A stretch of 64,000 nucleotides of DNA from Pseudomonadales bacterium (GTDB lineage: Bacteria; Pseudomonadota; Gammaproteobacteria; Pseudomonadales; Azotimanducaceae): NCBI GenBank assembly GCA_012103505.1, contig WLWP01000001.1:2976001-3040000 (forward strand). Direction: 5' to 3'. Each line of letters begins with the position of its first letter. Positions within the stretch are counted from its first letter, which is position 1. Of this stretch, positions 1 to 64,000 are shown one piece after another. The notes under the pieces are model-generated. The model was not told where the DNA came from, made no database searches, and was given only the letters and a program-made list of their open reading frames with translations. Made by a program: the position numbers and the translations under genes.

Positions 1-923
1 ATAAACCGACCGGCGACGGGAGCGATGAGATACCCAGCAAAAGTTGCCACTGCCCCGGCGATCAACAACAGGGATACCTGGCTCGGCGTCAATTTCCAGA
101 AGAACGTGTTGACGTACAAACCGAACGCGGATCCAATTCCCCCAGGAATACCCGCAGTGATGAACGCGAGCACGAGCCACCGAAAGGATCGATTCGAGAC
201 AGAATCCCAAATGTCGCGCACGATCTTGGCTACACCATTTCCGGTCGATGCCTGAGCATCGCTGGGTACAGGCAAGTAAGGCACCACAGACTGCGTACCT
301 AACGATGAAGCGAGAATCGATACCAGCACGCCCAGTGCGGCAAACGAAATGAAGATCGGATAATTCTCTGGATTCAATTGACCGTTTGGGAATGCGTCTG
401 TCGGCGCAAAGAAATTTGCAAACCCCACTGCAACCAAGAGTGACCCTGCGACTCCGAACACCATCCGGAATGATGCCAGCTGCGTACGTTCGTCAAAGTC
501 GCTCGACAGCTCTGCGCCCAGCGCGAGATGTGGAACGTGGTACAACGACTGTCCCACTCGAGTGAGCACGACAAAGACAGTCAACCAACCAAACAGCGCC
601 CCTTCTGTCAAAACTGGGGGATTGAAGAGTAAAAAAAGGAAGCCACTGGCTGGCAATACAGAGGCATACATGAACGGGTGCCGACGGCCCCATCGGGAAC
701 GCCAGTTATCGGATATCGTGCCCATCATCGGATCAGTGACGGCATCCACGATGGTCGCGATCAGCAGGGCAATGCCACAAAGAGAGGCAGATAACCCCAG
801 CACCTGGTTGAAGTAGAACAAAAGTAATATGCGGATAACACCGTCTATCAAACCCTCAGCCAACTGGCCAAACCCGAAGGCAAACTTCAAGGAGAAAGAT
901 AGGTTTAACTTCTCAGTTTTCAA
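1..923 (-). CDS. MFS sugar/cation symporter of the GPH (melibiose) type, 3' end cut by window
   Basis: Reading the minus strand from a TTG at 923 gives an open frame to the window edge of about 307 residues, so the C-terminus is missing. The product is strongly hydrophobic with repeated membrane helices. It contains the cytoplasmic-loop signature DAVTDPMMGTISD followed by SRWGRRHPF, which is typical of the glycoside-pentoside-hexuronide/Na+-melibiose symporter branch of the MFS. It should be an inner-membrane secondary transporter. The TTG lies three bases after the stop of the TauD-like gene and in the same frame, which suggests translational coupling; a start further downstream is possible. 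It is the last visible gene of an operon with an amidohydrolase and a dioxygenase, so it probably imports their substrate. The family is secure; the substrate is unknown. Confidence 0.85.
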   Translation of the reverse strand, partial: MKTEKLNLSFSLKFAFGFGQLAEGLIDGVIRILLLFYFNQVLGLSASLCGIALLIATIVDAVTDPMMGTISDNWRSRWGRRHPFMYASVLPASGFLFLLFNPPVLTEGALFGWLTVFVVLTRVGQSLYHVPHLALGAELSSDFDERTQLASFRMVFGVAGSLLVAVGFANFFAPTDAFPNGQLNPENYPIFISFAALGVLVSILASSLGTQSVVPYLPVPSDAQASTGNGVAKIVRDIWDSVSNRSFRWLVLAFITAGIPGGIGSAFGLYVNTFFWKLTPSQVSLLLIAGAVATFAGYLIAPVAGRF

Positions 924-926
924 GTG

Positions 927-1805
927 TCAGATGTCAAGACGACGCTTTAGTATCGGCGAATACCTACGGTCGGCGAATACAGAAGGTAAACCTCCAACAG
1001 AAATTCGATCGATCAGACGTAATGTAGCCAGATCTTTTGCTGCATCTATAGGCTCAGCTCGGTGCAGGGTCGCTGCACAATCCCAAATGAATAGATCATC
1101 CGCCCGGTGTTTGCGTTTAGTGATAAAGCAGGGTTGCAGCGCGTGCTCACACAAGCCTCGCAGCAGTTCAGCAGCTTCCTCCTGGGACATGCCTTCAATC
1201 CCGGAAGCCGTTCCAGCAATGGCGTACAGCGCTTTCTTCCCCGTCACCGGGTGCGGTCTTACCAAGGGATGTGATACGGGAGGATCGTCGTGCTCTATGC
1301 CTTTTGCCGGAGCGGGCGCGTGGTCCCCCCGCGGCGGCGCGATACCCGCCCCAAACTTGTGCAGCACGATCAGGTTTTCTAGTTCGCATTTAGTGCTTTC
1401 TGACAAAGCATCATACGCAGCCACCAGATCACAGATTTGCGTCTCACCACCTTCAGCAGGTACGTGCAGCGTATGCAACATTGTCATAGACGCTACGTTT
1501 GCGCGAAAGGACTGGTCGGTATGCCAGTGCGATGCATTGGTCACAGGTTTGTCTTCAACGCCATCTACGTTGCAAAGGACCAGTATCTCAGGGTAGTCCG
1601 GCACTACCTTGGGTAGTACAGGTTCGCCAAGCCGACGGGCAAAATCGACAAACTGTGACTTGGAGAGCCCGACTTCAGGTAACACTATGCAGCGGTGCTC
1701 GTAGAGCTTAAGCAAAACCGATCGAACGCCGTCGTCTGTCAAGTTTGCAACATCAACGTCTCTTATCTCGACGCCGCAACCTCCTGAGAGGGGTACGCTC
1801 AGCAC
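927..1805 (-). CDS. TauD/TfdA family 2-oxoglutarate/Fe(II) dioxygenase
   Basis: A 292-residue cytoplasmic protein with the TauD/TfdA fold. The iron triad is visible as HTD at residues 95-97 and a distal His at about 248 (in the stretch WDCAATLHR). An Arg near 263 would hold 2-oxoglutarate. Members hydroxylate a substrate such as taurine, 2,4-D or an alkyl sulfate while decarboxylating 2-oxoglutarate. The gene follows the amidohydrolase with only two bases between stop and start, and is followed at once by an MFS transporter, so all three are probably co-transcribed. The length fits the family. The true substrate cannot be assigned; sequence alone does not favour taurine. Confidence 0.9.
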   Translation of the reverse strand: MLSVPLSGGCGVEIRDVDVANLTDDGVRSVLLKLYEHRCIVLPEVGLSKSQFVDFARRLGEPVLPKVVPDYPEILVLCNVDGVEDKPVTNASHWHTDQSFRANVASMTMLHTLHVPAEGGETQICDLVAAYDALSESTKCELENLIVLHKFGAGIAPPRGDHAPAPAKGIEHDDPPVSHPLVRPHPVTGKKALYAIAGTASGIEGMSQEEAAELLRGLCEHALQPCFITKRKHRADDLFIWDCAATLHRAEPIDAAKDLATLRLIDRISVGGLPSVFADRRYSPILKRRLDI

Positions 1806-1807
1806 GT

Positions 1808-3574
1808 TTAGCCCCGGCCGTGGCGCAACAGTTTGCCCGGCGTCGCTCCCGTTGCTTGACCGGCTTCAAACGTGAGTACGCCGTTTACAAAAATGGCTTC
1901 GTACCCTTCTGCGCGCTGTACTCGGCGCCATTCGTCACCTGGAAAGTCGTGCACGACCTCGCCTATCAATTTTGGCAAGATATCCAATCGATCCAGGTCA
2001 TAAACGATAACGTCCGCAGGAGCACCTTCGGTCAATCGGCCGCGATCATGGAACCCTCCGGCTTGAGCTGGCAAACCACTGAGCCGGTAGTGTGCTTCCT
2101 CCAGACACATTTTCTTCTCATCCCGAACCAACCACATTAAAAAATCAGTGGTGTAGGAGCCGCCATTGAAGAACTTGGTGTGCGCACCCCCGTCAGACAC
2201 GCCGGGAATCGTATAGATCGAATCTGTCATCATCTCAGCGACAAAGTCTGGATCCAGATGATCCTGCAAATAAGGGAAGAGGAATTCGGTATCTATCCCG
2301 GCTGCAACCACCAGGTCGAGCATGGCATCGATCACATGCTTATCTTGGTCACCGCTCACCTCGATCAGCGTTTTACCCACTAAGTGTTCAAGGTTTTCTT
2401 TGCCGCAGACGTCATGCACGATGAGCCCTTCTATGGTCGCACTCATGCCCGCCTGTGCCTTGCGTGCCGTTTCCACAGCACCATCGGTTTCCTGCTTTAT
2501 GCGCTGGCGTATATCCGGATCGGCTAATTTCGCCAGTCGTTCCTCACCGGTCCCCATCAACGCCTCTTTCCACGCCGGACTTGAGTCCCAGAACGCCCAA
2601 TTATTCAGCGAAAAAGCCATCCCCATACGCAACGTAAAGCTCTGTCCGAAGATACGACGACCTGCTTCGTTGTTTTCCTTAAGCCAACGCATTTCCTTCT
2701 GGTGAAAGTCGGGGTTACCTTTTTGGGTACTCACGAAATTGAAAATGATCGGACGGCCAGACACTTCGGCAAGCTTTTCGATGAAGGCTTTGTCTTCTTT
2801 TGGATTGCCGGTGACCTGACTGATCTGGATGAAACCTTCGTCTCTTTCTTTAAGCACCCTCGCAAGATTGAATATATCTTCATCAACCATAATGTCGGTG
2901 ACCTGTGGCGTGCCGTCATAGTCACCCTGGGTGGAGTTGGGTCCGAGGCGTTGGATAGAAAAGCCGCATAGGCCCACATCCATGCCCTCGTGTAGGAGAC
3001 GCGCCATTTCCGCGCGTTCGTCTTCCGTGGCGGCGCGAGTTTTCGCAGCTTCGAGCCCCATCACGTAAATCATCAAGGGTCCGGTGGGCATGTAGTGCAG
3101 GCAGTTAACGCCTTTTGGTGTCTTCTGCAGAGATTCCAGATACTCAGGGATCGTTTCCCAATCAAACGGCATTCCCGCTTTCATCGTCTCAAACGGGATC
3201 GCTTCGTTGCGGGTCATGGTTAGTAGTGATCGATCCTTCATGTCCGGTTTCACCGGTGCAAATCCAAAACCGCAGTTACCCAACACTACCGACGTCACTC
3301 CGTGCCAACCTGATGTGGTACACCAGGGATCCCAATGGATCTGCGCATCGTAGTGGGTATGTAGGTCAACGAATCCCGGCGCCACGATCAAACCATCCGC
3401 ATCAATAACCTTCTTTGCGGTACCCCGGGGACGACCACCGATCTGCGCAATAATCCCGTCTTTGATCCAAAGGTCACCACGGTATCGAGGCGAACGTGCG
3501 CCATCAATGATGGTACCGCCCTTAATATGAACATCAAATTCTTGTGACTCTTCTTGTGACTGGGTGGCAGCCAT
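1808..3574 (-). CDS. N-acyl-D-amino-acid deacylase-like amidohydrolase
   Basis: A metal-dependent amidohydrolase of 588 residues from the ATG at 3574. The open frame extends upstream to 3778, but 3574 is chosen because AAGGAG lies at good spacing before it and the extra N-terminus overlaps the neighbouring gene and resembles no family. The first beta sandwich (IKGGTIIDG), the metal motif HTH at residues 72-74 (GFVDLHTHYDAQ) and a late SDGGAH motif match the D-aminoacylase/dihydroorotase-like family. Such enzymes remove the acyl group from N-acyl-D-amino acids or open cyclic amides in the cytoplasm. It is the longest gene of a four-gene operon with a VOC protein, a TauD-like dioxygenase and an MFS symporter. 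Its length is somewhat above the roughly 480-575 usual for D-aminoacylases. Confidence 0.85.
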   Translation of the reverse strand: MAATQSQEESQEFDVHIKGGTIIDGARSPRYRGDLWIKDGIIAQIGGRPRGTAKKVIDADGLIVAPGFVDLHTHYDAQIHWDPWCTTSGWHGVTSVVLGNCGFGFAPVKPDMKDRSLLTMTRNEAIPFETMKAGMPFDWETIPEYLESLQKTPKGVNCLHYMPTGPLMIYVMGLEAAKTRAATEDERAEMARLLHEGMDVGLCGFSIQRLGPNSTQGDYDGTPQVTDIMVDEDIFNLARVLKERDEGFIQISQVTGNPKEDKAFIEKLAEVSGRPIIFNFVSTQKGNPDFHQKEMRWLKENNEAGRRIFGQSFTLRMGMAFSLNNWAFWDSSPAWKEALMGTGEERLAKLADPDIRQRIKQETDGAVETARKAQAGMSATIEGLIVHDVCGKENLEHLVGKTLIEVSGDQDKHVIDAMLDLVVAAGIDTEFLFPYLQDHLDPDFVAEMMTDSIYTIPGVSDGGAHTKFFNGGSYTTDFLMWLVRDEKKMCLEEAHYRLSGLPAQAGGFHDRGRLTEGAPADVIVYDLDRLDILPKLIGEVVHDFPGDEWRRVQRAEGYEAIFVNGVLTFEAGQATGATPGKLLRHGRG

Positions 3575-3707
3575 ATCGATCTCCTTGCCTATAGATTTAT
3601 TCGAACAAGAAATCCAACTCGAATGAGCTCGATACTCATATCGGCTTTGCCGGTCGGCAAGGCCATCATCAGATCGATCACTGGTATGTCTTTGGGTCGA
3701 GCCATGT

Positions 3708-4637
3708 TTACGATGATCCTTGTAAGTTTGCGGATTCCATTTCCGGGCAATATGGAGGGGATGCATCGTAAACAACATTGCGGTCGTAAATTTCGATCAG
3801 CTCGTCACAGGGGCCGTAAACGTAGCCTGCGTTGTGAGCAATCGGGAAACACCATTGCCACTCACCGCTGGCCACCGTCGGTGGAACCAGTGGCACAACT
3901 GGATCCCCGACCTGCAAGGCAACATGATCCAGATCAATGTCGGTTAGCCGAAGGTAATTCGCGCCGGGATACCGCTTCCCTACCTGGGCCGTTGCGATGG
4001 GCGTCTCCGAACACACTTCGATCTCTACCCTCGCTGCCATATCGGCGAACACGAATCTTCGTGCCCCGGGAGACACCTCCGGCAATTCTTCTAGGTGGAC
4101 ACCAAGCTTGCTTTCGAAAGTTCTTTGTAACGATGCGAACGTATCCGGATGATAATGAAGGATCGCGTATGGCGTTGGCGAACTCGTTTCGTTTGTCAAT
4201 AAATAGCGCTGACTGTCGATCAGGGCCTCAATGCCATTTCGCGCATCAATCGGGCGCGGCTCCGAAAACGAAAGTTCGCGCGCCTGTGCACGCATCTGTT
4301 GATACGCCTCCATAGGGGAGTCGTTCACCGGCACCACAATCGTTAGATCACTCTGGAAAGGCACATCGCTCGCTCTTGCCTGGCGAAGATGAGCAGCCGT
4401 CTCTATGAGAAAGAGTTGCTGGTGCGTGGTCGGATTCTCCAAAACCAAGGAGCGAAAATCACCAAATGCAGGTTCCATTTGCGCATGCATCCAACGCGCG
4501 GATTCTGGCATATCCACCGACCATGCAAGCACCCCACCGACGCTCTGGTGTGTGAAACCAACAGCGTTAAACGCCCGCTGGACGGATTGCAGATCGGTGA
4601 CTGTTACCCCGTGATGGGCAGTGCGAAGCGTTGCCAT
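3708..4637 (-). CDS. VOC (glyoxalase/bleomycin-resistance) fold protein, two-domain
   Basis: A protein of 309 residues from the ATG at 4637 (another in-frame ATG is at 4646). It opens with LRTAHHGVTVTDL, a typical first strand of the vicinal oxygen chelate fold, with His as a likely metal ligand. A second module later contains DIDLDHVALQVGD, a second VOC start, and a late segment with an E in ELIEIYD that could complete a metal site. Such two-module proteins include extradiol dioxygenases, glyoxalase-like lyases and dehydrochlorinases. It is the first gene of the operon; the gap to the amidohydrolase start is 133 bases. I cannot assign a reaction. Confidence 0.7.
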   Translation of the reverse strand: MATLRTAHHGVTVTDLQSVQRAFNAVGFTHQSVGGVLAWSVDMPESARWMHAQMEPAFGDFRSLVLENPTTHQQLFLIETAAHLRQARASDVPFQSDLTIVVPVNDSPMEAYQQMRAQARELSFSEPRPIDARNGIEALIDSQRYLLTNETSSPTPYAILHYHPDTFASLQRTFESKLGVHLEELPEVSPGARRFVFADMAARVEIEVCSETPIATAQVGKRYPGANYLRLTDIDLDHVALQVGDPVVPLVPPTVASGEWQWCFPIAHNAGYVYGPCDELIEIYDRNVVYDASPPYCPEMESANLQGSS

Positions 4638-4860
4638 TGCAACCACTCACATGACGTATTAATTGAATGTAATGTATCTATTCATATTCATTGGTTCAAT
4701 ACTAACCTGATAGAATCGTAGTATTTATACTATTTTATTACGATTGCTGATTGCGCCAATCTGCTGCCGAGCCAACTTGATACGGTCTACACCTCTCGAA
4801 TGTACTTATCGGCAACCTGCTAGAATCGAACTTAACCTGAAATGATCCCGGGAGGATTCG

Positions 4861-5049
4861 ATGGCCCGCACCGAGCGCACGGTTTGTGATCCCAACCGCC
4901 ACGCCAATCCGCATTGTGGTCTCTCGGCGACGATCGAGGCTGGAAGAATCATCGGGGTGGACATTCTAAGGAAGTTCAAACCGAAGGAATTTCCACAAAT
5001 CCCCGCAAGGGGAAATTTGATATCAGCGAGTTTACCGCTAAGTCATTGA
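4861..5049 (+). pseudogene. Remnant of the N-terminus of a molybdopterin oxidoreductase
   Basis: A 62-codon frame preceded by a strong ribosome site (GGGAGG, seven bases before ATG). Its first 34 residues (TVCDPN..HANPHCGLSATIEAGRIIGVD) resemble the start of molybdopterin oxidoreductases, where cysteines of the N-terminal iron-sulfur motif precede a 'CGL.A.IEDGRI' strand. The expected second cysteine is Arg here, and similarity stops after residue 34, just before the att-like repeat at 5055. I read it as a truncated leftover. The AT-rich stretch 4638-4860 between it and the VOC gene probably holds promoters for both directions, but no clear boxes stand out. Confidence 0.4.
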
Positions 5050-5054
5050 AAGAG

Positions 5055-5102
5055 ATGGCTCCGCCTGCTGGGCTCGAACCAGCGACCCGCTGATTAACAG
5101 TC
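5055..5102. repeat. att-like direct repeat, left copy (partial tRNA-Asn)
   Basis: Forty-eight bases identical to 32078-32125, ending inside the anticodon arm of tRNA-Asn. The bases after it (GTGGTCG) differ from the tRNA, so it cannot encode a functional tRNA. It marks the distal end of the island. Confidence 0.9.
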
Positions 5103-5219
5103 GTGGTCGTAACTCATTGAATTTAATCAGGTTTCGGTGAAACTCAAGTAAACTCTACGATATAGGGAAGTTTGTGTTGAGGCAAGTTGAGAACAATTGA
5201 GTCTGCTTGAGGGTGTTGG

Positions 5220-5237
5220 GGTACCTGATTTAGTACC
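5220..5237. other. Paired GGTACC motifs (12-bp period), candidate recombinase arm site
   Basis: GGTACC at 5220 and AGTACC at 5232 are spaced 12 bp apart, 118 bp after the att-like repeat. The same pair with the same spacing occurs at 16965/16977 and 18318/18330. Short direct repeats of this kind lie between att cores and integrase genes in tRNA-targeting elements. The stretch 5103-5356 otherwise holds no gene; several TTGAG/CTCAA repeats precede the pair. Confidence 0.5.
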
Positions 5238-5356
5238 TCTTTTTCTAGCGTGCTAATAAACTCTTTCTGAGACCTACTTGGCTCCATACCTCGAATCGCG
5301 AAAACTCAATTTCGCTAGACCGACAACCAGGAAGTTTCTACCAATAAGCAACGATC

Positions 5357-6147
5357 ATGGACGATTCAGTTAAACAACCAGCGAGAAACGTAAACATCGC
5401 GTCTGGCGCTATTTTAATCTACGTTTTGGCTGGTGGTGATATCACAGGCTTTCAAGCAGGGTCTTTTACGATGCCAGTAGAACGAACTTGGGTTCTCTCC
5501 TGGGCTGCAGTGTTAGTCTGGGCTTGGATGTATTATCAGTACTTTCTGGCGACTTCTGATCCCTGGAAGACCGTCAAAGAGAAGTTACATAGCTACGATC
5601 GTACCCACTCGTTCCTGGTTTCGTTCTTTCCCAATCAACCCGTCACTGAAGAAGACCTGGATTCAGCCACTCAGCACATCCTGACCCAGATGAATAATAG
5701 CCAGTGGAGACCCGCTGGTTGGGATCGAAACCTTGAAAGAGAGATGCAGCGCGCGCCACCAGCTGCCAAGGAAGATGCAGTCGAGAGGCGCTTAGCATTG
5801 AGCAATTCACTTTTGAAACCAATGAGAGGGCATACAATTCTGGCCCACCACTCGAGATGAGAGGTTTGAGGTTCGGAATAAAGGCGAACTCATCACTAAC
5901 GATGGAGTGGAAGAATGGGTCACACACACTGAAGACCAACGGTCGAACCGGCTTTTTTCCGGTCCCGTTGTTTCAGTTCTGTAAGATAAAAGCAAGAAGC
6001 ATTGGGCTTTGCATTAGGAATGACCACGAAATTAGTCAGCTCTTTGTACCCAACGCTCTCGCCTTTCTCGCCTTGATTTGTGTGCTCTTCAGATTGTTGA
6101 CTCCGGATGTCAATCCTCCAGACTTTCCCTCTCTCGGTAGTGAGTAG
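5357..6147 (+). pseudogene. Membrane protein of unknown family, split by a frameshift near 5790
   Basis: The first frame (5357-5860) encodes about 145 sensible residues with two hydrophobic segments (ASGAILIYVLAGG and WVLSWAAVLVWAWMYYQYFL), then switches to an unconvincing tail. A second frame, open through about 5790-6147, continues with a plausible strand-rich domain (SIEQFTFETNER, then RGLRFGIKANSSLTMEWKNG) and a third hydrophobic segment near the C-terminus (FLALICVLFRLL). One indel around 5780-5800 would join them into a protein of about 263 residues. The C-terminal frame also has an ATG overlapping the first stop (ATGA at 5857), so a two-gene reading is possible. No family is recognised. 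It sits where an integrase would be expected beside the left att repeat. Confidence 0.55.
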
Positions 6148-6161
6148 AACTAGCCGTCAAG

Positions 6162-7157
6162 CTATGAGCAACGGCACAACAGGCACGTTAGTGTCCTTTC
6201 GGATGCGGGTATCTCGGAAAACTGACGTTGAAAGTTGCCTTCCCCCTTGTCTTCCTCGTCGCCAATCATGAGAGTGTAGCCTTTGCCCTTGATCTCAATC
6301 CCGAAGGGGTAAGCCGCACGAGGTTCGTAGACGGTGGCAAGTGCCTCGATGTTTTGGTCGCCGATCTTGAGGGGTTTTGGATTGGTCATTGCTAATGGTT
6401 GTGGGTCCTCAGTTTGGGACGTGACGTTTACGTTACCTTCTTCGATTGGAGTAGCGGCTACGCCGAATAGGTCAGACAATTCGCTAATCACGTGCAGGTG
6501 TTCGATGCACGCAATTCTGAACGCGCTAGAGCGGTCCCTGATTTCAGTCCCGACAATTTTCTCTGCTTTGGAAATGTGCTCTCTTAGGCTCTCTATATGA
6601 TTTCGTTCGGATAGCCACCAGAATCCGCGTTTCCCGGCCAGGACAGGGGTGGTTGGCAAAAATACTGCGTCGAGCGTGCCAGGGTCTCGCGGTCTATTCT
6701 GAGGAAGGTTTTCGACCCTGACTCCCTTAAGCGTTAATCCACCACCTTCATAGTCTTTATCCAGATGCGCAACAATGGAGTTGCGTAATTCCATCAGTGC
6801 CTCGTGCTCATGGCTGTTCACTACCGGATCGAGAAATGGGTACTTCCACGGACCATTAGTTTTCTTTTGGCTTTTGCTTAGTTGCCCCCACGACGTTCCG
6901 TCTTGGCCAGACCTGAGCGAGTTAATCTCGGGACTGTAATTGCCAGACCAGGGTTTCTGATAGTCGACAACGAGACTACGGGTGCACGCGATCTTCAGCT
7001 GATATGAAAGCTCGTCGTATTGGTCTGCAAATTCCTCTGCTACTAAACCAGCCGATCTGAACATGTGCCACATCTGTAGAAGACCGCGAAGTGGAGTGAC
7101 ATGCGGTTCGAGTTCACTCTTGGCCGCTTCCGCATCATCTGTGAGATCAACGGACAT
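6162..7157 (-). CDS. HEPN-like hypothetical protein
   Basis: A 331-residue protein from the ATG at 7157 (the frame extends to 7205). The N-terminal half is helical and contains LRNSIVAHLDKDY. This matches the RN-x(4)-H motif of HEPN domains, in which Arg and His form an RNase or nucleotide-binding site and a polar residue follows the Arg. A second part with beta-strand character follows a polar linker rich in Thr, Asn and Glu. HEPN proteins are common in toxin-antitoxin and phage-defence loci; no partner nucleotidyltransferase is next to it. It is convergent with the broken membrane gene at 5357-6147. The domain call rests on one motif, so family and function remain tentative. Confidence 0.5.
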   Translation of the reverse strand: MSVDLTDDAEAAKSELEPHVTPLRGLLQMWHMFRSAGLVAEEFADQYDELSYQLKIACTRSLVVDYQKPWSGNYSPEINSLRSGQDGTSWGQLSKSQKKTNGPWKYPFLDPVVNSHEHEALMELRNSIVAHLDKDYEGGGLTLKGVRVENLPQNRPRDPGTLDAVFLPTTPVLAGKRGFWWLSERNHIESLREHISKAEKIVGTEIRDRSSAFRIACIEHLHVISELSDLFGVAATPIEEGNVNVTSQTEDPQPLAMTNPKPLKIGDQNIEALATVYEPRAAYPFGIEIKGKGYTLMIGDEEDKGEGNFQRQFSEIPASERTLTCLLCRCS

Positions 7158-7318
7158 ACGAAGTACCGAGTTCCGGGATTGGTAGCGAACGCATAGTATC
7201 CTCAACCTTTTGACAAGAGCGAGCAGTCTATAGCCTGAATGATCGTTATTGCGTCCTAAGGCTCAGAGTAGGTTGATTTCTGGAGGTAGGCGCATGAGCT
7301 CGAGTGGTTGATCTGACG

Positions 7319-7377
7319 CTGATCCAAAATCAGTGAGACCTTCCCATTTCAAGCAGCCTTTAACCGTATTAGGTACC
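7319..7377. repeat. Junction-like element B: stem CTGAT-n5-ATCAG, then GGTACC 53 bp on
   Basis: A 5-bp inverted repeat with a 5-base loop (7319-7333) is followed by GGTACC at 7372, exactly 53 bp from the stem start, the same distance as at 16912/16965 and 18265/18318. The second GTACC copy is lost here (ATGACT at +12). The surrounding stretch 7206-7535 contains no gene that I can support. Confidence 0.5.
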
Positions 7378-7535
7378 TGATCCATGACTGTCATCACCTA
7401 TATGAGTCGCCAGTCAATTTCTTTAATTCACAACCCTTTTTGGTAATTAGCTTTGCGTTCGCTGTAGGTTAACCAGCGCAGTTTACGCCTGAATCGTAGA
7501 TCTGCAGGACGCAATGCCATTGGGCTCAATGGACC

Positions 7536-7816
7536 TTAAACCTTAGAAGTAGGCTGTGATTCCGAGATTCTCTTAAACATAGCCAACGCTTGGCTAACGA
7601 CCCCGGTCACGTCAAACATCTCACATCCATCTTCACCAAACTCAAACGAATGAAAAATCCCTCCCGGCACGAAGACAAACGAACCCGGCGTACATCTTTG
7701 CGTGTTTTCACCGCACGTAAAATTGCACTTCCCTTAAGTACAAAGAACGTCTTGTCCCAATCATGACGATGGAGTGGCGCACCTGCACCCGCCTTGCCAA
7801 ACTGTAGCGCGATCAA
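7536..7816 (-). pseudogene. Broken cupin-domain protein
   Basis: On the minus strand, one frame gives the first cupin motif (APLHRHDWDKTFFVLKG), and after about position 7690 a different frame gives the second one (PGSFVFVPGGIFHSFEF) with a natural end at 7536. Together these form a single small cupin interrupted by at least one frameshift. The expected N-terminal strand (EVHGQNIL) is in yet another frame upstream of 7816, so the gene has probably decayed. Small cupins of this type are metal-binding isomerases, dioxygenases or sensors. It lies downstream of the PhyH gene and may once have been the last gene of the catabolic operon. Confidence 0.6.
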
Positions 7817-7868
7817 AGATCAGCAAAATATTTTGGCCGTGCACCTCAAGCGCTCAAACGACACAGCA

Positions 7869-8687
7869 TCATTCCAACAGCGCCATTGAACTGCCTACGT
7901 TGACAACGCCTAGACCAAAGAGAGGCTTGTAGCCGAGGAGTTCCTGCACGCGAGTAGGCATCTCCCGCACCTTCTCTATCGGCACGGTGAGAAAAAGATT
8001 TTCGGCAGTGCGCATCCAACCGACAACGAAGCCGTAACCCAGACCGCGTCGAGACTGATTCTCGGTTGTATTCGCTCCTCCCCCGTGCAGTGTGCCGCCG
8101 AGCCAGAAGAGCGAGTCGCCAGCATCCATCTCAGCATAGGTGATCTCGCTCGGTTCCGGGATACGATCGCGATCCCAAACATGAGAGCCAAGAACTACCT
8201 GGGTTGCACCATTCTCCCTCGTGAACTCGGAGAGAGCGAGCATGACCATTACGCTGACGTGTGGGCTATCGCTGCGCAGCATCGGCCATGCGTTTTCATC
8301 GCGATGGAGGCGCTGTGCCGCCTCGCCCGGACCGATCTGGATCAGTTGGGAGGTGTTGAGCAAATAGTCCGGACAATTCGGTTTGAGAAAATAATCGCAA
8401 ACGTCGAGCGCCGGTGACTCACTTAGAAACTCGACAAAAGTCGGTGACTTGTATGGTATCCCGTCGAACCGAATCGTCCTGGAGCCGTAGAAGACCTCCA
8501 TTGTCGGGTGGTTCGGATTTCGCGACTCCGGAGAGTTGGAGGCGATCACAGGGTCGGGGTCTGCGTTGAGACCGCGCAATTGCTCGGGTGTGAGCGCACC
8601 TGCGACCACACACACCCCATCACGCGCAAGGGCCGCATTGAGCGGCACGACTCCCTCACTCGCTGCAATTCGCACGATCTCAGTCAT
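7869..8687 (-). CDS. Phytanoyl-CoA dioxygenase (PhyH) family protein
   Basis: A 272-residue Fe(II)/2-oxoglutarate oxygenase. The metal triad is H128-x-D130 (LHRDE) and H201 (LHGGGAN), with R213 positioned to bind 2-oxoglutarate; all are present, so it should be active. PhyH-family enzymes hydroxylate fatty acyl chains, terpenoids and other small molecules, and several act in secondary metabolism. It begins 14 bases after the TonB receptor stop and so belongs to the minus-strand catabolic operon with BVMO, two SDRs and an esterase. It may add a hydroxyl group early or late in that pathway. Family certain, substrate unknown. Confidence 0.85.
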   Translation of the reverse strand: MTEIVRIAASEGVVPLNAALARDGVCVVAGALTPEQLRGLNADPDPVIASNSPESRNPNHPTMEVFYGSRTIRFDGIPYKSPTFVEFLSESPALDVCDYFLKPNCPDYLLNTSQLIQIGPGEAAQRLHRDENAWPMLRSDSPHVSVMVMLALSEFTRENGATQVVLGSHVWDRDRIPEPSEITYAEMDAGDSLFWLGGTLHGGGANTTENQSRRGLGYGFVVGWMRTAENLFLTVPIEKVREMPTRVQELLGYKPLFGLGVVNVGSSMALLE

Positions 8688-8701
8688 GTTTTCCTCAATG
8701 C

Positions 8702-11113
8702 CTAGAACCTGAAAGTAGCCTCGATACCAATAGTACGAGGACGATTGACCGCGAATGTGTCAGCAGCGAAATCAAGTTCTCCACCGGCATTTACGAAGGG
8801 CAATCCCAGATTTCCGTCTATCGACGTAAACTCAACATCGTTTGTCAGGTTCGAACCATAAGCAACAACGGACCAGGAATCGGTCTCAAGACCCACACGC
8901 AAATTTAGAATGCCCAATGACGACATTTCGCTCGATGGGAAGTTCGTCACCGTCGAGAACCGTGACCCTGTGTAGTTGAAGCTCATATGGCCTGTCAGCA
9001 ACATACCACCGTCCGAGATTGGAAACGCGGCATCAGCACCAACGGAGTACGACCACTCAGGCGTGTTCGCACTCTCGTTGCCTTCACTTAGATCAAAAGC
9101 GAATCCGGTTGCCAAAGTGGCTGGCGACAACAACTGACTGTCCTGGAATTCAGTATCTTGATAGGCGCTACTGAAGAAGGTACTGAAGTTTCCATTCACT
9201 CGCCAAATCGCTTCTAGCTCGAGGCCTCGTATGTCCAACTCCGGACCATTGGCCACCATGACAAAGGGATTGGAAACCTGGACCTGTGGGTCATCGAAGG
9301 TGGTATAAAAACCTGCAACGTTCAAGGTCAAAGCATCGTCCGCCCATTGCGTTTTAACACCGATCTCATAGCTGAGCACTTCGTCTTCAGAAAAAGCACG
9401 AACGTTACTGAATACGGTCGGATTCCCGCCAGACGCGAAAAATGCAGAGCTCGACGGATTCAAGTTGCCGTTCCTGGCGCCGGTTGCAACACCTGCATAG
9501 ATCATCACATTGTTTGAAAAATCATACTCAACAGCCACTCGTGGCAAGAATTTAGTCAGCTCGAACACACCCTTGTTCGAAAGCCCAGCGCCAATCACGA
9601 AATCCGTCAGATTGCCCAATACAAATGGCGGTGCCAGGCCGAAGGGGCCACCACCGAGTGCTAGGGTTGAGACGGTCGTTTCATTAACAATCTCTTCGTC
9701 AACGTAGCGCACCCCACCAATCAGCCGTAGGTTGTCGGTAGCTTCATAAGTCAGTTCGAAAAATGCCGAGAGCTGCTCTGATTCAACTGTGCTGTGCTGA
9801 TTAAAGAGAGCATTACTACCAGCCGGTAGTACAACAAAATCACCAAACTCAACTGCCTCAGTGTCATTACCGGAATCTAGCTCGGTGTCCTGATAATAGA
9901 GTCCCGCTATAAAGCTTAATGGCCCTTCCATTTGCGAGACAATCCGAAACTCTTGAGTAAAACTTTGATCGTCGTTCATCACGACACTTCTAGGGGTTAA
10001 CGCTACGGGTAAAAACAATCCAAATGCGCGGCATCCCGGGCAAAGAAACTCCGTCGCGGTCTCTCGCTTAAAAAGCCCTGTAACCGAAGAAAGCGTTACC
10101 GATTCTAAGTCGTAGTCGATTTTTGCGCTGTAAATCTCGAAGTCATCTTCATTGTCACCGTCAACTAGAGAATCTGAAACAAGGTCGTCTGCGTCGATTG
10201 GAGGCGCTGCAACGGCATTGCTCTCGCCGATGTCATCGTTCCCAACAAATGCCATAAGTCGTACACTGAGCGCGTCATTCGGTTCATAAAGAGCGACCAA
10301 TCGCGTACTAACAGATTCATAGTCGTTGATATCGCTTGCACCAGTCGCAGAATTGTCGATAAACCCGTCATCGTCACGGTAGTTAACCACTGCTCGAATA
10401 CCAAACGTATTGGGGGAAAGGATTAGCGATGTTGCAGCGGATACAGCGTAGTTCGTACCACCATCGTCAGTCGAGCCCAAACCCATCTTAACAATGCTAT
10501 CGGAGATGCTTTCACCCGAAAGGTCTGGGGATCTAGTCGCGTAGCGTATCGTGCCACCTACCGAACCTTCGCCAAAGAATGTTGGTTGCGGTCCACGCAA
10601 CACTTCAACTCGATCGAAATCAAAGAGGTTGAAATCACGTTGGCTTGCAGTGGACTGCGCCATGGGAATGTCATCTAGGAATTGGCTGACGAGTGGTCCG
10701 GACAACCCCGTGTCCGATAAGCCCTGCATAGCGCCGTTTGCAACTCCGCGAATACCAACATCGTTCTGATTAGGGCCGCGGTCATTCAGGTTGAGCCCTG
10801 GTATTCGCGCAGCAATGTCCTCAAAATCGGTGATCCCTTCCCGTTCAATCAAGGTGCTATCGAGAGCGGAAACAGCGCCGCCAATATCTTGCACGGTTTC
10901 CTCACGGAAACGCGCGGTGACAACAATTTCTTCGTAAACCAAAGCATCACTAGCCTGACTCGCATTCGCATCGGCACCTTCTGCGATTGCGACTGATGCG
11001 CCAAATCCTAGAATAAGCCCTAACAAAGACCCCAGGATTCGTTTGTTTCTAGGGGTCTGGCAATCCATTCGACCCTCTTGTTTTGCGTGACGGCACTTAT
11101 GTTTAATTTGCAT
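8702..11113 (-). CDS. TonB-dependent outer-membrane receptor
   Basis: A receptor of about 800 residues. It has a signal peptide (ILGSLLGLILGFGASVAIAEG), a TonB-box-like EEIVVTARFRE, a plug domain (residues ~60-180) with FDRVEVLRGPQ and GGTIRYATRSP, and a long beta barrel ending in the C-terminal Phe typical of BAM substrates (TFRF). The ATG at 11113 has AGAGGA just before it; 11125 and 11068 are alternatives. In this branch (CirA/iron-complex type in name, but abundant in catabolic clusters) the ligands are often hydrophobic nutrients, not iron. It sits between the BVMO (52 bases) and PhyH (14 bases) in one operon, so it probably imports the pathway substrate. Confidence 0.92.
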   Translation of the reverse strand: MQIKHKCRHAKQEGRMDCQTPRNKRILGSLLGLILGFGASVAIAEGADANASQASDALVYEEIVVTARFREETVQDIGGAVSALDSTLIEREGITDFEDIAARIPGLNLNDRGPNQNDVGIRGVANGAMQGLSDTGLSGPLVSQFLDDIPMAQSTASQRDFNLFDFDRVEVLRGPQPTFFGEGSVGGTIRYATRSPDLSGESISDSIVKMGLGSTDDGGTNYAVSAATSLILSPNTFGIRAVVNYRDDDGFIDNSATGASDINDYESVSTRLVALYEPNDALSVRLMAFVGNDDIGESNAVAAPPIDADDLVSDSLVDGDNEDDFEIYSAKIDYDLESVTLSSVTGLFKRETATEFLCPGCRAFGLFLPVALTPRSVVMNDDQSFTQEFRIVSQMEGPLSFIAGLYYQDTELDSGNDTEAVEFGDFVVLPAGSNALFNQHSTVESEQLSAFFELTYEATDNLRLIGGVRYVDEEIVNETTVSTLALGGGPFGLAPPFVLGNLTDFVIGAGLSNKGVFELTKFLPRVAVEYDFSNNVMIYAGVATGARNGNLNPSSSAFFASGGNPTVFSNVRAFSEDEVLSYEIGVKTQWADDALTLNVAGFYTTFDDPQVQVSNPFVMVANGPELDIRGLELEAIWRVNGNFSTFFSSAYQDTEFQDSQLLSPATLATGFAFDLSEGNESANTPEWSYSVGADAAFPISDGGMLLTGHMSFNYTGSRFSTVTNFPSSEMSSLGILNLRVGLETDSWSVVAYGSNLTNDVEFTSIDGNLGLPFVNAGGELDFAADTFAVNRPRTIGIEATFRF

Positions 11114-11177
11114 GGTTCCTCTCATTTCTCAAATTAGGTCATTTACGAAAAGGTCCTGGGTTAGCCAAGCACGCTAT

Positions 11178-12632
11178 CTACCCACCCACCTCAAATTGGT
11201 CTAGCTCGATATTCGCAATCAACGAGCGATAGTCATCACTCGAACCCGGGGAAATGCTGTGATTGAAGCCTGTTTGATCAGACCACCACGATGTACAGCC
11301 TTTATCGTGTGTTGTGCCCTCAAATCGCCGCTCAACATCTCGAGTGAATTCATCAACGAATTCCTGCTTAGGGTTCAATGACACAATCGCCTCGCGTTGT
11401 AAGTGCTCAACCATTCGAACCACATAGTCGCCCTGTGCTTCTATCGTCTGTAGCGCAGAGTGCAATCCCGTACCATTAGGGCCCATCATTAGAAACAAGT
11501 TGGGGAAGTCATGAATCATGACTGTTTTGAAGGAAGTTACTCGATTCTTCCAAGCCTGGGTTAATTTCAACCCCCCAGCTCCAGTTAGATCAATCTCGTT
11601 GGCAATGTTGAACGCTTTAAAGCCTGTAGCAAAAACAATCACGTCGACATCGTAGCTTTCCCCGTCGGACACCAACCCACTCTGTGTTAAGGAATCCACG
11701 GCGCCCGTCACCAGAGTGACATTGTCTTTGTCGTAGGTTGCGTAGTACCTGTTAGATATCGTTGCGCGCTTACAGGTAAAGTTATGATCTGGTGTTAGTG
11801 CCTTAGCCACTTCTGGATCTGACACACTCCGCTGTATCTGCTGTCGCGCTCGCATTTCGGCATTCGTGTTCACCTCTGTACCGACACGATGAAGGTCGAT
11901 ACTGCTGGATTCCCAGGACTGGTAAAGGTCGTGACGCAGTTTGGTCACGGCCTCGGGATTGCTGCGAAATTCCGCTCGTTCTTCTTCTGTGTATTCGGGG
12001 TCCTTCTTTGAGCCGACCCAAACCGGGCTGCGCTGGAATACGAAAAGCTCTTCTACCTGATCCGCAATCTCCGGCACGATCTGCACCGCGGTGGCACCGG
12101 TGCCCACAACCGCTACACGCTTACCCGTCAAGTCGAGCTCGTCAGGCCATTCGGTTGTATGAAACTGCTGACCCGAAAAAATATCTTGGCCTGGGATGTC
12201 CGGCAGGTTTGGCGTGTGCAACCCCCCTAACGCTGAGACAATCGACTTGGCGGCAAAGGTCGAGCCGTTTGAATCCGTTAGCACCCAACGGTCTGTTTCC
12301 CAAACAGCCGATTCCACGAGCGTGTTAAAGGTGATTTGATCGTAAACGTCAAATTCCGTCGCGCACTTTTTAACATAGTCCCAAATTTCAGCACCTGGGG
12401 CGTACCATCGTGACCATTCCGGATTCGGCGCAAAGGAGTATGAATACAGATGCGAAGGCACATCACAAGCCACCCCCGGGTATCGATTGTCTCGCCATGT
12501 ACCGCCTACATCAGCACCCTTCTCAAAAACGTGGAAGTTGGCAACCCCTGCCTCTTTCAGCTTGATCGCTGCACACACGCCAGATAAACCAGCGCCAATC
12601 ACTACAACTTCGTAAATCTTCATTTCGTTCAT
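11178..12632 (-). CDS. Type I Baeyer-Villiger monooxygenase (flavin-binding)
   Basis: A 484-residue FAD/NADPH enzyme. It has a first Rossmann motif GAGLSG (13-18), the BVMO fingerprint F152-x-G154-x3-H158-x3-W162-P163 and a second Rossmann motif GTGATA (177-182). This set separates BVMOs from other flavin monooxygenases. The enzyme would insert one oxygen next to a ketone to make an ester or lactone. It is 8 bases downstream of an SDR that could supply the ketone, and the esterase in the same operon could open the product. Length is normal for the shorter BVMO group without an N-terminal extension. The exact ketone cannot be inferred. Confidence 0.9.
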   Translation of the reverse strand: MNEMKIYEVVVIGAGLSGVCAAIKLKEAGVANFHVFEKGADVGGTWRDNRYPGVACDVPSHLYSYSFAPNPEWSRWYAPGAEIWDYVKKCATEFDVYDQITFNTLVESAVWETDRWVLTDSNGSTFAAKSIVSALGGLHTPNLPDIPGQDIFSGQQFHTTEWPDELDLTGKRVAVVGTGATAVQIVPEIADQVEELFVFQRSPVWVGSKKDPEYTEEERAEFRSNPEAVTKLRHDLYQSWESSSIDLHRVGTEVNTNAEMRARQQIQRSVSDPEVAKALTPDHNFTCKRATISNRYYATYDKDNVTLVTGAVDSLTQSGLVSDGESYDVDVIVFATGFKAFNIANEIDLTGAGGLKLTQAWKNRVTSFKTVMIHDFPNLFLMMGPNGTGLHSALQTIEAQGDYVVRMVEHLQREAIVSLNPKQEFVDEFTRDVERRFEGTTHDKGCTSWWSDQTGFNHSISPGSSDDYRSLIANIELDQFEVGG

Positions 12633-12640
12633 TCTTTCAT

Positions 12641-13450
12641 CTATTCCAACGACTGCCCGCCGTCGACAGGCATACGAACGCCGGTCACAAAGCTTGCATC
12701 GTCACTTAACAAAAAGGCCGCGACTGCTGCGATCTCTTCGGGCTTGCCATAGCGTCCTAACGGTATCGACTGATTAATCGTCGCACGCGACACCTCGGAA
12801 TGGCGCGCATCAATAAACTCTTCAACTGCACCCAACATGTCCGTATCGATGGGTCCCGGGCAAATCGCGTTAACCCGAATGTTATGCTTTGCATATTCAG
12901 TGGCAGCGTTGAAAGTGAGGTTTGCCACCGCACCTTTGCTCATGCCATAAAGTGACAAGCCGCGGTTAGCTCGCATCGCGGCCATGGAGGCAGTGTTCAC
13001 AATCGAACCACCACCATCACTGGCCAACATCGCTGGCTTGGCATACTTGATGGCTAACCATGCGGCGCGCACATTGACCGCAATTATCTGCTCAAACAAC
13101 TCTAAGCTGTTATTTTCAAAACGATTATAAGCACCAAAAATCCCGGCATTGTTAACCAGACCATCCAGGCGGCCATGACTTTCCAGTGCGGTATCGATCA
13201 TGGTTCTAACTGTACTCTCGTCTGCAAGATCTCCCACAACCATCGAAAATCTGGCGTCGTCATCGCCACCCGCTCTCTCTGCAAGCTCCTGACCAACAGC
13301 ATTCAGAGCCGCTTCATCTCGGTCGACGACCACAACATCTGCGCCTTCGTCAGCACAACGCAGGGCGATTGCTCGACCAATACCATTTGCGGCACCCGTT
13401 ACCACCACTACCTTCGCCGCCAGCTTTCTGTGATCTAAGGTTTCGCTCAT
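12641..13450 (-). CDS. Short-chain dehydrogenase/reductase (SDR), second of pair
   Basis: A classical SDR of 269 residues from the ATG at 13450, chosen because GGGAGG lies six bases upstream; a further ATG at 13474 would overlap the previous gene and has no such site. It has the cofactor motif TGAANGIG, an Asp (VVDRD) favouring NAD over NADP, NNAG, and the catalytic S155, Y168 and K172. It would oxidise a secondary alcohol to a ketone or the reverse. The neighbouring SDR 16 bases upstream is clearly different in sequence, so the two may act on different steps or stereoisomers. It directly precedes the BVMO. Confidence 0.92.
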   Translation of the reverse strand: MSETLDHRKLAAKVVVVTGAANGIGRAIALRCADEGADVVVVDRDEAALNAVGQELAERAGGDDDARFSMVVGDLADESTVRTMIDTALESHGRLDGLVNNAGIFGAYNRFENNSLELFEQIIAVNVRAAWLAIKYAKPAMLASDGGGSIVNTASMAAMRANRGLSLYGMSKGAVANLTFNAATEYAKHNIRVNAICPGPIDTDMLGAVEEFIDARHSEVSRATINQSIPLGRYGKPEEIAAVAAFLLSDDASFVTGVRMPVDGGQSLE

Positions 13451-13466
13451 CTTCTGCCTCCCTGAC

Positions 13467-14360
13467 TTAGACATCGCTCTTTGGTTCTAGAAAGCGAATC
13501 TCGTTACCTTGGCCCGTAGTGCCGTGGTTCATACCGGCATAGTTCGGCCGATTTGAAACACCGGGTAAGGGATTAACGCCGAGCAGTCCGTTAGCAAGAT
13601 ACCCGCCGTCAACGAGCTGAGTCGTACCGGTGACAAAAACACTGTCGTCGCTGGCAAGGAAACGTACCATCGAGGCAATGTGCTCAGGCTCACCACGCAG
13701 CGTCGAGGGCTGGATTTTTTTGATGACCTGTTCAGCCTCTTCAGTTCGCCCACGATGCATCAGATCAGTAAAGATAATGCCAGGGCATACGGCGTTCACA
13801 CGGATGTTCGACTCAGCCAGTTCAACAGCCGCATTCATGGTTATGTTCACCACAGCCGCCTTCGTCGCAGAATAAGCCAACGGCCCACCTTTGCCGCTGA
13901 GCGCAGCGATCGAGGCGGTGTTAATGATCGAACCTCCTCGACCTGCTCTTTGCATCGCCTTGGCACCGTGTTTAATCCCTAAGAAAACGCCTCTAGCCAT
14001 CACCGCGAACGTCTGGTCCCAGTGCGCTACGTTGAGTTCTGTGATTGGACCAATAGCACCACCAATACCTGCATTGTTGAAGACAATATCTAGGCTACCG
14101 AAGTCAGACTCTGCAACCTCCATCAGTTCAACGACCTGCTCTTCTTCAGCAACATCGACACCCTGAAATCTGACTTTGTCTTGGTAACCTCGGTCTGAAA
14201 GATCTGACACAAATTGATGACCAGCATCTTGATTCATATCACCAATAACCACACTTGCGCCTGCGGCAAGGAATTGTTCTGCCGTGGCCGCGCCGATGCC
14301 ACTGGCCCCGCCGGTAATCACCGCAGTACGACCTTGCAAGCTCCCAAATACTCTGGCCAT
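13467..14360 (-). CDS. Short-chain dehydrogenase/reductase (SDR), first of pair
   Basis: A 297-residue classical SDR from the ATG at 14360 (the frame extends to 14399 with no better site). It has TGGASGIG (16-23), Asp at the end of strand two (GDMNQ, NAD preference), NNAG, and the catalytic S150, Y163 and K167. It carries an unusual C-terminal tail of about 45 residues after the normal SDR end (DGGYLANG), rich in Asn, Gly and Pro. This recalls SDRs such as cyclohexanol or limonene-type dehydrogenases with extra substrate loops, but that is inference. It lies 14 bases after the esterase gene in the same operon. Confidence 0.9.
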   Translation of the reverse strand: MARVFGSLQGRTAVITGGASGIGAATAEQFLAAGASVVIGDMNQDAGHQFVSDLSDRGYQDKVRFQGVDVAEEEQVVELMEVAESDFGSLDIVFNNAGIGGAIGPITELNVAHWDQTFAVMARGVFLGIKHGAKAMQRAGRGGSIINTASIAALSGKGGPLAYSATKAAVVNITMNAAVELAESNIRVNAVCPGIIFTDLMHRGRTEEAEQVIKKIQPSTLRGEPEHIASMVRFLASDDSVFVTGTTQLVDGGYLANGLLGVNPLPGVSNRPNYAGMNHGTTGQGNEIRFLEPKSDV

Positions 14361-14374
14361 TACTTTCTTTCTCT

Positions 14375-15517
14375 CTATGATTGGATTGCTGCGTAACATG
14401 CCTTTAAAAGATCAATCGCTCTCGGGTCCAGTGACTGAGGCTCGCGCATAAAATTCATCACATAGCTGAATGCCAATCCGGCTTCGGGATCAGCGAACCC
14501 ATATGAGCCACCCCAGCCATGATGGCCAAAACTCTTGGCACCACCGCCATACATGCCTGTCCCGTCATCCAACCCAAATCCCACGCCCCAACTTATCGGA
14601 ATGCGTATCACCAGATCTTCATTCGTGATCTGGCAGGCAAGCGTCTGACTTAAGGTTTTACGATCAGCAATGTTCTCGGTATTTCCGCGTACATCGTCAA
14701 TGAGAACGTTGTACATGCCAGCGACACCTCGAGCACTCGCGGTTCCACCGGCTGAGGGAATACCCATGGCACGCCACCGACGTTGGTTCGCGAGATCAAA
14801 CGCGACGGGGACATTAACCTGCGCAAGAATCTGATACTCGTTATAGGTCTCGATTCCACCTGAGAAGGGAAGCCCATCGTGCAGCATCTCGGCCACTCGG
14901 CCTTCTTCGTCCTCAGGCAAACCTAAAAATACATCCAGCCCGAGTGGGCCGGCGATTTGGTCGCGAAAATACTCACCCACCGATTGGCCAGTGACGCGAG
15001 AAACAAGTGCTTCAGCTAGGTAGCCGATAGTAATGGCGTGATACCCGGACCGAGTGCCGGGTTCCCATTGGGGCGCCTGGCCGGCCAGTCTATCAGCCAT
15101 CCCTGCAACGTCGTAAACGTCATCAACGGTTACCGGCTCTACGGGCCCACATAGTCCGGCTTGATGGGAGAACAATTGAGCAACAGTAATTGTTTCTTTG
15201 CCAGCGGCTGCAAACTCTGGCCAGTAATCGGCAACTGGATTTTGCAGTTCTAGTTTGCCTTGCGCGACCAATCGGCTAATACACGCCGCCATCGCTCCTT
15301 TGGTCGTCGACCAAACATTGACCAGCGTATCTTCTTGCCACGGCTCAGCCTGCGCGCCGTCGCGATGACCACCCCAGATATCCACCACCTTCTCTCCCTG
15401 ATGGTACACACAGACAGCTGCGCCTACCTCGTTTTGCTGCTCGAAGTTGGCGGCAAAAACTTCGCGCACCTTTTCGAAAGGTTGCGCAACCGCGCCATGA
15501 ACTTCTTGAATTGACAT
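14375..15517 (-). CDS. Family VIII carboxylesterase / beta-lactamase-fold serine hydrolase
   Basis: A 380-residue protein of the class C beta-lactamase fold. The nucleophile motif is S70-T-T-K73, the second catalytic residue is Tyr in SGYH (about 159), and a late HHGWGG replaces the KTG box, as in EstB-type esterases. No signal peptide is seen, so it acts in the cytoplasm, unlike true beta-lactamases. Family VIII enzymes hydrolyse esters and small lactones. As first gene of the operon with two SDRs and a BVMO, its likely role is to cleave the BVMO product. A regulator of AraC type lies just upstream, reading the same way. Confidence 0.87.
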   Translation of the reverse strand: MSIQEVHGAVAQPFEKVREVFAANFEQQNEVGAAVCVYHQGEKVVDIWGGHRDGAQAEPWQEDTLVNVWSTTKGAMAACISRLVAQGKLELQNPVADYWPEFAAAGKETITVAQLFSHQAGLCGPVEPVTVDDVYDVAGMADRLAGQAPQWEPGTRSGYHAITIGYLAEALVSRVTGQSVGEYFRDQIAGPLGLDVFLGLPEDEEGRVAEMLHDGLPFSGGIETYNEYQILAQVNVPVAFDLANQRRWRAMGIPSAGGTASARGVAGMYNVLIDDVRGNTENIADRKTLSQTLACQITNEDLVIRIPISWGVGFGLDDGTGMYGGGAKSFGHHGWGGSYGFADPEAGLAFSYVMNFMREPQSLDPRAIDLLKACYAAIQS

Positions 15518-15630
15518 CTAGACTCCTCAACCGGCTATCAACAACATGACAAATTAAAGAGTGGGGCGAGGAGCAACAAGGTCACTTCCTCTAAACCTCT
15601 AGGGGACAATTTCGCTCATCATTTTCCGAT

Positions 15631-16780
15631 CTATTTCTTTAGATCTGAGGGGTTCTTACCAAACACTCGGCGGAACGCGCGCCGAAAGCTTCTGGAATCG
15701 CTATAACCCAGTTGCTCTGCAATCTCCTCAAATGACAGCCCGGTCTCCATGTGGTGAACAACCGTTTCGTACAAAACCATATCAGAGAGGGCCCTGAAAG
15801 ATGTTCGCTCAATGCTGAGCTTACGACGCAACGTTGCCACGCTCATCGCAGCGGACGCTGCAATTGCAGACTGGGACGTAATTCCTTTTCGCAACGCACT
15901 CTCGACATAAGCCCGCATCTCGGAGGCAAGAAAATACTTCTTTCTCCAAACCATGTTCTGTAGAAAAATTTGATGAAGGTCATTTCGCCAACTTCGGAGG
16001 TTTTTCTGGATTATTGGCAAATTTTCAACTTTCCGTGGATAGCGGATTTCTACACCCTCGCCATGGAACTCCAAAGCGCAATCGAATATACCCAGCAGGC
16101 TGACCGTGTCAGAAGCACGAGATGTTGCAGTTCTTATCCGCACCGCCTGCAACGGAACGTCTACCGGCCAACAAAAGATCGAATGGTAGGGAATGCAAGT
16201 AAGTTCCAGCAAGATCTGCTTGGCGGTCGTGTCAGAATCTATAAACCTGAGCGATACCCTTGTTTCATCTTGTCGATGCGTGATGCGCATTTCGATGTTG
16301 CGGTAAACGATGTTTGGCTGCGTGCGCCATGGAAATCATGGCCTCACCCAAATTCTCCTCATGTAGTGCACGAGCTATGATTAACTCTGTGGTGCCGGAT
16401 GGCATGGGGTATTCACCCAGGCCAAACTGCTCATCATCCAGTTCCACGCCCATGGCAGAAAATAGGCGCCAGAACTCGTCAGGCTCAGCATAACCACTGC
16501 TTCTTTCGAAAAGATTGGTCGGCATGCCTACCCTTTCCAGCAATCCCTTAAGGGAATTAGGTGTATAGCCTGCTTGAGTTGCTAGCTCAAATAGATCACT
16601 GGTGGGCATTAACGCGATCAGTTCGCTGTTAGAACCCCTGACTTCTTCCATTTCCAACGCGCCTGAGCTCAGCATTTCAACCATTTTGCCAAACAGACAA
16701 ACAATAGCCAGCCACCGGGACTTGTTAACTTGTTTCGAAGATAACGGTCCTTTTTCTTCGAGCTGCTGACGTATCCCCAT
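15631..16780 (-). pseudogene. AraC-family regulator split by one frameshift near 16325
   Basis: Two frames together make one regulator of about 380 residues. The first (16780 down to about 16325) is the N-terminal sensor of the arabinose-binding/OruR type, ending in MISMAHAA. The second (to 15631) continues with NIVYRNIEMRITHRQDE and ends in the AraC DNA-binding domain (LSFEEIAEQLGYSDSRSFRRAF). Removing one A in the stretch GCAGCCAAACATC restores a single frame. The frameshift separates sensor from DNA-binding half, so the protein is inactive unless this is a sequencing error. A separately made C-terminal half (ATG at 16290) is conceivable. By position it would control the esterase-SDR-BVMO operon. 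Confidence 0.75.
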
Positions 16781-16911
16781 TTATTCCCACGCGAAATCAT
16801 CATCCTATCTGAGCTGAAAATGTTAGGCGCGTTGTCCTTGCATAGAATCGCTAGCCTAGCCGAAAGCGGAAATGGTTACTTTGGAGTCGAAAGTAGACCT
16901 GGCATTGCCAG

Positions 16912-17022
16912 CTGACCCCAAATCAGTCGCCGAGCTAGGATCCTCGGTGCTAAGGAATGGTTTAGGTACCTAAAGAGGTACCCAAATAAGAAACAAGCCT
17001 ACCCACTGATACCAAATCAGTG
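16912..17022. repeat. Junction-like element C: two stem loops and paired GGTACC
   Basis: CTGAC-n5-ATCAG-type stem at 16912, GGTACC at 16965 (53 bp on) and again at 16977 (12 bp later), then a perfect 7-bp inverted repeat with 5-base loop at 17004-17022 (CACTGAT/ATCAGTG). The stems resemble tRNA anticodon arms read on the minus strand. The whole stretch 16781-17074 has no gene. It separates the catabolic operon from the unrelated coiled-coil gene at 17075. Confidence 0.55.
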
Positions 17023-17074
17023 AGCAACCCCTGTTAGGCCAGGCTGCGATAGTTTTGACGCGACGTTGATTGAA

Positions 17075-18070
17075 TCACTCGATAGCGTCCATGTTGACAA
17101 TATCGACCGCTGAAAACCCACCGGTCTTTTTGAAATTCATATTGTGGACGAAGTTACCTAACGATTCGGATGGGTCAATTCGATCCATGTTCATTGTTTC
17201 CAAGGTCGATCTGGAAAGAACAACGGACAAGATTGGGGTATCTTCCTGGTGCCCCGTTTTGGTATCTAGTAACTCGTCGGTAGCAGTAACAACTACAACT
17301 GTATCGGGCAGAATTGCAAACAACTCACGACCAATTCGTAGAACACAACTGCAAACATAGTCTTGGTATGCCTCGTAGAATTTACCCCTTGGCAGTTTCT
17401 TTACAGACAACTTCCCACTCTGCAAAAGTGAATACGATTCGTCCGGAACTATGTCGGAACCGTGGACTTTTAATTCAGCGTTCAGTACACCCCCATCAGT
17501 AACGTTGAAGCTCACGTCTGAACCTAAATCCTCGATGTCTGAAAACGTCTGATATTTCTTGATGACTTTCAGCTTTACTTCCGACTCGCCTGCGATAAGT
17601 CTCTTGGCATACTCTACTTCCTCCTTCCATTTGGAGTGTTTTTCCTGCCACGATTTGTGTTCGTTTTCAGTAGTTTTTGCATCCTCAGATTTAGCCGCTT
17701 CAAGTTGTTCCTCAAGGCTTGCCATCTGCGACTCCTCTCTACGAAACAAGCGTGCAAACACGTTGGGGCGATATGTTTCAATACTGTGGAGCGCCTTGGA
17801 TTGTTTTGCGAAAGTTGGCTCGGGTTCCTTAGGTTCTGATTGGCTCGATTTAACGATCCAATCAACAGGTTCAGAACAATCTTTGTGAATCGACTGGATT
17901 TGAACCATGTATTGGTCGTATGCGGCAGCGGTCTCTGCTGCGCGTTCAAGCTCCTCCATCTTCGCAAGCTGTTTTTGCTCACGCTCAAACTCACGTTCGC
18001 GCCGCTTCGATTCTCGCTCTGCAGCTCTTACCGCCGCCCCAATCGATCTGACCGTCCCTTTCCAACCCAT
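17075..18070 (-). CDS. Hypothetical protein with long N-terminal coiled coil
   Basis: A 331-residue soluble protein. Residues 10-50 are a charged Arg/Glu-rich helix (RESKRREREFEREQKQLAKM) and another coiled-coil stretch lies at about 115-160. The C-terminal ~150 residues look like a mixed alpha/beta domain (KVIKKYQTFSDIEDLG, then TVVVVTATDELLD). No signal peptide, membrane segment or catalytic motif is seen. I recall similar uncharacterised proteins from mobile islands but cannot give a family name. It stands alone between two junction-like elements (16.9 and 18.2-18.3 kb), as if inserted as its own small unit. Confidence 0.7.
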   Translation of the reverse strand: MGWKGTVRSIGAAVRAAERESKRREREFEREQKQLAKMEELERAAETAAAYDQYMVQIQSIHKDCSEPVDWIVKSSQSEPKEPEPTFAKQSKALHSIETYRPNVFARLFRREESQMASLEEQLEAAKSEDAKTTENEHKSWQEKHSKWKEEVEYAKRLIAGESEVKLKVIKKYQTFSDIEDLGSDVSFNVTDGGVLNAELKVHGSDIVPDESYSLLQSGKLSVKKLPRGKFYEAYQDYVCSCVLRIGRELFAILPDTVVVVTATDELLDTKTGHQEDTPILSVVLSRSTLETMNMDRIDPSESLGNFVHNMNFKKTGGFSAVDIVNMDAIE

Positions 18071-18178
18071 GCCGCTTCCAAGCTGAGGTACAATTCAAAA
18101 ATACTCAAAAACTCGTAGAAAGCCAATCGTGCAGCTTTCTTCGAGAAGCAGCCAATACCAGAAGTAATTTGTGACTCG

Positions 18179-18336
18179 CTGACAGTGAATCAGTGGTAAG
18201 GCACCTTCTAAGTGCGATTGCGTAGAAAGGGGTACTCGAACAGGTTGCGGGTGCCAGCGACCTACTGATGTTGAATCAGCCGGCCGATCACTTGCGAGGG
18301 TTTCTAAGGCTCATTAAGGTACCCAATCAAGTACCC
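18179..18336. repeat. Junction-like element D: two copies of stem plus GGTAC motif
   Basis: CTGAT-n5-ATCAG at 18265, GGTACC at 18318 (53 bp on) and AGTACC at 18330 (12 bp later), aligned with element C including a shared CTAAGG. A decayed copy precedes it: CTGAC-n5-ATCAG at 18179 with GGTACT at 18231. The text between (TCGAAC, then GCCAGCGACC) resembles the 3' half of a tRNA on the minus strand. Confidence 0.55.
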
Positions 18337-19027
18337 AAATTCTCGACGCTGAACGGCCTCTGCATCCGCTACAGGCATCACGTAGAGGCTAGATGTGCTC
18401 GTTTCAAGAGCAATTGGTGCATGAATGTGGATAAAACACCGCCAGCTGACCCCCAATCAACCGGCAAGACTGACAATCACGGATCGCCAGACAAGAAACT
18501 GCAGGTGTGATGCTTGCCATACCATCTAATCGCTCCGGGTGCTTCTAGAGAATCTCAAATACCACGCTGCGGAAGCCGCTCGGTAATCGATACATTTTCA
18601 GGCTCCCTAGTCTCGGCATCACTAACAAGGCAACGACAGCAGACATACGGCGGGCCACTATAGCCAGACATAGGTTTATATACGCTCGGTAGCCAAAGTA
18701 AGCGGCTCATCAATCATGAATGGACAACAATCAGGCATAATGCCATGTAACGATAAGATTGAAGGCAACCTGCTCGATCAGAAATACGGATCAAGCTAAG
18801 TCTATGAAACTCACCAAATCTATTCTCTTCGTCATGTTCACAGCCCTCGCCGTGTTGCAGATCTTGATGACCTTTTGACCATAATGAATATTACGTTTAG
18901 AGGCGCACCGATGGACGTCTTAAACGAAGCACAATATCTTATCGATTCAACCCGACAGCCATGGATGGATCCAAACAGCCCATTGAAGTGACAACTACGC
19001 TGAGACTGATCAATGCTCTACCTACCG
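18337..19027. other. Gene-poor stretch with only tiny open frames
   Basis: No supported gene. It contains a 24-codon frame starting at 18804 that looks like an isolated signal peptide (KLTKSILFVMFTALAVLQIL then stop), a 35-codon frame at 18884-18991 (+), a 38-codon frame with CCRC at 18555-18671 (-), and another CTGAC-type half stem at 18446. These look like debris of decayed genes. Confidence 0.4.
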
Positions 19028-19528
19028 TCATTCCATGGCGGCTGTAATTCGCGGTGTTATCAGCTCATCCCATTGCTCAGATGCATAGAACCAATTGTCC
19101 TCAACACCGTGCAAGATGACCGCTGTGGATGCCAGCGGCAAAAAGATAAAGCCTTGATTACTCACCGAATCTGTAGCGTAGGTGAACGGATAAAGGCGTT
19201 GATTGGGACTCTTTCCAAGATAGAGGGTCACGTCGAATCGATTTGAGAGTACAGGCTTATCGCCAACGATCCCTCGGGGCCAATCAATGAACCTGCCTTC
19301 CTCCCTATCTGGATCAAGATATGCTGGCGGATTCAACCGGCCTTCTCCATCGGACGAAACAACTCCTGGTCCATTCCAAACACTGAATTCGATGATGATT
19401 CGCGGATCTGAAATCTCAATTGGCGTCGCCAAAGAATCTCCACGGATCTCTATGAGGACGATTTCCTGTTTGGCGTGCAGCGGAAGAGATACCGAAACCG
19501 CAAGTACAAATGTCACCATCAGCTTCAC
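19028..19528 (-). CDS. Small secreted protein of unknown function
   Basis: 166 residues with a clear signal peptide (MKLMVTFVLAVSVSLPLHA, cleavage after HAK or HA). The mature part is predicted mostly beta (EIVLIEIRGDS, IIIEFSVWNGPG, RFDVTLYLG) with no cysteines for a lipid anchor. It would be periplasmic or exported. No family recognised. It follows, 16 bases downstream, another secreted hypothetical on the same strand, so the two probably form a small operon. Confidence 0.65.
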   Translation of the reverse strand: MKLMVTFVLAVSVSLPLHAKQEIVLIEIRGDSLATPIEISDPRIIIEFSVWNGPGVVSSDGEGRLNPPAYLDPDREEGRFIDWPRGIVGDKPVLSNRFDVTLYLGKSPNQRLYPFTYATDSVSNQGFIFLPLASTAVILHGVEDNWFYASEQWDELITPRITAAME

Positions 19529-19544
19529 GACGGAGCCTTCAGGT

Positions 19545-20462
19545 TCATCGCTCGACTGCCGAAGAAGTCCCCATGCTCCCGAAAGAGATCCCGGGGTTGG
19601 ATCGGGTTCCGTGACGCGTCGTTTGAAAGACTAGCTTAAAGGTGGCATCACCTTGTTCTATCACGCTTAAGACGCCACTGCGTTGTTCGTCGTCTGAGAC
19701 CCAAACAGAGCCAGATGATCTTAGTCCGATCCAGGAACCGTCCAGAGTCCAATCTTGTTGTGTGAGCTGTTGATTGAAAAAAGTAAGTAGATCTGGGGTA
19801 CTCAAGGAAGTTTCGAGTGCTATCCGCGTTGTGGCGCCATCGCCACTACTGCTGACCCCACCAATCTCATTACCTTTGGTTTTGGCGGCCTTCGGTAGCG
19901 TCAATGTCGGCATTGCTCGATCCTGAAAAATACGACTGCCCATTTGTTGGATTAGCTGACATTGCCCCGGCGAGTTTTGACCCGAGGCCATGAGCGTTAT
20001 GTAAGTACTAGCGTGCGGCGCTTCGCCAAAGGTAGCACTTAGGTTTCCCTTTTCATCGTGACACATGCTTAAGACATCTCTAACTCGCTGGATCCGTTCA
20101 CTTTGAAATCCACCCCGCCGACCAGGGACATTGTTCCGTTCAGGCACATGCCACTGTGCTTCAGCCATCCGTTTCCGCAATTTCGCTTTGGCGTCATCAA
20201 CGGTGGTTTTATCGGCCCGGTAGGAAACCATGGTCAAGTACGGTGATTGCCGACTCCCAATCAACGTGAATTCGGAAGGTACGTCAATCGAACGGAAGCG
20301 ATCAGGCAGGGATCGTGTGATCTCTAGTTGACCTTGGCCAGGCATACCGAGCAACGTATTCGCGATATCAGGGTCGACGCAATCTATGGGAGAATCCGCC
20401 GATGCGCAGAATATAAAGAGAGAAGGTAAGACAACCAAGATTCTTTGAAGTATGCGATGCAT
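19545..20462 (-). CDS. Secreted protein of unknown function
   Basis: 305 residues from the ATG at 20462, preferred because GGAGGG lies six bases upstream and the signal peptide (RILVVLPSLFIFCASADS) starts directly after it; the open frame runs up to 20573. The mature protein has four cysteines and two related-looking halves, each with a strand-helix pattern of the type 'QW.V...R'. Such patterns occur in periplasmic proteins that compare or sense small ligands, but I cannot assign a family. It forms a probable two-gene unit with the smaller secreted protein downstream. Confidence 0.65.
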   Translation of the reverse strand: MHRILQRILVVLPSLFIFCASADSPIDCVDPDIANTLLGMPGQGQLEITRSLPDRFRSIDVPSEFTLIGSRQSPYLTMVSYRADKTTVDDAKAKLRKRMAEAQWHVPERNNVPGRRGGFQSERIQRVRDVLSMCHDEKGNLSATFGEAPHASTYITLMASGQNSPGQCQLIQQMGSRIFQDRAMPTLTLPKAAKTKGNEIGGVSSSGDGATTRIALETSLSTPDLLTFFNQQLTQQDWTLDGSWIGLRSSGSVWVSDDEQRSGVLSVIEQGDATFKLVFQTTRHGTRSNPGISFGSMGTSSAVER

Positions 20463-20919
20463 GAAGGTCCCTCCGACACATTTTTTGAATTCGATAAAAC
20501 GAGCTTGGCTCAACAGTGACCGAATGCATACCTCTTGTAAGACACAGTCACAAGCAAAATCCATCACGCCCATTCACCGAGTGGGCATAGGGGGTGCTCC
20601 AATTTTTTTGCACCTCTAGCGATGACCGGTGGGGTCACCGGCTTATTTAACATGTCAACAATTTGGAGAAGACCCACAACAATTTTCGATTCGAAGCACA
20701 GCTGGAAAATCATCCGATTAGCTCTTTTAGCGAAGCGAGCCGCTGGTTACTTAGTCTTGCCAGCGCTCGAATCGAGTTGATCGGTGGAAAACTGACGGGA
20801 GTGGAATGCCAGTAGGTCTTGATCATGATTGGTCACACCCACACACAAATTGCTTTCACTTCGAACATTACGGGAATTGATCCGATTGGACTGATAGTGA
20901 CCAGCCTAAGATCGGAAGA
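20463..20919. other. Intergenic region without supported genes
   Basis: Between two minus-strand genes. A hairpin-like sequence CCGGTG-n4-CACCGG at about 20628-20643 and GGTGC/GCACC around a T run near 20593-20616 could act in transcription termination. Nothing else is seen. Confidence 0.3.
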
Positions 20920-21492
20920 CTAGAGAACCCGCTCAGCCCAAATATTTTTGATCTTATCTGTAATTTCTAAGGTTTGAGGATCATTTTCGTAGCTGGTGTC
21001 GGCTTTGATTAGGCGCCCTAAACCGAGAGGACCTAGATCAGCGTAGTCTCGACTGCCACTGGTTTGCGACTGCCTATTGTCACCCGCCACGCCGTCGAGG
21101 TGCCCAATGTGTCTTGTCCTAGCCTCAAAACGCATTATAGCAAGGTTGTGATCACATGAGCAGTGAACTTCAATAACTGAGACTTCGTTGCTTAGGAATT
21201 GTGTTATCGGCGTTCCCGAATCTTTCGAATCAGAACGAGGATGACGCCAAAAAGAGACCGCTACTGCCGAGCCATATTGGGAAAGGACTTTTAGGAATAT
21301 CTCATCGCTTGCGCGACTTAGACGTCTTCGCCACTGATGGTCGCCAACTCCTAATGTGTCAAATAGGGATTCAAGTATGTCGTCTTTATCAATAAATGGG
21401 ATAGAAAGTTGTTTGGCAATTTCCCTCCCTAGCGTGGTTTTCCCACTGGCCGCAGCCCCAGAGACAACAACGATATGCTTATCGGTAATCAT
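20920..21492 (-). CDS. P-loop kinase-like NTPase (AAA_33/shikimate-kinase-like)
   Basis: 190 residues from the ATG at 21492; the frame extends to 21600 but the extra residues precede the fold. Strand one and the Walker A motif are clear (HIVVVSGAAASGKTTLG), followed by DKDD after strand two, where such small kinases bind the phosphate acceptor. An Arg-rich lid (RFEARTRHIGH) is present. Members phosphorylate small molecules such as nucleosides, gluconate, shikimate or antibiotics. No neighbour suggests the substrate; it stands between unrelated fragments in the island. Confidence 0.75.
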   Translation of the reverse strand: MITDKHIVVVSGAAASGKTTLGREIAKQLSIPFIDKDDILESLFDTLGVGDHQWRRRLSRASDEIFLKVLSQYGSAVAVSFWRHPRSDSKDSGTPITQFLSNEVSVIEVHCSCDHNLAIMRFEARTRHIGHLDGVAGDNRQSQTSGSRDYADLGPLGLGRLIKADTSYENDPQTLEITDKIKNIWAERVL

Positions 21493-21586
21493 CGATCTAT
21501 TGTACTGTGAATGGCAGCTCAGGGTTGTGGATTCAACTGGTCGATGCAACGCACTAGTCTCATACGATTGAGAAGGAATGTTGTTG

Positions 21587-21826
21587 ATGAAATACCGCAC
21601 ACGGATCTATTACTCAGAATCCCAGAAATCACTGACGTGGGATCGCTGGCAGGAAGGCGACTTAATCGCAGGGACTAACAACAGTTACACAGCCACAATG
21701 GTTGAGCGTCAAATTCGCTTTGTGATGTTGGCTCACGTTAAGAACAAGAATACAGGACCCGCAGAAATGCGGATGAATAAATGGCGTTACGCACAGGATT
21801 CGAATTTGGTTGGTTTTTGGCGATGA
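21587..21826 (+). pseudogene. IS30-type transposase, N-terminal fragment
   Basis: The first ~25 residues (KYRTRIYYSESQKSLTWDRWQEGD) match the helix-turn-helix start of IS30-family transposases, where a 'WDRWQKGDSL..IA' segment follows. After GDLIAG the similarity stops and the rest of the frame looks random. No terminal inverted repeats are obvious. It is a relic of an insertion sequence within the island, just before the broken peptidase gene. Confidence 0.55.
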
Positions 21827-22880
21827 GATCATCTTACTTATTCACATCTGTGTTGTTCCTACTAGCGCTTTCGGCATGTTTCGACGGGGAAGAACAATCC
21901 TGGACGCCTAAGCAGATCCACCATTCAGACAGTTTCACTTATACAACCATCGGCGATGTATCTAGCGATCTAATGGACCGTATCGCAAAAGAGCTGCATG
22001 AGAATCGAGACCGCATAGTAGGTGATCTACGCATCGAAGAAATGCCACCCGCAAAAGTTCGAGTTTGGGCGGAGCAAAAGCCTTTTGCAGATGCTTTTGG
22101 TGGAATTTGGCCGGTGCCTTGGCGTACGTCAACACTGAGGATTGGGAGATAAGACTCTTAGCTGTAGGGCATACCGACATCGCCAGAGTATCCGTCCATG
22201 AGTTTGCCCACCTTGTTACTGCCAAACTGAATAAGGACATCCCAAGATGGCTCTGGGAATCAATTGCGATCTACGAAGCTGAAGAAAAAATTGAAGATGG
22301 AAAAAGTATATCGTGCATTACCCATACATCGTACCCGACGCTTGATGAATTGAATGCGAGTCATACGACGAGCGCTGTAAAGGTCTATCGAATAGGGTAT
22401 TCCCTCATAGAATACGTTGTTGAAGTGTTCGGTAGAGACTCCTTGATCGACCTGATTAGCAATGATGGTAACGTCCAGGAGTCATTGGGAGTAGCTGAAG
22501 CTGACTTTGAAAATGGCTGGCATCAATTCGTACTAAGCAGGTACGACATCGTCGATGTCGGAGCTGCAATGAACAAAGATCAGCTTGAAGCAAACATGAA
22601 CGGTAAGACATTCACGAACGACAATGACGCGTACGCATTTACGTTGAATGCTGACAACAGCATGGATTTCAGTAGTGCACTCACAACTAGATTTTTTGGT
22701 CTACCAGACACACCTAACAAGAAAGGTACTTGGGAAGCTTCTAATGAAGGCAAACTTTGTGTTAGTTCGCCTGATTTCGATCAGTCCACTTGTACACCGT
22801 GGTACCTGACAGCAAGAGAAACGTTTCGACAAACAATCAGTAGTGATTGTAAGTGGTTCAATTGGCATCGAACTAAATGA
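21823..22880 (+). pseudogene. Lipoprotein metallopeptidase (peptidase MA-like, HExxH), frameshifted near 22120
   Basis: The first frame (ATG at 21823) has a lipoprotein signal (LFLLALSACFDG) and ends soon after FADAFGGIWP. A second frame continues with GALAYVNTEDWEIRLLAVGH and the zinc motif HEFAH, then WLWESIAIYEAE, whose Glu is placed as the third ligand in gluzincins. Adding one G in TGGCCGGTGCC rejoins the frames into a protein of about 350 residues. Peptidases of this kind are extracytoplasmic. Without repair, the cell would make only a short lipoprotein lacking the zinc site. The C-terminal end (TPWYLTARETF) may also be altered. Confidence 0.6.
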
Positions 22881-23092
22881 CTGTTGTGGGTCGAACTCAG
22901 ACTTTGAGTTGTGCAATGCACGAAAATTCATCGTTGTGCACTGCAAGAGGCAGCTTCCGGCCAGGAGCTGTCGTTCCGCCATGAATGCTGGATCAAATCG
23001 ACTGCTGGCCTTGCCAGCTCGTCAACTTTCGACTTAAATCGGTTACGGCTGCCAGCATCGGTTACTTCCTCCAAGCGGAAAATTAGCGAAAG

Positions 23093-24934
23093 CTAGCGTA
23101 TTGCAGCAGTTTTTCGAAACTCAAGCCCCTCGAATTCTCCAGATGTTCTCCACTCCTCAATGTAGTTGAAAAACTCGACGGCACCTGGCGGGTATCCATT
23201 CGTATTGAGCTTATGACGGCGACCTTCTGGTTTTCCCTCGTTGTTGTAGTAACCGGGTGTGCAGTCTTCCCCTCCTACTATTGTTGCGAACTCGGCTTCC
23301 TCAATAGCTCGAACCCATTCTTGCTCGGATGTCTTGAGACATTCGACCACGGAAGCACTTGTATCCTCAGCATGCCTAACAATTGCCGCAATCGTTTTTG
23401 CGGCGTCCGCCAGGTTGCTGGTTAAGTTGGCACCGAGGTTTGCCGCTTGCACAAAACCTACTATGAATAGATTCGGGAAATCGTGTACGTGCATTCCATG
23501 GAGCGTCTCCATGCCATCCTGCCAACGATCTGCAAGTGTGACTCCCCCTATGCCTGTAATATCGAATCCTGACCGGCGCGTATAATCCGTGTTGAATTCG
23601 AAACCGGAAGCGAAGACCAAACAGTCGAGTTCGTGATGAACGCCATCAACCCAGACGCCTGTTTCGTCGATGCGTTCGACACCTTTACCATCGGTGTCCA
23701 CCAGGCGCACATTCGGTCGATTGAATGCAGGTAAGTATTCATCGTGAAAACACGGTCGCTTGCAAAACTGGCGGTACCACGGTTTTAAACTAGACGCTGT
23801 TTCTGGATCGCTGACGATGTCATCGATCCGCTGTCGAATCTCCACCATTTTTGCGTCATCAGTGCATTCGTAACAACGAATAACCGCATCCGGAGTCCAC
23901 TTGTCTGGCCTACCAACATCTTCCAACAGCCGATCACGAATCCTGATGCCAATATCGGTCCAGCCGTCATGAACTAGATCTTCATCCGCAAGGCCGCTCG
24001 TTTGTAGTGTGGCAAAGTTCGTTAACCACTGGCCTTGCCATCCTTTCGGCAAATCTTTGAACCAATTGGGTTCGATGGGATGGTTGTTGCGCACATCGAC
24101 AGCCGACGGGGTACGTTGAAATACCGATAAGCTTCCAGCATCACGCCCGAGCGGCGGGATGCATTGTATGGCAGTCGCGCCGGTACCAATAATGCCGACC
24201 CGTTTGTCCTTCAAGTTTTCCATCGGGGAGCCGGTCCAGTCCCCACCGGTATAGTCATAGTCCCAGCGTGCAGTATGGAATGAGTTGCCCTTAAAGGTGT
24301 CAATACCTGGAATTCCGGGGAGTTTGGGTCGACTTAGCGGTCCGGTTCCCGCAGCTACATACTTAGCTGTCATACAATCGCCGCGATCTGTTTCTATAAC
24401 CCAAACCGAGTCGGATTCATTCCAAGTCAGGTTGGTGACCTTGGTAGAAAACACGGCGTGCGGAGCTAAGTCATACTGCTCTGCGATACGTTTCGCGTGC
24501 CCCCATATCTCATGCGCCTGGACATACTTTTCCGTCGGCATGTAACCCGTCTCTTCTAGCAGAGGAAGATAAACCATTGCGGCTGTATCACACATAGCGC
24601 CGGGATATCTGTTCCAATACCACACGCCCCCGAAGTCACCGCCACTTTCAATAATTCGAAAGTCTGAGATCCCAGCCTCGCGCAATCTCGCGCCTGCACA
24701 AAGGCCAGAAAAGCCACCGCCAATAAACGCAAATGTCACATGATCTTTAAGTGGTTCGCGCTCGGCTATTGGTGTGTAAGGATCTTCTTCAAGGTATGAA
24801 AATTTACCCGTTGGCTCCACGTACTGATCAACACCATCGTTGCGGATTCGCTTTTCGCGTTCTTGTAGGTTCTTTTCACGAATGGCTTCTCTTTCAGCGG
24901 GCGATAAGTACCCAACGTTGTCATTCATCGTCAT
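23093..24934 (-). CDS. Type I Baeyer-Villiger monooxygenase, long form with N-terminal extension
   Basis: A 613-residue flavoprotein. It has GGGFSG (72-77), the BVMO fingerprint F214-x-G216-x3-H220-x3-W224-D225 and a second Rossmann motif GTGATA (250-255). An N-terminal extension of about 65 residues (SPAEREAIREKNLQEREKR) and the total length match the group containing cyclopentadecanone and OTEMO-like enzymes, which accept large or fused rings. It is clearly different from the 484-residue BVMO in the same island. It is last of a minus-strand set with a secreted protein and an HSL-type esterase that could hydrolyse its ester product. The NADPH-dependent reaction class is secure; the substrate is not. 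Confidence 0.9.
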   Translation of the reverse strand: MTMNDNVGYLSPAEREAIREKNLQEREKRIRNDGVDQYVEPTGKFSYLEEDPYTPIAEREPLKDHVTFAFIGGGFSGLCAGARLREAGISDFRIIESGGDFGGVWYWNRYPGAMCDTAAMVYLPLLEETGYMPTEKYVQAHEIWGHAKRIAEQYDLAPHAVFSTKVTNLTWNESDSVWVIETDRGDCMTAKYVAAGTGPLSRPKLPGIPGIDTFKGNSFHTARWDYDYTGGDWTGSPMENLKDKRVGIIGTGATAIQCIPPLGRDAGSLSVFQRTPSAVDVRNNHPIEPNWFKDLPKGWQGQWLTNFATLQTSGLADEDLVHDGWTDIGIRIRDRLLEDVGRPDKWTPDAVIRCYECTDDAKMVEIRQRIDDIVSDPETASSLKPWYRQFCKRPCFHDEYLPAFNRPNVRLVDTDGKGVERIDETGVWVDGVHHELDCLVFASGFEFNTDYTRRSGFDITGIGGVTLADRWQDGMETLHGMHVHDFPNLFIVGFVQAANLGANLTSNLADAAKTIAAIVRHAEDTSASVVECLKTSEQEWVRAIEEAEFATIVGGEDCTPGYYNNEGKPEGRRHKLNTNGYPPGAVEFFNYIEEWRTSGEFEGLEFRKTAAIR

Positions 24935-25018
24935 CTCCGTGCATGTACTTAGTTTTTCGGCGCAAGCAAGTGCTGCCGGGTGTGGATCTGTTTTGCAGGG
25001 TTCTAGCTAAACTCGGGC

Positions 25019-26065
25019 TTATTCCTCTCGTTCCTGCAACCGGGCACCACGCAGAATGCCCCCCATTGCGTAATTGCCTTCATGGCAGGCGTATTCAAAT
25101 ATTTTGTCTGACGACGCGCTCATGAGAACTCGAAACGTAAATGGTTGGGCAAAACTTTTAGGCGCGCTGACGGTTGCTTCGTAAGCAAGTTCACCCTCGC
25201 CCAGAGGAGTGAAGCGTTCTACCAGATGCAGGTCGTTCCCAGACCCCAAAACCCCATTCACATCTGCGTTTGCTGGTTGAATAGGTAAGTGGAAAGCTGG
25301 TGTTTTGTCTGAAAAATTTCGAGTCTCAACAACCAGGGTCTCACCTTCCCAGCGGCCGCGTGAGCTACCGTTCCACTGGTCTATACCTGCGGGTAAATGC
25401 GGCCGTCCATCGGTCGGGATGATCCTCGCGTCATGCACCATTTCCGTCATCAGCATCACATACTTAGGTGTTTGTACAATGCGCAGATTGTTGTTGTACG
25501 CACTTGGCATGATTGGAGGACCAGCGTTAAAACCCAGTAGACAACGTTCTGATAGACCGAGCGTTTCGGGATGGTCATGCCGATAATCAGGACCAACGCT
25601 GTACGACAAAACATCGCGTACAGGGGCGGAGCGCTGTTTGTTCTGTGCAAGTCTTGCGGCATTGGCTTCTGGCAAGACGTTCGGTAGACGACCATTGGGC
25701 GGATCGGTAATCAGAGACGTACGCATTTCTTTGTCCAGATTCTCACCCGCGTCGAGCCAGAATGCGTTGTAGCCTTCCACATCCTCTTTCGCAACGCCAG
25801 TTGGTTCATCTACCTGGTCTGGCGGTGCAATCTTGTTCAGCAATGCTTGTGCTTCCTCCCTTGTTAGTATCGCCTTATCGCCGAACTCTATTGGGCGTTC
25901 CAATGGTGTAAGCGTACGGAAATCCCACACACCCTGAATATCTGGTGTATTCCAAGCAGTTTGCGCCGGTGGTAAACGGGTCTGATCAGCAATTACTGCT
26001 GCCGACGCACAAATGCTTCCAAGTTGGATCATCAATTTCAACAAAATCGGTGGTCGCATAGTCAT
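25019..26065 (-). CDS. Secreted conserved protein of unknown function (catabolic-cluster type)
   Basis: 348 residues with a signal peptide (LLKLMIQLGSICASAAVIA). The mature part opens with TPDIQGVWDFRTLTPLERP and contains GRWEGETLVVETRNFSDKTPA, a combination I recall from uncharacterised exported proteins that recur beside TonB receptors, amidohydrolases and monooxygenases in soil and marine proteobacteria. Beta-rich, two cysteines near the C-terminus. It lies 84 bases upstream of the BVMO and 47 downstream of the esterase on the same strand. It may bind or process the substrate in the periplasm, but no function is established. Confidence 0.7.
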   Translation of the reverse strand: MTMRPPILLKLMIQLGSICASAAVIADQTRLPPAQTAWNTPDIQGVWDFRTLTPLERPIEFGDKAILTREEAQALLNKIAPPDQVDEPTGVAKEDVEGYNAFWLDAGENLDKEMRTSLITDPPNGRLPNVLPEANAARLAQNKQRSAPVRDVLSYSVGPDYRHDHPETLGLSERCLLGFNAGPPIMPSAYNNNLRIVQTPKYVMLMTEMVHDARIIPTDGRPHLPAGIDQWNGSSRGRWEGETLVVETRNFSDKTPAFHLPIQPANADVNGVLGSGNDLHLVERFTPLGEGELAYEATVSAPKSFAQPFTFRVLMSASSDKIFEYACHEGNYAMGGILRGARLQEREE

Positions 26066-26112
26066 CTCTGCGTTCGTCCTTTAGCTCGTAGTATCGAATC
26101 GGAATTCATAAC

Positions 26113-27120
26113 TCACTCTCCCAGACACCCACGTATCCAGGCACCTGCTTCATCGATCGCCGACAGGCCTGCGGAAGGCATGAGAAAGTGGAACAGTGGC
26201 CACGCGTGCACCATGTCTTTCCAAACGCGCAATTGAACATCCACGCCGGATAGAGCGGACTTGTTCGTAAAAGTGATGGCGTCACTCAAAAGGACTTCAT
26301 CAGTGCCAACCTGAATCATCATTGGTGGAAATCCACTAAGGTCACCGAAGATTGGTGAAACCAGCGGATTCCTTGGATCAGTCCCTGCGTAGTAACTTTT
26401 AGCAAGAGAACTGAGCTCGGAACGCGTGACCATCGGATCCTGATCTGCACAGGAGGTCATCGATTCTCCACTTTGGGTGAGATCCAACCAAGGGCTTAGT
26501 AGATAGCCTCCTGCAGGCATCTCTCTTTTTGTTTCGCGGAGCTTTAGCAACAAAGACGCGGTCAAGTTTCCACCGGCGGACTCCCCAGCAACGACGATGT
26601 CGTCTCCGGAGTAGCCCTGCGCACAGACATAATCCCAAGCGGCCACAGCATCGTTCAAAGCCGCTGGAAACGGTTGTTCCGGCGCAAGTGCGTAATCCAT
26701 GTTGAACGCGGTTACCCCTGATGATTCCGCAAGTCGCGCAACCAAATGTCGATGGCTTAACGCGGAACCAAAACCGTGGCCGCCACCATGGTGATAAATA
26801 ATGGCTTTGCCAGGGATAGCTGAGATTGGTGTGATCTTTTCACCCTTAACGCCCTCGACAGAGAATTCCGTTCTTGTACAACTTTCAGGAAACGGCACGG
26901 CGCCATGTTCATCGTCGAATGCCTTTCGTGATTCTTCGATGGATTGCTCAATCCCCTCCCCCTCTTTCAACCGCTCAGCCCAGAGCGTTTTAAACCGGTT
27001 ACTTTCGGTTTGGAATTCGTTGTTCACTTCTTGGTTCCCCCTGCAGACCACCTTCGGCAGGCCTTGTGTATGCATTCGATGATCACGATCCTCGATGCAC
27101 TCATATGTAATATTTGACAT
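26113..27120 (-). CDS. Alpha/beta hydrolase, HSL (family IV) esterase type
   Basis: 335 residues. The oxyanion-hole motif HGGG (111-114), nucleophile elbow GESAG with Ser181, Asp near 274 (GTDEVLLSD) and His305 (VHAWP) complete the hormone-sensitive lipase triad. There is no signal peptide, so it is cytoplasmic. The family hydrolyses short to medium esters, lactones and acetylated natural products. It follows a good sigma70-like promoter (27130-27159) and leads the set with the secreted protein and the long BVMO, so hydrolysis of the Baeyer-Villiger product is a reasonable role. The N-terminal ~75 residues form a cap typical of the family. Confidence 0.88.
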   Translation of the reverse strand: MSNITYECIEDRDHRMHTQGLPKVVCRGNQEVNNEFQTESNRFKTLWAERLKEGEGIEQSIEESRKAFDDEHGAVPFPESCTRTEFSVEGVKGEKITPISAIPGKAIIYHHGGGHGFGSALSHRHLVARLAESSGVTAFNMDYALAPEQPFPAALNDAVAAWDYVCAQGYSGDDIVVAGESAGGNLTASLLLKLRETKREMPAGGYLLSPWLDLTQSGESMTSCADQDPMVTRSELSSLAKSYYAGTDPRNPLVSPIFGDLSGFPPMMIQVGTDEVLLSDAITFTNKSALSGVDVQLRVWKDMVHAWPLFHFLMPSAGLSAIDEAGAWIRGCLGE

Positions 27121-27129
27121 TTCAGTGTA

Positions 27130-27159
27130 AATATAAACGTTAAGATAGATTTATGTCAA
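27130..27159 (-). promoter_or_regulatory. Sigma70-like promoter of the esterase-BVMO set
   Basis: On the minus strand TTGACA (27159-27154) and TATATT (27135-27130) are separated by 18 bases, a near-consensus pair ending about 10 bases before the esterase ATG. Transcription would then begin at or very near the start codon, giving a leaderless or very short leader message, unless a downstream start is used. The AT-rich spacer could hold an operator for the adjacent TetR-type regulator. Confidence 0.5.
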
Positions 27160-27220
27160 CAAGGAATAGTGAGGCGTTGCCATACAAACCCACAACGGAA
27201 GGCGTTTCAGTCTTTGTGGC

Positions 27221-28474
27221 TTATCTCGGCAGAAGGCCGACGCGATTTAATTTTGCTATTACGTCAGGCGCAATTGAGCGTTCGTGCTGAGAAAGTAGAT
27301 CGAGCCATTTTGGTAGCCATTCAAATAATCCGGGATTAATGGCAGTTAAGGCTCGACTATTAAGCTGCCTTACCGAGCCCATTTTCTGGCCGGTATCGTA
27401 GAGGGTAATGAAGGAATCCGTCATGCGATCGCTGGATTCACTTATCTCCTGAAAAACGTCAGGCGGAAGTCTTTCAAGCCCGCTCACAGGCGCCAGGGGG
27501 GTAATTTCCTCGCTCAAGCTGGATTCTGCATAAGCCCGGTTGGCTGCAACGATAGCGTGCAGAGCCGGGCCTTCGTAGTTTTGGGCTGCGATTGAAACGT
27601 TTTCGTAGAGTTTAAAGGAGCGGCTGTAGCATGCGGCGACCAAGTCCTCTTTGTCCCCAACGTTGTGGTAGATCACTTTCTTAGTGACGTTAAGGCGAGC
27701 CGCAATCTCATCGAGTGATGTCGCATCAATACCCTTGAGATTAAACAACCATGACGCGGCAGCGAGCAACGACTCCTGCTTCGCTTTCGCGATCGCTGCA
27801 TTGTCAAATACTTTGGTCACCGGCATGAGTGCGGTACGCACATCAATGGGCATGATCGCGTGATCCTCAGATCGGTCGTTGGCAATACCTTGCTTCAGAA
27901 GTCCTGTCATTGCGCTGATCAGGTCGGAGTCATTGAGCGGATCGCTGGTGCTCCAGTTTCTAGTCGAAGGAAACCATGCGATAAACCCGAGTATGGTAAG
28001 CGCGACGATGGAAGCCTCACAATGATCTATCTCTCCCTTGTGGGCACCGGCAAGGAGTAGGTTTTCCAACTTCAGCTTGATGCGTTCAAATTGGACAATC
28101 ACGTGCTCTCGGCGGTCTTCGTTCAGATAGGCTAAATCGCTCAACGTAGCTAACTCCGGCGCGTTCGGATCCAGCGTGTTTTCAACAAAATGTTCGATCG
28201 TAGAAATAGTGGTGTCACCGCTCTCGATGGCACTCTCAAGGTGCTCATTGAGCAACTCGCAGGAACGGTTATAGCTCTGGAAGACGAGGTCTTCTAAGTC
28301 GCTAAAGTAGTAATAAACGGCTGCACGAGACACCTTCAACTCTTTACTGAGCATTGGCAACGAGCCGGACGAGATACCGTGGCGGTTCAGAACGTTGGCA
28401 GCAGCACCCAGCCAGACTCCTCGCTTTTTCGACTTCTTATTGCTCGCTTTCGACTTCTTGACTGATGTTTCCAT
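27221..28474 (-). CDS. TetR-family regulator with two tandem DNA-binding domains
   Basis: 417 residues, twice the usual TetR length. HTH 1 spans about 22-66 (LSKELKVSRAAVYYYFSDLE) and is followed by its own helical region. HTH 2 spans about 236-280 (LDEIAARLNVTKKVIYHNVG) with a second ligand-domain-like helical region. This looks like an in-frame fusion of two repressors. The N-terminus is Lys/Ser-rich. It is divergent from a TonB receptor (90-bp gap) and upstream of the esterase-BVMO set, so it probably controls both. In the TetR family the helical C-terminal region binds the effector, here perhaps a pathway intermediate. Confidence 0.85.
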   Translation of the reverse strand: METSVKKSKASNKKSKKRGVWLGAAANVLNRHGISSGSLPMLSKELKVSRAAVYYYFSDLEDLVFQSYNRSCELLNEHLESAIESGDTTISTIEHFVENTLDPNAPELATLSDLAYLNEDRREHVIVQFERIKLKLENLLLAGAHKGEIDHCEASIVALTILGFIAWFPSTRNWSTSDPLNDSDLISAMTGLLKQGIANDRSEDHAIMPIDVRTALMPVTKVFDNAAIAKAKQESLLAAASWLFNLKGIDATSLDEIAARLNVTKKVIYHNVGDKEDLVAACYSRSFKLYENVSIAAQNYEGPALHAIVAANRAYAESSLSEEITPLAPVSGLERLPPDVFQEISESSDRMTDSFITLYDTGQKMGSVRQLNSRALTAINPGLFEWLPKWLDLLSQHERSIAPDVIAKLNRVGLLPR

Positions 28475-28564
28475 ACTGCAAGACTACTAGACCGGAATAA
28501 ATTAACAACGAATATTCATCATTGCACTTAGAATTCAAAGATCGGAAACGGAGGGGTTTCTATC

Positions 28565-30739
28565 ATGCTGAATACTCAAAGAGGCTATTTACTATTTACT
28601 GTGTTGCTCTCTACTGTGTTTGCCAACACAGGCTTTGCAGAAGAACGCGTAATTGAAGAGGTTGTAGTCACAGCGCACAAACGAGCGCAGACGGTACAAG
28701 ATACGGCTGCTGCTGTGGCCGCGATAACTGGAGACGCATTGGATGACCAGGGCATTGACGGACCTTTTGGTCTGCAGTTCGTGACCCCGAGCATGCAAGT
28801 AGCTGACATTCTGGGGCGAACCTATATCACCATACGGGGTGTTGGGCTCAATCAAGGTTCTCCTGGCGTCGCGATCCACGTGGACGGTGTCTACCAACCC
28901 GACCCGAGAATGGGAGAGCTCTTACAGCTTGACCTGGAACGGGTTGAGGTGTTGAGAGGACCGCAAGGTACACTGTACGGGCGTAACGCCAATGGTGGCG
29001 CGGTGAATTATATTACCAAAGCGCCCGAGGATGAGTTTGACGCCTATGTGCTCGCGGGTGGGAACGACTACGACGAACTTCGAACCCAGGGTATGATCAA
29101 TATTCCTCTGTCTGACCAGCTCAGTGCCCGCGTGATTGCTAGCTGGCGAGACCAAGACGAGGGATATGTAGAAAATATTCTTCCCGGCGGAAAAGATTTT
29201 GACAAAAGTGAATCGAAATCAGCGCGTCTCCGGTTGCGATATACGCCATCGGATACTTTTGAGGCTGATTTCTCCGCCAGTTTCTCTGATCTGAATGGCC
29301 CGGTTCAGTACTTTACACTGAGCACCGAACCCAACCCTGTATCAGTATTCTTAAACCCATCCCTCGGAACTGCGACAACCACCCAGGAGCCATGGAAATC
29401 GTCTGCCAACGATCGAATAAACACCGATCAGGAATATACCAATGTTTCAGTCAATCTTACCTGGGATCTCGATACGGTTACCCTCAAGAGTATTACCGGC
29501 TATACCGACTACGATGAGGTGAGCCACGCAGATGACGACGGGATCAGCATTACAATGTTCCCCTCAGTGCGCTCCTATGATCAGGAATCACTCTCCCAAG
29601 AATTCAATATTTCCTACGTTGGTGACAACATCGACGTCGTCGGGGGCGTGTACTATTCAGAGGACGACTTCAATCATACGCTGGACTACGACCTGCTCGA
29701 AGGTGTGGCAGTCACACTTCTGCCTGCTGCAGGGTTGCCAATAGGCAGTGATCTGCTGTTTACAGTTCCCGACTTTGATACAGAAGTCATGGCAGTCTTC
29801 GGAGACGTGACCTACCACGTCAACGAACAGCTCAGCTTAATGGCTGGTGTGCGATACACTGATGAGTCGCAGTCGCAAACCCAGGCTAATAGCATCCAAA
29901 TTGGTGCAACAGGACCGGTTATTCCGACCTGTGCACTCCGGACTAATGATGCGGACTATGACGCTACAACGTTCCGAGCAGGCGCGAGCTATGCGTTCAG
30001 TGATAACGTCAATGGGTATTTCACCTACTCCGAGGGCTTCAAGTCGGGAGGCTACAACGCCTATGCCTGTGACGATAACTTCCAGCCAGAGGAGATTGAA
30101 GCCTACGAAGTTGGTCTGAAGACTGAGTTGCTAGATTCTGCATTAACCTTGAATCTTTCGGCCTTTTTCTATGACTATACCGATCTACAAATCAGTCAGG
30201 TGGTTGGCCTAACACGGTTAATCGACAACGCACCCAAAGCAGAAGTAAAGGGAGCGGAAGTAGAAGTTGCCTGGGTTCCCAACCAACATTGGATGATCAC
30301 CGGTAATGTTTCTTGGCTGGATGCGACGTACAAGGAATTTACGAATACAGACGGTTTGAATCCTGGGATAGGTGATCAAGTCCTTGATGGGAATTACTTA
30401 AATCATGCGCCGAAGTTGTCTACAAATTTGAGTGTTAGTTACACCACGCCTATGACCGATATGGGGCTCGTGGTGTTTCGTGCTGACTACAGCTACCGAG
30501 ACAACCTGTATTTTCGTGAGTTCAATGGACCGTTGGAAGAGCAGGAGTCCTACGCGATTGTGAACCTTAACGTGATCTGGGAGAGCCCCAGCGAGCAATA
30601 CAGTGTTCGATTGTTTGCCAACAATCTGACTGATGAAGTATATGTTTCACAGATGGACGCCTCCGACAATTTTGGCGCCCGTTTCCAAACCTGGGGCCGA
30701 CCCAGAGTTTATGGTGGCGAGGTCAAAGTTCGATTTTAG
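28565..30739 (+). CDS. TonB-dependent outer-membrane receptor
   Basis: 724 residues. Signal peptide (LLFTVLLSTVFANTGFA), TonB box region IEEVVVTAHKR, plug with LERVEVLRGPQGTLYGRNA and GGAVNYITKAP, then a 22-strand-type barrel ending in VKVRF. A good ribosome site (GGAGGGG) precedes the ATG. This PRR-type plug ('GTLYGRNANGG') is usual in receptors of catabolic loci in sphingomonad- and marine-type bacteria. It is divergent from the two-headed TetR regulator, which likely represses it. It would import the substrate of the second BVMO set. Ligand not readable. Confidence 0.93.
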   Translation: MLNTQRGYLLFTVLLSTVFANTGFAEERVIEEVVVTAHKRAQTVQDTAAAVAAITGDALDDQGIDGPFGLQFVTPSMQVADILGRTYITIRGVGLNQGSPGVAIHVDGVYQPDPRMGELLQLDLERVEVLRGPQGTLYGRNANGGAVNYITKAPEDEFDAYVLAGGNDYDELRTQGMINIPLSDQLSARVIASWRDQDEGYVENILPGGKDFDKSESKSARLRLRYTPSDTFEADFSASFSDLNGPVQYFTLSTEPNPVSVFLNPSLGTATTTQEPWKSSANDRINTDQEYTNVSVNLTWDLDTVTLKSITGYTDYDEVSHADDDGISITMFPSVRSYDQESLSQEFNISYVGDNIDVVGGVYYSEDDFNHTLDYDLLEGVAVTLLPAAGLPIGSDLLFTVPDFDTEVMAVFGDVTYHVNEQLSLMAGVRYTDESQSQTQANSIQIGATGPVIPTCALRTNDADYDATTFRAGASYAFSDNVNGYFTYSEGFKSGGYNAYACDDNFQPEEIEAYEVGLKTELLDSALTLNLSAFFYDYTDLQISQVVGLTRLIDNAPKAEVKGAEVEVAWVPNQHWMITGNVSWLDATYKEFTNTDGLNPGIGDQVLDGNYLNHAPKLSTNLSVSYTTPMTDMGLVVFRADYSYRDNLYFREFNGPLEEQESYAIVNLNVIWESPSEQYSVRLFANNLTDEVYVSQMDASDNFGARFQTWGRPRVYGGEVKVRF

Positions 30740-31511
30740 GTTTCGATTATTCCCTATCGATACCATTGCTCTGACCCGAAGTAATGCTGTCTGCACACAA
30801 CAGGCAGCTAGGTCATTTTCCTGGGCGATTTCTCGAGGCAGCAACTTCGTAACAAATGAAATTTGATGTTTGGGCATCCATATCCATCAGTCGAGCTAAG
30901 TCAGTTTCGTCTGGTTAGGGTCGATTTGAGACCTCCAAGCCAGCTTAGCGAACGTCGGCTTTCATGATTCGCGTGAAGTGGATCACGAAACGATCTCAGC
31001 TTTCTACAAAGCCGACATTCAAGACGCGATATCTATGCGTACTTTCGGCTAGAAGCAGCCGGTCAGATCTGCAAACTTTCAAAATGGTAGGCTGTTCACC
31101 ATGTCAACGCATTCGACTTTTTCACCGTGAAACTTGACGAAAGTACTGCCTATGGATTGAAAACCCATTGAAGAATTAAAACGCCAGCTGATCGATGCTG
31201 GAGTTGAAAAGAGGGCAGCGCACTTTGCCCGCGACGAAGTTGCAAACAAAGCCGCGATCTGGCAGAGCGTTACGCCGAAACCAGTTACAAACTGGGAGCT
31301 GCCGAATCCCATCTTAATGCACTGCGCCCAGCTAACGAAGAGGAAAGGAAACCTATATAACTAATTTTGGGATTCATCAGTTGAGAGTTAAAATGTCACT
31401 ATTGATCGAAAATCGACCCCGCACGAAAAACACGGTGTCGAACGCTGGTTGCGTTACTTCGGTAAATCTGACTAGGGGCGTCAATCTTAGAAACAAATAA
31501 TTCAAAACAAT
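30740..31511. other. Gene-poor stretch with decayed coding fragments
   Basis: No intact gene. About 31160-31365 on the plus strand a frame without a start reads IEELKRQLIDAGVEKRAAHF and ends shortly after; it looks like the middle of a lost protein. Nothing else is recognisable. The stretch separates the catabolic set from the replication-type HTH gene near the tRNA. Confidence 0.35.
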
Positions 31512-31868
31512 ATGCATTCCAAACGACGAGTCTTCAAAGGTGTATGGATCCCAAAGGAAATCTGGCTTTCCGATCTTTCTGCACAAGAAACCATGCTTTG
31601 GGCAGAAATCAACTCGCTCGACAACGAATTTGGCTGCGTTGCAGCCAATTCTCATTTCGAAGAAACACTACGATTGAAAGAGCGTCAAATACGCGAGTAT
31701 CTCAGACGCTTGAAGGACAAAGGCCTTATTGAAATTGATTTGAACAAAGCTAAGAACACAAGAACTATTCGATGTATTGGAAAGTACCGACGCACGCAAG
31801 ACGAAGTGAGAAGGGAAATCGGAGACCGTGTTAAAACCGTTGTGGAAAACCTTCGCTACCAAGACTAG
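31512..31868 (+). CDS. Winged-helix (HTH_36-like) protein, replication/plasmid type
   Basis: 118 residues. The text FKGVWIPKEIWLSDLSAQE then NSLDNEFGCVAANSHFEE and IREYLRRLKDKGLIEID matches the winged-helix domain found at the N-terminus of phage and plasmid replication initiators and ICE proteins. Here the protein is little more than that domain, with a short basic tail. It could be a truncated initiator or a small regulator. It lies 210 bases from the tRNA-Asn end of the island, the place where mobility genes usually sit, which supports a mobile origin. Confidence 0.65.
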   Translation: MHSKRRVFKGVWIPKEIWLSDLSAQETMLWAEINSLDNEFGCVAANSHFEETLRLKERQIREYLRRLKDKGLIEIDLNKAKNTRTIRCIGKYRRTQDEVRREIGDRVKTVVENLRYQD

Positions 31869-32030
31869 GCTGCGGCGGAAAGCTGCCAGACCTCCGGCGG
31901 AGTCCTGCTACAGGTGCGGTAGAACCCCGCCGCACTCTATTAGTGAACATTTAGTACTCATTCTAGTAACCAATCCTACGTCTCTAAATAAGGATGTGGA
32001 TAATCAAACTCATGAGCCTATATCGAGCCT

Positions 32031-32056
32031 AAACAGGGAGGATCCAGTCCCTGTTT
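32031..32056. terminator. Perfect 9-bp inverted repeat, possible bidirectional terminator
   Basis: AAACAGGGA and TCCCTGTTT are separated by eight bases and lie between the HTH gene (+) and the tRNA-Asn gene (-), which converge here. The T run after the stem is short (TTTAATT), so its strength is uncertain. Confidence 0.4.
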
Positions 32057-32077
32057 AATTCTAAGCTATTGATTTGT

Positions 32078-32125
32078 ATGGCTCCGCCTGCTGGGCTCGA
32101 ACCAGCGACCCGCTGATTAACAGTC
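32078..32125. repeat. att-like direct repeat, right copy (inside tRNA-Asn)
   Basis: Forty-eight bases identical to 5055-5102, covering the tRNA 3' end through the T arm into the anticodon loop. Confidence 0.9.
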
Positions 32126-32154
32126 AGCTGCTCTACCAACTGAGCTAAGGCGGA
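32079..32154 (-). tRNA. tRNA-Asn (anticodon GTT)
   Basis: The minus strand folds into a full cloverleaf of 76 bases including encoded CCA. The acceptor stem is TCCGCCT/AGGCGGA, the D arm contains AGCTCAGTTGGTAGAGC, the anticodon arm is GCTGA-CTGTTAA-TCAGC, and the T arm is GCTGG-TTCGAGC-CCAGC. Anticodon GTT lies at 32119-32121. Integration of the island left this copy intact. Confidence 0.97.
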
Positions 32155-32229
32155 GTAGAGGTCATTGCCCATCGAACTGGGCAAGGGTCGGCTATTTTAG
32201 TGTCCTATTGTCCAATTGCAAGTAATCAG

Positions 32230-33120
32230 TCAACCACTGAGTCTGCGAGCACGGGCGACATAACCGGTCGTCAAACTATCCACATCGTGTCCTAACGCCT
32301 GCTCAATTTCTGCTTCCGTATCCGCGCCCCACGTCGACACATTAAGTCCCAGGTCGTGTGCCTCTTTCACTAAATCTGTTGATAGATCTTGGCAATACGG
32401 CGACCAATTGGTGCCACGCGCAGCGGCTATGGCGCGTGGTGTACTGTCGCCAAATTGTCGGGGTCCAAAATTGCCATACCAGCGCTGAAGCTTGGTCAGT
32501 TGGGCTTCATCCAACGGAGAACGACTCAGCCAGTTGAAGTCGACCGTGAGATACCCGGTTTGAATGCCAGGCATGGCAATTGCCGCGAGTTCAAGTAAGC
32601 GCCAATCAAACGCAATCAATACTGTCCGCGAGAACAGCGAACTGGCGCCCAGTACCTGGGTAAGCGCATCAACATAGACCTCTGCCATTGTGGTGTTTTC
32701 AACATCGAATGGGTCCGTTTTGGCTTCGAACCACAGCTCGGCTCCGGGGCTTGACTCAAATGCTTGTTCAATATCTTCGAATGTCGGCACGGTCTCGTGA
32801 ACAAGCGATGCTCGATCCGGGTAGCGTCGCGCGGTCTTCGAATTTGGGTTTACCGCGCCGACGTTGAACTCGCGTAACTCTTGCAAAGTACTATGTTTGA
32901 TAGTTGGTCCGGGATCACCCAACCAAGCGCCGTCCGCATCTCGGGTAAGTGCAGCATTCAGCGTGTAGTCATGGTGCGCGACGAAGACATTGTCTGCCGT
33001 CAGATGGAAATCTAACTCACAGCCGTCAACACCCTCTGCCAACGATCGCTTTACGGCATAAGCTGTGTTTTCCGGATAGGAGCCTGAGCCACCTTCGCTC
33101 GCTATCAGCGTCACTGCCAC
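32230..33120 (-). CDS. Glycerophosphodiester phosphodiesterase family protein
   Basis: 296 residues with the GDPD barrel pattern: IASEGGSGSYPENT at the start (the usual His-Arg-Gly is changed, with Ser-Glu-Gly in its place), then DGCELDFHLTADNVFVAHHD carrying the metal-binding Glu/Asp and catalytic His, and FEAKTD later. No signal peptide, so cytoplasmic. The family releases glycerol-3-phosphate from phospholipid head-group diesters. The altered first His ('HRG' motif) is worth noting because that His is catalytic in characterised members; activity may therefore differ. First gene outside the island next to the tRNA; starts 19 bases after the ferritin-like gene ends. Confidence 0.8.
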   Translation of the reverse strand: MAVTLIASEGGSGSYPENTAYAVKRSLAEGVDGCELDFHLTADNVFVAHHDYTLNAALTRDADGAWLGDPGPTIKHSTLQELREFNVGAVNPNSKTARRYPDRASLVHETVPTFEDIEQAFESSPGAELWFEAKTDPFDVENTTMAEVYVDALTQVLGASSLFSRTVLIAFDWRLLELAAIAMPGIQTGYLTVDFNWLSRSPLDEAQLTKLQRWYGNFGPRQFGDSTPRAIAAARGTNWSPYCQDLSTDLVKEAHDLGLNVSTWGADTEAEIEQALGHDVDSLTTGYVARARRLSG

Positions 33121-33138
33121 AAGTTTTGCCTGTCAACG

Positions 33139-33630
33139 CTACTGTGCGTTTGTTTTCTTGTTTGTCTTTCTTCGCTGCATTGCGCCATAGGCTTTCACGA
33201 GCTGACGCCCGGTGTCGCGTTCTTCGCTGATAAAACGTCCCATCAACGCACCGGTCTGCGGATCGATAGTTTTGTCCGCGAGTATCTGCAGTAGACCATC
33301 AGTCTCTGTACTGTCAGAGCCAGCGGCTTTCTCTCGCTTCACACCAACTCCGAACGATGCGAACTTCTCTTCGTCACTTGCATTCGACTTCAAGAAACGA
33401 ACTTGCTTTTTCAGCTCCTTGTTCGTTGTTGGCCGCAATCCATAGCCGAGTTCCGTGAGTCGCTTCTCGAACGCCCAGCTATGTTCCATTTCTCGTACGG
33501 CGACCATATCCAGCGTCGGCTTCAGTGCTTTGTCCTTGGTGGTATCACCCCATGCCTTGAACAATTCATAGCCGCCACGTTCGCCATTTGCTACTGCGTT
33601 TAGCAATCCGATATAACTTGGTTTCTTCGC
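33139..33630 (-). CDS. Ferritin-like helical-bundle protein
   Basis: 163 residues from a GTG at 33630, chosen because GGAG lies just upstream and longer frames would run into the divergent peptidase gene. The sequence GERGGYELFKAWGDTT and VREMEHSWAFEKRLTELGY has the E...ExxH pattern of a ferritin-like four-helix bundle; a later ISEERDTGRQL would give another Glu pair. Such proteins bind two irons or manganese and can act in iron storage or stress. The C-terminus is Lys-rich. No specific family name is claimed. Confidence 0.6.
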   Translation of the reverse strand, partial: AKKPSYIGLLNAVANGERGGYELFKAWGDTTKDKALKPTLDMVAVREMEHSWAFEKRLTELGYGLRPTTNKELKKQVRFLKSNASDEEKFASFGVGVKREKAAGSDSTETDGLLQILADKTIDPQTGALMGRFISEERDTGRQLVKAYGAMQRRKTNKKTNAQ

Positions 33631-33724
33631 CACATCTCTCTCCTCAACTTGTTGCAGAGTGAAGCTTACGCCTTTTTTGTCCATACTGACTCAGCATTTG
33701 TTTTGGTTTTGCTTAGGAACATCC

Positions 33725-35116
33725 ATGCCTCAATTGATCAAGCATGTGGCGACGATCGTTACGCTACTTCTCGCTCACACAAGCCTCGCCGTAAACATCT
33801 CGGCTGTGGACAAAGCGCTCGTGTATGACGTCTACAAAGAACTGGTCGAAACTAATACGACAAATTCAGTCGGCGATAACACACTCGCAGCCAACCGCAT
33901 GAAGGCTCGACTGTTAGCTGCTGGATACGATGAGGCCGATATCTTTGTCGGAGGTAAGAAAGAGCGGAAAGGCAATGTTGTGGCTCGACTGCGCGGCTCC
34001 GGCGAAAAGGAACTAATGGTGCTTCTCGCTCACCTAGATGTTGTTGAAGCCAAGCCAACCGATTGGTCTATGGATCCTTTTACGTTGCATGAGAAAAACG
34101 GCTACTTCTATGGTCGGGGCACGTTGGATGACAAAGCACAGGCTGCAATCTGGACCACCATTGTGATTCGGATGAAGGAATCTGGGTATCAGCCTAACCG
34201 TGACATCATCCTCGCGTTAACCGCTGACGAGGAAGGTGGTGGTAACAACGGTGTCTACTGGCTGCAAGACAATCATCCTGAACTCATAGACGGAGCAATC
34301 GCTTTGAACGAAGGCGGCTATGGGCTTCTACAAAACGGTCAACGCATCGCCAATAGCATCCAAACTGCGGAGAAGATTTTCTTAAGTTACAAAGTGAGCG
34401 CAACCAACCCAGGTGGTCACTCGAGCATCCCTCGTGAAGACAACGCGATCTACGACTTGTCTCAGGCGCTGCTCAATATTCGCAACTATCAGTTTCCACT
34501 GGTCATTAACCCCGAAATGCGCCTGGGCTTTGCACGCCTCGCGGAAATAAGCCCAGGGCAGATGGGTGAAGATCTAAAAGGTTTACTCAAGCCAACACCT
34601 GACTCCGAAGCACTGGCGCGCTTGAGCAAAATTCCTTCTATCAACGCTTTGTTACGCACGACCGCTGTGGCCACGATGTTAGAGGGCGGACACGCGCCAA
34701 ATGCCCTGCCACAAACTGCCGCAGCTGTAGTCAACGTCCGCATGATGCCAGGCAGCGATCCTGAAGACGTTTTGTCTGCTTTGATTGACGCTGTGGATAA
34801 CAGTGACGTCAAAGTTGAGTTCCAAGGTGGTGGCCGACCCTCTGACCCATCACCTCTAACCGACGAAATTCTTAACGCTGTCGAATCGGCAACAGAAGAG
34901 ATGTGGCCAGGTGTTGCCGTCATGCCAACCATGACCACTGGCGCTACCGATGGTGCGAAGATGCGGAATGCGGGCGTACCGACCTATGGTATCTCGGGTC
35001 TTTTTGTCGATCGCAATGACATCCGGATCCACGGTCGCGACGAGCGCTTGCTCGTCACCTCATTCTACGAGGGCTACGAATTTCTGACTCTCCTTGTGCA
35101 TAAGCTAAGCAAGTAA
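33725..35116 (+). CDS. Secreted M20 family metallopeptidase
   Basis: 463 residues from the ATG at 33725, directly followed by a signal peptide (VATIVTLLLAHTSLA); an upstream in-frame ATG at 33659 is less likely. Metal ligands of the M20 fold are visible: HLD (LLAHLDVV), the bridging Asp in RGTLDDKAQ, the EEGGG pair and a C-terminal His (IHGRDE). A dimerisation/lid domain (GGHSSIPREDNAIY) lies in the middle. These di-zinc enzymes act as carboxypeptidases or aminoacylases; secreted forms help use peptides. Monocistronic, divergent from the ferritin-like gene. Confidence 0.9.
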   Translation: MPQLIKHVATIVTLLLAHTSLAVNISAVDKALVYDVYKELVETNTTNSVGDNTLAANRMKARLLAAGYDEADIFVGGKKERKGNVVARLRGSGEKELMVLLAHLDVVEAKPTDWSMDPFTLHEKNGYFYGRGTLDDKAQAAIWTTIVIRMKESGYQPNRDIILALTADEEGGGNNGVYWLQDNHPELIDGAIALNEGGYGLLQNGQRIANSIQTAEKIFLSYKVSATNPGGHSSIPREDNAIYDLSQALLNIRNYQFPLVINPEMRLGFARLAEISPGQMGEDLKGLLKPTPDSEALARLSKIPSINALLRTTAVATMLEGGHAPNALPQTAAAVVNVRMMPGSDPEDVLSALIDAVDNSDVKVEFQGGGRPSDPSPLTDEILNAVESATEEMWPGVAVMPTMTTGATDGAKMRNAGVPTYGISGLFVDRNDIRIHGRDERLLVTSFYEGYEFLTLLVHKLSK

Positions 35117-35296
35117 CCGTGAAGTAGCCGTTTTGCAGGAGCGTCTTTTATTGGTCGTATCATTTCCTATGGTCTGTGCACCACAGCGCTGGTTGAGACC
35201 TTCTATCTTATGCTGCAAGTTTATGCTGCAAGCCACCTTCGGCTAGTGCACGACGGGCGACGTAACCGTTTAATTTAGGCACAATACGAGTTCTAG

Positions 35297-38242
35297 TTGC
35301 TGCTTTGGGGAGTGCAGCAAATTCAATCGAGATTTTACAACTGGATCCGGCAAAGCTGTGTCGCGCTGACTCTGTGCGTGGTGTGCGTCTCTGCAAACGC
35401 TGAAGAACGTGTCGGCAGCCTCGTTTTCGGTAGCTGGCTCAATCAAGATTTCGCACTTCAAGCCCAATCGAGACTAACGGACGAACTCCAGATTCGGGTC
35501 GCTGTCACCCCAGTAGATATCGGGGGCCAGCGCTATTATAGAGTCCATAGCATGCCACTCTTGGAATCCGCCGCCCGAGGCTTGCAGAATACCAATCCCA
35601 ATTTCCCCGACGCCTGGTTTGCCATCGACAATTCACCGAGCGCCAGGCGCTATATCGCAGATGAGCGCGCCGCGGGCGCTGATAAAGCCGCGGGCGCTGA
35701 TAAAGCCGCTGGCGCTGGCAAAGCCGCAGGGAATGTAAGACAAGACAGTGGGACATCACAAATAAAGCCTCAGGCGGTACCTCCATCGGTGGTGTTGGCA
35801 AGTCCTGAACAAACTACACCTAGCGCCGCCACCGCAAACCCTGGTTCTGTCATAACGGCCCAAGGTCAGACAACCCAGTCTGCACTGCAAGTGACTTATC
35901 TCGAGGACAGCGATATCACTCTCGATGGCCACATCGATGAACCCATCTGGGACACCCTACCCGTGCACGACAACATGCGTGTGATTGATCCAGATTCGAT
36001 GGCGACACCTGAGTATGAAACACACACACGCCTATTCTTTACCAACCGCGGACTTTACGTCGCGGCAGAAATGAAGCAGCCCACCGACACTCTCGTCGCG
36101 CGTCTTTCTTCACGTGACCAATTCATCAACCGGGATGCTTACGGGATCACAATCGATACGTCCGGTGAAGGCTTGTACGGATATTGGTTTAAAGTGAATC
36201 TCGGTGGCTCTCTTATGGACGGTCGGGTTCTCCCAGAGCGCACTTTTAGCGAACAGTGGGATGGGCCTTGGCGCGGTGAGAGTCAGCGGACAGAAGACGG
36301 GTGGAGCACAGAGATGTTCTTACCTTGGTCGATGATGGCCCTCCCCCAAGGCACCACCGATCGCGAAATCGGCATCTGGATTGAGCGCAAGGTCGCGCAC
36401 CGAGATGAGCTCTACGGCTGGCCCGCGCTTCCTTTTACCTCTCCGAGGTTTATGTCTGCATTGCAACCAGCTGCCTTACCGAATCTCAAAGCCCAATCCC
36501 AGCTGGCCGTTTTTCCGTATATATCTGCAACCCATGATGCGATCGCGGAAGACGACGAATATCGCGTCGGCGCTGACGTTGCCTGGCGGCCCACACCGAA
36601 TGCGCAACTGACCGCGACGCTCAATCCCGATTTCGGCGCCGTCGAATCAGATGAAGTGGTCGTCAATCTCACTGCTTTCGAGACTTTCTTTCCGGAGAAA
36701 CGACTGTTCTTCTTGGAAGGTACTGAAGTCTTTATCACCACACCCCGATCGGATCTGCGCCGCTTTCGTTCATCGCGGCAAGGCAGTGGCGCGCGGGCTA
36801 CGCCTTCAACTTTTACACCCGAGCCCACCACCCTGCTCAACACTCGCCGAATCGGCGGCCCCCCGCGGCAACTCAACTTACCCGATGGGGTCGAAGTGGA
36901 CCCGGTTCAACGCGGCAAACCCACGGACCTACTCGGCGCGATCAAATCCACAGGTTCTCTCGGTAACGTTCGTTACGGATTTCTCGGCGCATTCGAAGAC
37001 GACGTCGAGTTACCGGGCCGTGTGACCGCCACCGGGCAATCAATCAAAGTTACAGAAGACGGTCGAGACTTTGGCGTTGTGCGCGCTTTGTACGAGGCGA
37101 CTGGCAAATCGCGTAAGAGCATTGGCTACATGGGGACGCTCGTCACCCTCCCGGAAGACGACTCAACAGCACACTCAATCGACGCGCACTATCTATCAGA
37201 GAAAGGCAAAATCAAATTTGATGCGCAGGTCATGAGCTCCGATGCGCGTGGCTTACAAGGCTACGGTATGCTCGCAGATCTTGTGTATACGCAACGACGC
37301 GGGCTGACCCATTTCTTTGGCTTCGACTACATCGATGATCAGTTCAACGTCAGCGACTTAGGTTTTATCCGTCAAAACGATATCTTCAATGGTCAATATG
37401 GCATCACCCTCCAAGGTGGCGGCCAGGAAGGCGATCGCTTTCGCTACACCCGCAATGCGCTTTTTATCAATGCACAAACCAATACGGAAGGGTTTCTCAA
37501 TCGCTCCGGGATATTCTCCAACCATACCTATCTGCTGCAAAACAATTCTCAAGTTCGGTTTGAGGTGGACTATTACCCAGAACGTTGGGATGACGTAAAC
37601 AGTCGCGGCAACGGATGGTACAAGACCGACGCGCGCTGGTTTACTCAAGTCGGGTACGGCACCGATTCATCTAAGCGCCTTTCCTTTAGTGGCACTATCG
37701 GCGCCGAGCAAGAAGAGCTGGATGGTACCTGGACCTACGCGACTGACCTCGGATTCACCTACACACCGACCGACAATTTAACGTTTGAATTCGACGTGAC
37801 CTACAAGAAGAGAGACGGCTGGCTCGTCTATCGCACAGGACGCAACGTCACCACGTATCGCGCGAATGACCTCAAACCTCGACTATCTTTGGACTATTTC
37901 GTCTCCGCAAAACACCAATTACGTCTGACCATGCAGTGGGCAGGGATTCAGGCCGAGGCTCAAGACTATTGGTCCATACCTCTCTCTGACGGAGATTTGA
38001 TTGCGCGAGCACTCGGTGCAGGTGATCCGAACGAAGACTTTTCTCTTTCTCGCCTGACCGCTCAACTACGTTATCGGTGGGAGATAGGGCCGTTGTCGGA
38101 TCTTTTCGTGGTCTATACACGCGGCAGCAACCTTGCGCTGATGGATGACGAGGATGAATTCAGCACTTTGTTTAACGATGCCATTGACGATCCTATACTT
38201 GATTTTCTAGTCCTGAAGTTACGTTACCGTTTTGGCAGATGA
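35297..38242 (+). CDS. SPOR-like, CBM9 and DUF5916 outer-membrane protein
   Basis: 981 residues. After a signal sequence (CVALTLCVVCVSANA) comes an N-terminal segment like a SPOR domain (VGSLVFGSWLNQDFALQAQS), then a low-complexity linker with repeats of AAGADK (35669-35730), then a CBM9-like domain (DITLDGHIDEPIWDTLPVHD) and a long C-terminal DUF5916-type barrel (NPDFGAVESDEVVVNLTAFE, FFPEKRLFFLEG) ending in RYRFGR. CBM9/DUF5916 proteins are predicted outer-membrane barrels, often next to secreted peptidases. A SPOR domain would bind denuded septal peptidoglycan. Its stop overlaps the start of the di-haem peroxidase (ATGA), so they are co-translated. Confidence 0.8.
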   Translation: MLLWGVQQIQSRFYNWIRQSCVALTLCVVCVSANAEERVGSLVFGSWLNQDFALQAQSRLTDELQIRVAVTPVDIGGQRYYRVHSMPLLESAARGLQNTNPNFPDAWFAIDNSPSARRYIADERAAGADKAAGADKAAGAGKAAGNVRQDSGTSQIKPQAVPPSVVLASPEQTTPSAATANPGSVITAQGQTTQSALQVTYLEDSDITLDGHIDEPIWDTLPVHDNMRVIDPDSMATPEYETHTRLFFTNRGLYVAAEMKQPTDTLVARLSSRDQFINRDAYGITIDTSGEGLYGYWFKVNLGGSLMDGRVLPERTFSEQWDGPWRGESQRTEDGWSTEMFLPWSMMALPQGTTDREIGIWIERKVAHRDELYGWPALPFTSPRFMSALQPAALPNLKAQSQLAVFPYISATHDAIAEDDEYRVGADVAWRPTPNAQLTATLNPDFGAVESDEVVVNLTAFETFFPEKRLFFLEGTEVFITTPRSDLRRFRSSRQGSGARATPSTFTPEPTTLLNTRRIGGPPRQLNLPDGVEVDPVQRGKPTDLLGAIKSTGSLGNVRYGFLGAFEDDVELPGRVTATGQSIKVTEDGRDFGVVRALYEATGKSRKSIGYMGTLVTLPEDDSTAHSIDAHYLSEKGKIKFDAQVMSSDARGLQGYGMLADLVYTQRRGLTHFFGFDYIDDQFNVSDLGFIRQNDIFNGQYGITLQGGGQEGDRFRYTRNALFINAQTNTEGFLNRSGIFSNHTYLLQNNSQVRFEVDYYPERWDDVNSRGNGWYKTDARWFTQVGYGTDSSKRLSFSGTIGAEQEELDGTWTYATDLGFTYTPTDNLTFEFDVTYKKRDGWLVYRTGRNVTTYRANDLKPRLSLDYFVSAKHQLRLTMQWAGIQAEAQDYWSIPLSDGDLIARALGAGDPNEDFSLSRLTAQLRYRWEIGPLSDLFVVYTRGSNLALMDDEDEFSTLFNDAIDDPILDFLVLKLRYRFGR
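35669..35730. repeat. 18-bp tandem repeat in the linker (about 3.4 copies)
   Basis: Units of 18 bp beginning GCCGCGGGCGCTGATAAA at 35669, 35687 and 35705 encode Ala-Ala-Gly-Ala-Asp-Lys. They lie between the SPOR-like and CBM9 domains and are likely variable in copy number. Confidence 0.85.
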
Positions 38243-39330
38243 CGATCCGTGCCCTTCTCCTAGCCTCAACAATCAGCCTTTTCTCTCTTGTACACGCTGG
38301 ATCTTTCGAAACCAAGGCGCAGCTAGGGGAGGCGTTATTCTTCGAAACCAGCTTATCGGGCAATCGAACACAAGCATGCGCGACCTGCCACATGCCTGCA
38401 GTCGCTTTCACCGATGCCAGACCCAATCAATTTGACCGCGCCGTCTCGATAGGTGCAGACGGCACAACCCATGGACGAAGGCATACTCCGACGCTCAGCT
38501 ACATCGGACAAACACCCACCTTCCATCTGAATGATGAGGGGCTATACGCTGGAGGTTTCTTCTATGACGGCAGAGCCCACGATCTGCCTGCGCAAGCAGA
38601 TGGACCCATCTTTAGCCCGTTAGAAATGGCGCTAGCTTCACCAGTAGTACTGCTTGACAGAATCAAAGAAAACGGTCCGTACGCAGGAGCGATAGAACGG
38701 CTATTTGGCAGCGACGTGCTGACTCAACCAAGTCGTTTGGTGACTGCTGTTGCTGAAAGCCTGGCGGCATTCCAACGCAGTGACGCGTTCTCACCGTTTA
38801 ACTCGAAGTACGATCGCTTTTTACGCGGAGAAGCCGACCTCACAAGATTAGAAGAGCATGGCCGGCTCTTGTTTTTCTCAACGCTGATCAACTGTCACAG
38901 TTGTCATCAACTCGATCATCCCACTCAAGAAACCTTCACGGACTACACCTACCACAACATCGGGACGCCACAGAATCTAAGCGTAAACCAGGCCGATTTT
39001 GGGCTCGCAGAAAATCCCATTGTTCAGGGTCCGCAACACGAAGGAAAGTTCCGCATCCCAACTTTGCGCAACATAGCGATCACCGCACCCTATATGCACA
39101 ACGGTGTTTTTCGCGAGCTGGAGACGGTACTGCGCTTTTATAACAAGTACGTGATGCAAGCACCAACAAATCCTGAGACAGGGTTTCCTTGGGGTGACCC
39201 AGAAGTCGCCGAGAACATCAGTCTTGATCTTTTACGTCGAGGTCAACCGCTGGATGAGTATCGCATCGAGTCGCTAATCGCTTTCCTCAAGACTCTGACT
39301 GACGAACAATTCGAGCATCTACTTGACTGA
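38239..39330 (+). CDS. Di-haem cytochrome c peroxidase / MauG family protein
   Basis: 363 residues with a signal peptide (ALLLASTISLFSLVHA). Two haem-binding motifs are seen, CATCH (about residue 52) and CHSCH (about 220), which define the bacterial di-haem peroxidase family. The conserved tail segment (FRIPTLRNIAITAPYMHNG) is present. Acting in the periplasm, it would reduce hydrogen peroxide with electrons from a cytochrome, or oxidise a protein partner like MauG. Its ATG overlaps the stop of the DUF5916 protein by four bases, so the two are co-translated; a functional tie, such as modification of an exported protein, is possible. Confidence 0.9.
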   Translation: MTIRALLLASTISLFSLVHAGSFETKAQLGEALFFETSLSGNRTQACATCHMPAVAFTDARPNQFDRAVSIGADGTTHGRRHTPTLSYIGQTPTFHLNDEGLYAGGFFYDGRAHDLPAQADGPIFSPLEMALASPVVLLDRIKENGPYAGAIERLFGSDVLTQPSRLVTAVAESLAAFQRSDAFSPFNSKYDRFLRGEADLTRLEEHGRLLFFSTLINCHSCHQLDHPTQETFTDYTYHNIGTPQNLSVNQADFGLAENPIVQGPQHEGKFRIPTLRNIAITAPYMHNGVFRELETVLRFYNKYVMQAPTNPETGFPWGDPEVAENISLDLLRRGQPLDEYRIESLIAFLKTLTDEQFEHLLD

Positions 39331-39385
39331 GATCACCTAGATTGGGTTTGATGTCTTATCAACAAAGCGCGTAACGGATTAGATC

Positions 39386-40228
39386 ATGGCAGAACTTGAC
39401 GAGAGCCTTGGCGACCAACTTTCGCTCGTAAATCACTTCTATCAGCTCGGCATCGATTACATGGTGTCGTACTCGTTCCAACTTTTGAGCGCCGTCATCG
39501 TCGTGCTCGCGGGCTTCTACATATCTCGCTGGATATCCAACCTGATCGCCCGAGTACTGGAAGCTCGCGAAGTCGACACCACTCTGCGCCAGTTCATCGG
39601 GTCAACTGTGCGGTTGATCATATTGATCATTTTCGTTGTCATTGCGATTCAACAACTCGGCATCAACATCACGCCGATGGTTGCCGCGATCGGGGGTCTT
39701 ACTGTCGGGCTTAGCCTTGCGCTGCAAGGCCCTGTTTCCAACTACGGTGCCGGTCTCATCATCATCCTGACCCGCATGTACAAGGTCGGCGACACAATCA
39801 CCACCCAAGGCTGTACGGGTATCGTGGAAGAAATCAGTCTTGCAGCTACTGAGATACGTGCAGAAGATGGCGAAATCATCGTCATCCCGAACAAACAAAT
39901 TCTCGGTGAGATACATGCAAATTCTGAAGCCAATCGCATCGTCGAAGGCGCGATAGGGGTCGCTTACGATGCCGACATTGAACGCGCGATCAGCATCATC
40001 GTAGACTTGTTAGCAGCCCATCCAGACGTGTCTGAATCTTCGACACCGGAGGTTGGGATCTCCGGCTTTGGCGATTCGAGTGTCGACATCGAATATCGTT
40101 ACTGGGCACCATCTGGTCACTACTATCCAACGACACATGGCGTGAACCTTGCGATTTTTAACGCGTTTAAAGAGGCTGGGATTGCAATACCCTTTCCGCA
40201 ACGCGAGGTTCGTTTACTCGAAAACTGA
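39386..40228 (+). CDS. Small-conductance mechanosensitive channel (MscS)
   Basis: 280 residues, the length of E. coli MscS. Three membrane helices lie at the N-terminus (LLSAVIVVLAGFYISRWI; LIILIIFVVIAIQQLGI; then the pore helix VAAIGGLTVGLSLALQGPVSNYGAG with small residues packed as in TM3). The beta domain follows (VGDTITTQGCTGIVEEI, VIPNKQILGEIHANS) and the C-terminal alpha/beta domain ends with IPFPQREVRL. It relieves osmotic downshock in the inner membrane. It stands alone and converges with the TPR lipoprotein gene, with five bases between their stops. Confidence 0.95.
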   Translation: MAELDESLGDQLSLVNHFYQLGIDYMVSYSFQLLSAVIVVLAGFYISRWISNLIARVLEAREVDTTLRQFIGSTVRLIILIIFVVIAIQQLGINITPMVAAIGGLTVGLSLALQGPVSNYGAGLIIILTRMYKVGDTITTQGCTGIVEEISLAATEIRAEDGEIIVIPNKQILGEIHANSEANRIVEGAIGVAYDADIERAISIIVDLLAAHPDVSESSTPEVGISGFGDSSVDIEYRYWAPSGHYYPTTHGVNLAIFNAFKEAGIAIPFPQREVRLLEN

Positions 40229-40233
40229 GATAT

Positions 40234-41418
40234 CTAACTGCCGTTTACCTCAAGTTTCCCGTAGTAGCTGACATTCACTTTTTCGGGCGCGGGGGAGTTC
40301 GACTTTTGATATTTTGCCGCGAGCGTCTCGGATCGTCGCATCAAGCGATCATCCCCTAGTTCTCCTGCGGTCGCCGCTCGGAATGCGAAGAAGCGTGCGT
40401 CATTACCACGCAAATCTATGGCTTGCTCTATCGCAACTAACGCTTCATCAAAATCCTCTTTTTCGAAGGCTAGGTTTGCGCGCGCATAGTGATAGTAAGG
40501 ATTGCGCCGCTGATACCAGTACACCCGTCGCTCAAACTCGGCAGCCTCTGCAAGCTGGCCCTGTGCTGTGAGCGAGACTACCATTCCGGCGAGCGCGCTC
40601 TTGTCGCGATTGTCTATCGACAATGCCACTTCGTAGGCTTGTTGGGCAACCTCAGATTTACCCAAGCGAGAATAGAAGACACCGAGATTGTTCCACACGA
40701 ATTTGTTTTCAGGATCCGAAAGCGCAGCTCTTTTCAGCTGAGCAAACGACCCCTCCAGGTCCCCAACGTTGAGCTCGTCGATAGCAAGATTTATGTGGTA
40801 GAGCGCTTCTGCGAAAGCGTCTGAGACTAGCGTTGGCCTGGCAAAATCAGCATCCGGTTGCACGATGTTGAAGTCCACAACGAGCTCGGCGGTATAGCGA
40901 CCAGCTAGCCCTATCTCATCCACTATGACGTTGATGTGGTTGTTACGAACCAATTGGCCTGCATTCACATCCCAAGCTGGGTAGTTCTCAATCAGTTGAT
41001 AACTTGCATTTAAACCGGCTGCCCGCGCTAGAGCAATGAACATGTTGGTATATCCCAGACAATTTCCTTCAGCGGATGCAAATGTCTGCTGGGCAGAATA
41101 AGTACCGTCTGCCCGATAGTGATTGGAGAAATAGCCACCGTCCACAAGCCCAGCCATAAGTCTACGAAATCGAGTGTAGGGGATCGTAGAGTCCAGGATC
41201 TTTCTCGCGGCAATAAATGCGTGCATCTCATCTGACATCTTGAGCAGATCAGCAGAAACGGCTGGCTCGATTTCTGCGCCGAAGGCGAGTTCCCCGCTAA
41301 TGAGGGCAGGTATTTGTTCGGTTGCGGATGGAAAGGTGGGATAGCTCACACAGCCGGTGACGCTCAGCATGATGGCCAATAGCGCACTTCGTTTGAAGAA
41401 AATTCTGAATCTAGACAT
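40234..41418 (-). CDS. Lipoprotein with transglutaminase-like and TPR domains
   Basis: 394 residues from the ATG at 41418. The lipobox LSVTGC gives lipid attachment near residue 24. A transglutaminase-like segment follows with a Cys in EGNCLGYTNMFIALARAAGL and a His in NNHINVIVDE, then three to four tetratricopeptide repeats (FVWNNLGVFYSRLGKSEVAQ and others). Such proteins may process or hold partner proteins at the membrane. The longer frame begins with a GTG inside a tandem repeat; the ATG is preferred because AGGAG lies seven bases upstream, within the repeat 41420-41468. Confidence 0.8.
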   Translation of the reverse strand: MSRFRIFFKRSALLAIMLSVTGCVSYPTFPSATEQIPALISGELAFGAEIEPAVSADLLKMSDEMHAFIAARKILDSTIPYTRFRRLMAGLVDGGYFSNHYRADGTYSAQQTFASAEGNCLGYTNMFIALARAAGLNASYQLIENYPAWDVNAGQLVRNNHINVIVDEIGLAGRYTAELVVDFNIVQPDADFARPTLVSDAFAEALYHINLAIDELNVGDLEGSFAQLKRAALSDPENKFVWNNLGVFYSRLGKSEVAQQAYEVALSIDNRDKSALAGMVVSLTAQGQLAEAAEFERRVYWYQRRNPYYHYARANLAFEKEDFDEALVAIEQAIDLRGNDARFFAFRAATAGELGDDRLMRRSETLAAKYQKSNSPAPEKVNVSYYGKLEVNGS

Positions 41419-41419
41419 G

Positions 41420-41468
41420 TCCAGCACTCCTATCCAGCGCTCCTATCCAGCACTCTTATCCAGAACTC
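41420..41468. repeat. 13-bp tandem repeat carrying the ribosome site
   Basis: Three and a half copies of TCCAGCACTCCTA start at 41420, 41433, 41446 and 41459. On the minus strand each full unit offers a TAGGAG-like Shine-Dalgarno core, and the nearest copy serves the TPR lipoprotein start. Copy-number change would alter spacing and number of such sites. Confidence 0.8.
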
Positions 41469-41526
41469 GTGGCTCGCTCAGCAGTGTAGAACGCCGCAAC
41501 AATCGCCTCAAGCCATTGTCCGACAG

Positions 41527-42075
41527 CTATTTTCGGTTGAATATGCGCCGAACCGTGCGTTCTTCGTCGTCAGCCTCAATCGTGAGCTCCACTGTCATCC
41601 GGTCTCTTTTTACGATGTATCGCTCAAGTACTGACATGTCGGGCGCCTTAGAAAGAATGACCAGGTCTTGTTCCTCCCATCCGGCATAAACTTCCCACAG
41701 TCCTCTCTGCCGTTCACCCCAGCTGACATCTCGGTAAACACCCGGTTCGTGTGCAATACCCATAGAATCATGGTTTTGTTCAACGGTGATGCTGTCCGCG
41801 CTCAAAATTTGGAAATCATGCACGACAAACGCAAACCCACTTCCGAGCGCCCCAAGCACATCGTTGCGCTGCTTTATCACTTGGTCATTTGTGCGACGAG
41901 CGCGTTTACGTCCACCCAAACCTTGTTTGAAGTCTGGCGTCGCATCTGAGTCAGCATAATCGAGTACCCAGGATCCCGTCAGGTCTACTCCGATCGGATT
42001 ATCCTCTACCAACTCTATCCCAGAGCAAGCTGCGACCAACACCGCGAAGAAACCTAAGGTGAGACAGCGGACCAT
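41527..42075 (-). CDS. Lipoprotein of unknown function
   Basis: 182 residues from the ATG at 42075, so that it does not overlap the thioesterase; a start at 42102 is possible. Lipobox LVAACSG near residue 17. The mature part reads LTGSWVLDYADSDATPDF, like small lipocalin-type proteins that open with a 'G.W.LD...S', and is rich in beta strands. It has no known motif. It probably belongs to the operon of thioesterase, alcohol dehydrogenase and nitronate monooxygenase, being last in line. Confidence 0.65.
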   Translation of the reverse strand: MVRCLTLGFFAVLVAACSGIELVEDNPIGVDLTGSWVLDYADSDATPDFKQGLGGRKRARRTNDQVIKQRNDVLGALGSGFAFVVHDFQILSADSITVEQNHDSMGIAHEPGVYRDVSWGERQRGLWEVYAGWEEQDLVILSKAPDMSVLERYIVKRDRMTVELTIEADDEERTVRRIFNRK

Positions 42076-42077
42076 TT

Positions 42078-42506
42078 CTATCTTGGGTCCCTGATCGTGC
42101 ATGTACCCTGGGCCATGGCACAGGTGCGACCTTCATTTTCGAGATCTATCCGAACAATCGCCATAGTCCGCGTCATGTTAATGATCTCTGCCCGTGCACT
42201 CACGACGCCTTTTGATACGGGAGCAGTGAGATTGATTTTGAATTCTGTGGTCGCCGCCCATTGTCCTTTTTGCATCGCGGGATAGCACACACAACCCAAT
42301 ATGTGATCGCAAAACGCGGATAGAACCCCGCCGTGCATGTTGCCAAACCCGGTAATGAGTTCTTCACGCACGTCCATGGTCGCTGCCATCCAGCCAGGAC
42401 CTGCATCCGTGATCTCAAAGCCCAAGAATTCGACGATGCCACCTTGGCCTGTAGCCGGACCTTTAAATCGTTCAGCAACTTTTGGGTTGAAAGCAATCTC
42501 AGACAT
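42078..42506 (-). CDS. PaaI-type hotdog thioesterase
   Basis: 142 residues with the single hotdog domain. The motif GFGNMHGGVLSAFCDHILGC has the 'HGG...DH' signature of the PaaI/YbgC-type acyl-CoA thioesterases, with Asp or a nearby acid as catalytic residue, and ATTEFKINLTAP follows as usual. It would release CoA from an aryl- or acyl-CoA in the cytoplasm. Located 18 bases after the Zn-dependent dehydrogenase, in the same operon. Confidence 0.88.
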   Translation of the reverse strand: MSEIAFNPKVAERFKGPATGQGGIVEFLGFEITDAGPGWMAATMDVREELITGFGNMHGGVLSAFCDHILGCVCYPAMQKGQWAATTEFKINLTAPVSKGVVSARAEIINMTRTMAIVRIDLENEGRTCAMAQGTCTIRDPR

Positions 42507-42524
42507 AAACTCCTCTTTGTTGGC

Positions 42525-43622
42525 TTAGTGTTCAGGGATAAGACAGGAGTGAATAGACTCGTCATTCGGTATTTCACGAGCGAGGGTTTTGATCGCGAGT
42601 TCAGCATCAGGTAGGGCAAAGTCGTGTGTGTGCATCTTTAAGAGGTCAACTTGTCCCGATTCGATGTATCTAATCGCCGCTTTGTAACCGGTTGAGGTCA
42701 CACCAATGGCGCCTTGAAGCTGGATCTCCTTGGTGACTACATAATCTGAAACGAAGTTCTCCACGTTTTTGAATCCCTTCATGCCAGCAAGGATGACCTT
42801 GCCCCCAGTTCTCACCATCCGTATCGCATCGCTGACAGGTTTCGTCGCGTATGCACTCACATCAACGACGACATCCGCGCCAACCCCATCGGTCAGTTCC
42901 TTGACCCGTCGAACCGGATCTTCGTTGTCTACATCGATCGTGTGATCGGCTCCGAAAAGTTTCGCTATACGCATCTTCTCAGCATCGGCTTCAATACCTG
43001 TGACGATGATCTGTCCCGCACCGACGGCGCGACAAGCGACAACACTTGCCAGGCCGCGCTGGCCTGGCCCTAGAATCACCACAGTATCACCGGGCTGTGT
43101 ATTCGGAAGTTCTACCGCCCAACGAAAGCCTGCCCCTAATGGATTGAACATCACGGCGAGTTCCGGCGGCAAACCTGGGTCGACCCGATGCACGACCGAG
43201 TTTGGATGCAAGTACATGTATTGAGCGTAACCGCCCCACAGCCCGGGCCACTCTGTCGTGGGTATGTAGGAGTATATTTTGCGGCTATCGCATAGGTGAT
43301 AGCGGCCACCCAAGCAAGGGTCACAGTGTCGACAGGACAGCATGGTCTCGACAGCAACACGGTCGCCGACGTCAACACCCCATCGCGCCGCAGCTCGATC
43401 ACCAATCTTTGCTATCACGCCAAGGGGCTCATGTCCTGGGACCACTGGCATGGGTGTGCGCAACATATCTTCAAATTGCTCGTAGTCACTGCCACAAATC
43501 CCACACGCTTCTAATTTGAGTAGCGCTGCATCATCATCGATATCAGGGATCGCTATATCCATTGGGGTCAGTTCACGTTTGGCCGTCATCACCATTGCGA
43601 ACGATTTGTTAGGTAAGCTCAT
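42525..43622 (-). CDS. Zinc-dependent medium-chain alcohol dehydrogenase
   Basis: 365 residues. Catalytic zinc ligands are the Cys in CGICGSDYEQ and the His in GHEPLG; structural zinc is held by CRHCDPCLGGRYHLC, so both zincs should be bound. The NAD(P)-binding part starts with VVILGPGQRGL, and a GIEADAEKM stretch follows strand two. It would oxidise an alcohol to aldehyde or ketone in the cytoplasm. Its ATG overlaps the stop of the nitronate monooxygenase gene (ATGA), indicating coupled translation. Substrate unknown. Confidence 0.9.
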   Translation of the reverse strand: MSLPNKSFAMVMTAKRELTPMDIAIPDIDDDAALLKLEACGICGSDYEQFEDMLRTPMPVVPGHEPLGVIAKIGDRAAARWGVDVGDRVAVETMLSCRHCDPCLGGRYHLCDSRKIYSYIPTTEWPGLWGGYAQYMYLHPNSVVHRVDPGLPPELAVMFNPLGAGFRWAVELPNTQPGDTVVILGPGQRGLASVVACRAVGAGQIIVTGIEADAEKMRIAKLFGADHTIDVDNEDPVRRVKELTDGVGADVVVDVSAYATKPVSDAIRMVRTGGKVILAGMKGFKNVENFVSDYVVTKEIQLQGAIGVTSTGYKAAIRYIESGQVDLLKMHTHDFALPDAELAIKTLAREIPNDESIHSCLIPEH

Positions 43623-44734
43623 GAGGATCTCTTGAGAAAGGCAGCTTGGTTCGCGAGCACTGTCGATGCTTCATCGACAAGGCCAGACATTATGTCTGCC
43701 ACAGGTCGTACTTCATTAAAGTAACCTATGCTCTGACCGGCACCTGAATGAATTAGTGGCTCGATATCGTGTTCTTCAATCGCACCGAGAAGATCACCGA
43801 CCAAAACATCTTGGTAGGGCATCTTTAGCGGCGCTGGCGCATCCTCCGCTTCCCAAGCCTGGCTCCAACCCGTCCGTACCTGACGGAATGTCTTGCCCGA
43901 CTCCGAGCGAGTAATCACCGTATCGCCACTGCCCGCATCGATGAGCTTGCGAGTATTGACCGGATGCATATGCCCTTGGTGTTCTTCGGACAAGAGCCAC
44001 GCCGTACCCATCCAAACGCCTTGTGCGCCCATTGCGAGTGCTGCAGCGATATGGCGACCAGTTGCCACACCACCGGCAACCAATACAGGCACATCTCCTG
44101 CTGCATCTACAATTTGCGGCACCAATGAATAGGTACCAACTGGCCCAGTATGCGCGCCTGCGTCATACCCTTGAGCGACTAGAAACTCGACACCAGCTGC
44201 AATCGCTCGCGGCACATGGTGCGGACTACCTATCAGGGCTAGGGTTGTTTTACCACGCGCCTTAGCTTCAGAGATAACTGCGGGCGGGGAGCCTATGCCA
44301 CAAGCAAACATATTTACGCTCGAATCGAGCACTGCCTTGATCTGCGCTTCTTCGATTTCCGTCGAGCGAATAAAGCGAGTGCGCATACCTGGTTCGGTCG
44401 CTTGCGGTACTCTAAATTTCTTGATGAGCCCATCGACAAATTCTCGATGTGCGGTCGGGATCTCGGCCTCGATCGCCTCTCGCGAATTATGTTCTGGCAT
44501 GCCAGGAGGCAACACCAGATCTACACCAAAGGGTTTATCTCCTACGAGGGACCGTATCGCGGCAAGCTCATCCGTAATTTCATGCGGAAATCGACGAGTG
44601 GCGCCATACACGCCATAACCACCTGCATTAGTGATCGCAGCAACTGTCGCTACGTCGTGAGCGAAGCCAAAAATCGGATATTGGATACCTAAACGGTCGC
44701 ACACTGGAGACCAAAGTACCGAGCTTTCAGGCAT
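43619..44734 (-). CDS. Nitronate monooxygenase family (FMN-dependent) protein
   Basis: 371 residues of the NMO/2-nitropropane dioxygenase TIM barrel. FMN-phosphate sites are visible as DVPVLVAGGVATGRHIAAAL and GAQGVWMGTAWLLS, and a His in GAHTG (YDAGAHTGPVG) is placed like the catalytic His of class I enzymes. NMO oxidises toxic nitronates such as propionate-3-nitronate; many family members act as enoyl reductases instead. It is in one operon with an alcohol dehydrogenase and a hotdog thioesterase, so a role in an acyl-CoA pathway is also possible. Confidence 0.85.
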   Translation of the reverse strand: MPESSVLWSPVCDRLGIQYPIFGFAHDVATVAAITNAGGYGVYGATRRFPHEITDELAAIRSLVGDKPFGVDLVLPPGMPEHNSREAIEAEIPTAHREFVDGLIKKFRVPQATEPGMRTRFIRSTEIEEAQIKAVLDSSVNMFACGIGSPPAVISEAKARGKTTLALIGSPHHVPRAIAAGVEFLVAQGYDAGAHTGPVGTYSLVPQIVDAAGDVPVLVAGGVATGRHIAAALAMGAQGVWMGTAWLLSEEHQGHMHPVNTRKLIDAGSGDTVITRSESGKTFRQVRTGWSQAWEAEDAPAPLKMPYQDVLVGDLLGAIEEHDIEPLIHSGAGQSIGYFNEVRPVADIMSGLVDEASTVLANQAAFLKRSS

Positions 44735-44736
44735 GC

Positions 44737-45168
44737 TCAGCGGCCCTTGGTACCCGTATTTTGAATGTCATCGAAAGACTCGACATTGCCAGTAACCGTC
44801 TTTAACTCGACCTCGACAACCCGAGGTTCAATGTGTTGGACGACGGCTTCGGGAACGGCGATTTCGCTGGCTGGTGTGTCGTCCTCGATGGAATCCTTGG
44901 GCGCTGCTGATCGCAACGTCATCTCCGGCGCTCGGATCTGGTTTAGTGCAGTGTCAACAACCTCAAACGCATCTAGCGAACGAAGTTTAGGGTGGCCGCG
45001 CACGACCTCGAAGTAGAAATCTTTGTAGGTCTGGGACGGTACGACATCAAAGACAGGGTCATAGCCTTCTGGCTTAACGCGCAGAGATTCATGTCCGTAC
45101 TGCTCAGGCCAAACCCGACACCACTCCTGCCAGAGACGCAATATTAGCTGTTGCTGCTGTCGTGTCAC
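44737..45168 (-). CDS. Hypothetical protein
   Basis: 143 residues, soluble, with a basic aromatic N-terminus (LILRLWQEWCRVWPEQYG) and an acidic C-terminal half rich in Glu, Val and Thr. No known motif, signal peptide or membrane segment. It lies two bases upstream of the nitronate monooxygenase on the same strand, so it is probably first in that operon. The gap 45169-45391 to the next, divergent gene holds no supported gene. Confidence 0.6.
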   Translation of the reverse strand: MTRQQQQLILRLWQEWCRVWPEQYGHESLRVKPEGYDPVFDVVPSQTYKDFYFEVVRGHPKLRSLDAFEVVDTALNQIRAPEMTLRSAAPKDSIEDDTPASEIAVPEAVVQHIEPRVVEVELKTVTGNVESFDDIQNTGTKGR

Positions 45169-45391
45169 AGCATACCCCCATCTCCATCACCGGCGATGAG
45201 CCGGGACCTTCGAACCACCTTATCTCACCGTTCCTGTCGTTTTGATCTTCTTGTGTTGAGGTACGTTTTGTACTGTTGTGCAACGTGCGGTGAGACAAAG
45301 CAAGAATGCACAGGAATCATCCTGATTCCCATTACTCTAGCCACTATAGCACTTACCCAACGAGCCCGCACAGACTGTCTACACTGAGGGT

Positions 45392-45925
45392 ATGGCGCGA
45401 ATCGTTACCGCGATGCTGCTGTGCATCGGCCTCGTATTTCCAAGCGTTTGTATGGGTCCAGCCGGATCTTCCAGAGCGTTAGAACAACACGCATATGAGC
45501 GTCAAAACTTTGACGCGGTAGCACCAAGCCCCCTACTGGAGCAGGCCGAACACATCGCCGCCGAGTTAGATGTGCCATCCCAATCAATCGATTTCGGCAT
45601 AACTGCAGTCAATCGTTTGCAGACACGAGGCGAAGCTACCCTTGAGCTTCCTGGAATGGCGCCGATAACCCTCGTTAAGACCCGCCAACAGAGCCTAAAT
45701 GGCATGGTGACAATGACGTTAAAGCAAGCGCATGCGACTCCAATCAAAACACCCGAACTGGTGTCAACTTTGACCAGACGAGGTGACTCGTTCTTTTTAA
45801 GTCTTGCCACCGCAAACGGCGGATATCGCGTTGAAGGTCGGGGTACTCACAGCCAGATCACCCCAAACCGTGTTTTAGCCCAACGCCTAATTCGCCACGA
45901 AGCCGACTATCGCCATGCGCACTAA
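45392..45925 (+). CDS. Secreted protein resembling a metalloprotease pro-domain, encoded separately
   Basis: 177 residues with a signal peptide (IVTAMLLCIGLVFPSVCMG). The body has a strand-turn pattern (RGEATLELPGMAPITLVKTRQ, LNGMVTMTL, GGYRVEGRG) like the N-terminal propeptide of reprolysin-type bacterial proteases, in which lines such as 'v.l.lpg...l.l......g....G...g..yri' precede the catalytic part. Here the next gene, overlapping by eleven bases, encodes just the catalytic part with its own lipoprotein signal. I infer that this protein acts in trans as a chaperone or inhibitor. The homology is by pattern only. Confidence 0.5.
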   Translation: MARIVTAMLLCIGLVFPSVCMGPAGSSRALEQHAYERQNFDAVAPSPLLEQAEHIAAELDVPSQSIDFGITAVNRLQTRGEATLELPGMAPITLVKTRQQSLNGMVTMTLKQAHATPIKTPELVSTLTRRGDSFFLSLATANGGYRVEGRGTHSQITPNRVLAQRLIRHEADYRHAH

Positions 45926-46808
45926 ACGAATAATTCTCTCAACGGCACTCTGTGTTTCACTCACCGCCTGCGGCGGCGGAGGCGGTGGCGGGAGCAGCAA
46001 CCAGGCGCCTGTGGCAACGACAACGCCTGTGACAACGACAACGCCTGTGGCAACGACAACGCCTGTGGCAACGACAACGACGCAACCACAACAGGAGGCC
46101 GGTCCTCAAAGTCCAGTCATCGTTAATGTTCTGTCTTTAATCACACCTGGTGTAGAGGCGCAATTCGTCGACCCAGATCTGCGCATTCAACATCTGTTCA
46201 ATACAACTAACGATGTCTTGCAGCAAAGCGAGGTGTCAGCACAATTTCGCATCAATCATTTAGAAGTTGTCACCTACCCAGATTCGCTCCCTATCTCACA
46301 AGCGCTCGATGATCTCACTGCGGCTTCTCACATCTCACTCTCGCAAGTGCATAGCCTGCGCGACTCAACGGGCTCCGATCTCGTCGTTCTGTTTAGACCT
46401 TATGCAAACGATGGACATTGCGGTTATGCATGGGTTGGTGGCTATCAACGCGCGGGGGATTTCAGCCACCCGGACGAACCTTCCTACGGCTTCGCCATCG
46501 TCGCTGCCAATTGCACTGATTACACACTAGCCCACGAGTTAGGTCACAACATGGGACTCGCTCACTCACGACGCGAAGACCCGGAAGGCGGCACCTTTGA
46601 CTACGCGACGGGGTATGGTGAAGACGGCGACTTTGTCACGATCATGGCAAGTCCGACCGAGTTTTCAGCAACCCAATTACCGCTTTGGTCTTCGCCAGAT
46701 CTCACCTGCAATGGTTCGCCTTGTGGCATTGAGCATACTGAACTAGATGGAGCAAACGCTGTGCGCGCCATCAATATAACAGCCCCACAGGTCGCGGAAT
46801 TTCGCTAG
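45915..46808 (+). CDS. Lipoprotein zinc metalloprotease (metzincin, reprolysin-like)
   Basis: 297 residues. Lipobox LTACG at residues 16-20, then a Gly tract and a Thr/Pro/Val linker made of repeats (VATTTPVT), which would hold the catalytic domain away from the membrane. The metzincin motif HELGHNMGLAH spans 207-217 and the Met-turn is IMAS at 243-246. It would cleave proteins at the cell surface or periplasm. It shares eleven bases with the upstream pro-domain-like gene and its stop interlocks with the stop of the convergent wbpM-like gene (CTAG at 46805-46808). Confidence 0.88.
   Translation: MRTKRIILSTALCVSLTACGGGGGGGSSNQAPVATTTPVTTTTPVATTTPVATTTTQPQQEAGPQSPVIVNVLSLITPGVEAQFVDPDLRIQHLFNTTNDVLQQSEVSAQFRINHLEVVTYPDSLPISQALDDLTAASHISLSQVHSLRDSTGSDLVVLFRPYANDGHCGYAWVGGYQRAGDFSHPDEPSYGFAIVAANCTDYTLAHELGHNMGLAHSRREDPEGGTFDYATGYGEDGDFVTIMASPTEFSATQLPLWSSPDLTCNGSPCGIEHTELDGANAVRAINITAPQVAEFR
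46008..46079. repeat. 18-bp tandem repeat (four copies) coding for the Thr/Pro linker
   Basis: Four units of CCTGTGGCAACGACAACG (46008, 46026, 46044, 46062; the second has one change) encode Pro-Val-Ala-Thr-Thr-Thr. They are in frame, so copy change would alter linker length only. Confidence 0.9.
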
Positions 46809-48733
46809 TCGGGACGTTTGATGTTGACGACTTTGCTCGACATCGGAGTCAACTCTTCAAGCTGAGTCTCTAGATCAGCACCTTCAACCAAGCCTTCGAT
46901 AAACGCTTTTATCGCACTGTAATCGAAGGTTGCACACGCTTGCTCGAGGGTATTAAGCGCCCCACGCAAGTCAGTCCAAGGTAAGTAGTGTTCTTCCGCC
47001 CGCATGATCTTACGGTGATCAGTACCGGTGACATCACCACTGACCAGCAACTCTTCATGCAACTTTTCGCCAGGCTTCAAACCCGTGAATTCAATTTCAA
47101 TCGCGCCTTCTGGGTAACTCTCATCGCGCAACGACAGTCCTTTCAACCGAACCATACGGTGAGCGAGGTCTACTATTTTAATCGGTTGGCCCATATCGAG
47201 AATAAAAATATCCCCGGAATCCCCCATACTCGCTGCTTGAAGTACAAGCTGGGCGGCCTCGGGTATGGTCATGAAGTAACGTGTAACCTCGGGATGAGTC
47301 ACCGTTATCGGTCCACCCAGCTCGATCTGCTCGGTAAACAGAGGCACAACAGAACCGGATGAGCCGAGAACGTTGCCGAAGCGAACCATCGCGAACTGAG
47401 TAGTGTCACTCTCATCCTGTAACGCCTGCAGAATCATTTCTGACATCCGCTTAGTTGCGCCCATCACACTCGTTGTTCGGACTGCCTTGTCCGTCGAAAT
47501 CAAAATGAACCGTTTTACACCACAGTCCATCGCCGCCTGCGCTGCATACAATGTCCCGAACGTGTTGTTTTTAACACCCTGGATGACATTGTTCTCTACA
47601 AGACTCACATGTTTATACGCTGCAGCGTGATAGATCGTTTCAATCTGGTAACGACTGAACGTGCGATTGAGTAAGCTCGCATCCGTCACCGAACCAAGCA
47701 CGGTCGCAATTGGCACGGTGATTCCTAGCGATTTAGACGTGCTCACCAACTCTCGGTGAATTTGATAGAGCCCGAATTCGGACATATCTAACAACACCAG
47801 CATGCTTGGCTTCTGTTGCAGAATCTGCCGACACAACTCAGAACCGATCGAGCCACCCGCACCGGTGACCAAAACGTTCTGACTCTGGACTGAGCCAGCA
47901 AGAAGATGTGGTAGTGCTTCGACCTCATCTCGACCAAGTAGATCTTCGATCCCAACATCTCTTAAGTTTGCGAGATTGGCCGTACCCGACATGAGTTCAC
48001 TTAGGTCCGGTATCAACCTGACCCGGACAGCAAGACCTTCCAGAAAAGCAATGATCTTTCGTCTTCCACTGACGTCATGGCTAACGGCCACCAACACTTC
48101 ACTTACGCTGTGATCTTTGAGTAATTTCTCCAGTGCGCTGGGTGGATGGACGACAAGACCATCAATACTGCTGCGATGGAGCTTTTCGTCATCATCAATA
48201 AATGCGACCGGCTGATATTCAGATTGTTGACGCAACAGGCGTATCAACTCAACGCCCGTCGACCCAGCACCGTATACGATCACTGGCTCTCGGGTGGAAG
48301 ACGTCACCAAGTTATGCAGGTAGCCACGCACTGCGAAACGACTCCCCGCTACATATAGAAGCGCAAGCAGCCAAAAGATCACCGGCACCGATCTTGGGAA
48401 GAAAGGATCTGCTGGTATGCGAACAAAATAGGTATAGAGCGCTATCACGCCAACCGCAGCTGCTGTGACAACAGTACCCTTGATCATGACAACAATGGCA
48501 TGGTTACCCATGTACCGTACGACTTGGCGATACAGCCCTAAGCGACCAAATGTCGGGATTCCGATGCAGACGCACACCAAGAATGCAGACCAAAACGGTG
48601 CAACGGTAGGAGACCAGTCACCGAGTCGCAAAGCAAAGGCCAAATAAAGACACACCGGCAACATGACGAAGTCTGCAAATACAGCTATCGCCTGTTTTTT
48701 CCGCCTAGACAATTCTTCGATGAGGGATTGCAT
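46805..48733 (-). CDS. wbpM: Membrane-bound UDP-sugar 4,6-dehydratase (WbpM/FlaA1-like)
   Basis: 642 residues. Four membrane helices at the N-terminus (VFADFVMLPVCLYLAFAL and following), a first Rossmann domain (VYGAGSTGVELIRLL), and a second, catalytic SDR domain (VTGAGGSIGSELCRQI, AAAYKHVSL, ISTDKAVRTTSVMGATKR) with Met in place of the usual Tyr as in WbpM. It converts UDP-GlcNAc to the 4-keto-6-deoxy intermediate at the inner membrane, first step to QuiNAc and FucNAc. The gene order with the WbpV-like reductase and the WbpL-like transferase upstream is the one in Pseudomonas O-antigen clusters. Confidence 0.88.
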   Translation of the reverse strand: MQSLIEELSRRKKQAIAVFADFVMLPVCLYLAFALRLGDWSPTVAPFWSAFLVCVCIGIPTFGRLGLYRQVVRYMGNHAIVVMIKGTVVTAAAVGVIALYTYFVRIPADPFFPRSVPVIFWLLALLYVAGSRFAVRGYLHNLVTSSTREPVIVYGAGSTGVELIRLLRQQSEYQPVAFIDDDEKLHRSSIDGLVVHPPSALEKLLKDHSVSEVLVAVSHDVSGRRKIIAFLEGLAVRVRLIPDLSELMSGTANLANLRDVGIEDLLGRDEVEALPHLLAGSVQSQNVLVTGAGGSIGSELCRQILQQKPSMLVLLDMSEFGLYQIHRELVSTSKSLGITVPIATVLGSVTDASLLNRTFSRYQIETIYHAAAYKHVSLVENNVIQGVKNNTFGTLYAAQAAMDCGVKRFILISTDKAVRTTSVMGATKRMSEMILQALQDESDTTQFAMVRFGNVLGSSGSVVPLFTEQIELGGPITVTHPEVTRYFMTIPEAAQLVLQAASMGDSGDIFILDMGQPIKIVDLAHRMVRLKGLSLRDESYPEGAIEIEFTGLKPGEKLHEELLVSGDVTGTDHRKIMRAEEHYLPWTDLRGALNTLEQACATFDYSAIKAFIEGLVEGADLETQLEELTPMSSKVVNIKRPD

Positions 48734-48812
48734 CTAGCTCTTATTCAACTTTTTGTTTTTCCAATTTTCTGGTTTTCCCAATTCGCTCTTTAGTGGAAGC
48801 CGATGAGCTGAT

Positions 48813-49778
48813 TCAGCTCCGCATCCCTGCTCGAAATTTGTAACAAAGTATCGCAAGCGGTACCAGCGCGACGGTCAAGACGGCCAACTGCCATGCGGGG
48901 AATTTTAAACTCAGCCACGCGATCGGTAGCAACCAAAGTAGTGCAAACGCAAGAAATGCGTTGGTCGTCCATAGATGTCCTTTTCTGCTCGCTAACCTTT
49001 GGTAAAGATGCGATCGATGCGCCTCGGTAAACGGCTGACGTGTGACTATTCTCACACAAAGAGTATAGCTTGCGTCAAACCAAAATCCTGCCAACAGTAT
49101 CAGACAGGCGACCAGCGGTAACTGCTCCGAAGTCCATGCCTGTATCGCTATCATCGCGATAGCTAAACCCAAGAAACCACTACCGACATCACCCATAAAT
49201 ATCTTTGCAGGTGGCCAGTTAAAAGCCAAGAAGGCTAAACTCGCACCAAGTAAAACCCATACAACTTCACCAGACCACCCAGTCAACCCACCACTTAAAA
49301 CCTCAACTCCGGCGCAAAACACCAAGGCTTGGCTAGCTGCAATGCCATCTATTCCATCCATGAAGTTAAACAAGTTGGTGAACCAGACAACCGCGACAAC
49401 AAATAGCAGGGAAATGACTAACGGTTCCGCTGGCAACAAAGCAGTGATGATCAAGCCTGCGGCCACGGTTTGGGTACCCAGGCGCAGGCGCGCACTGAGC
49501 GGGCGGAGATCGTCCCATAGACCGACGACGCCAACTAAACAGCAGGCGATGACAATTTCCCAACCCGGCGATATCCCCTCAATCGCCAGGTAAACCAAAT
49601 AACTAAGCGTCAGCAGCCAAATAGCTACGCCACCCATGGTCGGTGTGGGTACATCGTGGGAGCTGCGGTCGTTTACTTCTGCAAGCCAATTCCGCTTGAT
49701 CACAAGTTGCAACACACACCATTCCAAAATAAGTGTCGCGACAAGAAAAGTAACAGCTATGAGCGGCCGTGATACCAA
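48813..49778 (-). CDS. wbpL: Undecaprenyl-phosphate sugar-1-phosphate transferase (WbpL/WecA type)
   Basis: 321 residues, about ten membrane helices, of the MraY/WecA family (glycosyltransferase family 4 of the polyprenyl type). Metal and substrate motifs are present: GLWDDLRPLS, NFMDGIDGIA, and GDVGSGFLGL; the C-terminal loop AHRSHLYQRLA is the basic His motif. It starts a lipid-linked glycan by moving a QuiNAc- or FucNAc-type sugar phosphate from UDP to undecaprenyl phosphate on the cytoplasmic face. Its start overlaps the end of the WbpV-like gene by 22 bases. Confidence 0.9.
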   Translation of the reverse strand: MVSRPLIAVTFLVATLILEWCVLQLVIKRNWLAEVNDRSSHDVPTPTMGGVAIWLLTLSYLVYLAIEGISPGWEIVIACCLVGVVGLWDDLRPLSARLRLGTQTVAAGLIITALLPAEPLVISLLFVVAVVWFTNLFNFMDGIDGIAASQALVFCAGVEVLSGGLTGWSGEVVWVLLGASLAFLAFNWPPAKIFMGDVGSGFLGLAIAMIAIQAWTSEQLPLVACLILLAGFWFDASYTLCVRIVTRQPFTEAHRSHLYQRLASRKGHLWTTNAFLAFALLWLLPIAWLSLKFPAWQLAVLTVALVPLAILCYKFRAGMRS

Positions 49779-50710
49779 CTAACGACCTCCCGCATTGCGT
49801 TTGCCTGCGAGACTGGCGGGCTCCAGTCGAGCGCCTGCCTCGTCGCATCCATGTCGATTCTAAGAGGTGCCAACAACCGCTGCGCATCCTCTGTCCGTCC
49901 AACTACTCTCGCTGCCATACTCAACAGACTTATTGGGATGCCAAAGAGACGATCTGTTTGATTAGACAAGCTGGCGATACGCCGCAACATCCCAGCCACG
50001 CTTGTTTCTTCCTCATCGCGCACATGCCAAATCGTCTGCGGACCATGATAAGAAATGAGCTTCATCAACAGAGACACCAAATTTTCCACCGCGACCCATG
50101 ATCGCGGCGCAGATGCATGGCGCAACGGCAACGGCCAACCACAACTCCCCCACCGCAGCATACTCAGAAAATTAGCCTTCACACCGGTGCCATATACTAA
50201 TGGTGGTCGCACGATCGCCAGCGGTGTGTACTCGGCTTTTTGAGAGTCATTAAGTTCCTGTAACAACGCGCACTCGGCCTTCATCTTGCTCTCTGCATAG
50301 ATATCTCCAGGCTGATACGGTGCATCAATATGGAGTGGTTGCTCCGCTACATCGCCGAGCACCTTAATCGAAGAAAGCCAAACAAACCGCGGCACGCGTG
50401 CATCGAGCGCTTGCTGAAAGAGTCGTCGAGACGCATCTACATTTACTTCATGCATGGTGTTGGTGGATGCATTCTGCGCTCCGGCGTGGGCGAGTCCCGC
50501 AAGATGGATAACACAGGCTATCTCGGCCAAATTTACCTGATCAATTCCAGTGACCACCCGGCTCGTTTCACCGCTCTGACCACCGCGTGTCAGCGCAACG
50601 GTGTTGTATCCAGATGCTTCCAGCGTTCGTAGCAGATGCTGTCCAATAAACCCGCTGGCGCCAGTGACCAATATTGTTTTACTCGATGTTTGTGCAGATG
50701 CTTCGTTCAC
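49757..50710 (-). CDS. NAD-dependent UDP-sugar epimerase/4-reductase (WbpV/WbpK-like)
   Basis: 317 residues from a GTG at 50710, which overlaps the previous stop (GTGA); an ATG at 50734 would overlap more. An extended SDR: VTGASGFIGQHLL, AGLAHA, S in WLSSIKVLG, Y-x3-K as YAESK. In WbpV-type enzymes this fold reduces the 4-keto group made by WbpM, giving UDP-D-QuiNAc; WbpK-type gives UDP-FucNAc. Which one cannot be read. The position between glycosyltransferase and wbpL repeats the Pseudomonas order, which supports the role. Confidence 0.82.
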   Translation of the reverse strand: MNEASAQTSSKTILVTGASGFIGQHLLRTLEASGYNTVALTRGGQSGETSRVVTGIDQVNLAEIACVIHLAGLAHAGAQNASTNTMHEVNVDASRRLFQQALDARVPRFVWLSSIKVLGDVAEQPLHIDAPYQPGDIYAESKMKAECALLQELNDSQKAEYTPLAIVRPPLVYGTGVKANFLSMLRWGSCGWPLPLRHASAPRSWVAVENLVSLLMKLISYHGPQTIWHVRDEEETSVAGMLRRIASLSNQTDRLFGIPISLLSMAARVVGRTEDAQRLLAPLRIDMDATRQALDWSPPVSQANAMREVVSWYHGRS

Positions 50711-51845
50711 GCTGGCTGACCTGCAACAGGGCAAAGCTCCTCGTAGACACGAAATGTATGCGTCACAACATCTTGTTCAGAAAAGACGGCAACAGCCTTC
50801 TCATGCGCAGCTACCGCCAAACGATGGCGTAGATCTGCATCCTCACCTAACCGCGTCATCGCTTTGACGAGGCTGCCGACATCCCTCGTTGGTACAATGA
50901 CCCCAGTTACGTCATCCGTGACGACTTCCCGGCATCCAGCTATATCTGATGCGATCATCGCGCGGCCAACTGCTGATGCTTCTAACAAGACCTTAGGCAC
51001 ACCTTCGCGATAGTAGCTTGGGAGGCAGAAGACATGGCAGCGTTTAAGCAGTTCACCAACATCATCCCTATGCCCCAACCATTCAACACCGAAGTCCGTC
51101 TCAAGCTTGCGCAATTCCGCTTCTGTCAGAGAAGCGGGATTGCCATCATCCACTCCACCGGCAAGCTGGAAACGCCAGTCATCGTGTTCACCGCTCGCTC
51201 TGATCGCACCTGCGGCCTTAGCAAATTCTACGACACCTTTGTCCTTCAGCATTCTGGATGCCAACAAAAAGATGGGTGCACAATCTGGCTCTGGGCATAT
51301 CGGTCTAGATCTACACCGGCTCCACGAATCAGAACGGTTTGCTCTCGTTGGACGATGGCATGGCCAATAAATCCTGCCAGGTCTTCACTGTTTTGAAAAA
51401 TCACACGCATGTTCGTGTGCTGCAAAGCCAATCGGTACAGTAGGTTGACCCCTGCCCTACCGATCGAGGCGCGCGTCCCTCTTCTTGTGAAGACATAGCC
51501 CATGCCCGGAACCGCATTCACGACAGCTTTTACCCCGCTCGCGCGCGCAGCGAAAGAACCATATAAGACCGGCTTTATCGTGACGTGATGAACCAGGTCA
51601 GGTTGTTCTTCTTTATAGAGTTGTTTCAGCGCTTGGTAACTGCTGATCTCCGCGCCAATGCTAAATCCACTCCGCGTTAGATGAATCGCCCGATGCTTTA
51701 GGCCAAGCTCCAGCACTCGCTCTTCGCCAGTCTGAGGCGCTGTTGCAACGACAACGTCGTAGCCGCGTTTCCTCGCTTCAAGCGCGAGCGGCAATCGATG
51801 AGAAAGGAAGAACCTTGCCTCATTGACGACGTAAAGAAGTTTCAA
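50707..51845 (-). pseudogene. Glycosyltransferase family 4 split by one frameshift near 51300
   Basis: The first frame (ATG at 51845) gives a normal GT4 N-terminus (KLLYVVNEARFFLSHRLPLA) up to IRGAGVDLDRYA, then a short wrong tail to 51246. The continuation (EPDCAPIFLLASRMLKDKG, later SYYREGVPKVLLEASAVG with the nucleotide-sugar-binding Glu motif) is in another frame and ends at 50707. One base lost near GCCCAGAGCC would explain it. The whole gene is otherwise intact at about 379 residues, which argues for a recent mutation or a sequence error. It would transfer a sugar onto the lipid-linked acceptor in the cytoplasm, probably the step after WbpL. Confidence 0.82.
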
Positions 51846-51865
51846 TTAGGTCGGCTCATTGGTGC

Positions 51866-52978
51866 CTACTGAGTGAGGGTTTGATACGTCGAAACGTAAG
51901 CCTGAGAACAGATGTCCATATGATACCGGGCTTGGACTCGTTGTCGATCACGCTCTGCTATCGCGGCGAGCTGTTGCGGTGGCTGACTCATCACTTCTAC
52001 AACGATCGAACGTAGCGCCGCGACATCTTCTATCGGACATAGCCGCTCCGGGTCATCAATAATTGCACTGAGATCACCCACATTCGTTCCAACGACCGGT
52101 ACCGCACAAGCCATCGCTTCAATTGCCACGTTTGGAAAACTCTCCACCCGTGACGACACGACTACGCAATCCAATGCGGGGAAAAATTTGGCTGTATCAT
52201 TGATGCTACCGCAAAAGACTATTTGTTCGCGCGATACCCCTGTGTCCGCAACTTGCTTGGTTAAGCCTGGATCAGACTCGACCATGCCAGGACCGACCAA
52301 GGCAATCCGCCAGGATTTATTTGCTGTGAGTAGTGGTGCGACGGCAGACAAGAATATATCAACACCCTTGTGCGGGTGGTTACGTCCCACGACGCCGATC
52401 CAACGTGACTCCGGTTTGAGCCCATAAGACGCGCGAACTTTTGTTCGAACCTCTTGATCGGGATGAAAGTGACTGGTGTCTATGCCATTTGGAATTACGC
52501 TAGTGTCAGGCTGGTCGTAACCCAAGTAAGCATGAGTGTTTCGCGCAGTTTCCGAATTGAAAATAATTTTCGTACGGCGCAGCCGCGCTCCGAGCCACAA
52601 CGCGAGACGAACCAACCACTTCTCACGCGTCTCACCTAGAGCATGCCGGACATTCCACAAGCAAGGGACATCACCTTTACCAAAAAACAGAGAGCACACT
52701 ACATTCCCGTAGTACATCCACCCTTGCACTAGGTCCGGTTCGTATCTGCGAACCACATGCCTTAGTCGCACCCAGGTCAGCGGATTTTTATAATCCAGAT
52801 AACAAACTTCCACACCGAGCTGGCTAATGGCATCGCCTATCGCAGTAGGGAAACCTAGACAGACCACCGTATGTTTGAATTCCTCTTGGGTAGCGTCGAT
52901 CAACCGCAGTAAACTGCGTTCAGCACCGCCAGTTTCTAAGCGTACGATAATATGAACTATGTTCTGGCGCTTCGACAT
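51866..52978 (-). CDS. Glycosyltransferase family 4
   Basis: 370 residues from the ATG at 52978; the frame begins at 53005 but that start lies in the terminator hairpin region. Typical GT-B parts: VRLETGGAERSLLRL (acceptor-side loop), SVIPNGIDTSHFHPD, WIGVVGRNHPHKGVDIF and the donor motif SRVESFPNVAIEAMACAVPVVG. It adds a sugar, donor unknown, in the cytoplasm. It is 20 bases upstream of the broken GT4 and leads this minus-strand polysaccharide operon (to wbpM). Confidence 0.9.
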   Translation of the reverse strand: MSKRQNIVHIIVRLETGGAERSLLRLIDATQEEFKHTVVCLGFPTAIGDAISQLGVEVCYLDYKNPLTWVRLRHVVRRYEPDLVQGWMYYGNVVCSLFFGKGDVPCLWNVRHALGETREKWLVRLALWLGARLRRTKIIFNSETARNTHAYLGYDQPDTSVIPNGIDTSHFHPDQEVRTKVRASYGLKPESRWIGVVGRNHPHKGVDIFLSAVAPLLTANKSWRIALVGPGMVESDPGLTKQVADTGVSREQIVFCGSINDTAKFFPALDCVVVSSRVESFPNVAIEAMACAVPVVGTNVGDLSAIIDDPERLCPIEDVAALRSIVVEVMSQPPQQLAAIAERDRQRVQARYHMDICSQAYVSTYQTLTQ

Positions 52979-53002
52979 CGGAACATTGTCGCTGGGATTC
53001 GG

Positions 53003-53040
53003 CAAAATAGCACCCGCCGAAACGCCACCAGCGGGTGCTA
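53003..53040 (-). terminator. Rho-independent terminator after comEA
   Basis: On the minus strand TAGCACCCGC pairs perfectly with GCGGGTGCTA (10 bp, 12-base loop), followed by TTTT. It lies just after the comEA stop and before the glycosyltransferase, so it separates the two transcripts. Confidence 0.8.
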
Positions 53041-53046
53041 AAGCAA

Positions 53047-53328
53047 CTATTCAGTAAAGAATATCTTGTCACGGTTTGTCTTTATAACGTGTTCACCAAC
53101 ACCGCGAACTGCCATCAACTCATCGAGGTCTACGAAATCGCCATGCTCTTGTCGATACTCGACGATGGCCTCGGCACGCGCTTGCCCAACACCAGCGAGA
53201 GACGCAGCTAGTTCTTCAGCAGAGGCTTCATTCACGTTGATCCCACCTGGTGGTAGCGCCACGGCCGCCTCGAAAAAAAACAGCAGCGATAGTCCAACCG
53301 CCTTCATTGCATGTGAAAGTTTGGTCAT
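53047..53328 (-). CDS. comEA: ComEA-family helix-hairpin-helix protein
   Basis: 93 residues: a signal peptide (AVGLSLLFFFEAAVA) and a tandem helix-hairpin-helix domain (GINVNEASAEELAASLAGVG, then FVDLDELMAVRGVGEHVI). The short form in gammaproteobacteria is periplasmic and binds DNA during uptake. It is followed by a clear terminator, so it ends a transcript. A comEA homologue beside wbpM is also seen in Pseudomonas, and here it lies between lapB and the polysaccharide genes. Confidence 0.9.
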   Translation of the reverse strand: MTKLSHAMKAVGLSLLFFFEAAVALPPGGINVNEASAEELAASLAGVGQARAEAIVEYRQEHGDFVDLDELMAVRGVGEHVIKTNRDKIFFTE

Positions 53329-53442
53329 AGTAGTTCCTAAAATTCAAAGGAAGGACAGCTTAGAGGGGTTGCAGCTTGATCGGTCTCAGTGATCGGTACC
53401 AATAGACGTAAGCTACAAACTCGGCGGGAGCGCGGAATTCGA

Positions 53443-54627
53443 CTATGCCGACAGGGACGCTGGTGTTGAGAAAGAACCCCATCGCTTACAAGTTGGGCAG
53501 TGCCAAATGTGATGGTGCGAGGTAAACCCACAGTTGTGACATTGATGACCCTGGGTCTCTATAGCAATCTGTGCCAACAACCGCCGAACTTCCGCCTCAA
53601 ACTCCGATCGAGAAATCCCGCCATCTTCCGCAAGCTGTGAACCTCGATTGAGCATATCTAGCAGGATCGAAAAGTGCTCGGAACGAGGCTGACGGGCGAT
53701 CAGATCCAGGATCTCCTTGTAGTCGGTTTTTAAACCATGCTTGCGGCGATGTTCGATCGTCGCCTGCAACATTTTGGCATCGGCCGAACGCTGTATCCCT
53801 TCGACTAGAAAATCCAGAAACGCACTCTCCTGACCGAGACTTTCCGATGCTCTCGCATAGAGGTCTAACACCTCGATACCTAAGTCGGGCTGCAACTCGA
53901 CGACCCGAGCCAAATAGCGCAAAACCTGTCGATGGTGTTTCTGAGCGTACTCCACCTCGGCGGCCAGCCAATGTCCGCGTGGGTTGCTGCCATCCATCTG
54001 TATGGCAGAACGCACACTCTCTAGGGCAAGTTTAATTTCGCTCTGCGCTAGATAGCCCTGCCCCAGCTCGCAATAAAAATGACTCAATCGAGCCTTGAGC
54101 GGTGTATCAGACCCCGCGAACCGGCGCCCGATCTCGATCGCCTGTTGCCAGTCCCGCTCTTGCTCATAGATATCGAGTAATAACTCTGCCGCTTGTTTTT
54201 CTTGGCTGTCGCGTCGACTTACGATATCCACCAACAACGCTTCTGCTCGGTCGAGCAACCCAGCAGCGTGGTAATCACGTGCGAGTTCGAATTCTATCAA
54301 CTGTTTGTTGGCCGCTTTGAGCGCGGGACTTGCCAAGAGGTTCTGATGGATGCGGATCGCTTTTTCGACTTCGCCACGCCGACGAACCACCCCCGCTAAC
54401 GCAAGATGCACGTCGATGCTCTCGTCACTAACCTCCATCGCTTGGATAAAGCGATCCACGCCGAGCTCTGGACGATCACCCAGAAGAAAATTGAGTCCCT
54501 GGTAATAGTCTTTGATAACCGCAGACTGCGCTTTCTTAGGATGACGCTCACGGCGACCCAAAAAGTATCCGGCAGCGATCGCGACTAAAAGGAGTATGTA
54601 GAGAAGGATACTGTGCGGCCAATCCAT
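53443..54627 (-). CDS. lapB: LapB (YciM), regulator of LpxC stability
   Basis: 394 residues. An N-terminal membrane anchor (ILLYILLLVAIAAGYFLG), then many TPR units (the first at YYQGLNFLLGDRPELGVDRF) and a C-terminal rubredoxin-type zinc site with CHNCGF and CPTCK. All are features of LapB, which recruits LpxC to FtsH and so sets LPS synthesis. It is four bases from lapA, as in most gammaproteobacteria. A spacer of about 115 bases separates it from comEA. Confidence 0.93.
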   Translation of the reverse strand: MDWPHSILLYILLLVAIAAGYFLGRRERHPKKAQSAVIKDYYQGLNFLLGDRPELGVDRFIQAMEVSDESIDVHLALAGVVRRRGEVEKAIRIHQNLLASPALKAANKQLIEFELARDYHAAGLLDRAEALLVDIVSRRDSQEKQAAELLLDIYEQERDWQQAIEIGRRFAGSDTPLKARLSHFYCELGQGYLAQSEIKLALESVRSAIQMDGSNPRGHWLAAEVEYAQKHHRQVLRYLARVVELQPDLGIEVLDLYARASESLGQESAFLDFLVEGIQRSADAKMLQATIEHRRKHGLKTDYKEILDLIARQPRSEHFSILLDMLNRGSQLAEDGGISRSEFEAEVRRLLAQIAIETQGHQCHNCGFTSHHHIWHCPTCKRWGSFSTPASLSA

Positions 54628-54630
54628 GAC

Positions 54631-54927
54631 CTAGCCCTCGATTGTAACGCTACGCAGTCGCTCCAATTCCGCATTTGCCTGTTCGAGCGACTGACGCAAG
54701 CGTCGATTTTCCACTCGGCGTTTCAGGCCAACCCAGGCTGCGTTGACGAGCCCAACAAAAAGTCCTACTAAAAATGCGGCGAGCAACCACCAGAACATGC
54801 TCAAAACAAAGGGCGTCTGCCATATCGCAAACGTTAGCGCGATCTCGTGCTGATTCACTGTGAGAGCGGCCATCGCGCCTGCGATGAGCATCGTTAAAAC
54901 GAGTGCAACTGTTTTCAGCCAACGCAC
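54631..54927 (-). CDS. lapA: LapA (YciS, DUF1049) membrane protein
   Basis: 98 residues with two membrane helices (LVLTMLIAGAMAALTVNQH; VLSMFWWLLAAFLVGLFVGLV) and a C-terminal coiled coil (RRLRQSLEQANAELERLRS). This is the LapA architecture; it works with LapB at the inner membrane. It starts three bases after the ihfB stop and ends three bases before lapB. Confidence 0.92.
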   Translation of the reverse strand: MRWLKTVALVLTMLIAGAMAALTVNQHEIALTFAIWQTPFVLSMFWWLLAAFLVGLFVGLVNAAWVGLKRRVENRRLRQSLEQANAELERLRSVTIEG

Positions 54928-54930
54928 TCG

Positions 54931-55311
54931 CTAAACGCCGTCCCCGTCAAAACGCGCACCATGACCATCGCCAGCAATCGCTGAGGATTCAGCAAAGCCA
55001 ACACCATCTTGTTCAAGTGCTGCATTCACTCTATCCCTGAGTTCCTTACCTGGTTTGAAGTGAGGGACATATTTGCCGGATAGGCCAACCGACTCGCCCG
55101 TCTTCGGGTTGCGACCTATCCGTGGCGCCCGATAATGCAGAGAAAAACTACCAAAGCCACGGATCTCAATTCTCTCGCCACTCGCCAAAGTAAGAGACAT
55201 CTGCTCGATCATCGTCTTAACAGCCAACTCAACATCTTTGCTCGTCAGTTGCGAGCCAGATGTTTGCGCCTGCTCAGTAACAATCCGCTCGATCAGCTCA
55301 GACTTCGTCAT
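54931..55311 (-). CDS. ihfB: Integration host factor beta subunit with C-terminal extension
   Basis: 126 residues from the ATG at 55311 (another at 55326). The HU/IHF fold is complete: [34 protein letters not shown], and the DNA-intercalating beta arm [14 protein letters not shown]. IhfB normally ends soon after RDRVN; here about 30 extra residues follow ([19 protein letters not shown]), acidic and Gly-rich. It bends DNA as a heterodimer with IhfA. The position after rpsA is the standard one. Confidence 0.92.
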
Positions 55312-55397
55312 ACTTACTTCGGTCATAGAGAGTCATCCCTCATACTTTCGCATCTCTGCAAATTAGCTGCCCAGAATGAATTCTGAGCCCGAACTAA

Positions 55398-57080
55398 TTA
55401 CTCGTCAGTTTTATCCATCTGCGCCTTGATCAGGTCACCCAGTGTTGCTGCTCCTGGGCGGTCTGTCTCGGTACGCTGATGCTCACGCACGGCCTGTCGC
55501 TCGTCCTCAATATCCTTCGCTTTAACCGACAATGCGATCGAACGATTCTTACGATCCACACTGATGATCTTCACTTCAATTTCTTCACCGACAGTCAGCA
55601 CATTTCGCGCATCTTCGACGCGATCAATACTTATCTCAGAAGCCTTCAGCGTGCCTAAGACTTCTTCAGCAAGCTCAATGATTGCTTCTTTCGGCTCAAC
55701 CTCAAGGATCTTACCTTTGATTATCGTGCCACGATCGTTGACGTTGGTGTAATCCGTAAACGGATCTTGGTCTAGCTGCTTGATACCTAGAGAAATTCGC
55801 TCTCTTTCGGGATCAACAGAAAGGATCAAAGTTTCGATCTCCTCACCCTTCGAGTAACGGCGAACTGCAGTTTCACCTGGTTCGTTCCAAGAGATGTCAG
55901 ACAGATGCACTAGGCCATCTATGCCGCCATCCAAGCCGATGAAGATACCGAAGTCGGTGATTGACTTGATGTTGCCTGAGATCTTGTCGTTCTTAGCATT
56001 GTTAATGGAAAACTCTTCCCAAGGATTAGGCCGACACTGCTTGATACCCAGAGAGATACGTCGACGATCTTCGTCAATATCGAGCACCATGACTTCTGCT
56101 TGATCGCCTACATTGACAACTTTAGAAGGATGGATATTTTTGTTAGTCCAATCCATTTCCGAAACGTGCACTAGACCTTCAACGCCTTCTTCGATCTCCG
56201 CGAAACAGCCGTAATCCGTGAGGTTAGTTACCGTTGCAAGGACACGAGACCCTTCTGGGTAGCGGCGTACGATGTTCAACCATGGATCATCACCCAATTG
56301 CTTCATGCCGAGGCTGACCCGATTCTTTTCTCGGTCAAACTTAAGGATTCGAACACCTACTTCGTCACCAACGTTAACCATTTCGCTTGGATGTCTAATG
56401 CGTTTCCAAGCCATGTCAGTAATGTGAAGTAGTCCGTCAACACCACCCAGATCAACAAAGGCACCGTAGTCTGTGAGGTTCTTAACGATACCTTTCACAT
56501 CTTGGCCTTCCTGGAGGGATTCGAGTAACGCCTCACGCTCATGGCTGTTTTCTTCTTCGAGAACTGCTCGTCGTGAAACAACAACGTTGTTACGCTTTTG
56601 ATCTAACTTGATCACCTTGAACTCGAGTGGCTTACCTTCTAGGTGAGCGGTCTCGCGTAAGGGTCGGATGTCCACGAGGGATCCAGGTAGGAAGGCACGG
56701 ATATCGCTGATATCAACCGTAAAGCCGCCTTTAACCTTACCGTTGATGACACCGGTGACAACTTCGTTGCCTTCGTGTGCGGTTTCTAATTTTTCCCACG
56801 ACTCAGCACGTCGTGCTTTTTCCCGCGATAGTCGAGTCTCACCCCAACCATCGTCGACGACTTCCATTGCGACCTTAACTTGGTCGCCAATGTTTAGGGA
56901 AAACTCGCCTTGTTCATTTACAAATTGGCTTTTGGGGATCACTCCCTCTGACTTGAGACCTGCGTGTACTACTACCCAGTCGTCATCAATGTCTACCACC
57001 GTGCCGGTAACGATTGACCCGGGGGCCATCTCGATGGTTTGTAGGCTTTCTTCAAATAGTTCGGCAAAAGATTCGCTCAT
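55398..57080 (-). CDS. rpsA: 30S ribosomal protein S1
   Basis: 560 residues, six S1 domains in a row. The first two bind the ribosome ([21 protein letters not shown]), and domains 3-6 with [16 protein letters not shown] and [17 protein letters not shown] bind mRNA. The length matches the gammaproteobacterial protein. The ATG has no strong Shine-Dalgarno sequence, as known for rpsA, and the leader shows GGA-loop hairpins (57112-57175). Follows cmk, precedes ihfB. Confidence 0.97.
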
Positions 57081-57111
57081 ATATCTCGCTCTGCCTGCCT
57101 TGTACTGAGTT

Positions 57112-57175
57112 GTCAGTCGTCTTTGACTGACTTCTCCAGAAGGATCCTCAAACTGAGGGTCTCTATTCCAGAGAG
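57112..57175 (-). promoter_or_regulatory. Likely autoregulatory leader of rpsA
   Basis: Four short hairpins line up on the minus strand upstream of rpsA: CTCT-ctGGAat-AGAG (57175-57161), CCTC-AGTTT-GAGG (57158-57146), CTTC-TGGA-GAAG (57142-57131) and GTCAGTC-n6-GACTGAC (57131-57112). Two have GGA in the loop. In E. coli the rpsA leader folds into hairpins with GGA loops that replace the Shine-Dalgarno site and allow S1 to repress its own translation. The gap between cmk and rpsA (57081-57322) is otherwise gene-free. Confidence 0.55.
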
Positions 57176-57322
57176 TACTCGACCATCCGTGCTAGTCAGC
57201 CCGGGTGGATACAAAAAGGGTTACAGCGCGCTCCTGATTTTGGTTAGTTAATAAAATACACTGGTCTCGGAATCAGTGACCGCTTGAGCGCAAGAACGGA
57301 TCAATCAGAGTCTATGGCGGGA

Positions 57323-58039
57323 TCAGCTAGGGTTTGTTAACCCACGCTCTTTGACCCATACCATCACCTGATCGAACACCGCCTCTATTGTCATCGACGT
57401 GCTGTCAATAACTAAGGCATCTTCAGCGGGCTTCAGAGGTGCAACAGTGCGTCCTCGATCCCGAGCATCTCTTTCTTGGATCTGCTCGAGAAGGCCGGGC
57501 AAGCTAACACTTAACCCTTTGTTTTTCAACTGTTTATAGCGACGCTGCGCACGTTCCTCGGCACTTGCATCGAGGAAAACTTTGAGAGGAGCATCGGTGA
57601 AGACGACCGTCCCCATATCCCGGCCATCAGCAACTAATCCAGGTTCTCGACGAAACCCACGTTGCAGTGCCATCACGCTATCTCGAACAGCTGGCATAGC
57701 CGCCACTTTCGACGCCGCCGCGCCGCCGTCTTCGTTGCGAATTTCAGTCGTGATATCGACACCGTCGACCACTGCGAGCTCGCCAACAAACTCGATCTGC
57801 AACGCTTCAGCCATAGCAGCGATTGTCGGTTCCATCTTTGGATCAAGAGCCAGGTCACGATGCTGTGCTGTCACGCCAATGATACGGTAGAGCGCACCGG
57901 AATCTAACAGATGCCAGCCAAGTGCTTCTGCCAACTGGGCTGCAATGGTGCCTTTCCCCGAGCCGCTCGGGCCGTCTATGGTCAGAACGGGAATTGTCAA
58001 AATAGGCACACGGTCTAGGTTTGCTTGGCTATTGGGCAA
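57323..58039 (-). CDS. cmk: Cytidylate kinase
   Basis: 238 residues from a TTG at 58039; a GTG at 58009 would give 228, nearer to the usual length. P-loop GPSGSGKGT, then DSGALYRIIG, and the CMP-binding insert with RNEDGGAAASKVAAMPAVRD and GRDMGTVVF. It phosphorylates CMP and dCMP. In most relatives aroA (often fused to tyrA) lies between hisC and cmk; here the hisC stop is only 12 bases upstream. Confidence 0.94.
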   Translation of the reverse strand: MPNSQANLDRVPILTIPVLTIDGPSGSGKGTIAAQLAEALGWHLLDSGALYRIIGVTAQHRDLALDPKMEPTIAAMAEALQIEFVGELAVVDGVDITTEIRNEDGGAAASKVAAMPAVRDSVMALQRGFRREPGLVADGRDMGTVVFTDAPLKVFLDASAEERAQRRYKQLKNKGLSVSLPGLLEQIQERDARDRGRTVAPLKPAEDALVIDSTSMTIEAVFDQVMVWVKERGLTNPS

Positions 58040-58051
58040 TGAGCTCAGGCT

Positions 58052-59167
58052 CTATCCCTCTCGTTCATTGAGGACAGCTTTAAACGCATCCAAGAAGCGT
58101 TCATTCTCTGCTTCAAGACCAACACTCACTCTGAGGTGACGCGGTAGACCGTATTCCGCCACGGGACGCGTGATCACCCCTTTATGCAGTAAAGCATCGA
58201 ACGTCTCCGGTCCGGGACCGCCACAATCGATAGAGACAAAGTTGCCAACCGAGGGGATGTAATCGCAGCCGAGTGCGGCGACACCTTGGGTCAACTGGGT
58301 TAGACCTTCTTGATTGAGTGCGAGACTGGTCGCCACAAAGTCTGTATCGGCGATTGCCGCTACCCCAGCCGCGAGAGCGAAACTCGAACAATTGAAAGGT
58401 TGCCGCGCTCGATTAACTAAATCTGCCATTTCTGGACTAGAAATACTGTAGCCAAGGCGCACAGACGCAAGTCCATGAATTTTCGAAAACGTTCGCGTCA
58501 CTATCAAGTTCGGGTGATCTGCCATGAGCTCGATCCCATTCGGGTAATCTGGCTCGTCTATGTATTCGAAATACGCTTCGTCCAGAACCACCCAAACGTT
58601 GTTGGGCACTTGCCTTAGGAAGTTAGCTAGTTCGGTTTGTGCAACCCATGTACCAGTCGGATTGTTGGGATTCGCAATAAAGATGATGCGCGTTTTCTCG
58701 GTAATCGCACCAAGCATCCCCTCAAGATCGGTGCCATAGTCCTTGGCTGGCACTGTAACAAGCGTGCCACCGGCGCATGTCGTGGCTAGTCGATAAACCA
58801 CAAAACTGTGTTCCGAGATTATCGCTTCATAGCCCGGCTCAACGCTCACTCGCGTAACCAGATCGAGCACATCATTTGAACCATTGCCAAGTGTTATCTG
58901 CGAGGTATCTACCTCTAAGCGACTTGCTAACGATTCCTTTAAGAGATAGCCGCTACCATCAGGATATCTGGAAAGATCCCCCCGCACACTATCCAAAGCT
59001 TGCATGACGATCGGTCCCGGACCCCGCGGATTTTCATTGCTCGCAAGCTTAATGATGTCTGCAATGCCGAGCTCTCGAGTAAGCTCATCAATGGGTTTAC
59101 CAGGCACATACGGATTGAGCCCGGCTATCCCCTGGTGAACATTTGCCAAACCCGTCGTCTTATTCAC
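58052..59167 (-). CDS. hisC: Histidinol-phosphate / aromatic aminotransferase
   Basis: 371 residues of the fold-type I PLP family. It has LASNENPRGP at the N-terminus, the Asp in DEAYFEYID, and the PLP Lys in TFSKIHGLASVRLGYS, with ANPNNPTGTW before it. HisC converts imidazole-acetol phosphate to histidinol phosphate; in this gene neighbourhood (pheA, aroA/tyrA) the HisC2-type copy is thought to aminate prephenate or aromatic keto acids, which fits its place between pheA and cmk. Six bases separate it from pheA. Confidence 0.92.
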   Translation of the reverse strand: MNKTTGLANVHQGIAGLNPYVPGKPIDELTRELGIADIIKLASNENPRGPGPIVMQALDSVRGDLSRYPDGSGYLLKESLASRLEVDTSQITLGNGSNDVLDLVTRVSVEPGYEAIISEHSFVVYRLATTCAGGTLVTVPAKDYGTDLEGMLGAITEKTRIIFIANPNNPTGTWVAQTELANFLRQVPNNVWVVLDEAYFEYIDEPDYPNGIELMADHPNLIVTRTFSKIHGLASVRLGYSISSPEMADLVNRARQPFNCSSFALAAGVAAIADTDFVATSLALNQEGLTQLTQGVAALGCDYIPSVGNFVSIDCGGPGPETFDALLHKGVITRPVAEYGLPRHLRVSVGLEAENERFLDAFKAVLNEREG

Positions 59168-59173
59168 ATCACC

Positions 59174-60268
59174 TCACACTACCGCTACTGGATAGGAGCC
59201 AAGTACACGAACTTCGAACGCGACGTCAGCAATGGCTTCCAGAACGACTTTTGCATTGTCGTCGCTGGCATGACCATCGAAGTCGATGAAAAAGACATAA
59301 GACCAGTCGCCCGTAGGTGCCGGACGAGTCTCAATCCGAGACAAACTAATGCCATGCTCATCAAAAGGTGCCAGAACTCGCAAAAGGGCGCCAGGTTCAT
59401 TGCGTACAGAGACCAACAAGGAAGTTTTATCTTTACCACTTGCGCCCACTGTTTGGTTACCCAGAACAATGAAGCGAGTCTTGTTGTCGGGTTGATCCTC
59501 AATGGAAGTCGATAACAGGCGCAATTGGTAGCGCTCAGCCGCCATTTCTCCCGCGATCGCGGCCAACGTGGGATTCTCGGCGGCTTGTCGTGCCGCTTCG
59601 GCATTGCTGGAAACAACGATCCTCGGAACCCCTGGATAATTTCGGTCCAACCAGCCACGACACTGCGCTAACGATTGTGCATGGGAAACGATTTGTTGCA
59701 CTTCTTCAGTAGCACTTTCCGAACGCATCATGGCGTGATGAATTGGCATCTCTACTTCGGCGCAAATGCTGACTTTTGAGGTCAGAAAGCAATCGAGGGT
59801 ATGGTTGACCATGCCTTCCGTTGAATTTTCAACAGGTACAACGCCATAGTGAACCGCACCCGATTCAACGTCGCGAAACACATCACTGATAGACGCCAAC
59901 GGTCTGGTTCCGGCGAAGTGCCCAAACTGTTTTATGGTCGCCGCCTCTGTATAGGTTCCTTCAGGACCAAAGTAGGCAACAGTTAGGGGCATCTCGAGGT
60001 TAAGGCAGCAAGAAATAACTTCACGGAATAGTCCAGCGACGTCCTGATCAGTCAACGGACCAGGATTCGCTTCCATCAGGCGGGTCAGAATTTGCGCTTC
60101 GCGCTCTGGTCGGAAGAACACTGGTGGAGTCTCACTTGAGCTGCCTTGTTTGACCACCCCTACTTCTAAGGCACATTGGGCGCGGTCGTTGAGCAAAGTC
60201 AGCAACTTCTTGTCGATGGCGTCGATGCGTTCCCGCAGCGGCCCCAACTTATCATCGTCAGTACTCAT
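59174..60268 (-). CDS. pheA: Bifunctional chorismate mutase / prephenate dehydratase
   Basis: 364 residues. Residues 1-90 form an AroQ chorismate mutase (LRERIDAIDKKLLTLLNDRA). The dehydratase follows (VAYFGPEGTYTEAATIKQFG, PVENSTEGMVNHTLD, and NKTRFIVLGN with the catalytic Thr). The C-terminal ACT domain (NEPGALLRVLAPFDEHGISL) is where Phe inhibits. It makes phenylpyruvate. Located between serC (20 bases) and hisC (6 bases), the gammaproteobacterial order. Confidence 0.96.
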   Translation of the reverse strand: MSTDDDKLGPLRERIDAIDKKLLTLLNDRAQCALEVGVVKQGSSSETPPVFFRPEREAQILTRLMEANPGPLTDQDVAGLFREVISCCLNLEMPLTVAYFGPEGTYTEAATIKQFGHFAGTRPLASISDVFRDVESGAVHYGVVPVENSTEGMVNHTLDCFLTSKVSICAEVEMPIHHAMMRSESATEEVQQIVSHAQSLAQCRGWLDRNYPGVPRIVVSSNAEAARQAAENPTLAAIAGEMAAERYQLRLLSTSIEDQPDNKTRFIVLGNQTVGASGKDKTSLLVSVRNEPGALLRVLAPFDEHGISLSRIETRPAPTGDWSYVFFIDFDGHASDDNAKVVLEAIADVAFEVRVLGSYPVAVV

Positions 60269-60288
60269 TGTTGAGTTCGTCAGTTATC

Positions 60289-61377
60289 TCAGGCGTGAGT
60301 TTGTTCGAACTCAGCCATGTAGTCCACCAGGACATCGACTGCGGCTTCGGGTACAGCGTTGTAGATACTCGCACGCATGCCGCCGACACTGCGATGACCT
60401 TTCAGATTAAGCAATCCACGTGCTTGCGCACCTTGTAGAAAATCTGCGTCCAGCTCAGCGTTCGCCAAAGTAAACGGTACATTCATATCTGACTGATAGG
60501 GTTTGTCTACTGGTGCTCGATAGAAATTGCTAGCTGCGATCGCTGAGTACAATTTACCGGCCTTGCGCTCATTGAGTTTGGCAATTCCTTCTAAGCCGCC
60601 TTGCTCTTTGAGCCAAGCGAACACCAAACCTGCAAGGTACCAAGCATAGGTGGGCGGTGTGTTAGACATGGAGTCGGCATCAGCTTGCGTAGCGTAGTCC
60701 AAAAAGGTCGGCGTCTCCGGCCGGGCATTCCCGCACAAACCCTTTTTGACGATAACAACGGTCAAACCGGCTGGCCCGATGTTCTTTTGCGCTCCCGCGT
60801 AGATCAAGTCGAACCGATCTATAGCTAGCGGGCGCGACAGGATGTCGGACGACATGTCTGCGACAAGCGGTACGCTCTTCTCCGGGAATGACTTAAATTG
60901 AAGTCCGCCAATGGTCTCGTTCGAACATATGTGCAGGTATTTAGCATCCGGACGTGTTTGCCACTGAGCAGGATCTGGAATAAATCCGTAGGACTCATCT
61001 TTACTTGACCCAACTACCTTCACATCACAGTACTTACCTGCCTCTTTGATGGCTTTCTGGGACCAGGAACCCGTGTCGAGGTAATCTACTGGGTCACCTG
61101 CACTTGTCAGGTTTAGCGGGATGGCAGCAAATTGACCGGTTGCCCCGCCTTGTAGAAACAAGACATGATACTCATCACTTATACCCGCTAGCTCGCGAAG
61201 GTCAGCTTCAGCTCGAGCAGCAATATCGACAAACTCCGAACTTCGATGACTCATTTCCATAACGGACATGCCAGTGCCACGGTAATCGAGCAATTCCTCG
61301 CGGGCCTGTTCTAGCACTGGTTCGGGTAGGGCCGCAGGCCCGGCAGAAAAGTTATAACTTCTCACGCTTTTCTCCAA
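60289..61377 (-). CDS. serC: Phosphoserine aminotransferase
   Basis: 362 residues. The N-terminus (SYNFSAGPAALPEPVLEQAR) and GTGMSVMEMSHRSSEF are diagnostic, and the PLP Lys lies in YAGAQKNIGPAGL. It makes phosphoserine from phosphohydroxypyruvate and serves in pyridoxal phosphate synthesis. It follows gyrA by 54 bases and leads to pheA. Confidence 0.97.
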   Translation of the reverse strand: MEKSVRSYNFSAGPAALPEPVLEQAREELLDYRGTGMSVMEMSHRSSEFVDIAARAEADLRELAGISDEYHVLFLQGGATGQFAAIPLNLTSAGDPVDYLDTGSWSQKAIKEAGKYCDVKVVGSSKDESYGFIPDPAQWQTRPDAKYLHICSNETIGGLQFKSFPEKSVPLVADMSSDILSRPLAIDRFDLIYAGAQKNIGPAGLTVVIVKKGLCGNARPETPTFLDYATQADADSMSNTPPTYAWYLAGLVFAWLKEQGGLEGIAKLNERKAGKLYSAIAASNFYRAPVDKPYQSDMNVPFTLANAELDADFLQGAQARGLLNLKGHRSVGGMRASIYNAVPEAAVDVLVDYMAEFEQTHA

Positions 61378-61431
61378 TTTGATTGTTCGCGGTCGTCGGC
61401 CCGCACCGATAAGTCAGTCTTGATCCACTAC

Positions 61432-64000
61432 TTAATCGGGGTCTGCTTCGGAGCCTGAATCAGGCACCGCGTCTGGACTCTCTGTATCTGGATTTTCTGC
61501 TTCTGCTTCTGCCGCTTCGACAGTTTCCTCAGCTATCCGTTCGACACTGTTCAGCTGTTCACCGGCCTTTAAGTTAATCAGGCGTACACCCTGAGTGTTA
61601 CGTCCAAGCACAGATATTTCATCCGCAGCCGTTCTCACAAGCGTGCCCATGTTGCTAATCAGCATGACTTCATCGCCGCTGTACACTTGCGACGCGCCAA
61701 CGAGCGCACCGTTTCGGTCCGATGTCTGCATGGCAATCACACCTTGTCCACCTCGCCCCTTAACCGGGAAGTCAGACACTTCTGTGCGTTTACCATAACC
61801 ATGCTCACTAGCGGTGAGCACAAAACCGTTATCCTGCGGGATTATCAGCGCGATCACTTGCTGATCGGCTCTCAGGCGGATGCCACGAACGCCACGTGCG
61901 GTTCGTCCCATAGCGCGGACGTCCGACTCTTTGAATCGTGCTGCCTTGCCAGAACTCGAAACGAGAAGGACGTCGCTAGTTCCGGATGTGATCTCCACAC
62001 CTACTAACGTATTACCTTCTTCAAGCTCTAGCGCTATCAATCCGCTGGGACGAGGACGAGAAAATTGCTCCAGGGGTGTCTTCTTGACGGTGCCATTCGC
62101 AGTCGCCATAAAGACGAATTGGTTTTCTTCAAAATCTTGGACCGGCATGATCGCCGTTATTCGCTCATCACCAGCCAAAGGCAAAATGTTGACCATAGGC
62201 CGACCCTTGGCGCCACGACTGCCCTGCGGTATCTGAAATACCTTAAGCCAATAAACTTTGCCAACATTAGAAAAGCAAAGCAGCATGTCATGTGAATTGG
62301 CAATGACTAAGTGTTCTACAAAGTCTTCATCTTTTACGCTGGTAGCAGCCTTGCCGCGGCCGCCACGCCGTTGCGCCTGATAAGTTGTCAACGGTTGAGT
62401 TTTGCCATAGCCCTGATGCGAAATGGTGACCACCAGATCTTCTTCCGTGATTAGATCCTCAACCGAAAGATCCTGTTGGGTGGCGACAATTTCAGTGCGA
62501 CGCTCATCTCCGTAGGTGTCCTTGATCTCTACAAGCTCATCCCGGATCACGCTTTGTAAACGTTCATCTGAATCAAGGATGTCGAGCAAATCCGCTATCT
62601 CATCCAAGACACCTTGGTAGTCTTCCATCAACTTGTCTTGTTCCATCGCGGTAAGGCGATGCAGTCGAATTTCCAAAATAGCTTGGGCTTGTTCTTCAGT
62701 AAGGCGGTACAAATTTTCGGTAAAGCCAAAGTCTTCAGACAAACCTTCTGGCCGACAGGCATCGGAACCGACCTTCTCTAGAAGCTCAAACAGGGAGTTT
62801 GCTTCCCAGCGACGCTCCATTAGCGCGACGCGGGCAACCGCAGCTGACGCCGACGCTCGAATCAATTCGATGACAGCATCAATGTTCGATAACGCAACGG
62901 CCTGCCCTTCTAAAATATGGCCTCGCTGGCGTGCACGCCGAAGCAGGTAGAGCGTACGTCTGATAACGACTTCGCGGCGATGCTTAAGGAACGCCTCGAG
63001 CATCTCCTTGAGATTGAGCAGCTTCGGTTGGCCATCCACCAACGCCACGCAATTAATACCAAACACTGACTGTAGTTGTGTTTGTGCATATAGATTATTC
63101 AGGATCACATCGCCCGAATCACCTCGACGTATCTCGATGACGACGCGCATACCATCTTTGTCTGACTCATCACGCAGTTCGGTGATGCCTTCGATCTTCT
63201 TATCTTTTACCAGCTCCGCGATCTTCTCGATCAAGCGGGCCTTATTAAGTTGGTAAGGAATCTCATGAATGATGATTCGTTCGCGGCCACTCTTATCTTC
63301 CTCGACCTCGGCACGCGCGCGCATGTATATCCGTCCGCGACCGCTTCGATACGCCTGCACTATGCCAGCCCGACCATTGATGATCCCTGCGGTAGGGAAA
63401 TCAGGTCCGGTAATGAACTCCATAAGTTCATCGATGGAAATCTCTGGGGTCTCGAGTAAGGCCAGACAACCATTGACCACTTCGGTGAGATTGTGTGGCG
63501 GGATATTTGTTGCCATTCCTACCGCAATCCCGGAACTACCGTTAACTAAGAGGTTCGGTACTCGCGTTGGCAAGACCTCCGGCATCGTTAACGTATCGTC
63601 GTAGTTCGCGACGAACTCAACAGTATCCTTATCCAGATCAGCTAAGAGCTCACCTGCGATCTTGGCCATTCGAATTTCGGTATAGCGCATCGCGGCTGGT
63701 GGATCACCATCGATAGATCCAAAGTTACCTTGGCCGTCGACCAGCTGGTAACGCATAGAAAATTCCTGCGCCATCCGAACGGCCGTTTCGTACACTGCCG
63801 AGTCACCGTGTGGGTGATACTTACCGATGACTTCACCGACGACACGGGCAGACTTCACGTAGGGGCGGTTGTAAGTGTTGTTCAGTTCCCTCATCGCGAA
63901 CAACACACGCTTGTGGACAGGTTTCAATCCATCACGAACATCGGGCAATGCGCGCCCAACAATGACGCTCATCGCGTAGTCCAAATAGGACTGACGCAGC
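61432..64000 (-). CDS. gyrA: DNA gyrase subunit A, 5' end cut by window
   Basis: About 856 residues are seen; by comparison with E. coli only some 20 N-terminal residues lie outside the window. The catalytic Tyr is in [13 protein letters not shown], and the quinolone-determining region reads [20 protein letters not shown]: Ser at position 83 (sensitive type) and Glu at 87, where E. coli has Asp. The GyrA box is QRRGGRGK, followed by six beta-pinwheel blades and an acidic tail ([11 protein letters not shown]). With GyrB it introduces negative supercoils. Confidence 0.98.

Follow-up and report, generated by a model that had tools for sequence, protein, structure and literature searches.

We consider it likely that at least three decayed integrative elements have accreted at the 3' end of a tRNA-Asn gene, and that the 27-kb segment at 5055-32125 is the unit nearest to the tRNA and resembles the cis-mobilizable elements (CIMEs). 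Positions are those of the window, the whole 64,000-nucleotide stretch analysed, and negative positions lie to its left; the source assembly is a draft of 21 contigs with an estimated contamination of 6.61%. Judged from its sequence, the locus reads as a stack of three units (approximately 14.3, 6.8, and 27.0 kb) at tRNA-Asn instead of one 27-kb island. It adds one more case to a known pattern, tandem accretion with integrase loss, and is not a new type of element.

Repeat cores at the tRNA-Asn gene

The only tRNA called by ARAGORN in the window was tRNA-Asn(GTT) at 32079-32154 on the minus strand, in agreement with Rfam, which was run on positions 1-40000; this full gene is the attachment target. 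Sequence comparison placed one att core at the tRNA (32078-32125, minus strand), where it forms the tRNA-proximal end of the 27-kb unit, and an exact second copy at 5055-5102 (minus strand), the junction of the 6.8-kb and 27-kb units. The two copies were identical at 48 of 48 bases, 47 of which are tRNA 3' sequence, and the chance expectation for an exact 47-mer in this genome is approximately 6e-22. These results bear out the earlier note, which had reported an exact 48-bp repeat with a full tRNA at the right copy only.

That note had also described a single 27-kb island. However, two more copies were detected, both 3' of the tRNA like the one at 5055: the third at -1756 to -1711, 1.76 kb beyond the left window edge, and the fourth, which is decayed, at -16077 to -15986 (approximately 16 kb beyond it). 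The cores at -1756, 5055, and the tRNA were exact over 46 nt; all four copies had one orientation and lay 3' of the single tRNA, and no further copy with up to 3 mismatches was found elsewhere in the genome. The tRNA-proximal ends of the units (n = 3) in this genome were alike only in part. Because the extra copies sit further out, a single 27-kb element whose empty site would join 5054 to 32126 is unsupported. The window portion of the next unit out, which starts at -1756, occupies 1-5054 and encodes a TauD dioxygenase, an amidohydrolase, and a 312-aa protein without assigned kind, as judged by ORF reading and Pfam. A repeat pair seen in one window may thus belong to a longer stack.

Each unit would have entered when a tyrosine recombinase integrated it into the tRNA 3' half, and every integration would have restored the tRNA and shifted older units outward. 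The integrases would later have been lost from the units, with a probable stub left at 4963-5010, the only one that our searches detected in the stack, and the units would now be att-bounded, CIME-like remnants that are apparently fixed in cis. A recombinase tail, a core, and a distal arm were all present at the 5055 junction, matching the prediction for tandem integration.

Probable recombinase remnant and arm sequences

As the earlier note had claimed, no recombinase gene was found in the segment by PF00589, integrase HMM, or Pfam ORF scans. PF00589 gave eight matches in the genome; on contig C6, none fell in the range from 656 kb to 3,684 kb, which includes the segment (2,981-3,008 kb). Two home-made integrase HMMs stayed at noise level throughout the region -40 kb to +64 kb; six of six control loci scored with one or both HMMs, and two of these loci (L001 and L042) had also supplied training sequences. 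Pfam searches of all 32 segment ORFs of at least 100 aa (limits 0.1 to 1e-4) revealed no recombinase and no relaxase, and the only transposase-named match, HTH_Tnp_ISL3, fell below the cut-off on an AraC-type regulator. The outer units were negative with the integrase HMMs, and Pfam covered four ORFs of the middle unit and two of the outermost.

A tblastn search with 21 members of one recombinase class and a PF00589 fragment from a related genome (G030) gave nothing convincing inside the 27-kb unit. One of the 22 queries, the G030 fragment, matched 4963-5010 (plus strand) weakly, over 16 aa (69%, E 0.006); the same run gave a match at -14488 to -14405 in the outermost unit (E 0.026). Taken with the DNA match described below, this suggests that the window retains only the probable final codons of a tyrosine recombinase, in the neighbouring unit. 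The integrase slot had previously been placed to the right of the left repeat (5357-6147); the probable remnant lies to the left of that repeat instead. For the recombinase class of the G030 fragment, a survey of 293 genomes of the order gave 22 matches at E ≤ 1e-10, spread over 18 genomes. A tRNA was called by ARAGORN in 18 of the 22 loci, and in 16 of these 18 no more than 100 bp separated the end of the gene from the tRNA 3' end. A full-length member of the class, in G315, adjoins tRNA-Met.

It is unlikely that the units are still mobile through excision, singly or as a whole stack, by a matching integrase supplied in trans by a visiting element or by another part of the genome. The 46-nt exactness of the three cores and the retention of arms across species would fit such mobility, and conjugative transfer of CIME-ICE tandems is reported in passages of a review (PMC5704250). 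However, the sole match to the class that this genome gave at E ≤ 1e-10 (G000:C7:48329-48481) is a fragment with three stops, none of the eight PF00589 loci of this genome (3.2-3.5 kb each) contains a tRNA, and one arm GGTACC is altered.

An attP-like block at 4958-5158 (plus strand), consisting of the recombinase tail, core, and distal arm, matched, on either side of the core, a site adjoining the tRNA-Asn of another species (G030:C123:64473), with 83% identity over 202 bp when the core is counted (E 6e-51). In G030, a PF00589 (tyrosine-recombinase) fragment abuts the core. The distal arm to the right of 5102 (5103-5240, plus strand), with AAACTC repeats and a GGTACC/AGTACC pair, was found again at three sites in two species (G030:C123, G030:C60, and G025:C18). 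The GGTACC pair described earlier at 5220 holds for its first member (5220-5225), whereas the partner reads AGTACC (5232-5237). Relaxase genes near this kind of arm were present only in G025, which also carries coupling-protein genes there, on the opposite side of the core and on a contig other than that of its tRNA-Asn.

With the core excluded, the arm of the -1756 copy was 87% identical over 111 bp to the distal end of a 30-kb island at the tRNA-Asn of another relative, G008. That island has a PF00589 gene approximately 1.3 kb from the tRNA, and this recombinase falls in another class than the stub at 4963-5010. The arms at -1756 and 5103 differ from each other, as do their relatives (G008 versus G030/G025). 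This argues against one larger composite that integrated once and carried internal att copies from earlier accretion elsewhere, a reading to which we assign a low probability although the same review (PMC5704250), in the passages available, leaves whole-composite transfer possible.

Overall, these sequence comparisons support insertion at tRNA-Asn without an integrase and with conserved arm-like DNA beside the left repeat. These parts of the earlier reading stood, whereas the single element and the integrase position did not. The set of att sites (two arm types, the junction block, and the probable recombinase stub) provides a handle on the pile-up of units at one tRNA. A broader and rather speculative view, which we hold to be improbable, is that tRNA-Asn in part of the genus serves as a docking site: units without an integrase would be stacked and retained there, and swapped between species by visiting integrases of several classes sharing the 46-48-bp core. 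If this were true, tRNA-Asn would be akin to a slow cassette platform for breakdown genes.

Cargo genes and flank comparison

Catabolic set 1 (7869-16780, minus strand; Pfam) comprises PhyH, a TonB receptor, a Baeyer-Villiger/FMO-type monooxygenase, two SDRs, a beta-lactamase-fold esterase, and a split AraC regulator. Set 2 (23093-28474, minus strand) contains a 613-aa Baeyer-Villiger-type monooxygenase, which is PtlE-like but below the cut-off of that model, an uncharacterised protein, a GESAG-type hormone-sensitive-lipase hydrolase, and a double TetR regulator; a TonB-dependent receptor adjoins it (28565-30739, plus strand). Judging from their families, the monooxygenases, hydrolases, and TonB receptors of the two sets may act on a ketone that is converted to an ester or lactone and then hydrolysed.

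Several genes had been called broken. The AraC-type regulator is indeed split into 15631-16290 and 16265-16780, with HTH_18 in one part and a sub-cut-off Arabinose_bd in the other. At 5357-6147 (plus strand), ORF reading gave two overlapping ORFs with no assigned family. Neither had a homologue in PHROGs, nor did the first in Pfam or among plasmids, so the label of a broken membrane gene is unsupported.

Seven window ORFs were compared with PHROGs. The strong match was 17075-18070 to phrog_38135 (E 9.7e-41), a family without assigned function, and terminase names appeared only at E 0.05-0.06. The same scan matched 31512-31868 (plus strand), beside the tRNA, to replication proteins (phrog_186, E 1.4e-10; phrog_2880, E 8.6e-10). 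This 118-aa winged-helix protein resembles the N-terminus of phage and plasmid replication proteins and is possibly a remnant of the element backbone. A palindromic family at 22888-22976 was rejected as integron attC, its ends misfitting the canonical boxes; folding of single copies gave no significance.

In a tree built with 45 of 79 usable outside sequences, the 613-aa monooxygenase grouped with outside, mostly actinobacterial, sequences and apart from nine sequences of the genus (100/100, with a long-branch warning), which is only a hint of an outside origin. Monooxygenases of this kind are common in the lineage: counting the 613-aa protein itself, this genome had 14 at E ≤ 1e-40, and each of the 40 genus genomes searched had at least one match.

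An empty-site junction joining approximately 5054 to 32126, proposed earlier as a check, was not found among the relatives compared. With 12 relatives and flanks of mostly about 10 kb (minimum identity 40%, minimum coverage 60%), 3'-flank genes were in common for G002/G004 only. A hypervariable 3' flank was nevertheless rejected, because longer flanks (19 relatives, 1.2-62 kb) showed that relatives share many 3'-flank genes, including 12 pairs at ≥45% identity for G001/G059 and 13 for G002/G034. All that this genome had in common with the 19 flanks was an IS481-type transposase (62% over 105 aa, G009), the remaining matches being at 47% or less. The left flank is rearranged, since the conserved flank genes of the relatives are absent near this tRNA and three of them sit together to the left of the window, at a distance of approximately 373-376 kb; for this reason, and as no empty-site junction was found, comparison leaves the outer edge of the stack undefined. 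G009 was rejected as an empty site because the match is an insertion sequence and stops at its end. Its tRNA-adjacent DNA was 82% identical to the DNA that precedes the -1756 copy on its left, and the spacing of 9 nt was equal in the two, which is suggestive only.

Six of the 19 relatives (G001, G002, G004, G022, G034, and G059) carry a monooxygenase of broadly similar type 12-18 kb downstream of tRNA-Asn. These genes are 74-96% identical among themselves, and those of G002 and G034 are followed by an esterase; the repeats of the window were not seen near these breakdown genes. Part of the 27-kb segment could accordingly be old chromosomal 3' flank, the repeats marking later insertions or rearrangements, and the side and orientation of the six genes are those of set 2 (here approximately 7 kb from the tRNA). 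We regard this as doubtful. The 613-aa monooxygenase is only 46-47% identical to the relatives' flank genes, which five other places in this genome match better, so it is not orthologous to them; the esterases are 36-39% identical to that of set 1, and genes from the G002/G034 flank lie approximately 373-376 kb away, as noted above. It is possible that the catabolic genes arrived with the element, as in the earlier proposal of two ring-cleavage sets brought into a core locus. The monooxygenases near this tRNA in six relatives weaken that claim, and because of them the cargo may have another history. That the repeats are relics of tRNA gene duplication rather than integration sites was already disfavoured and is very improbable, since the 27-nt copies of the tRNA 3' end near the tRNA in some relatives are unlike the 46-48-nt cores, which bear a conserved arm and a recombinase tail.

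Comparison with known systems

No description of this locus was found in open-licence papers, among the matches listed, as judged by titles and abstract openings. The tRNA-Asn islands of G008 and G030 have the tRNA and core as here, G008 with the outer arm and G030 with the junction block, but differ in cargo from the window at the cut-offs applied. G008 retains a PF00589 gene and fragments and G030 retains recombinase fragments, whereas this stack has no recognisable integrase.

In the portion of the review available (PMC5704250), CIMEs are defined as cis-mobilizable, att-bounded elements without an integrase, in tandem with ICEs or IMEs at one att site. The present units are likewise integrase-less, att-bounded, and stacked at a tRNA 3' end: att direct repeats flank the 27-kb unit, other units share its target, and none of its 32 ORFs was an integration or transfer gene by Pfam and integrase HMMs. 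The unit also lacks, by PF00589 and HMM searches, the own integrase of a functional ICE or IME. In contrast to CIMEs, no functional ICE or IME neighbour was seen in this stack, and an ICE/IME origin and mobility are putative here. The Dehalococcoides ssrA islands, as described in the accessible part of PMC3146451, are arranged in tandem downstream of ssrA, carry catabolic cargo, and are bounded by a direct repeat of the ssrA 3' end; 15 have no integration module. Tandem islands at one tRNA or tRNA-like gene, 3'-end direct repeats, and catabolic cargo are common to both systems. In Dehalococcoides the target is ssrA, the repeat is 20 bp long, and the recombinase is a CcrB-like serine recombinase, whereas the target here is tRNA-Asn, with 46-48 bp and a tyrosine-recombinase tail. 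By analogy, tandem CIMEs and the Dehalococcoides ssrA islands appear to be the closest parallels to this locus.

Core copies and arms at tRNA-Asn

The only tRNA detected in the window by ARAGORN was tRNA-Asn(GTT) (32079-32154, minus strand). The sequence at 5055-5102 was identical to that at 32078-32125, and 47 of these bases form the tRNA 3' sequence, confirming the exact 48-bp repeat pair described in the earlier note. In the draft assembly of the source genome (5.82 Mb, 21 contigs), where the window corresponds to G000:C6:2976001-3040000, the core pattern of this repeat, with up to three mismatches allowed, matched three times, exactly in each case (at -1756, left of the window, at 5056, and in the tRNA), all on contig C6 and in the same orientation. 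A query with the DNA around the left repeat picked up a fourth, decayed copy at -16077..-15986; the TAAGTCTTTGAAAGA motif found at the site in the relative G030 stands in front of this copy. Therefore, the locus is not one single 27-kb island, as had been proposed; the segment 5055-32125 is the innermost (27.0 kb) of three units, the others being approximately 14.3 and 6.8 kb. The outer units presumably arrived before the inner ones. The 6.8-kb unit encodes an AsnC-type regulator, a TauD dioxygenase, an amidohydrolase, an unknown 312-aa protein and, as judged by eye, a transporter-like ORF. The outermost unit carries genes for a WD40-repeat protein, with a caspase-like part recognized only by eye, and then a trypsin-family protease (-10397..-6358; L040:9603-13642).

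The arm right of 5102 was common to G030:C123, G030:C60, and G025:C18, which share a GTGAAACTCAAGTAAACTC stretch (one base off in one site) and a spaced GTACC pair; G030:C81 showed a 38-bp match. The GGTACC pair thought to be kept beside the left repeat is preserved in its first member, the second reading AGTACC. The arm at -1756 was of a different type and matched the distal end of an island in G008 (87% over 111 bp, core omitted); weaker matches were obtained to two further loci of G008 and one locus of G009.

Probable recombinase remnant and integrase search

The junction block at 4958-5158 matched G030:C123 at 83% over 202 bp, comprising the core with 97 bp to its left and 56 bp to its right. 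In G030, a C-terminal fragment of the phage integrase family (PF00589) is encoded left of the core (E 2.8e-9), of which the window retains at most the tail; a 16-residue alignment at 4963-5010 (69%, E 0.006) came from one of 22 queries. If this alignment marks a recombinase tail, the gene would have been located on the left side of the left repeat, oriented toward the tRNA, and not on the right side (5357-6147), where an integrase had been expected. Relatives of the G030 fragment (22 matches at E<=1e-10) occurred in 18 of 293 sampled genomes of the order. A tRNA was present in 18 of the 22 loci (absent in L116, L122, L126, and L131), and the gene ended within 100 bp of its 3' end in 16 of these 18 (L125, 216 bp; L128, 162 bp). 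The sole match of this class in the source genome at that threshold was a piece with three stops on contig C7.

PF00589 matched eight times in the source genome, the closest approximately 677 kb from the tRNA. Integrase HMMs built from 26 recombinases (21 of the remnant's class, four of the eight source-genome loci, and one of G008) gave nothing above noise across the 104 kb surrounding the island, and a Pfam scan of the 27-kb segment, covering every one of its 32 ORFs that reach 100 aa, detected neither recombinase nor relaxase. The tyrosine-recombinase profile search suggested in the earlier note agreed with its remark that no recombinase gene is visible in the island. An integrase may have been lost in place. 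Elsewhere, G000:C6:3684804-3685395 in the source genome is a broken integron-integrase-like gene, scoring 219 bits with TIGR02249 over positions 1-170 and then 286-314, below the cut-off. In G006, a PF00589 gene (C46:50470-50922) flanks tRNA-Asn at the 5' side; insertions may therefore be attracted to either side of the tRNA.

The tRNA-Asn site in relatives

The core, with up to three mismatches, was present in 26 of 40 genomes of the genus, the source genome counted; at least two copies on the same contig were found in the source genome, G008, and G030. A second copy in G024 carries four mismatches, and G002 and G004 have single cores on two contigs each. The predicted empty site joining about 5054 to 32126 was looked for among the relatives' tRNA-Asn sites and not found. 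An IS481-type element after the tRNA-Asn of G009 matches one left of -1756 at equal spacing, and the match between the two genomes beside tRNA-Asn ends where this element ends. Should the two elements descend from a common ancestor, the empty site would be expected to connect -1757, rather than 5054, with the tRNA.

On the tRNA 5' side, a block from 40234 on is common to several relatives. Approximately 8 kb (32223-40230; GDPD, a DUF5916 protein, and others) separates it from the tRNA, and the G009 homologue of 40234-41427 stops approximately 150 bp from the tRNA. The 3' side was compared in 19 relatives over lengths of 1.2-62 kb, and its genes were shared group-wise. A monooxygenase lies 12-18 kb downstream of tRNA-Asn in G001, G002, G004, G022, G034, and G059 (mutually 74-96% identical); the source genome has no orthologue that close. 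Within 72 kb it shares no 3'-flank gene of the relatives above 47%, except the G009 transposase. When 142 flank ORFs from 10 relatives were compared with 504 kb of the source genome, 10 matched at 55% identity and half length; three adjacent G034 genes (two also from G002) matched at approximately -373 to -376 kb. The flank is therefore also rearranged, and a stack added to the relatives' site does not fully describe the locus. Short duplicates (27-34 nt) of the tRNA 3' end were seen near tRNA-Asn in G002, G004, G021, G033, and G058; multiple copies are spaced approximately 100 bp apart, and in the three loci inspected (G002, G004, and G021) the copied end is followed by additional sequence.

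Cargo and comparison with known elements

Gene sets 1 (7869-16780) and 2 (23093-30739) each encode a Baeyer-Villiger-type monooxygenase, a hydrolase, and a TonB receptor. The best solved relatives of these monooxygenases include cyclohexanone, steroid, and phenylacetone monooxygenases, and the two sets may cleave rings and may have come with the element. Such monooxygenases are widespread in the genus (40/40 genomes), with 14 matches in the source genome, the query itself counted. When 19.9 of the 27 kb served as a DNA query, no relative had a single matching piece longer than approximately 0.95 kb (seven candidates per genome scored). At 22888-22976 lies one of 25 source-genome matches to a family of 75-115-bp imperfect palindromes, many on C14 and near the C6 and C5 ends; the outer arms are variable, yet apparently self-complementary, and a related half was noted by eye at approximately 31040-31110.

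The units at tRNA-Asn quite probably form a decayed stack, which is CIME-like (cis-mobilizable element) by the definition in PMC5704250. According to PMC3146451, 15 of the Dehalococcoides ssrA islands are without an integration module, and it is these ssrA islands that the tRNA-Asn stack resembles.
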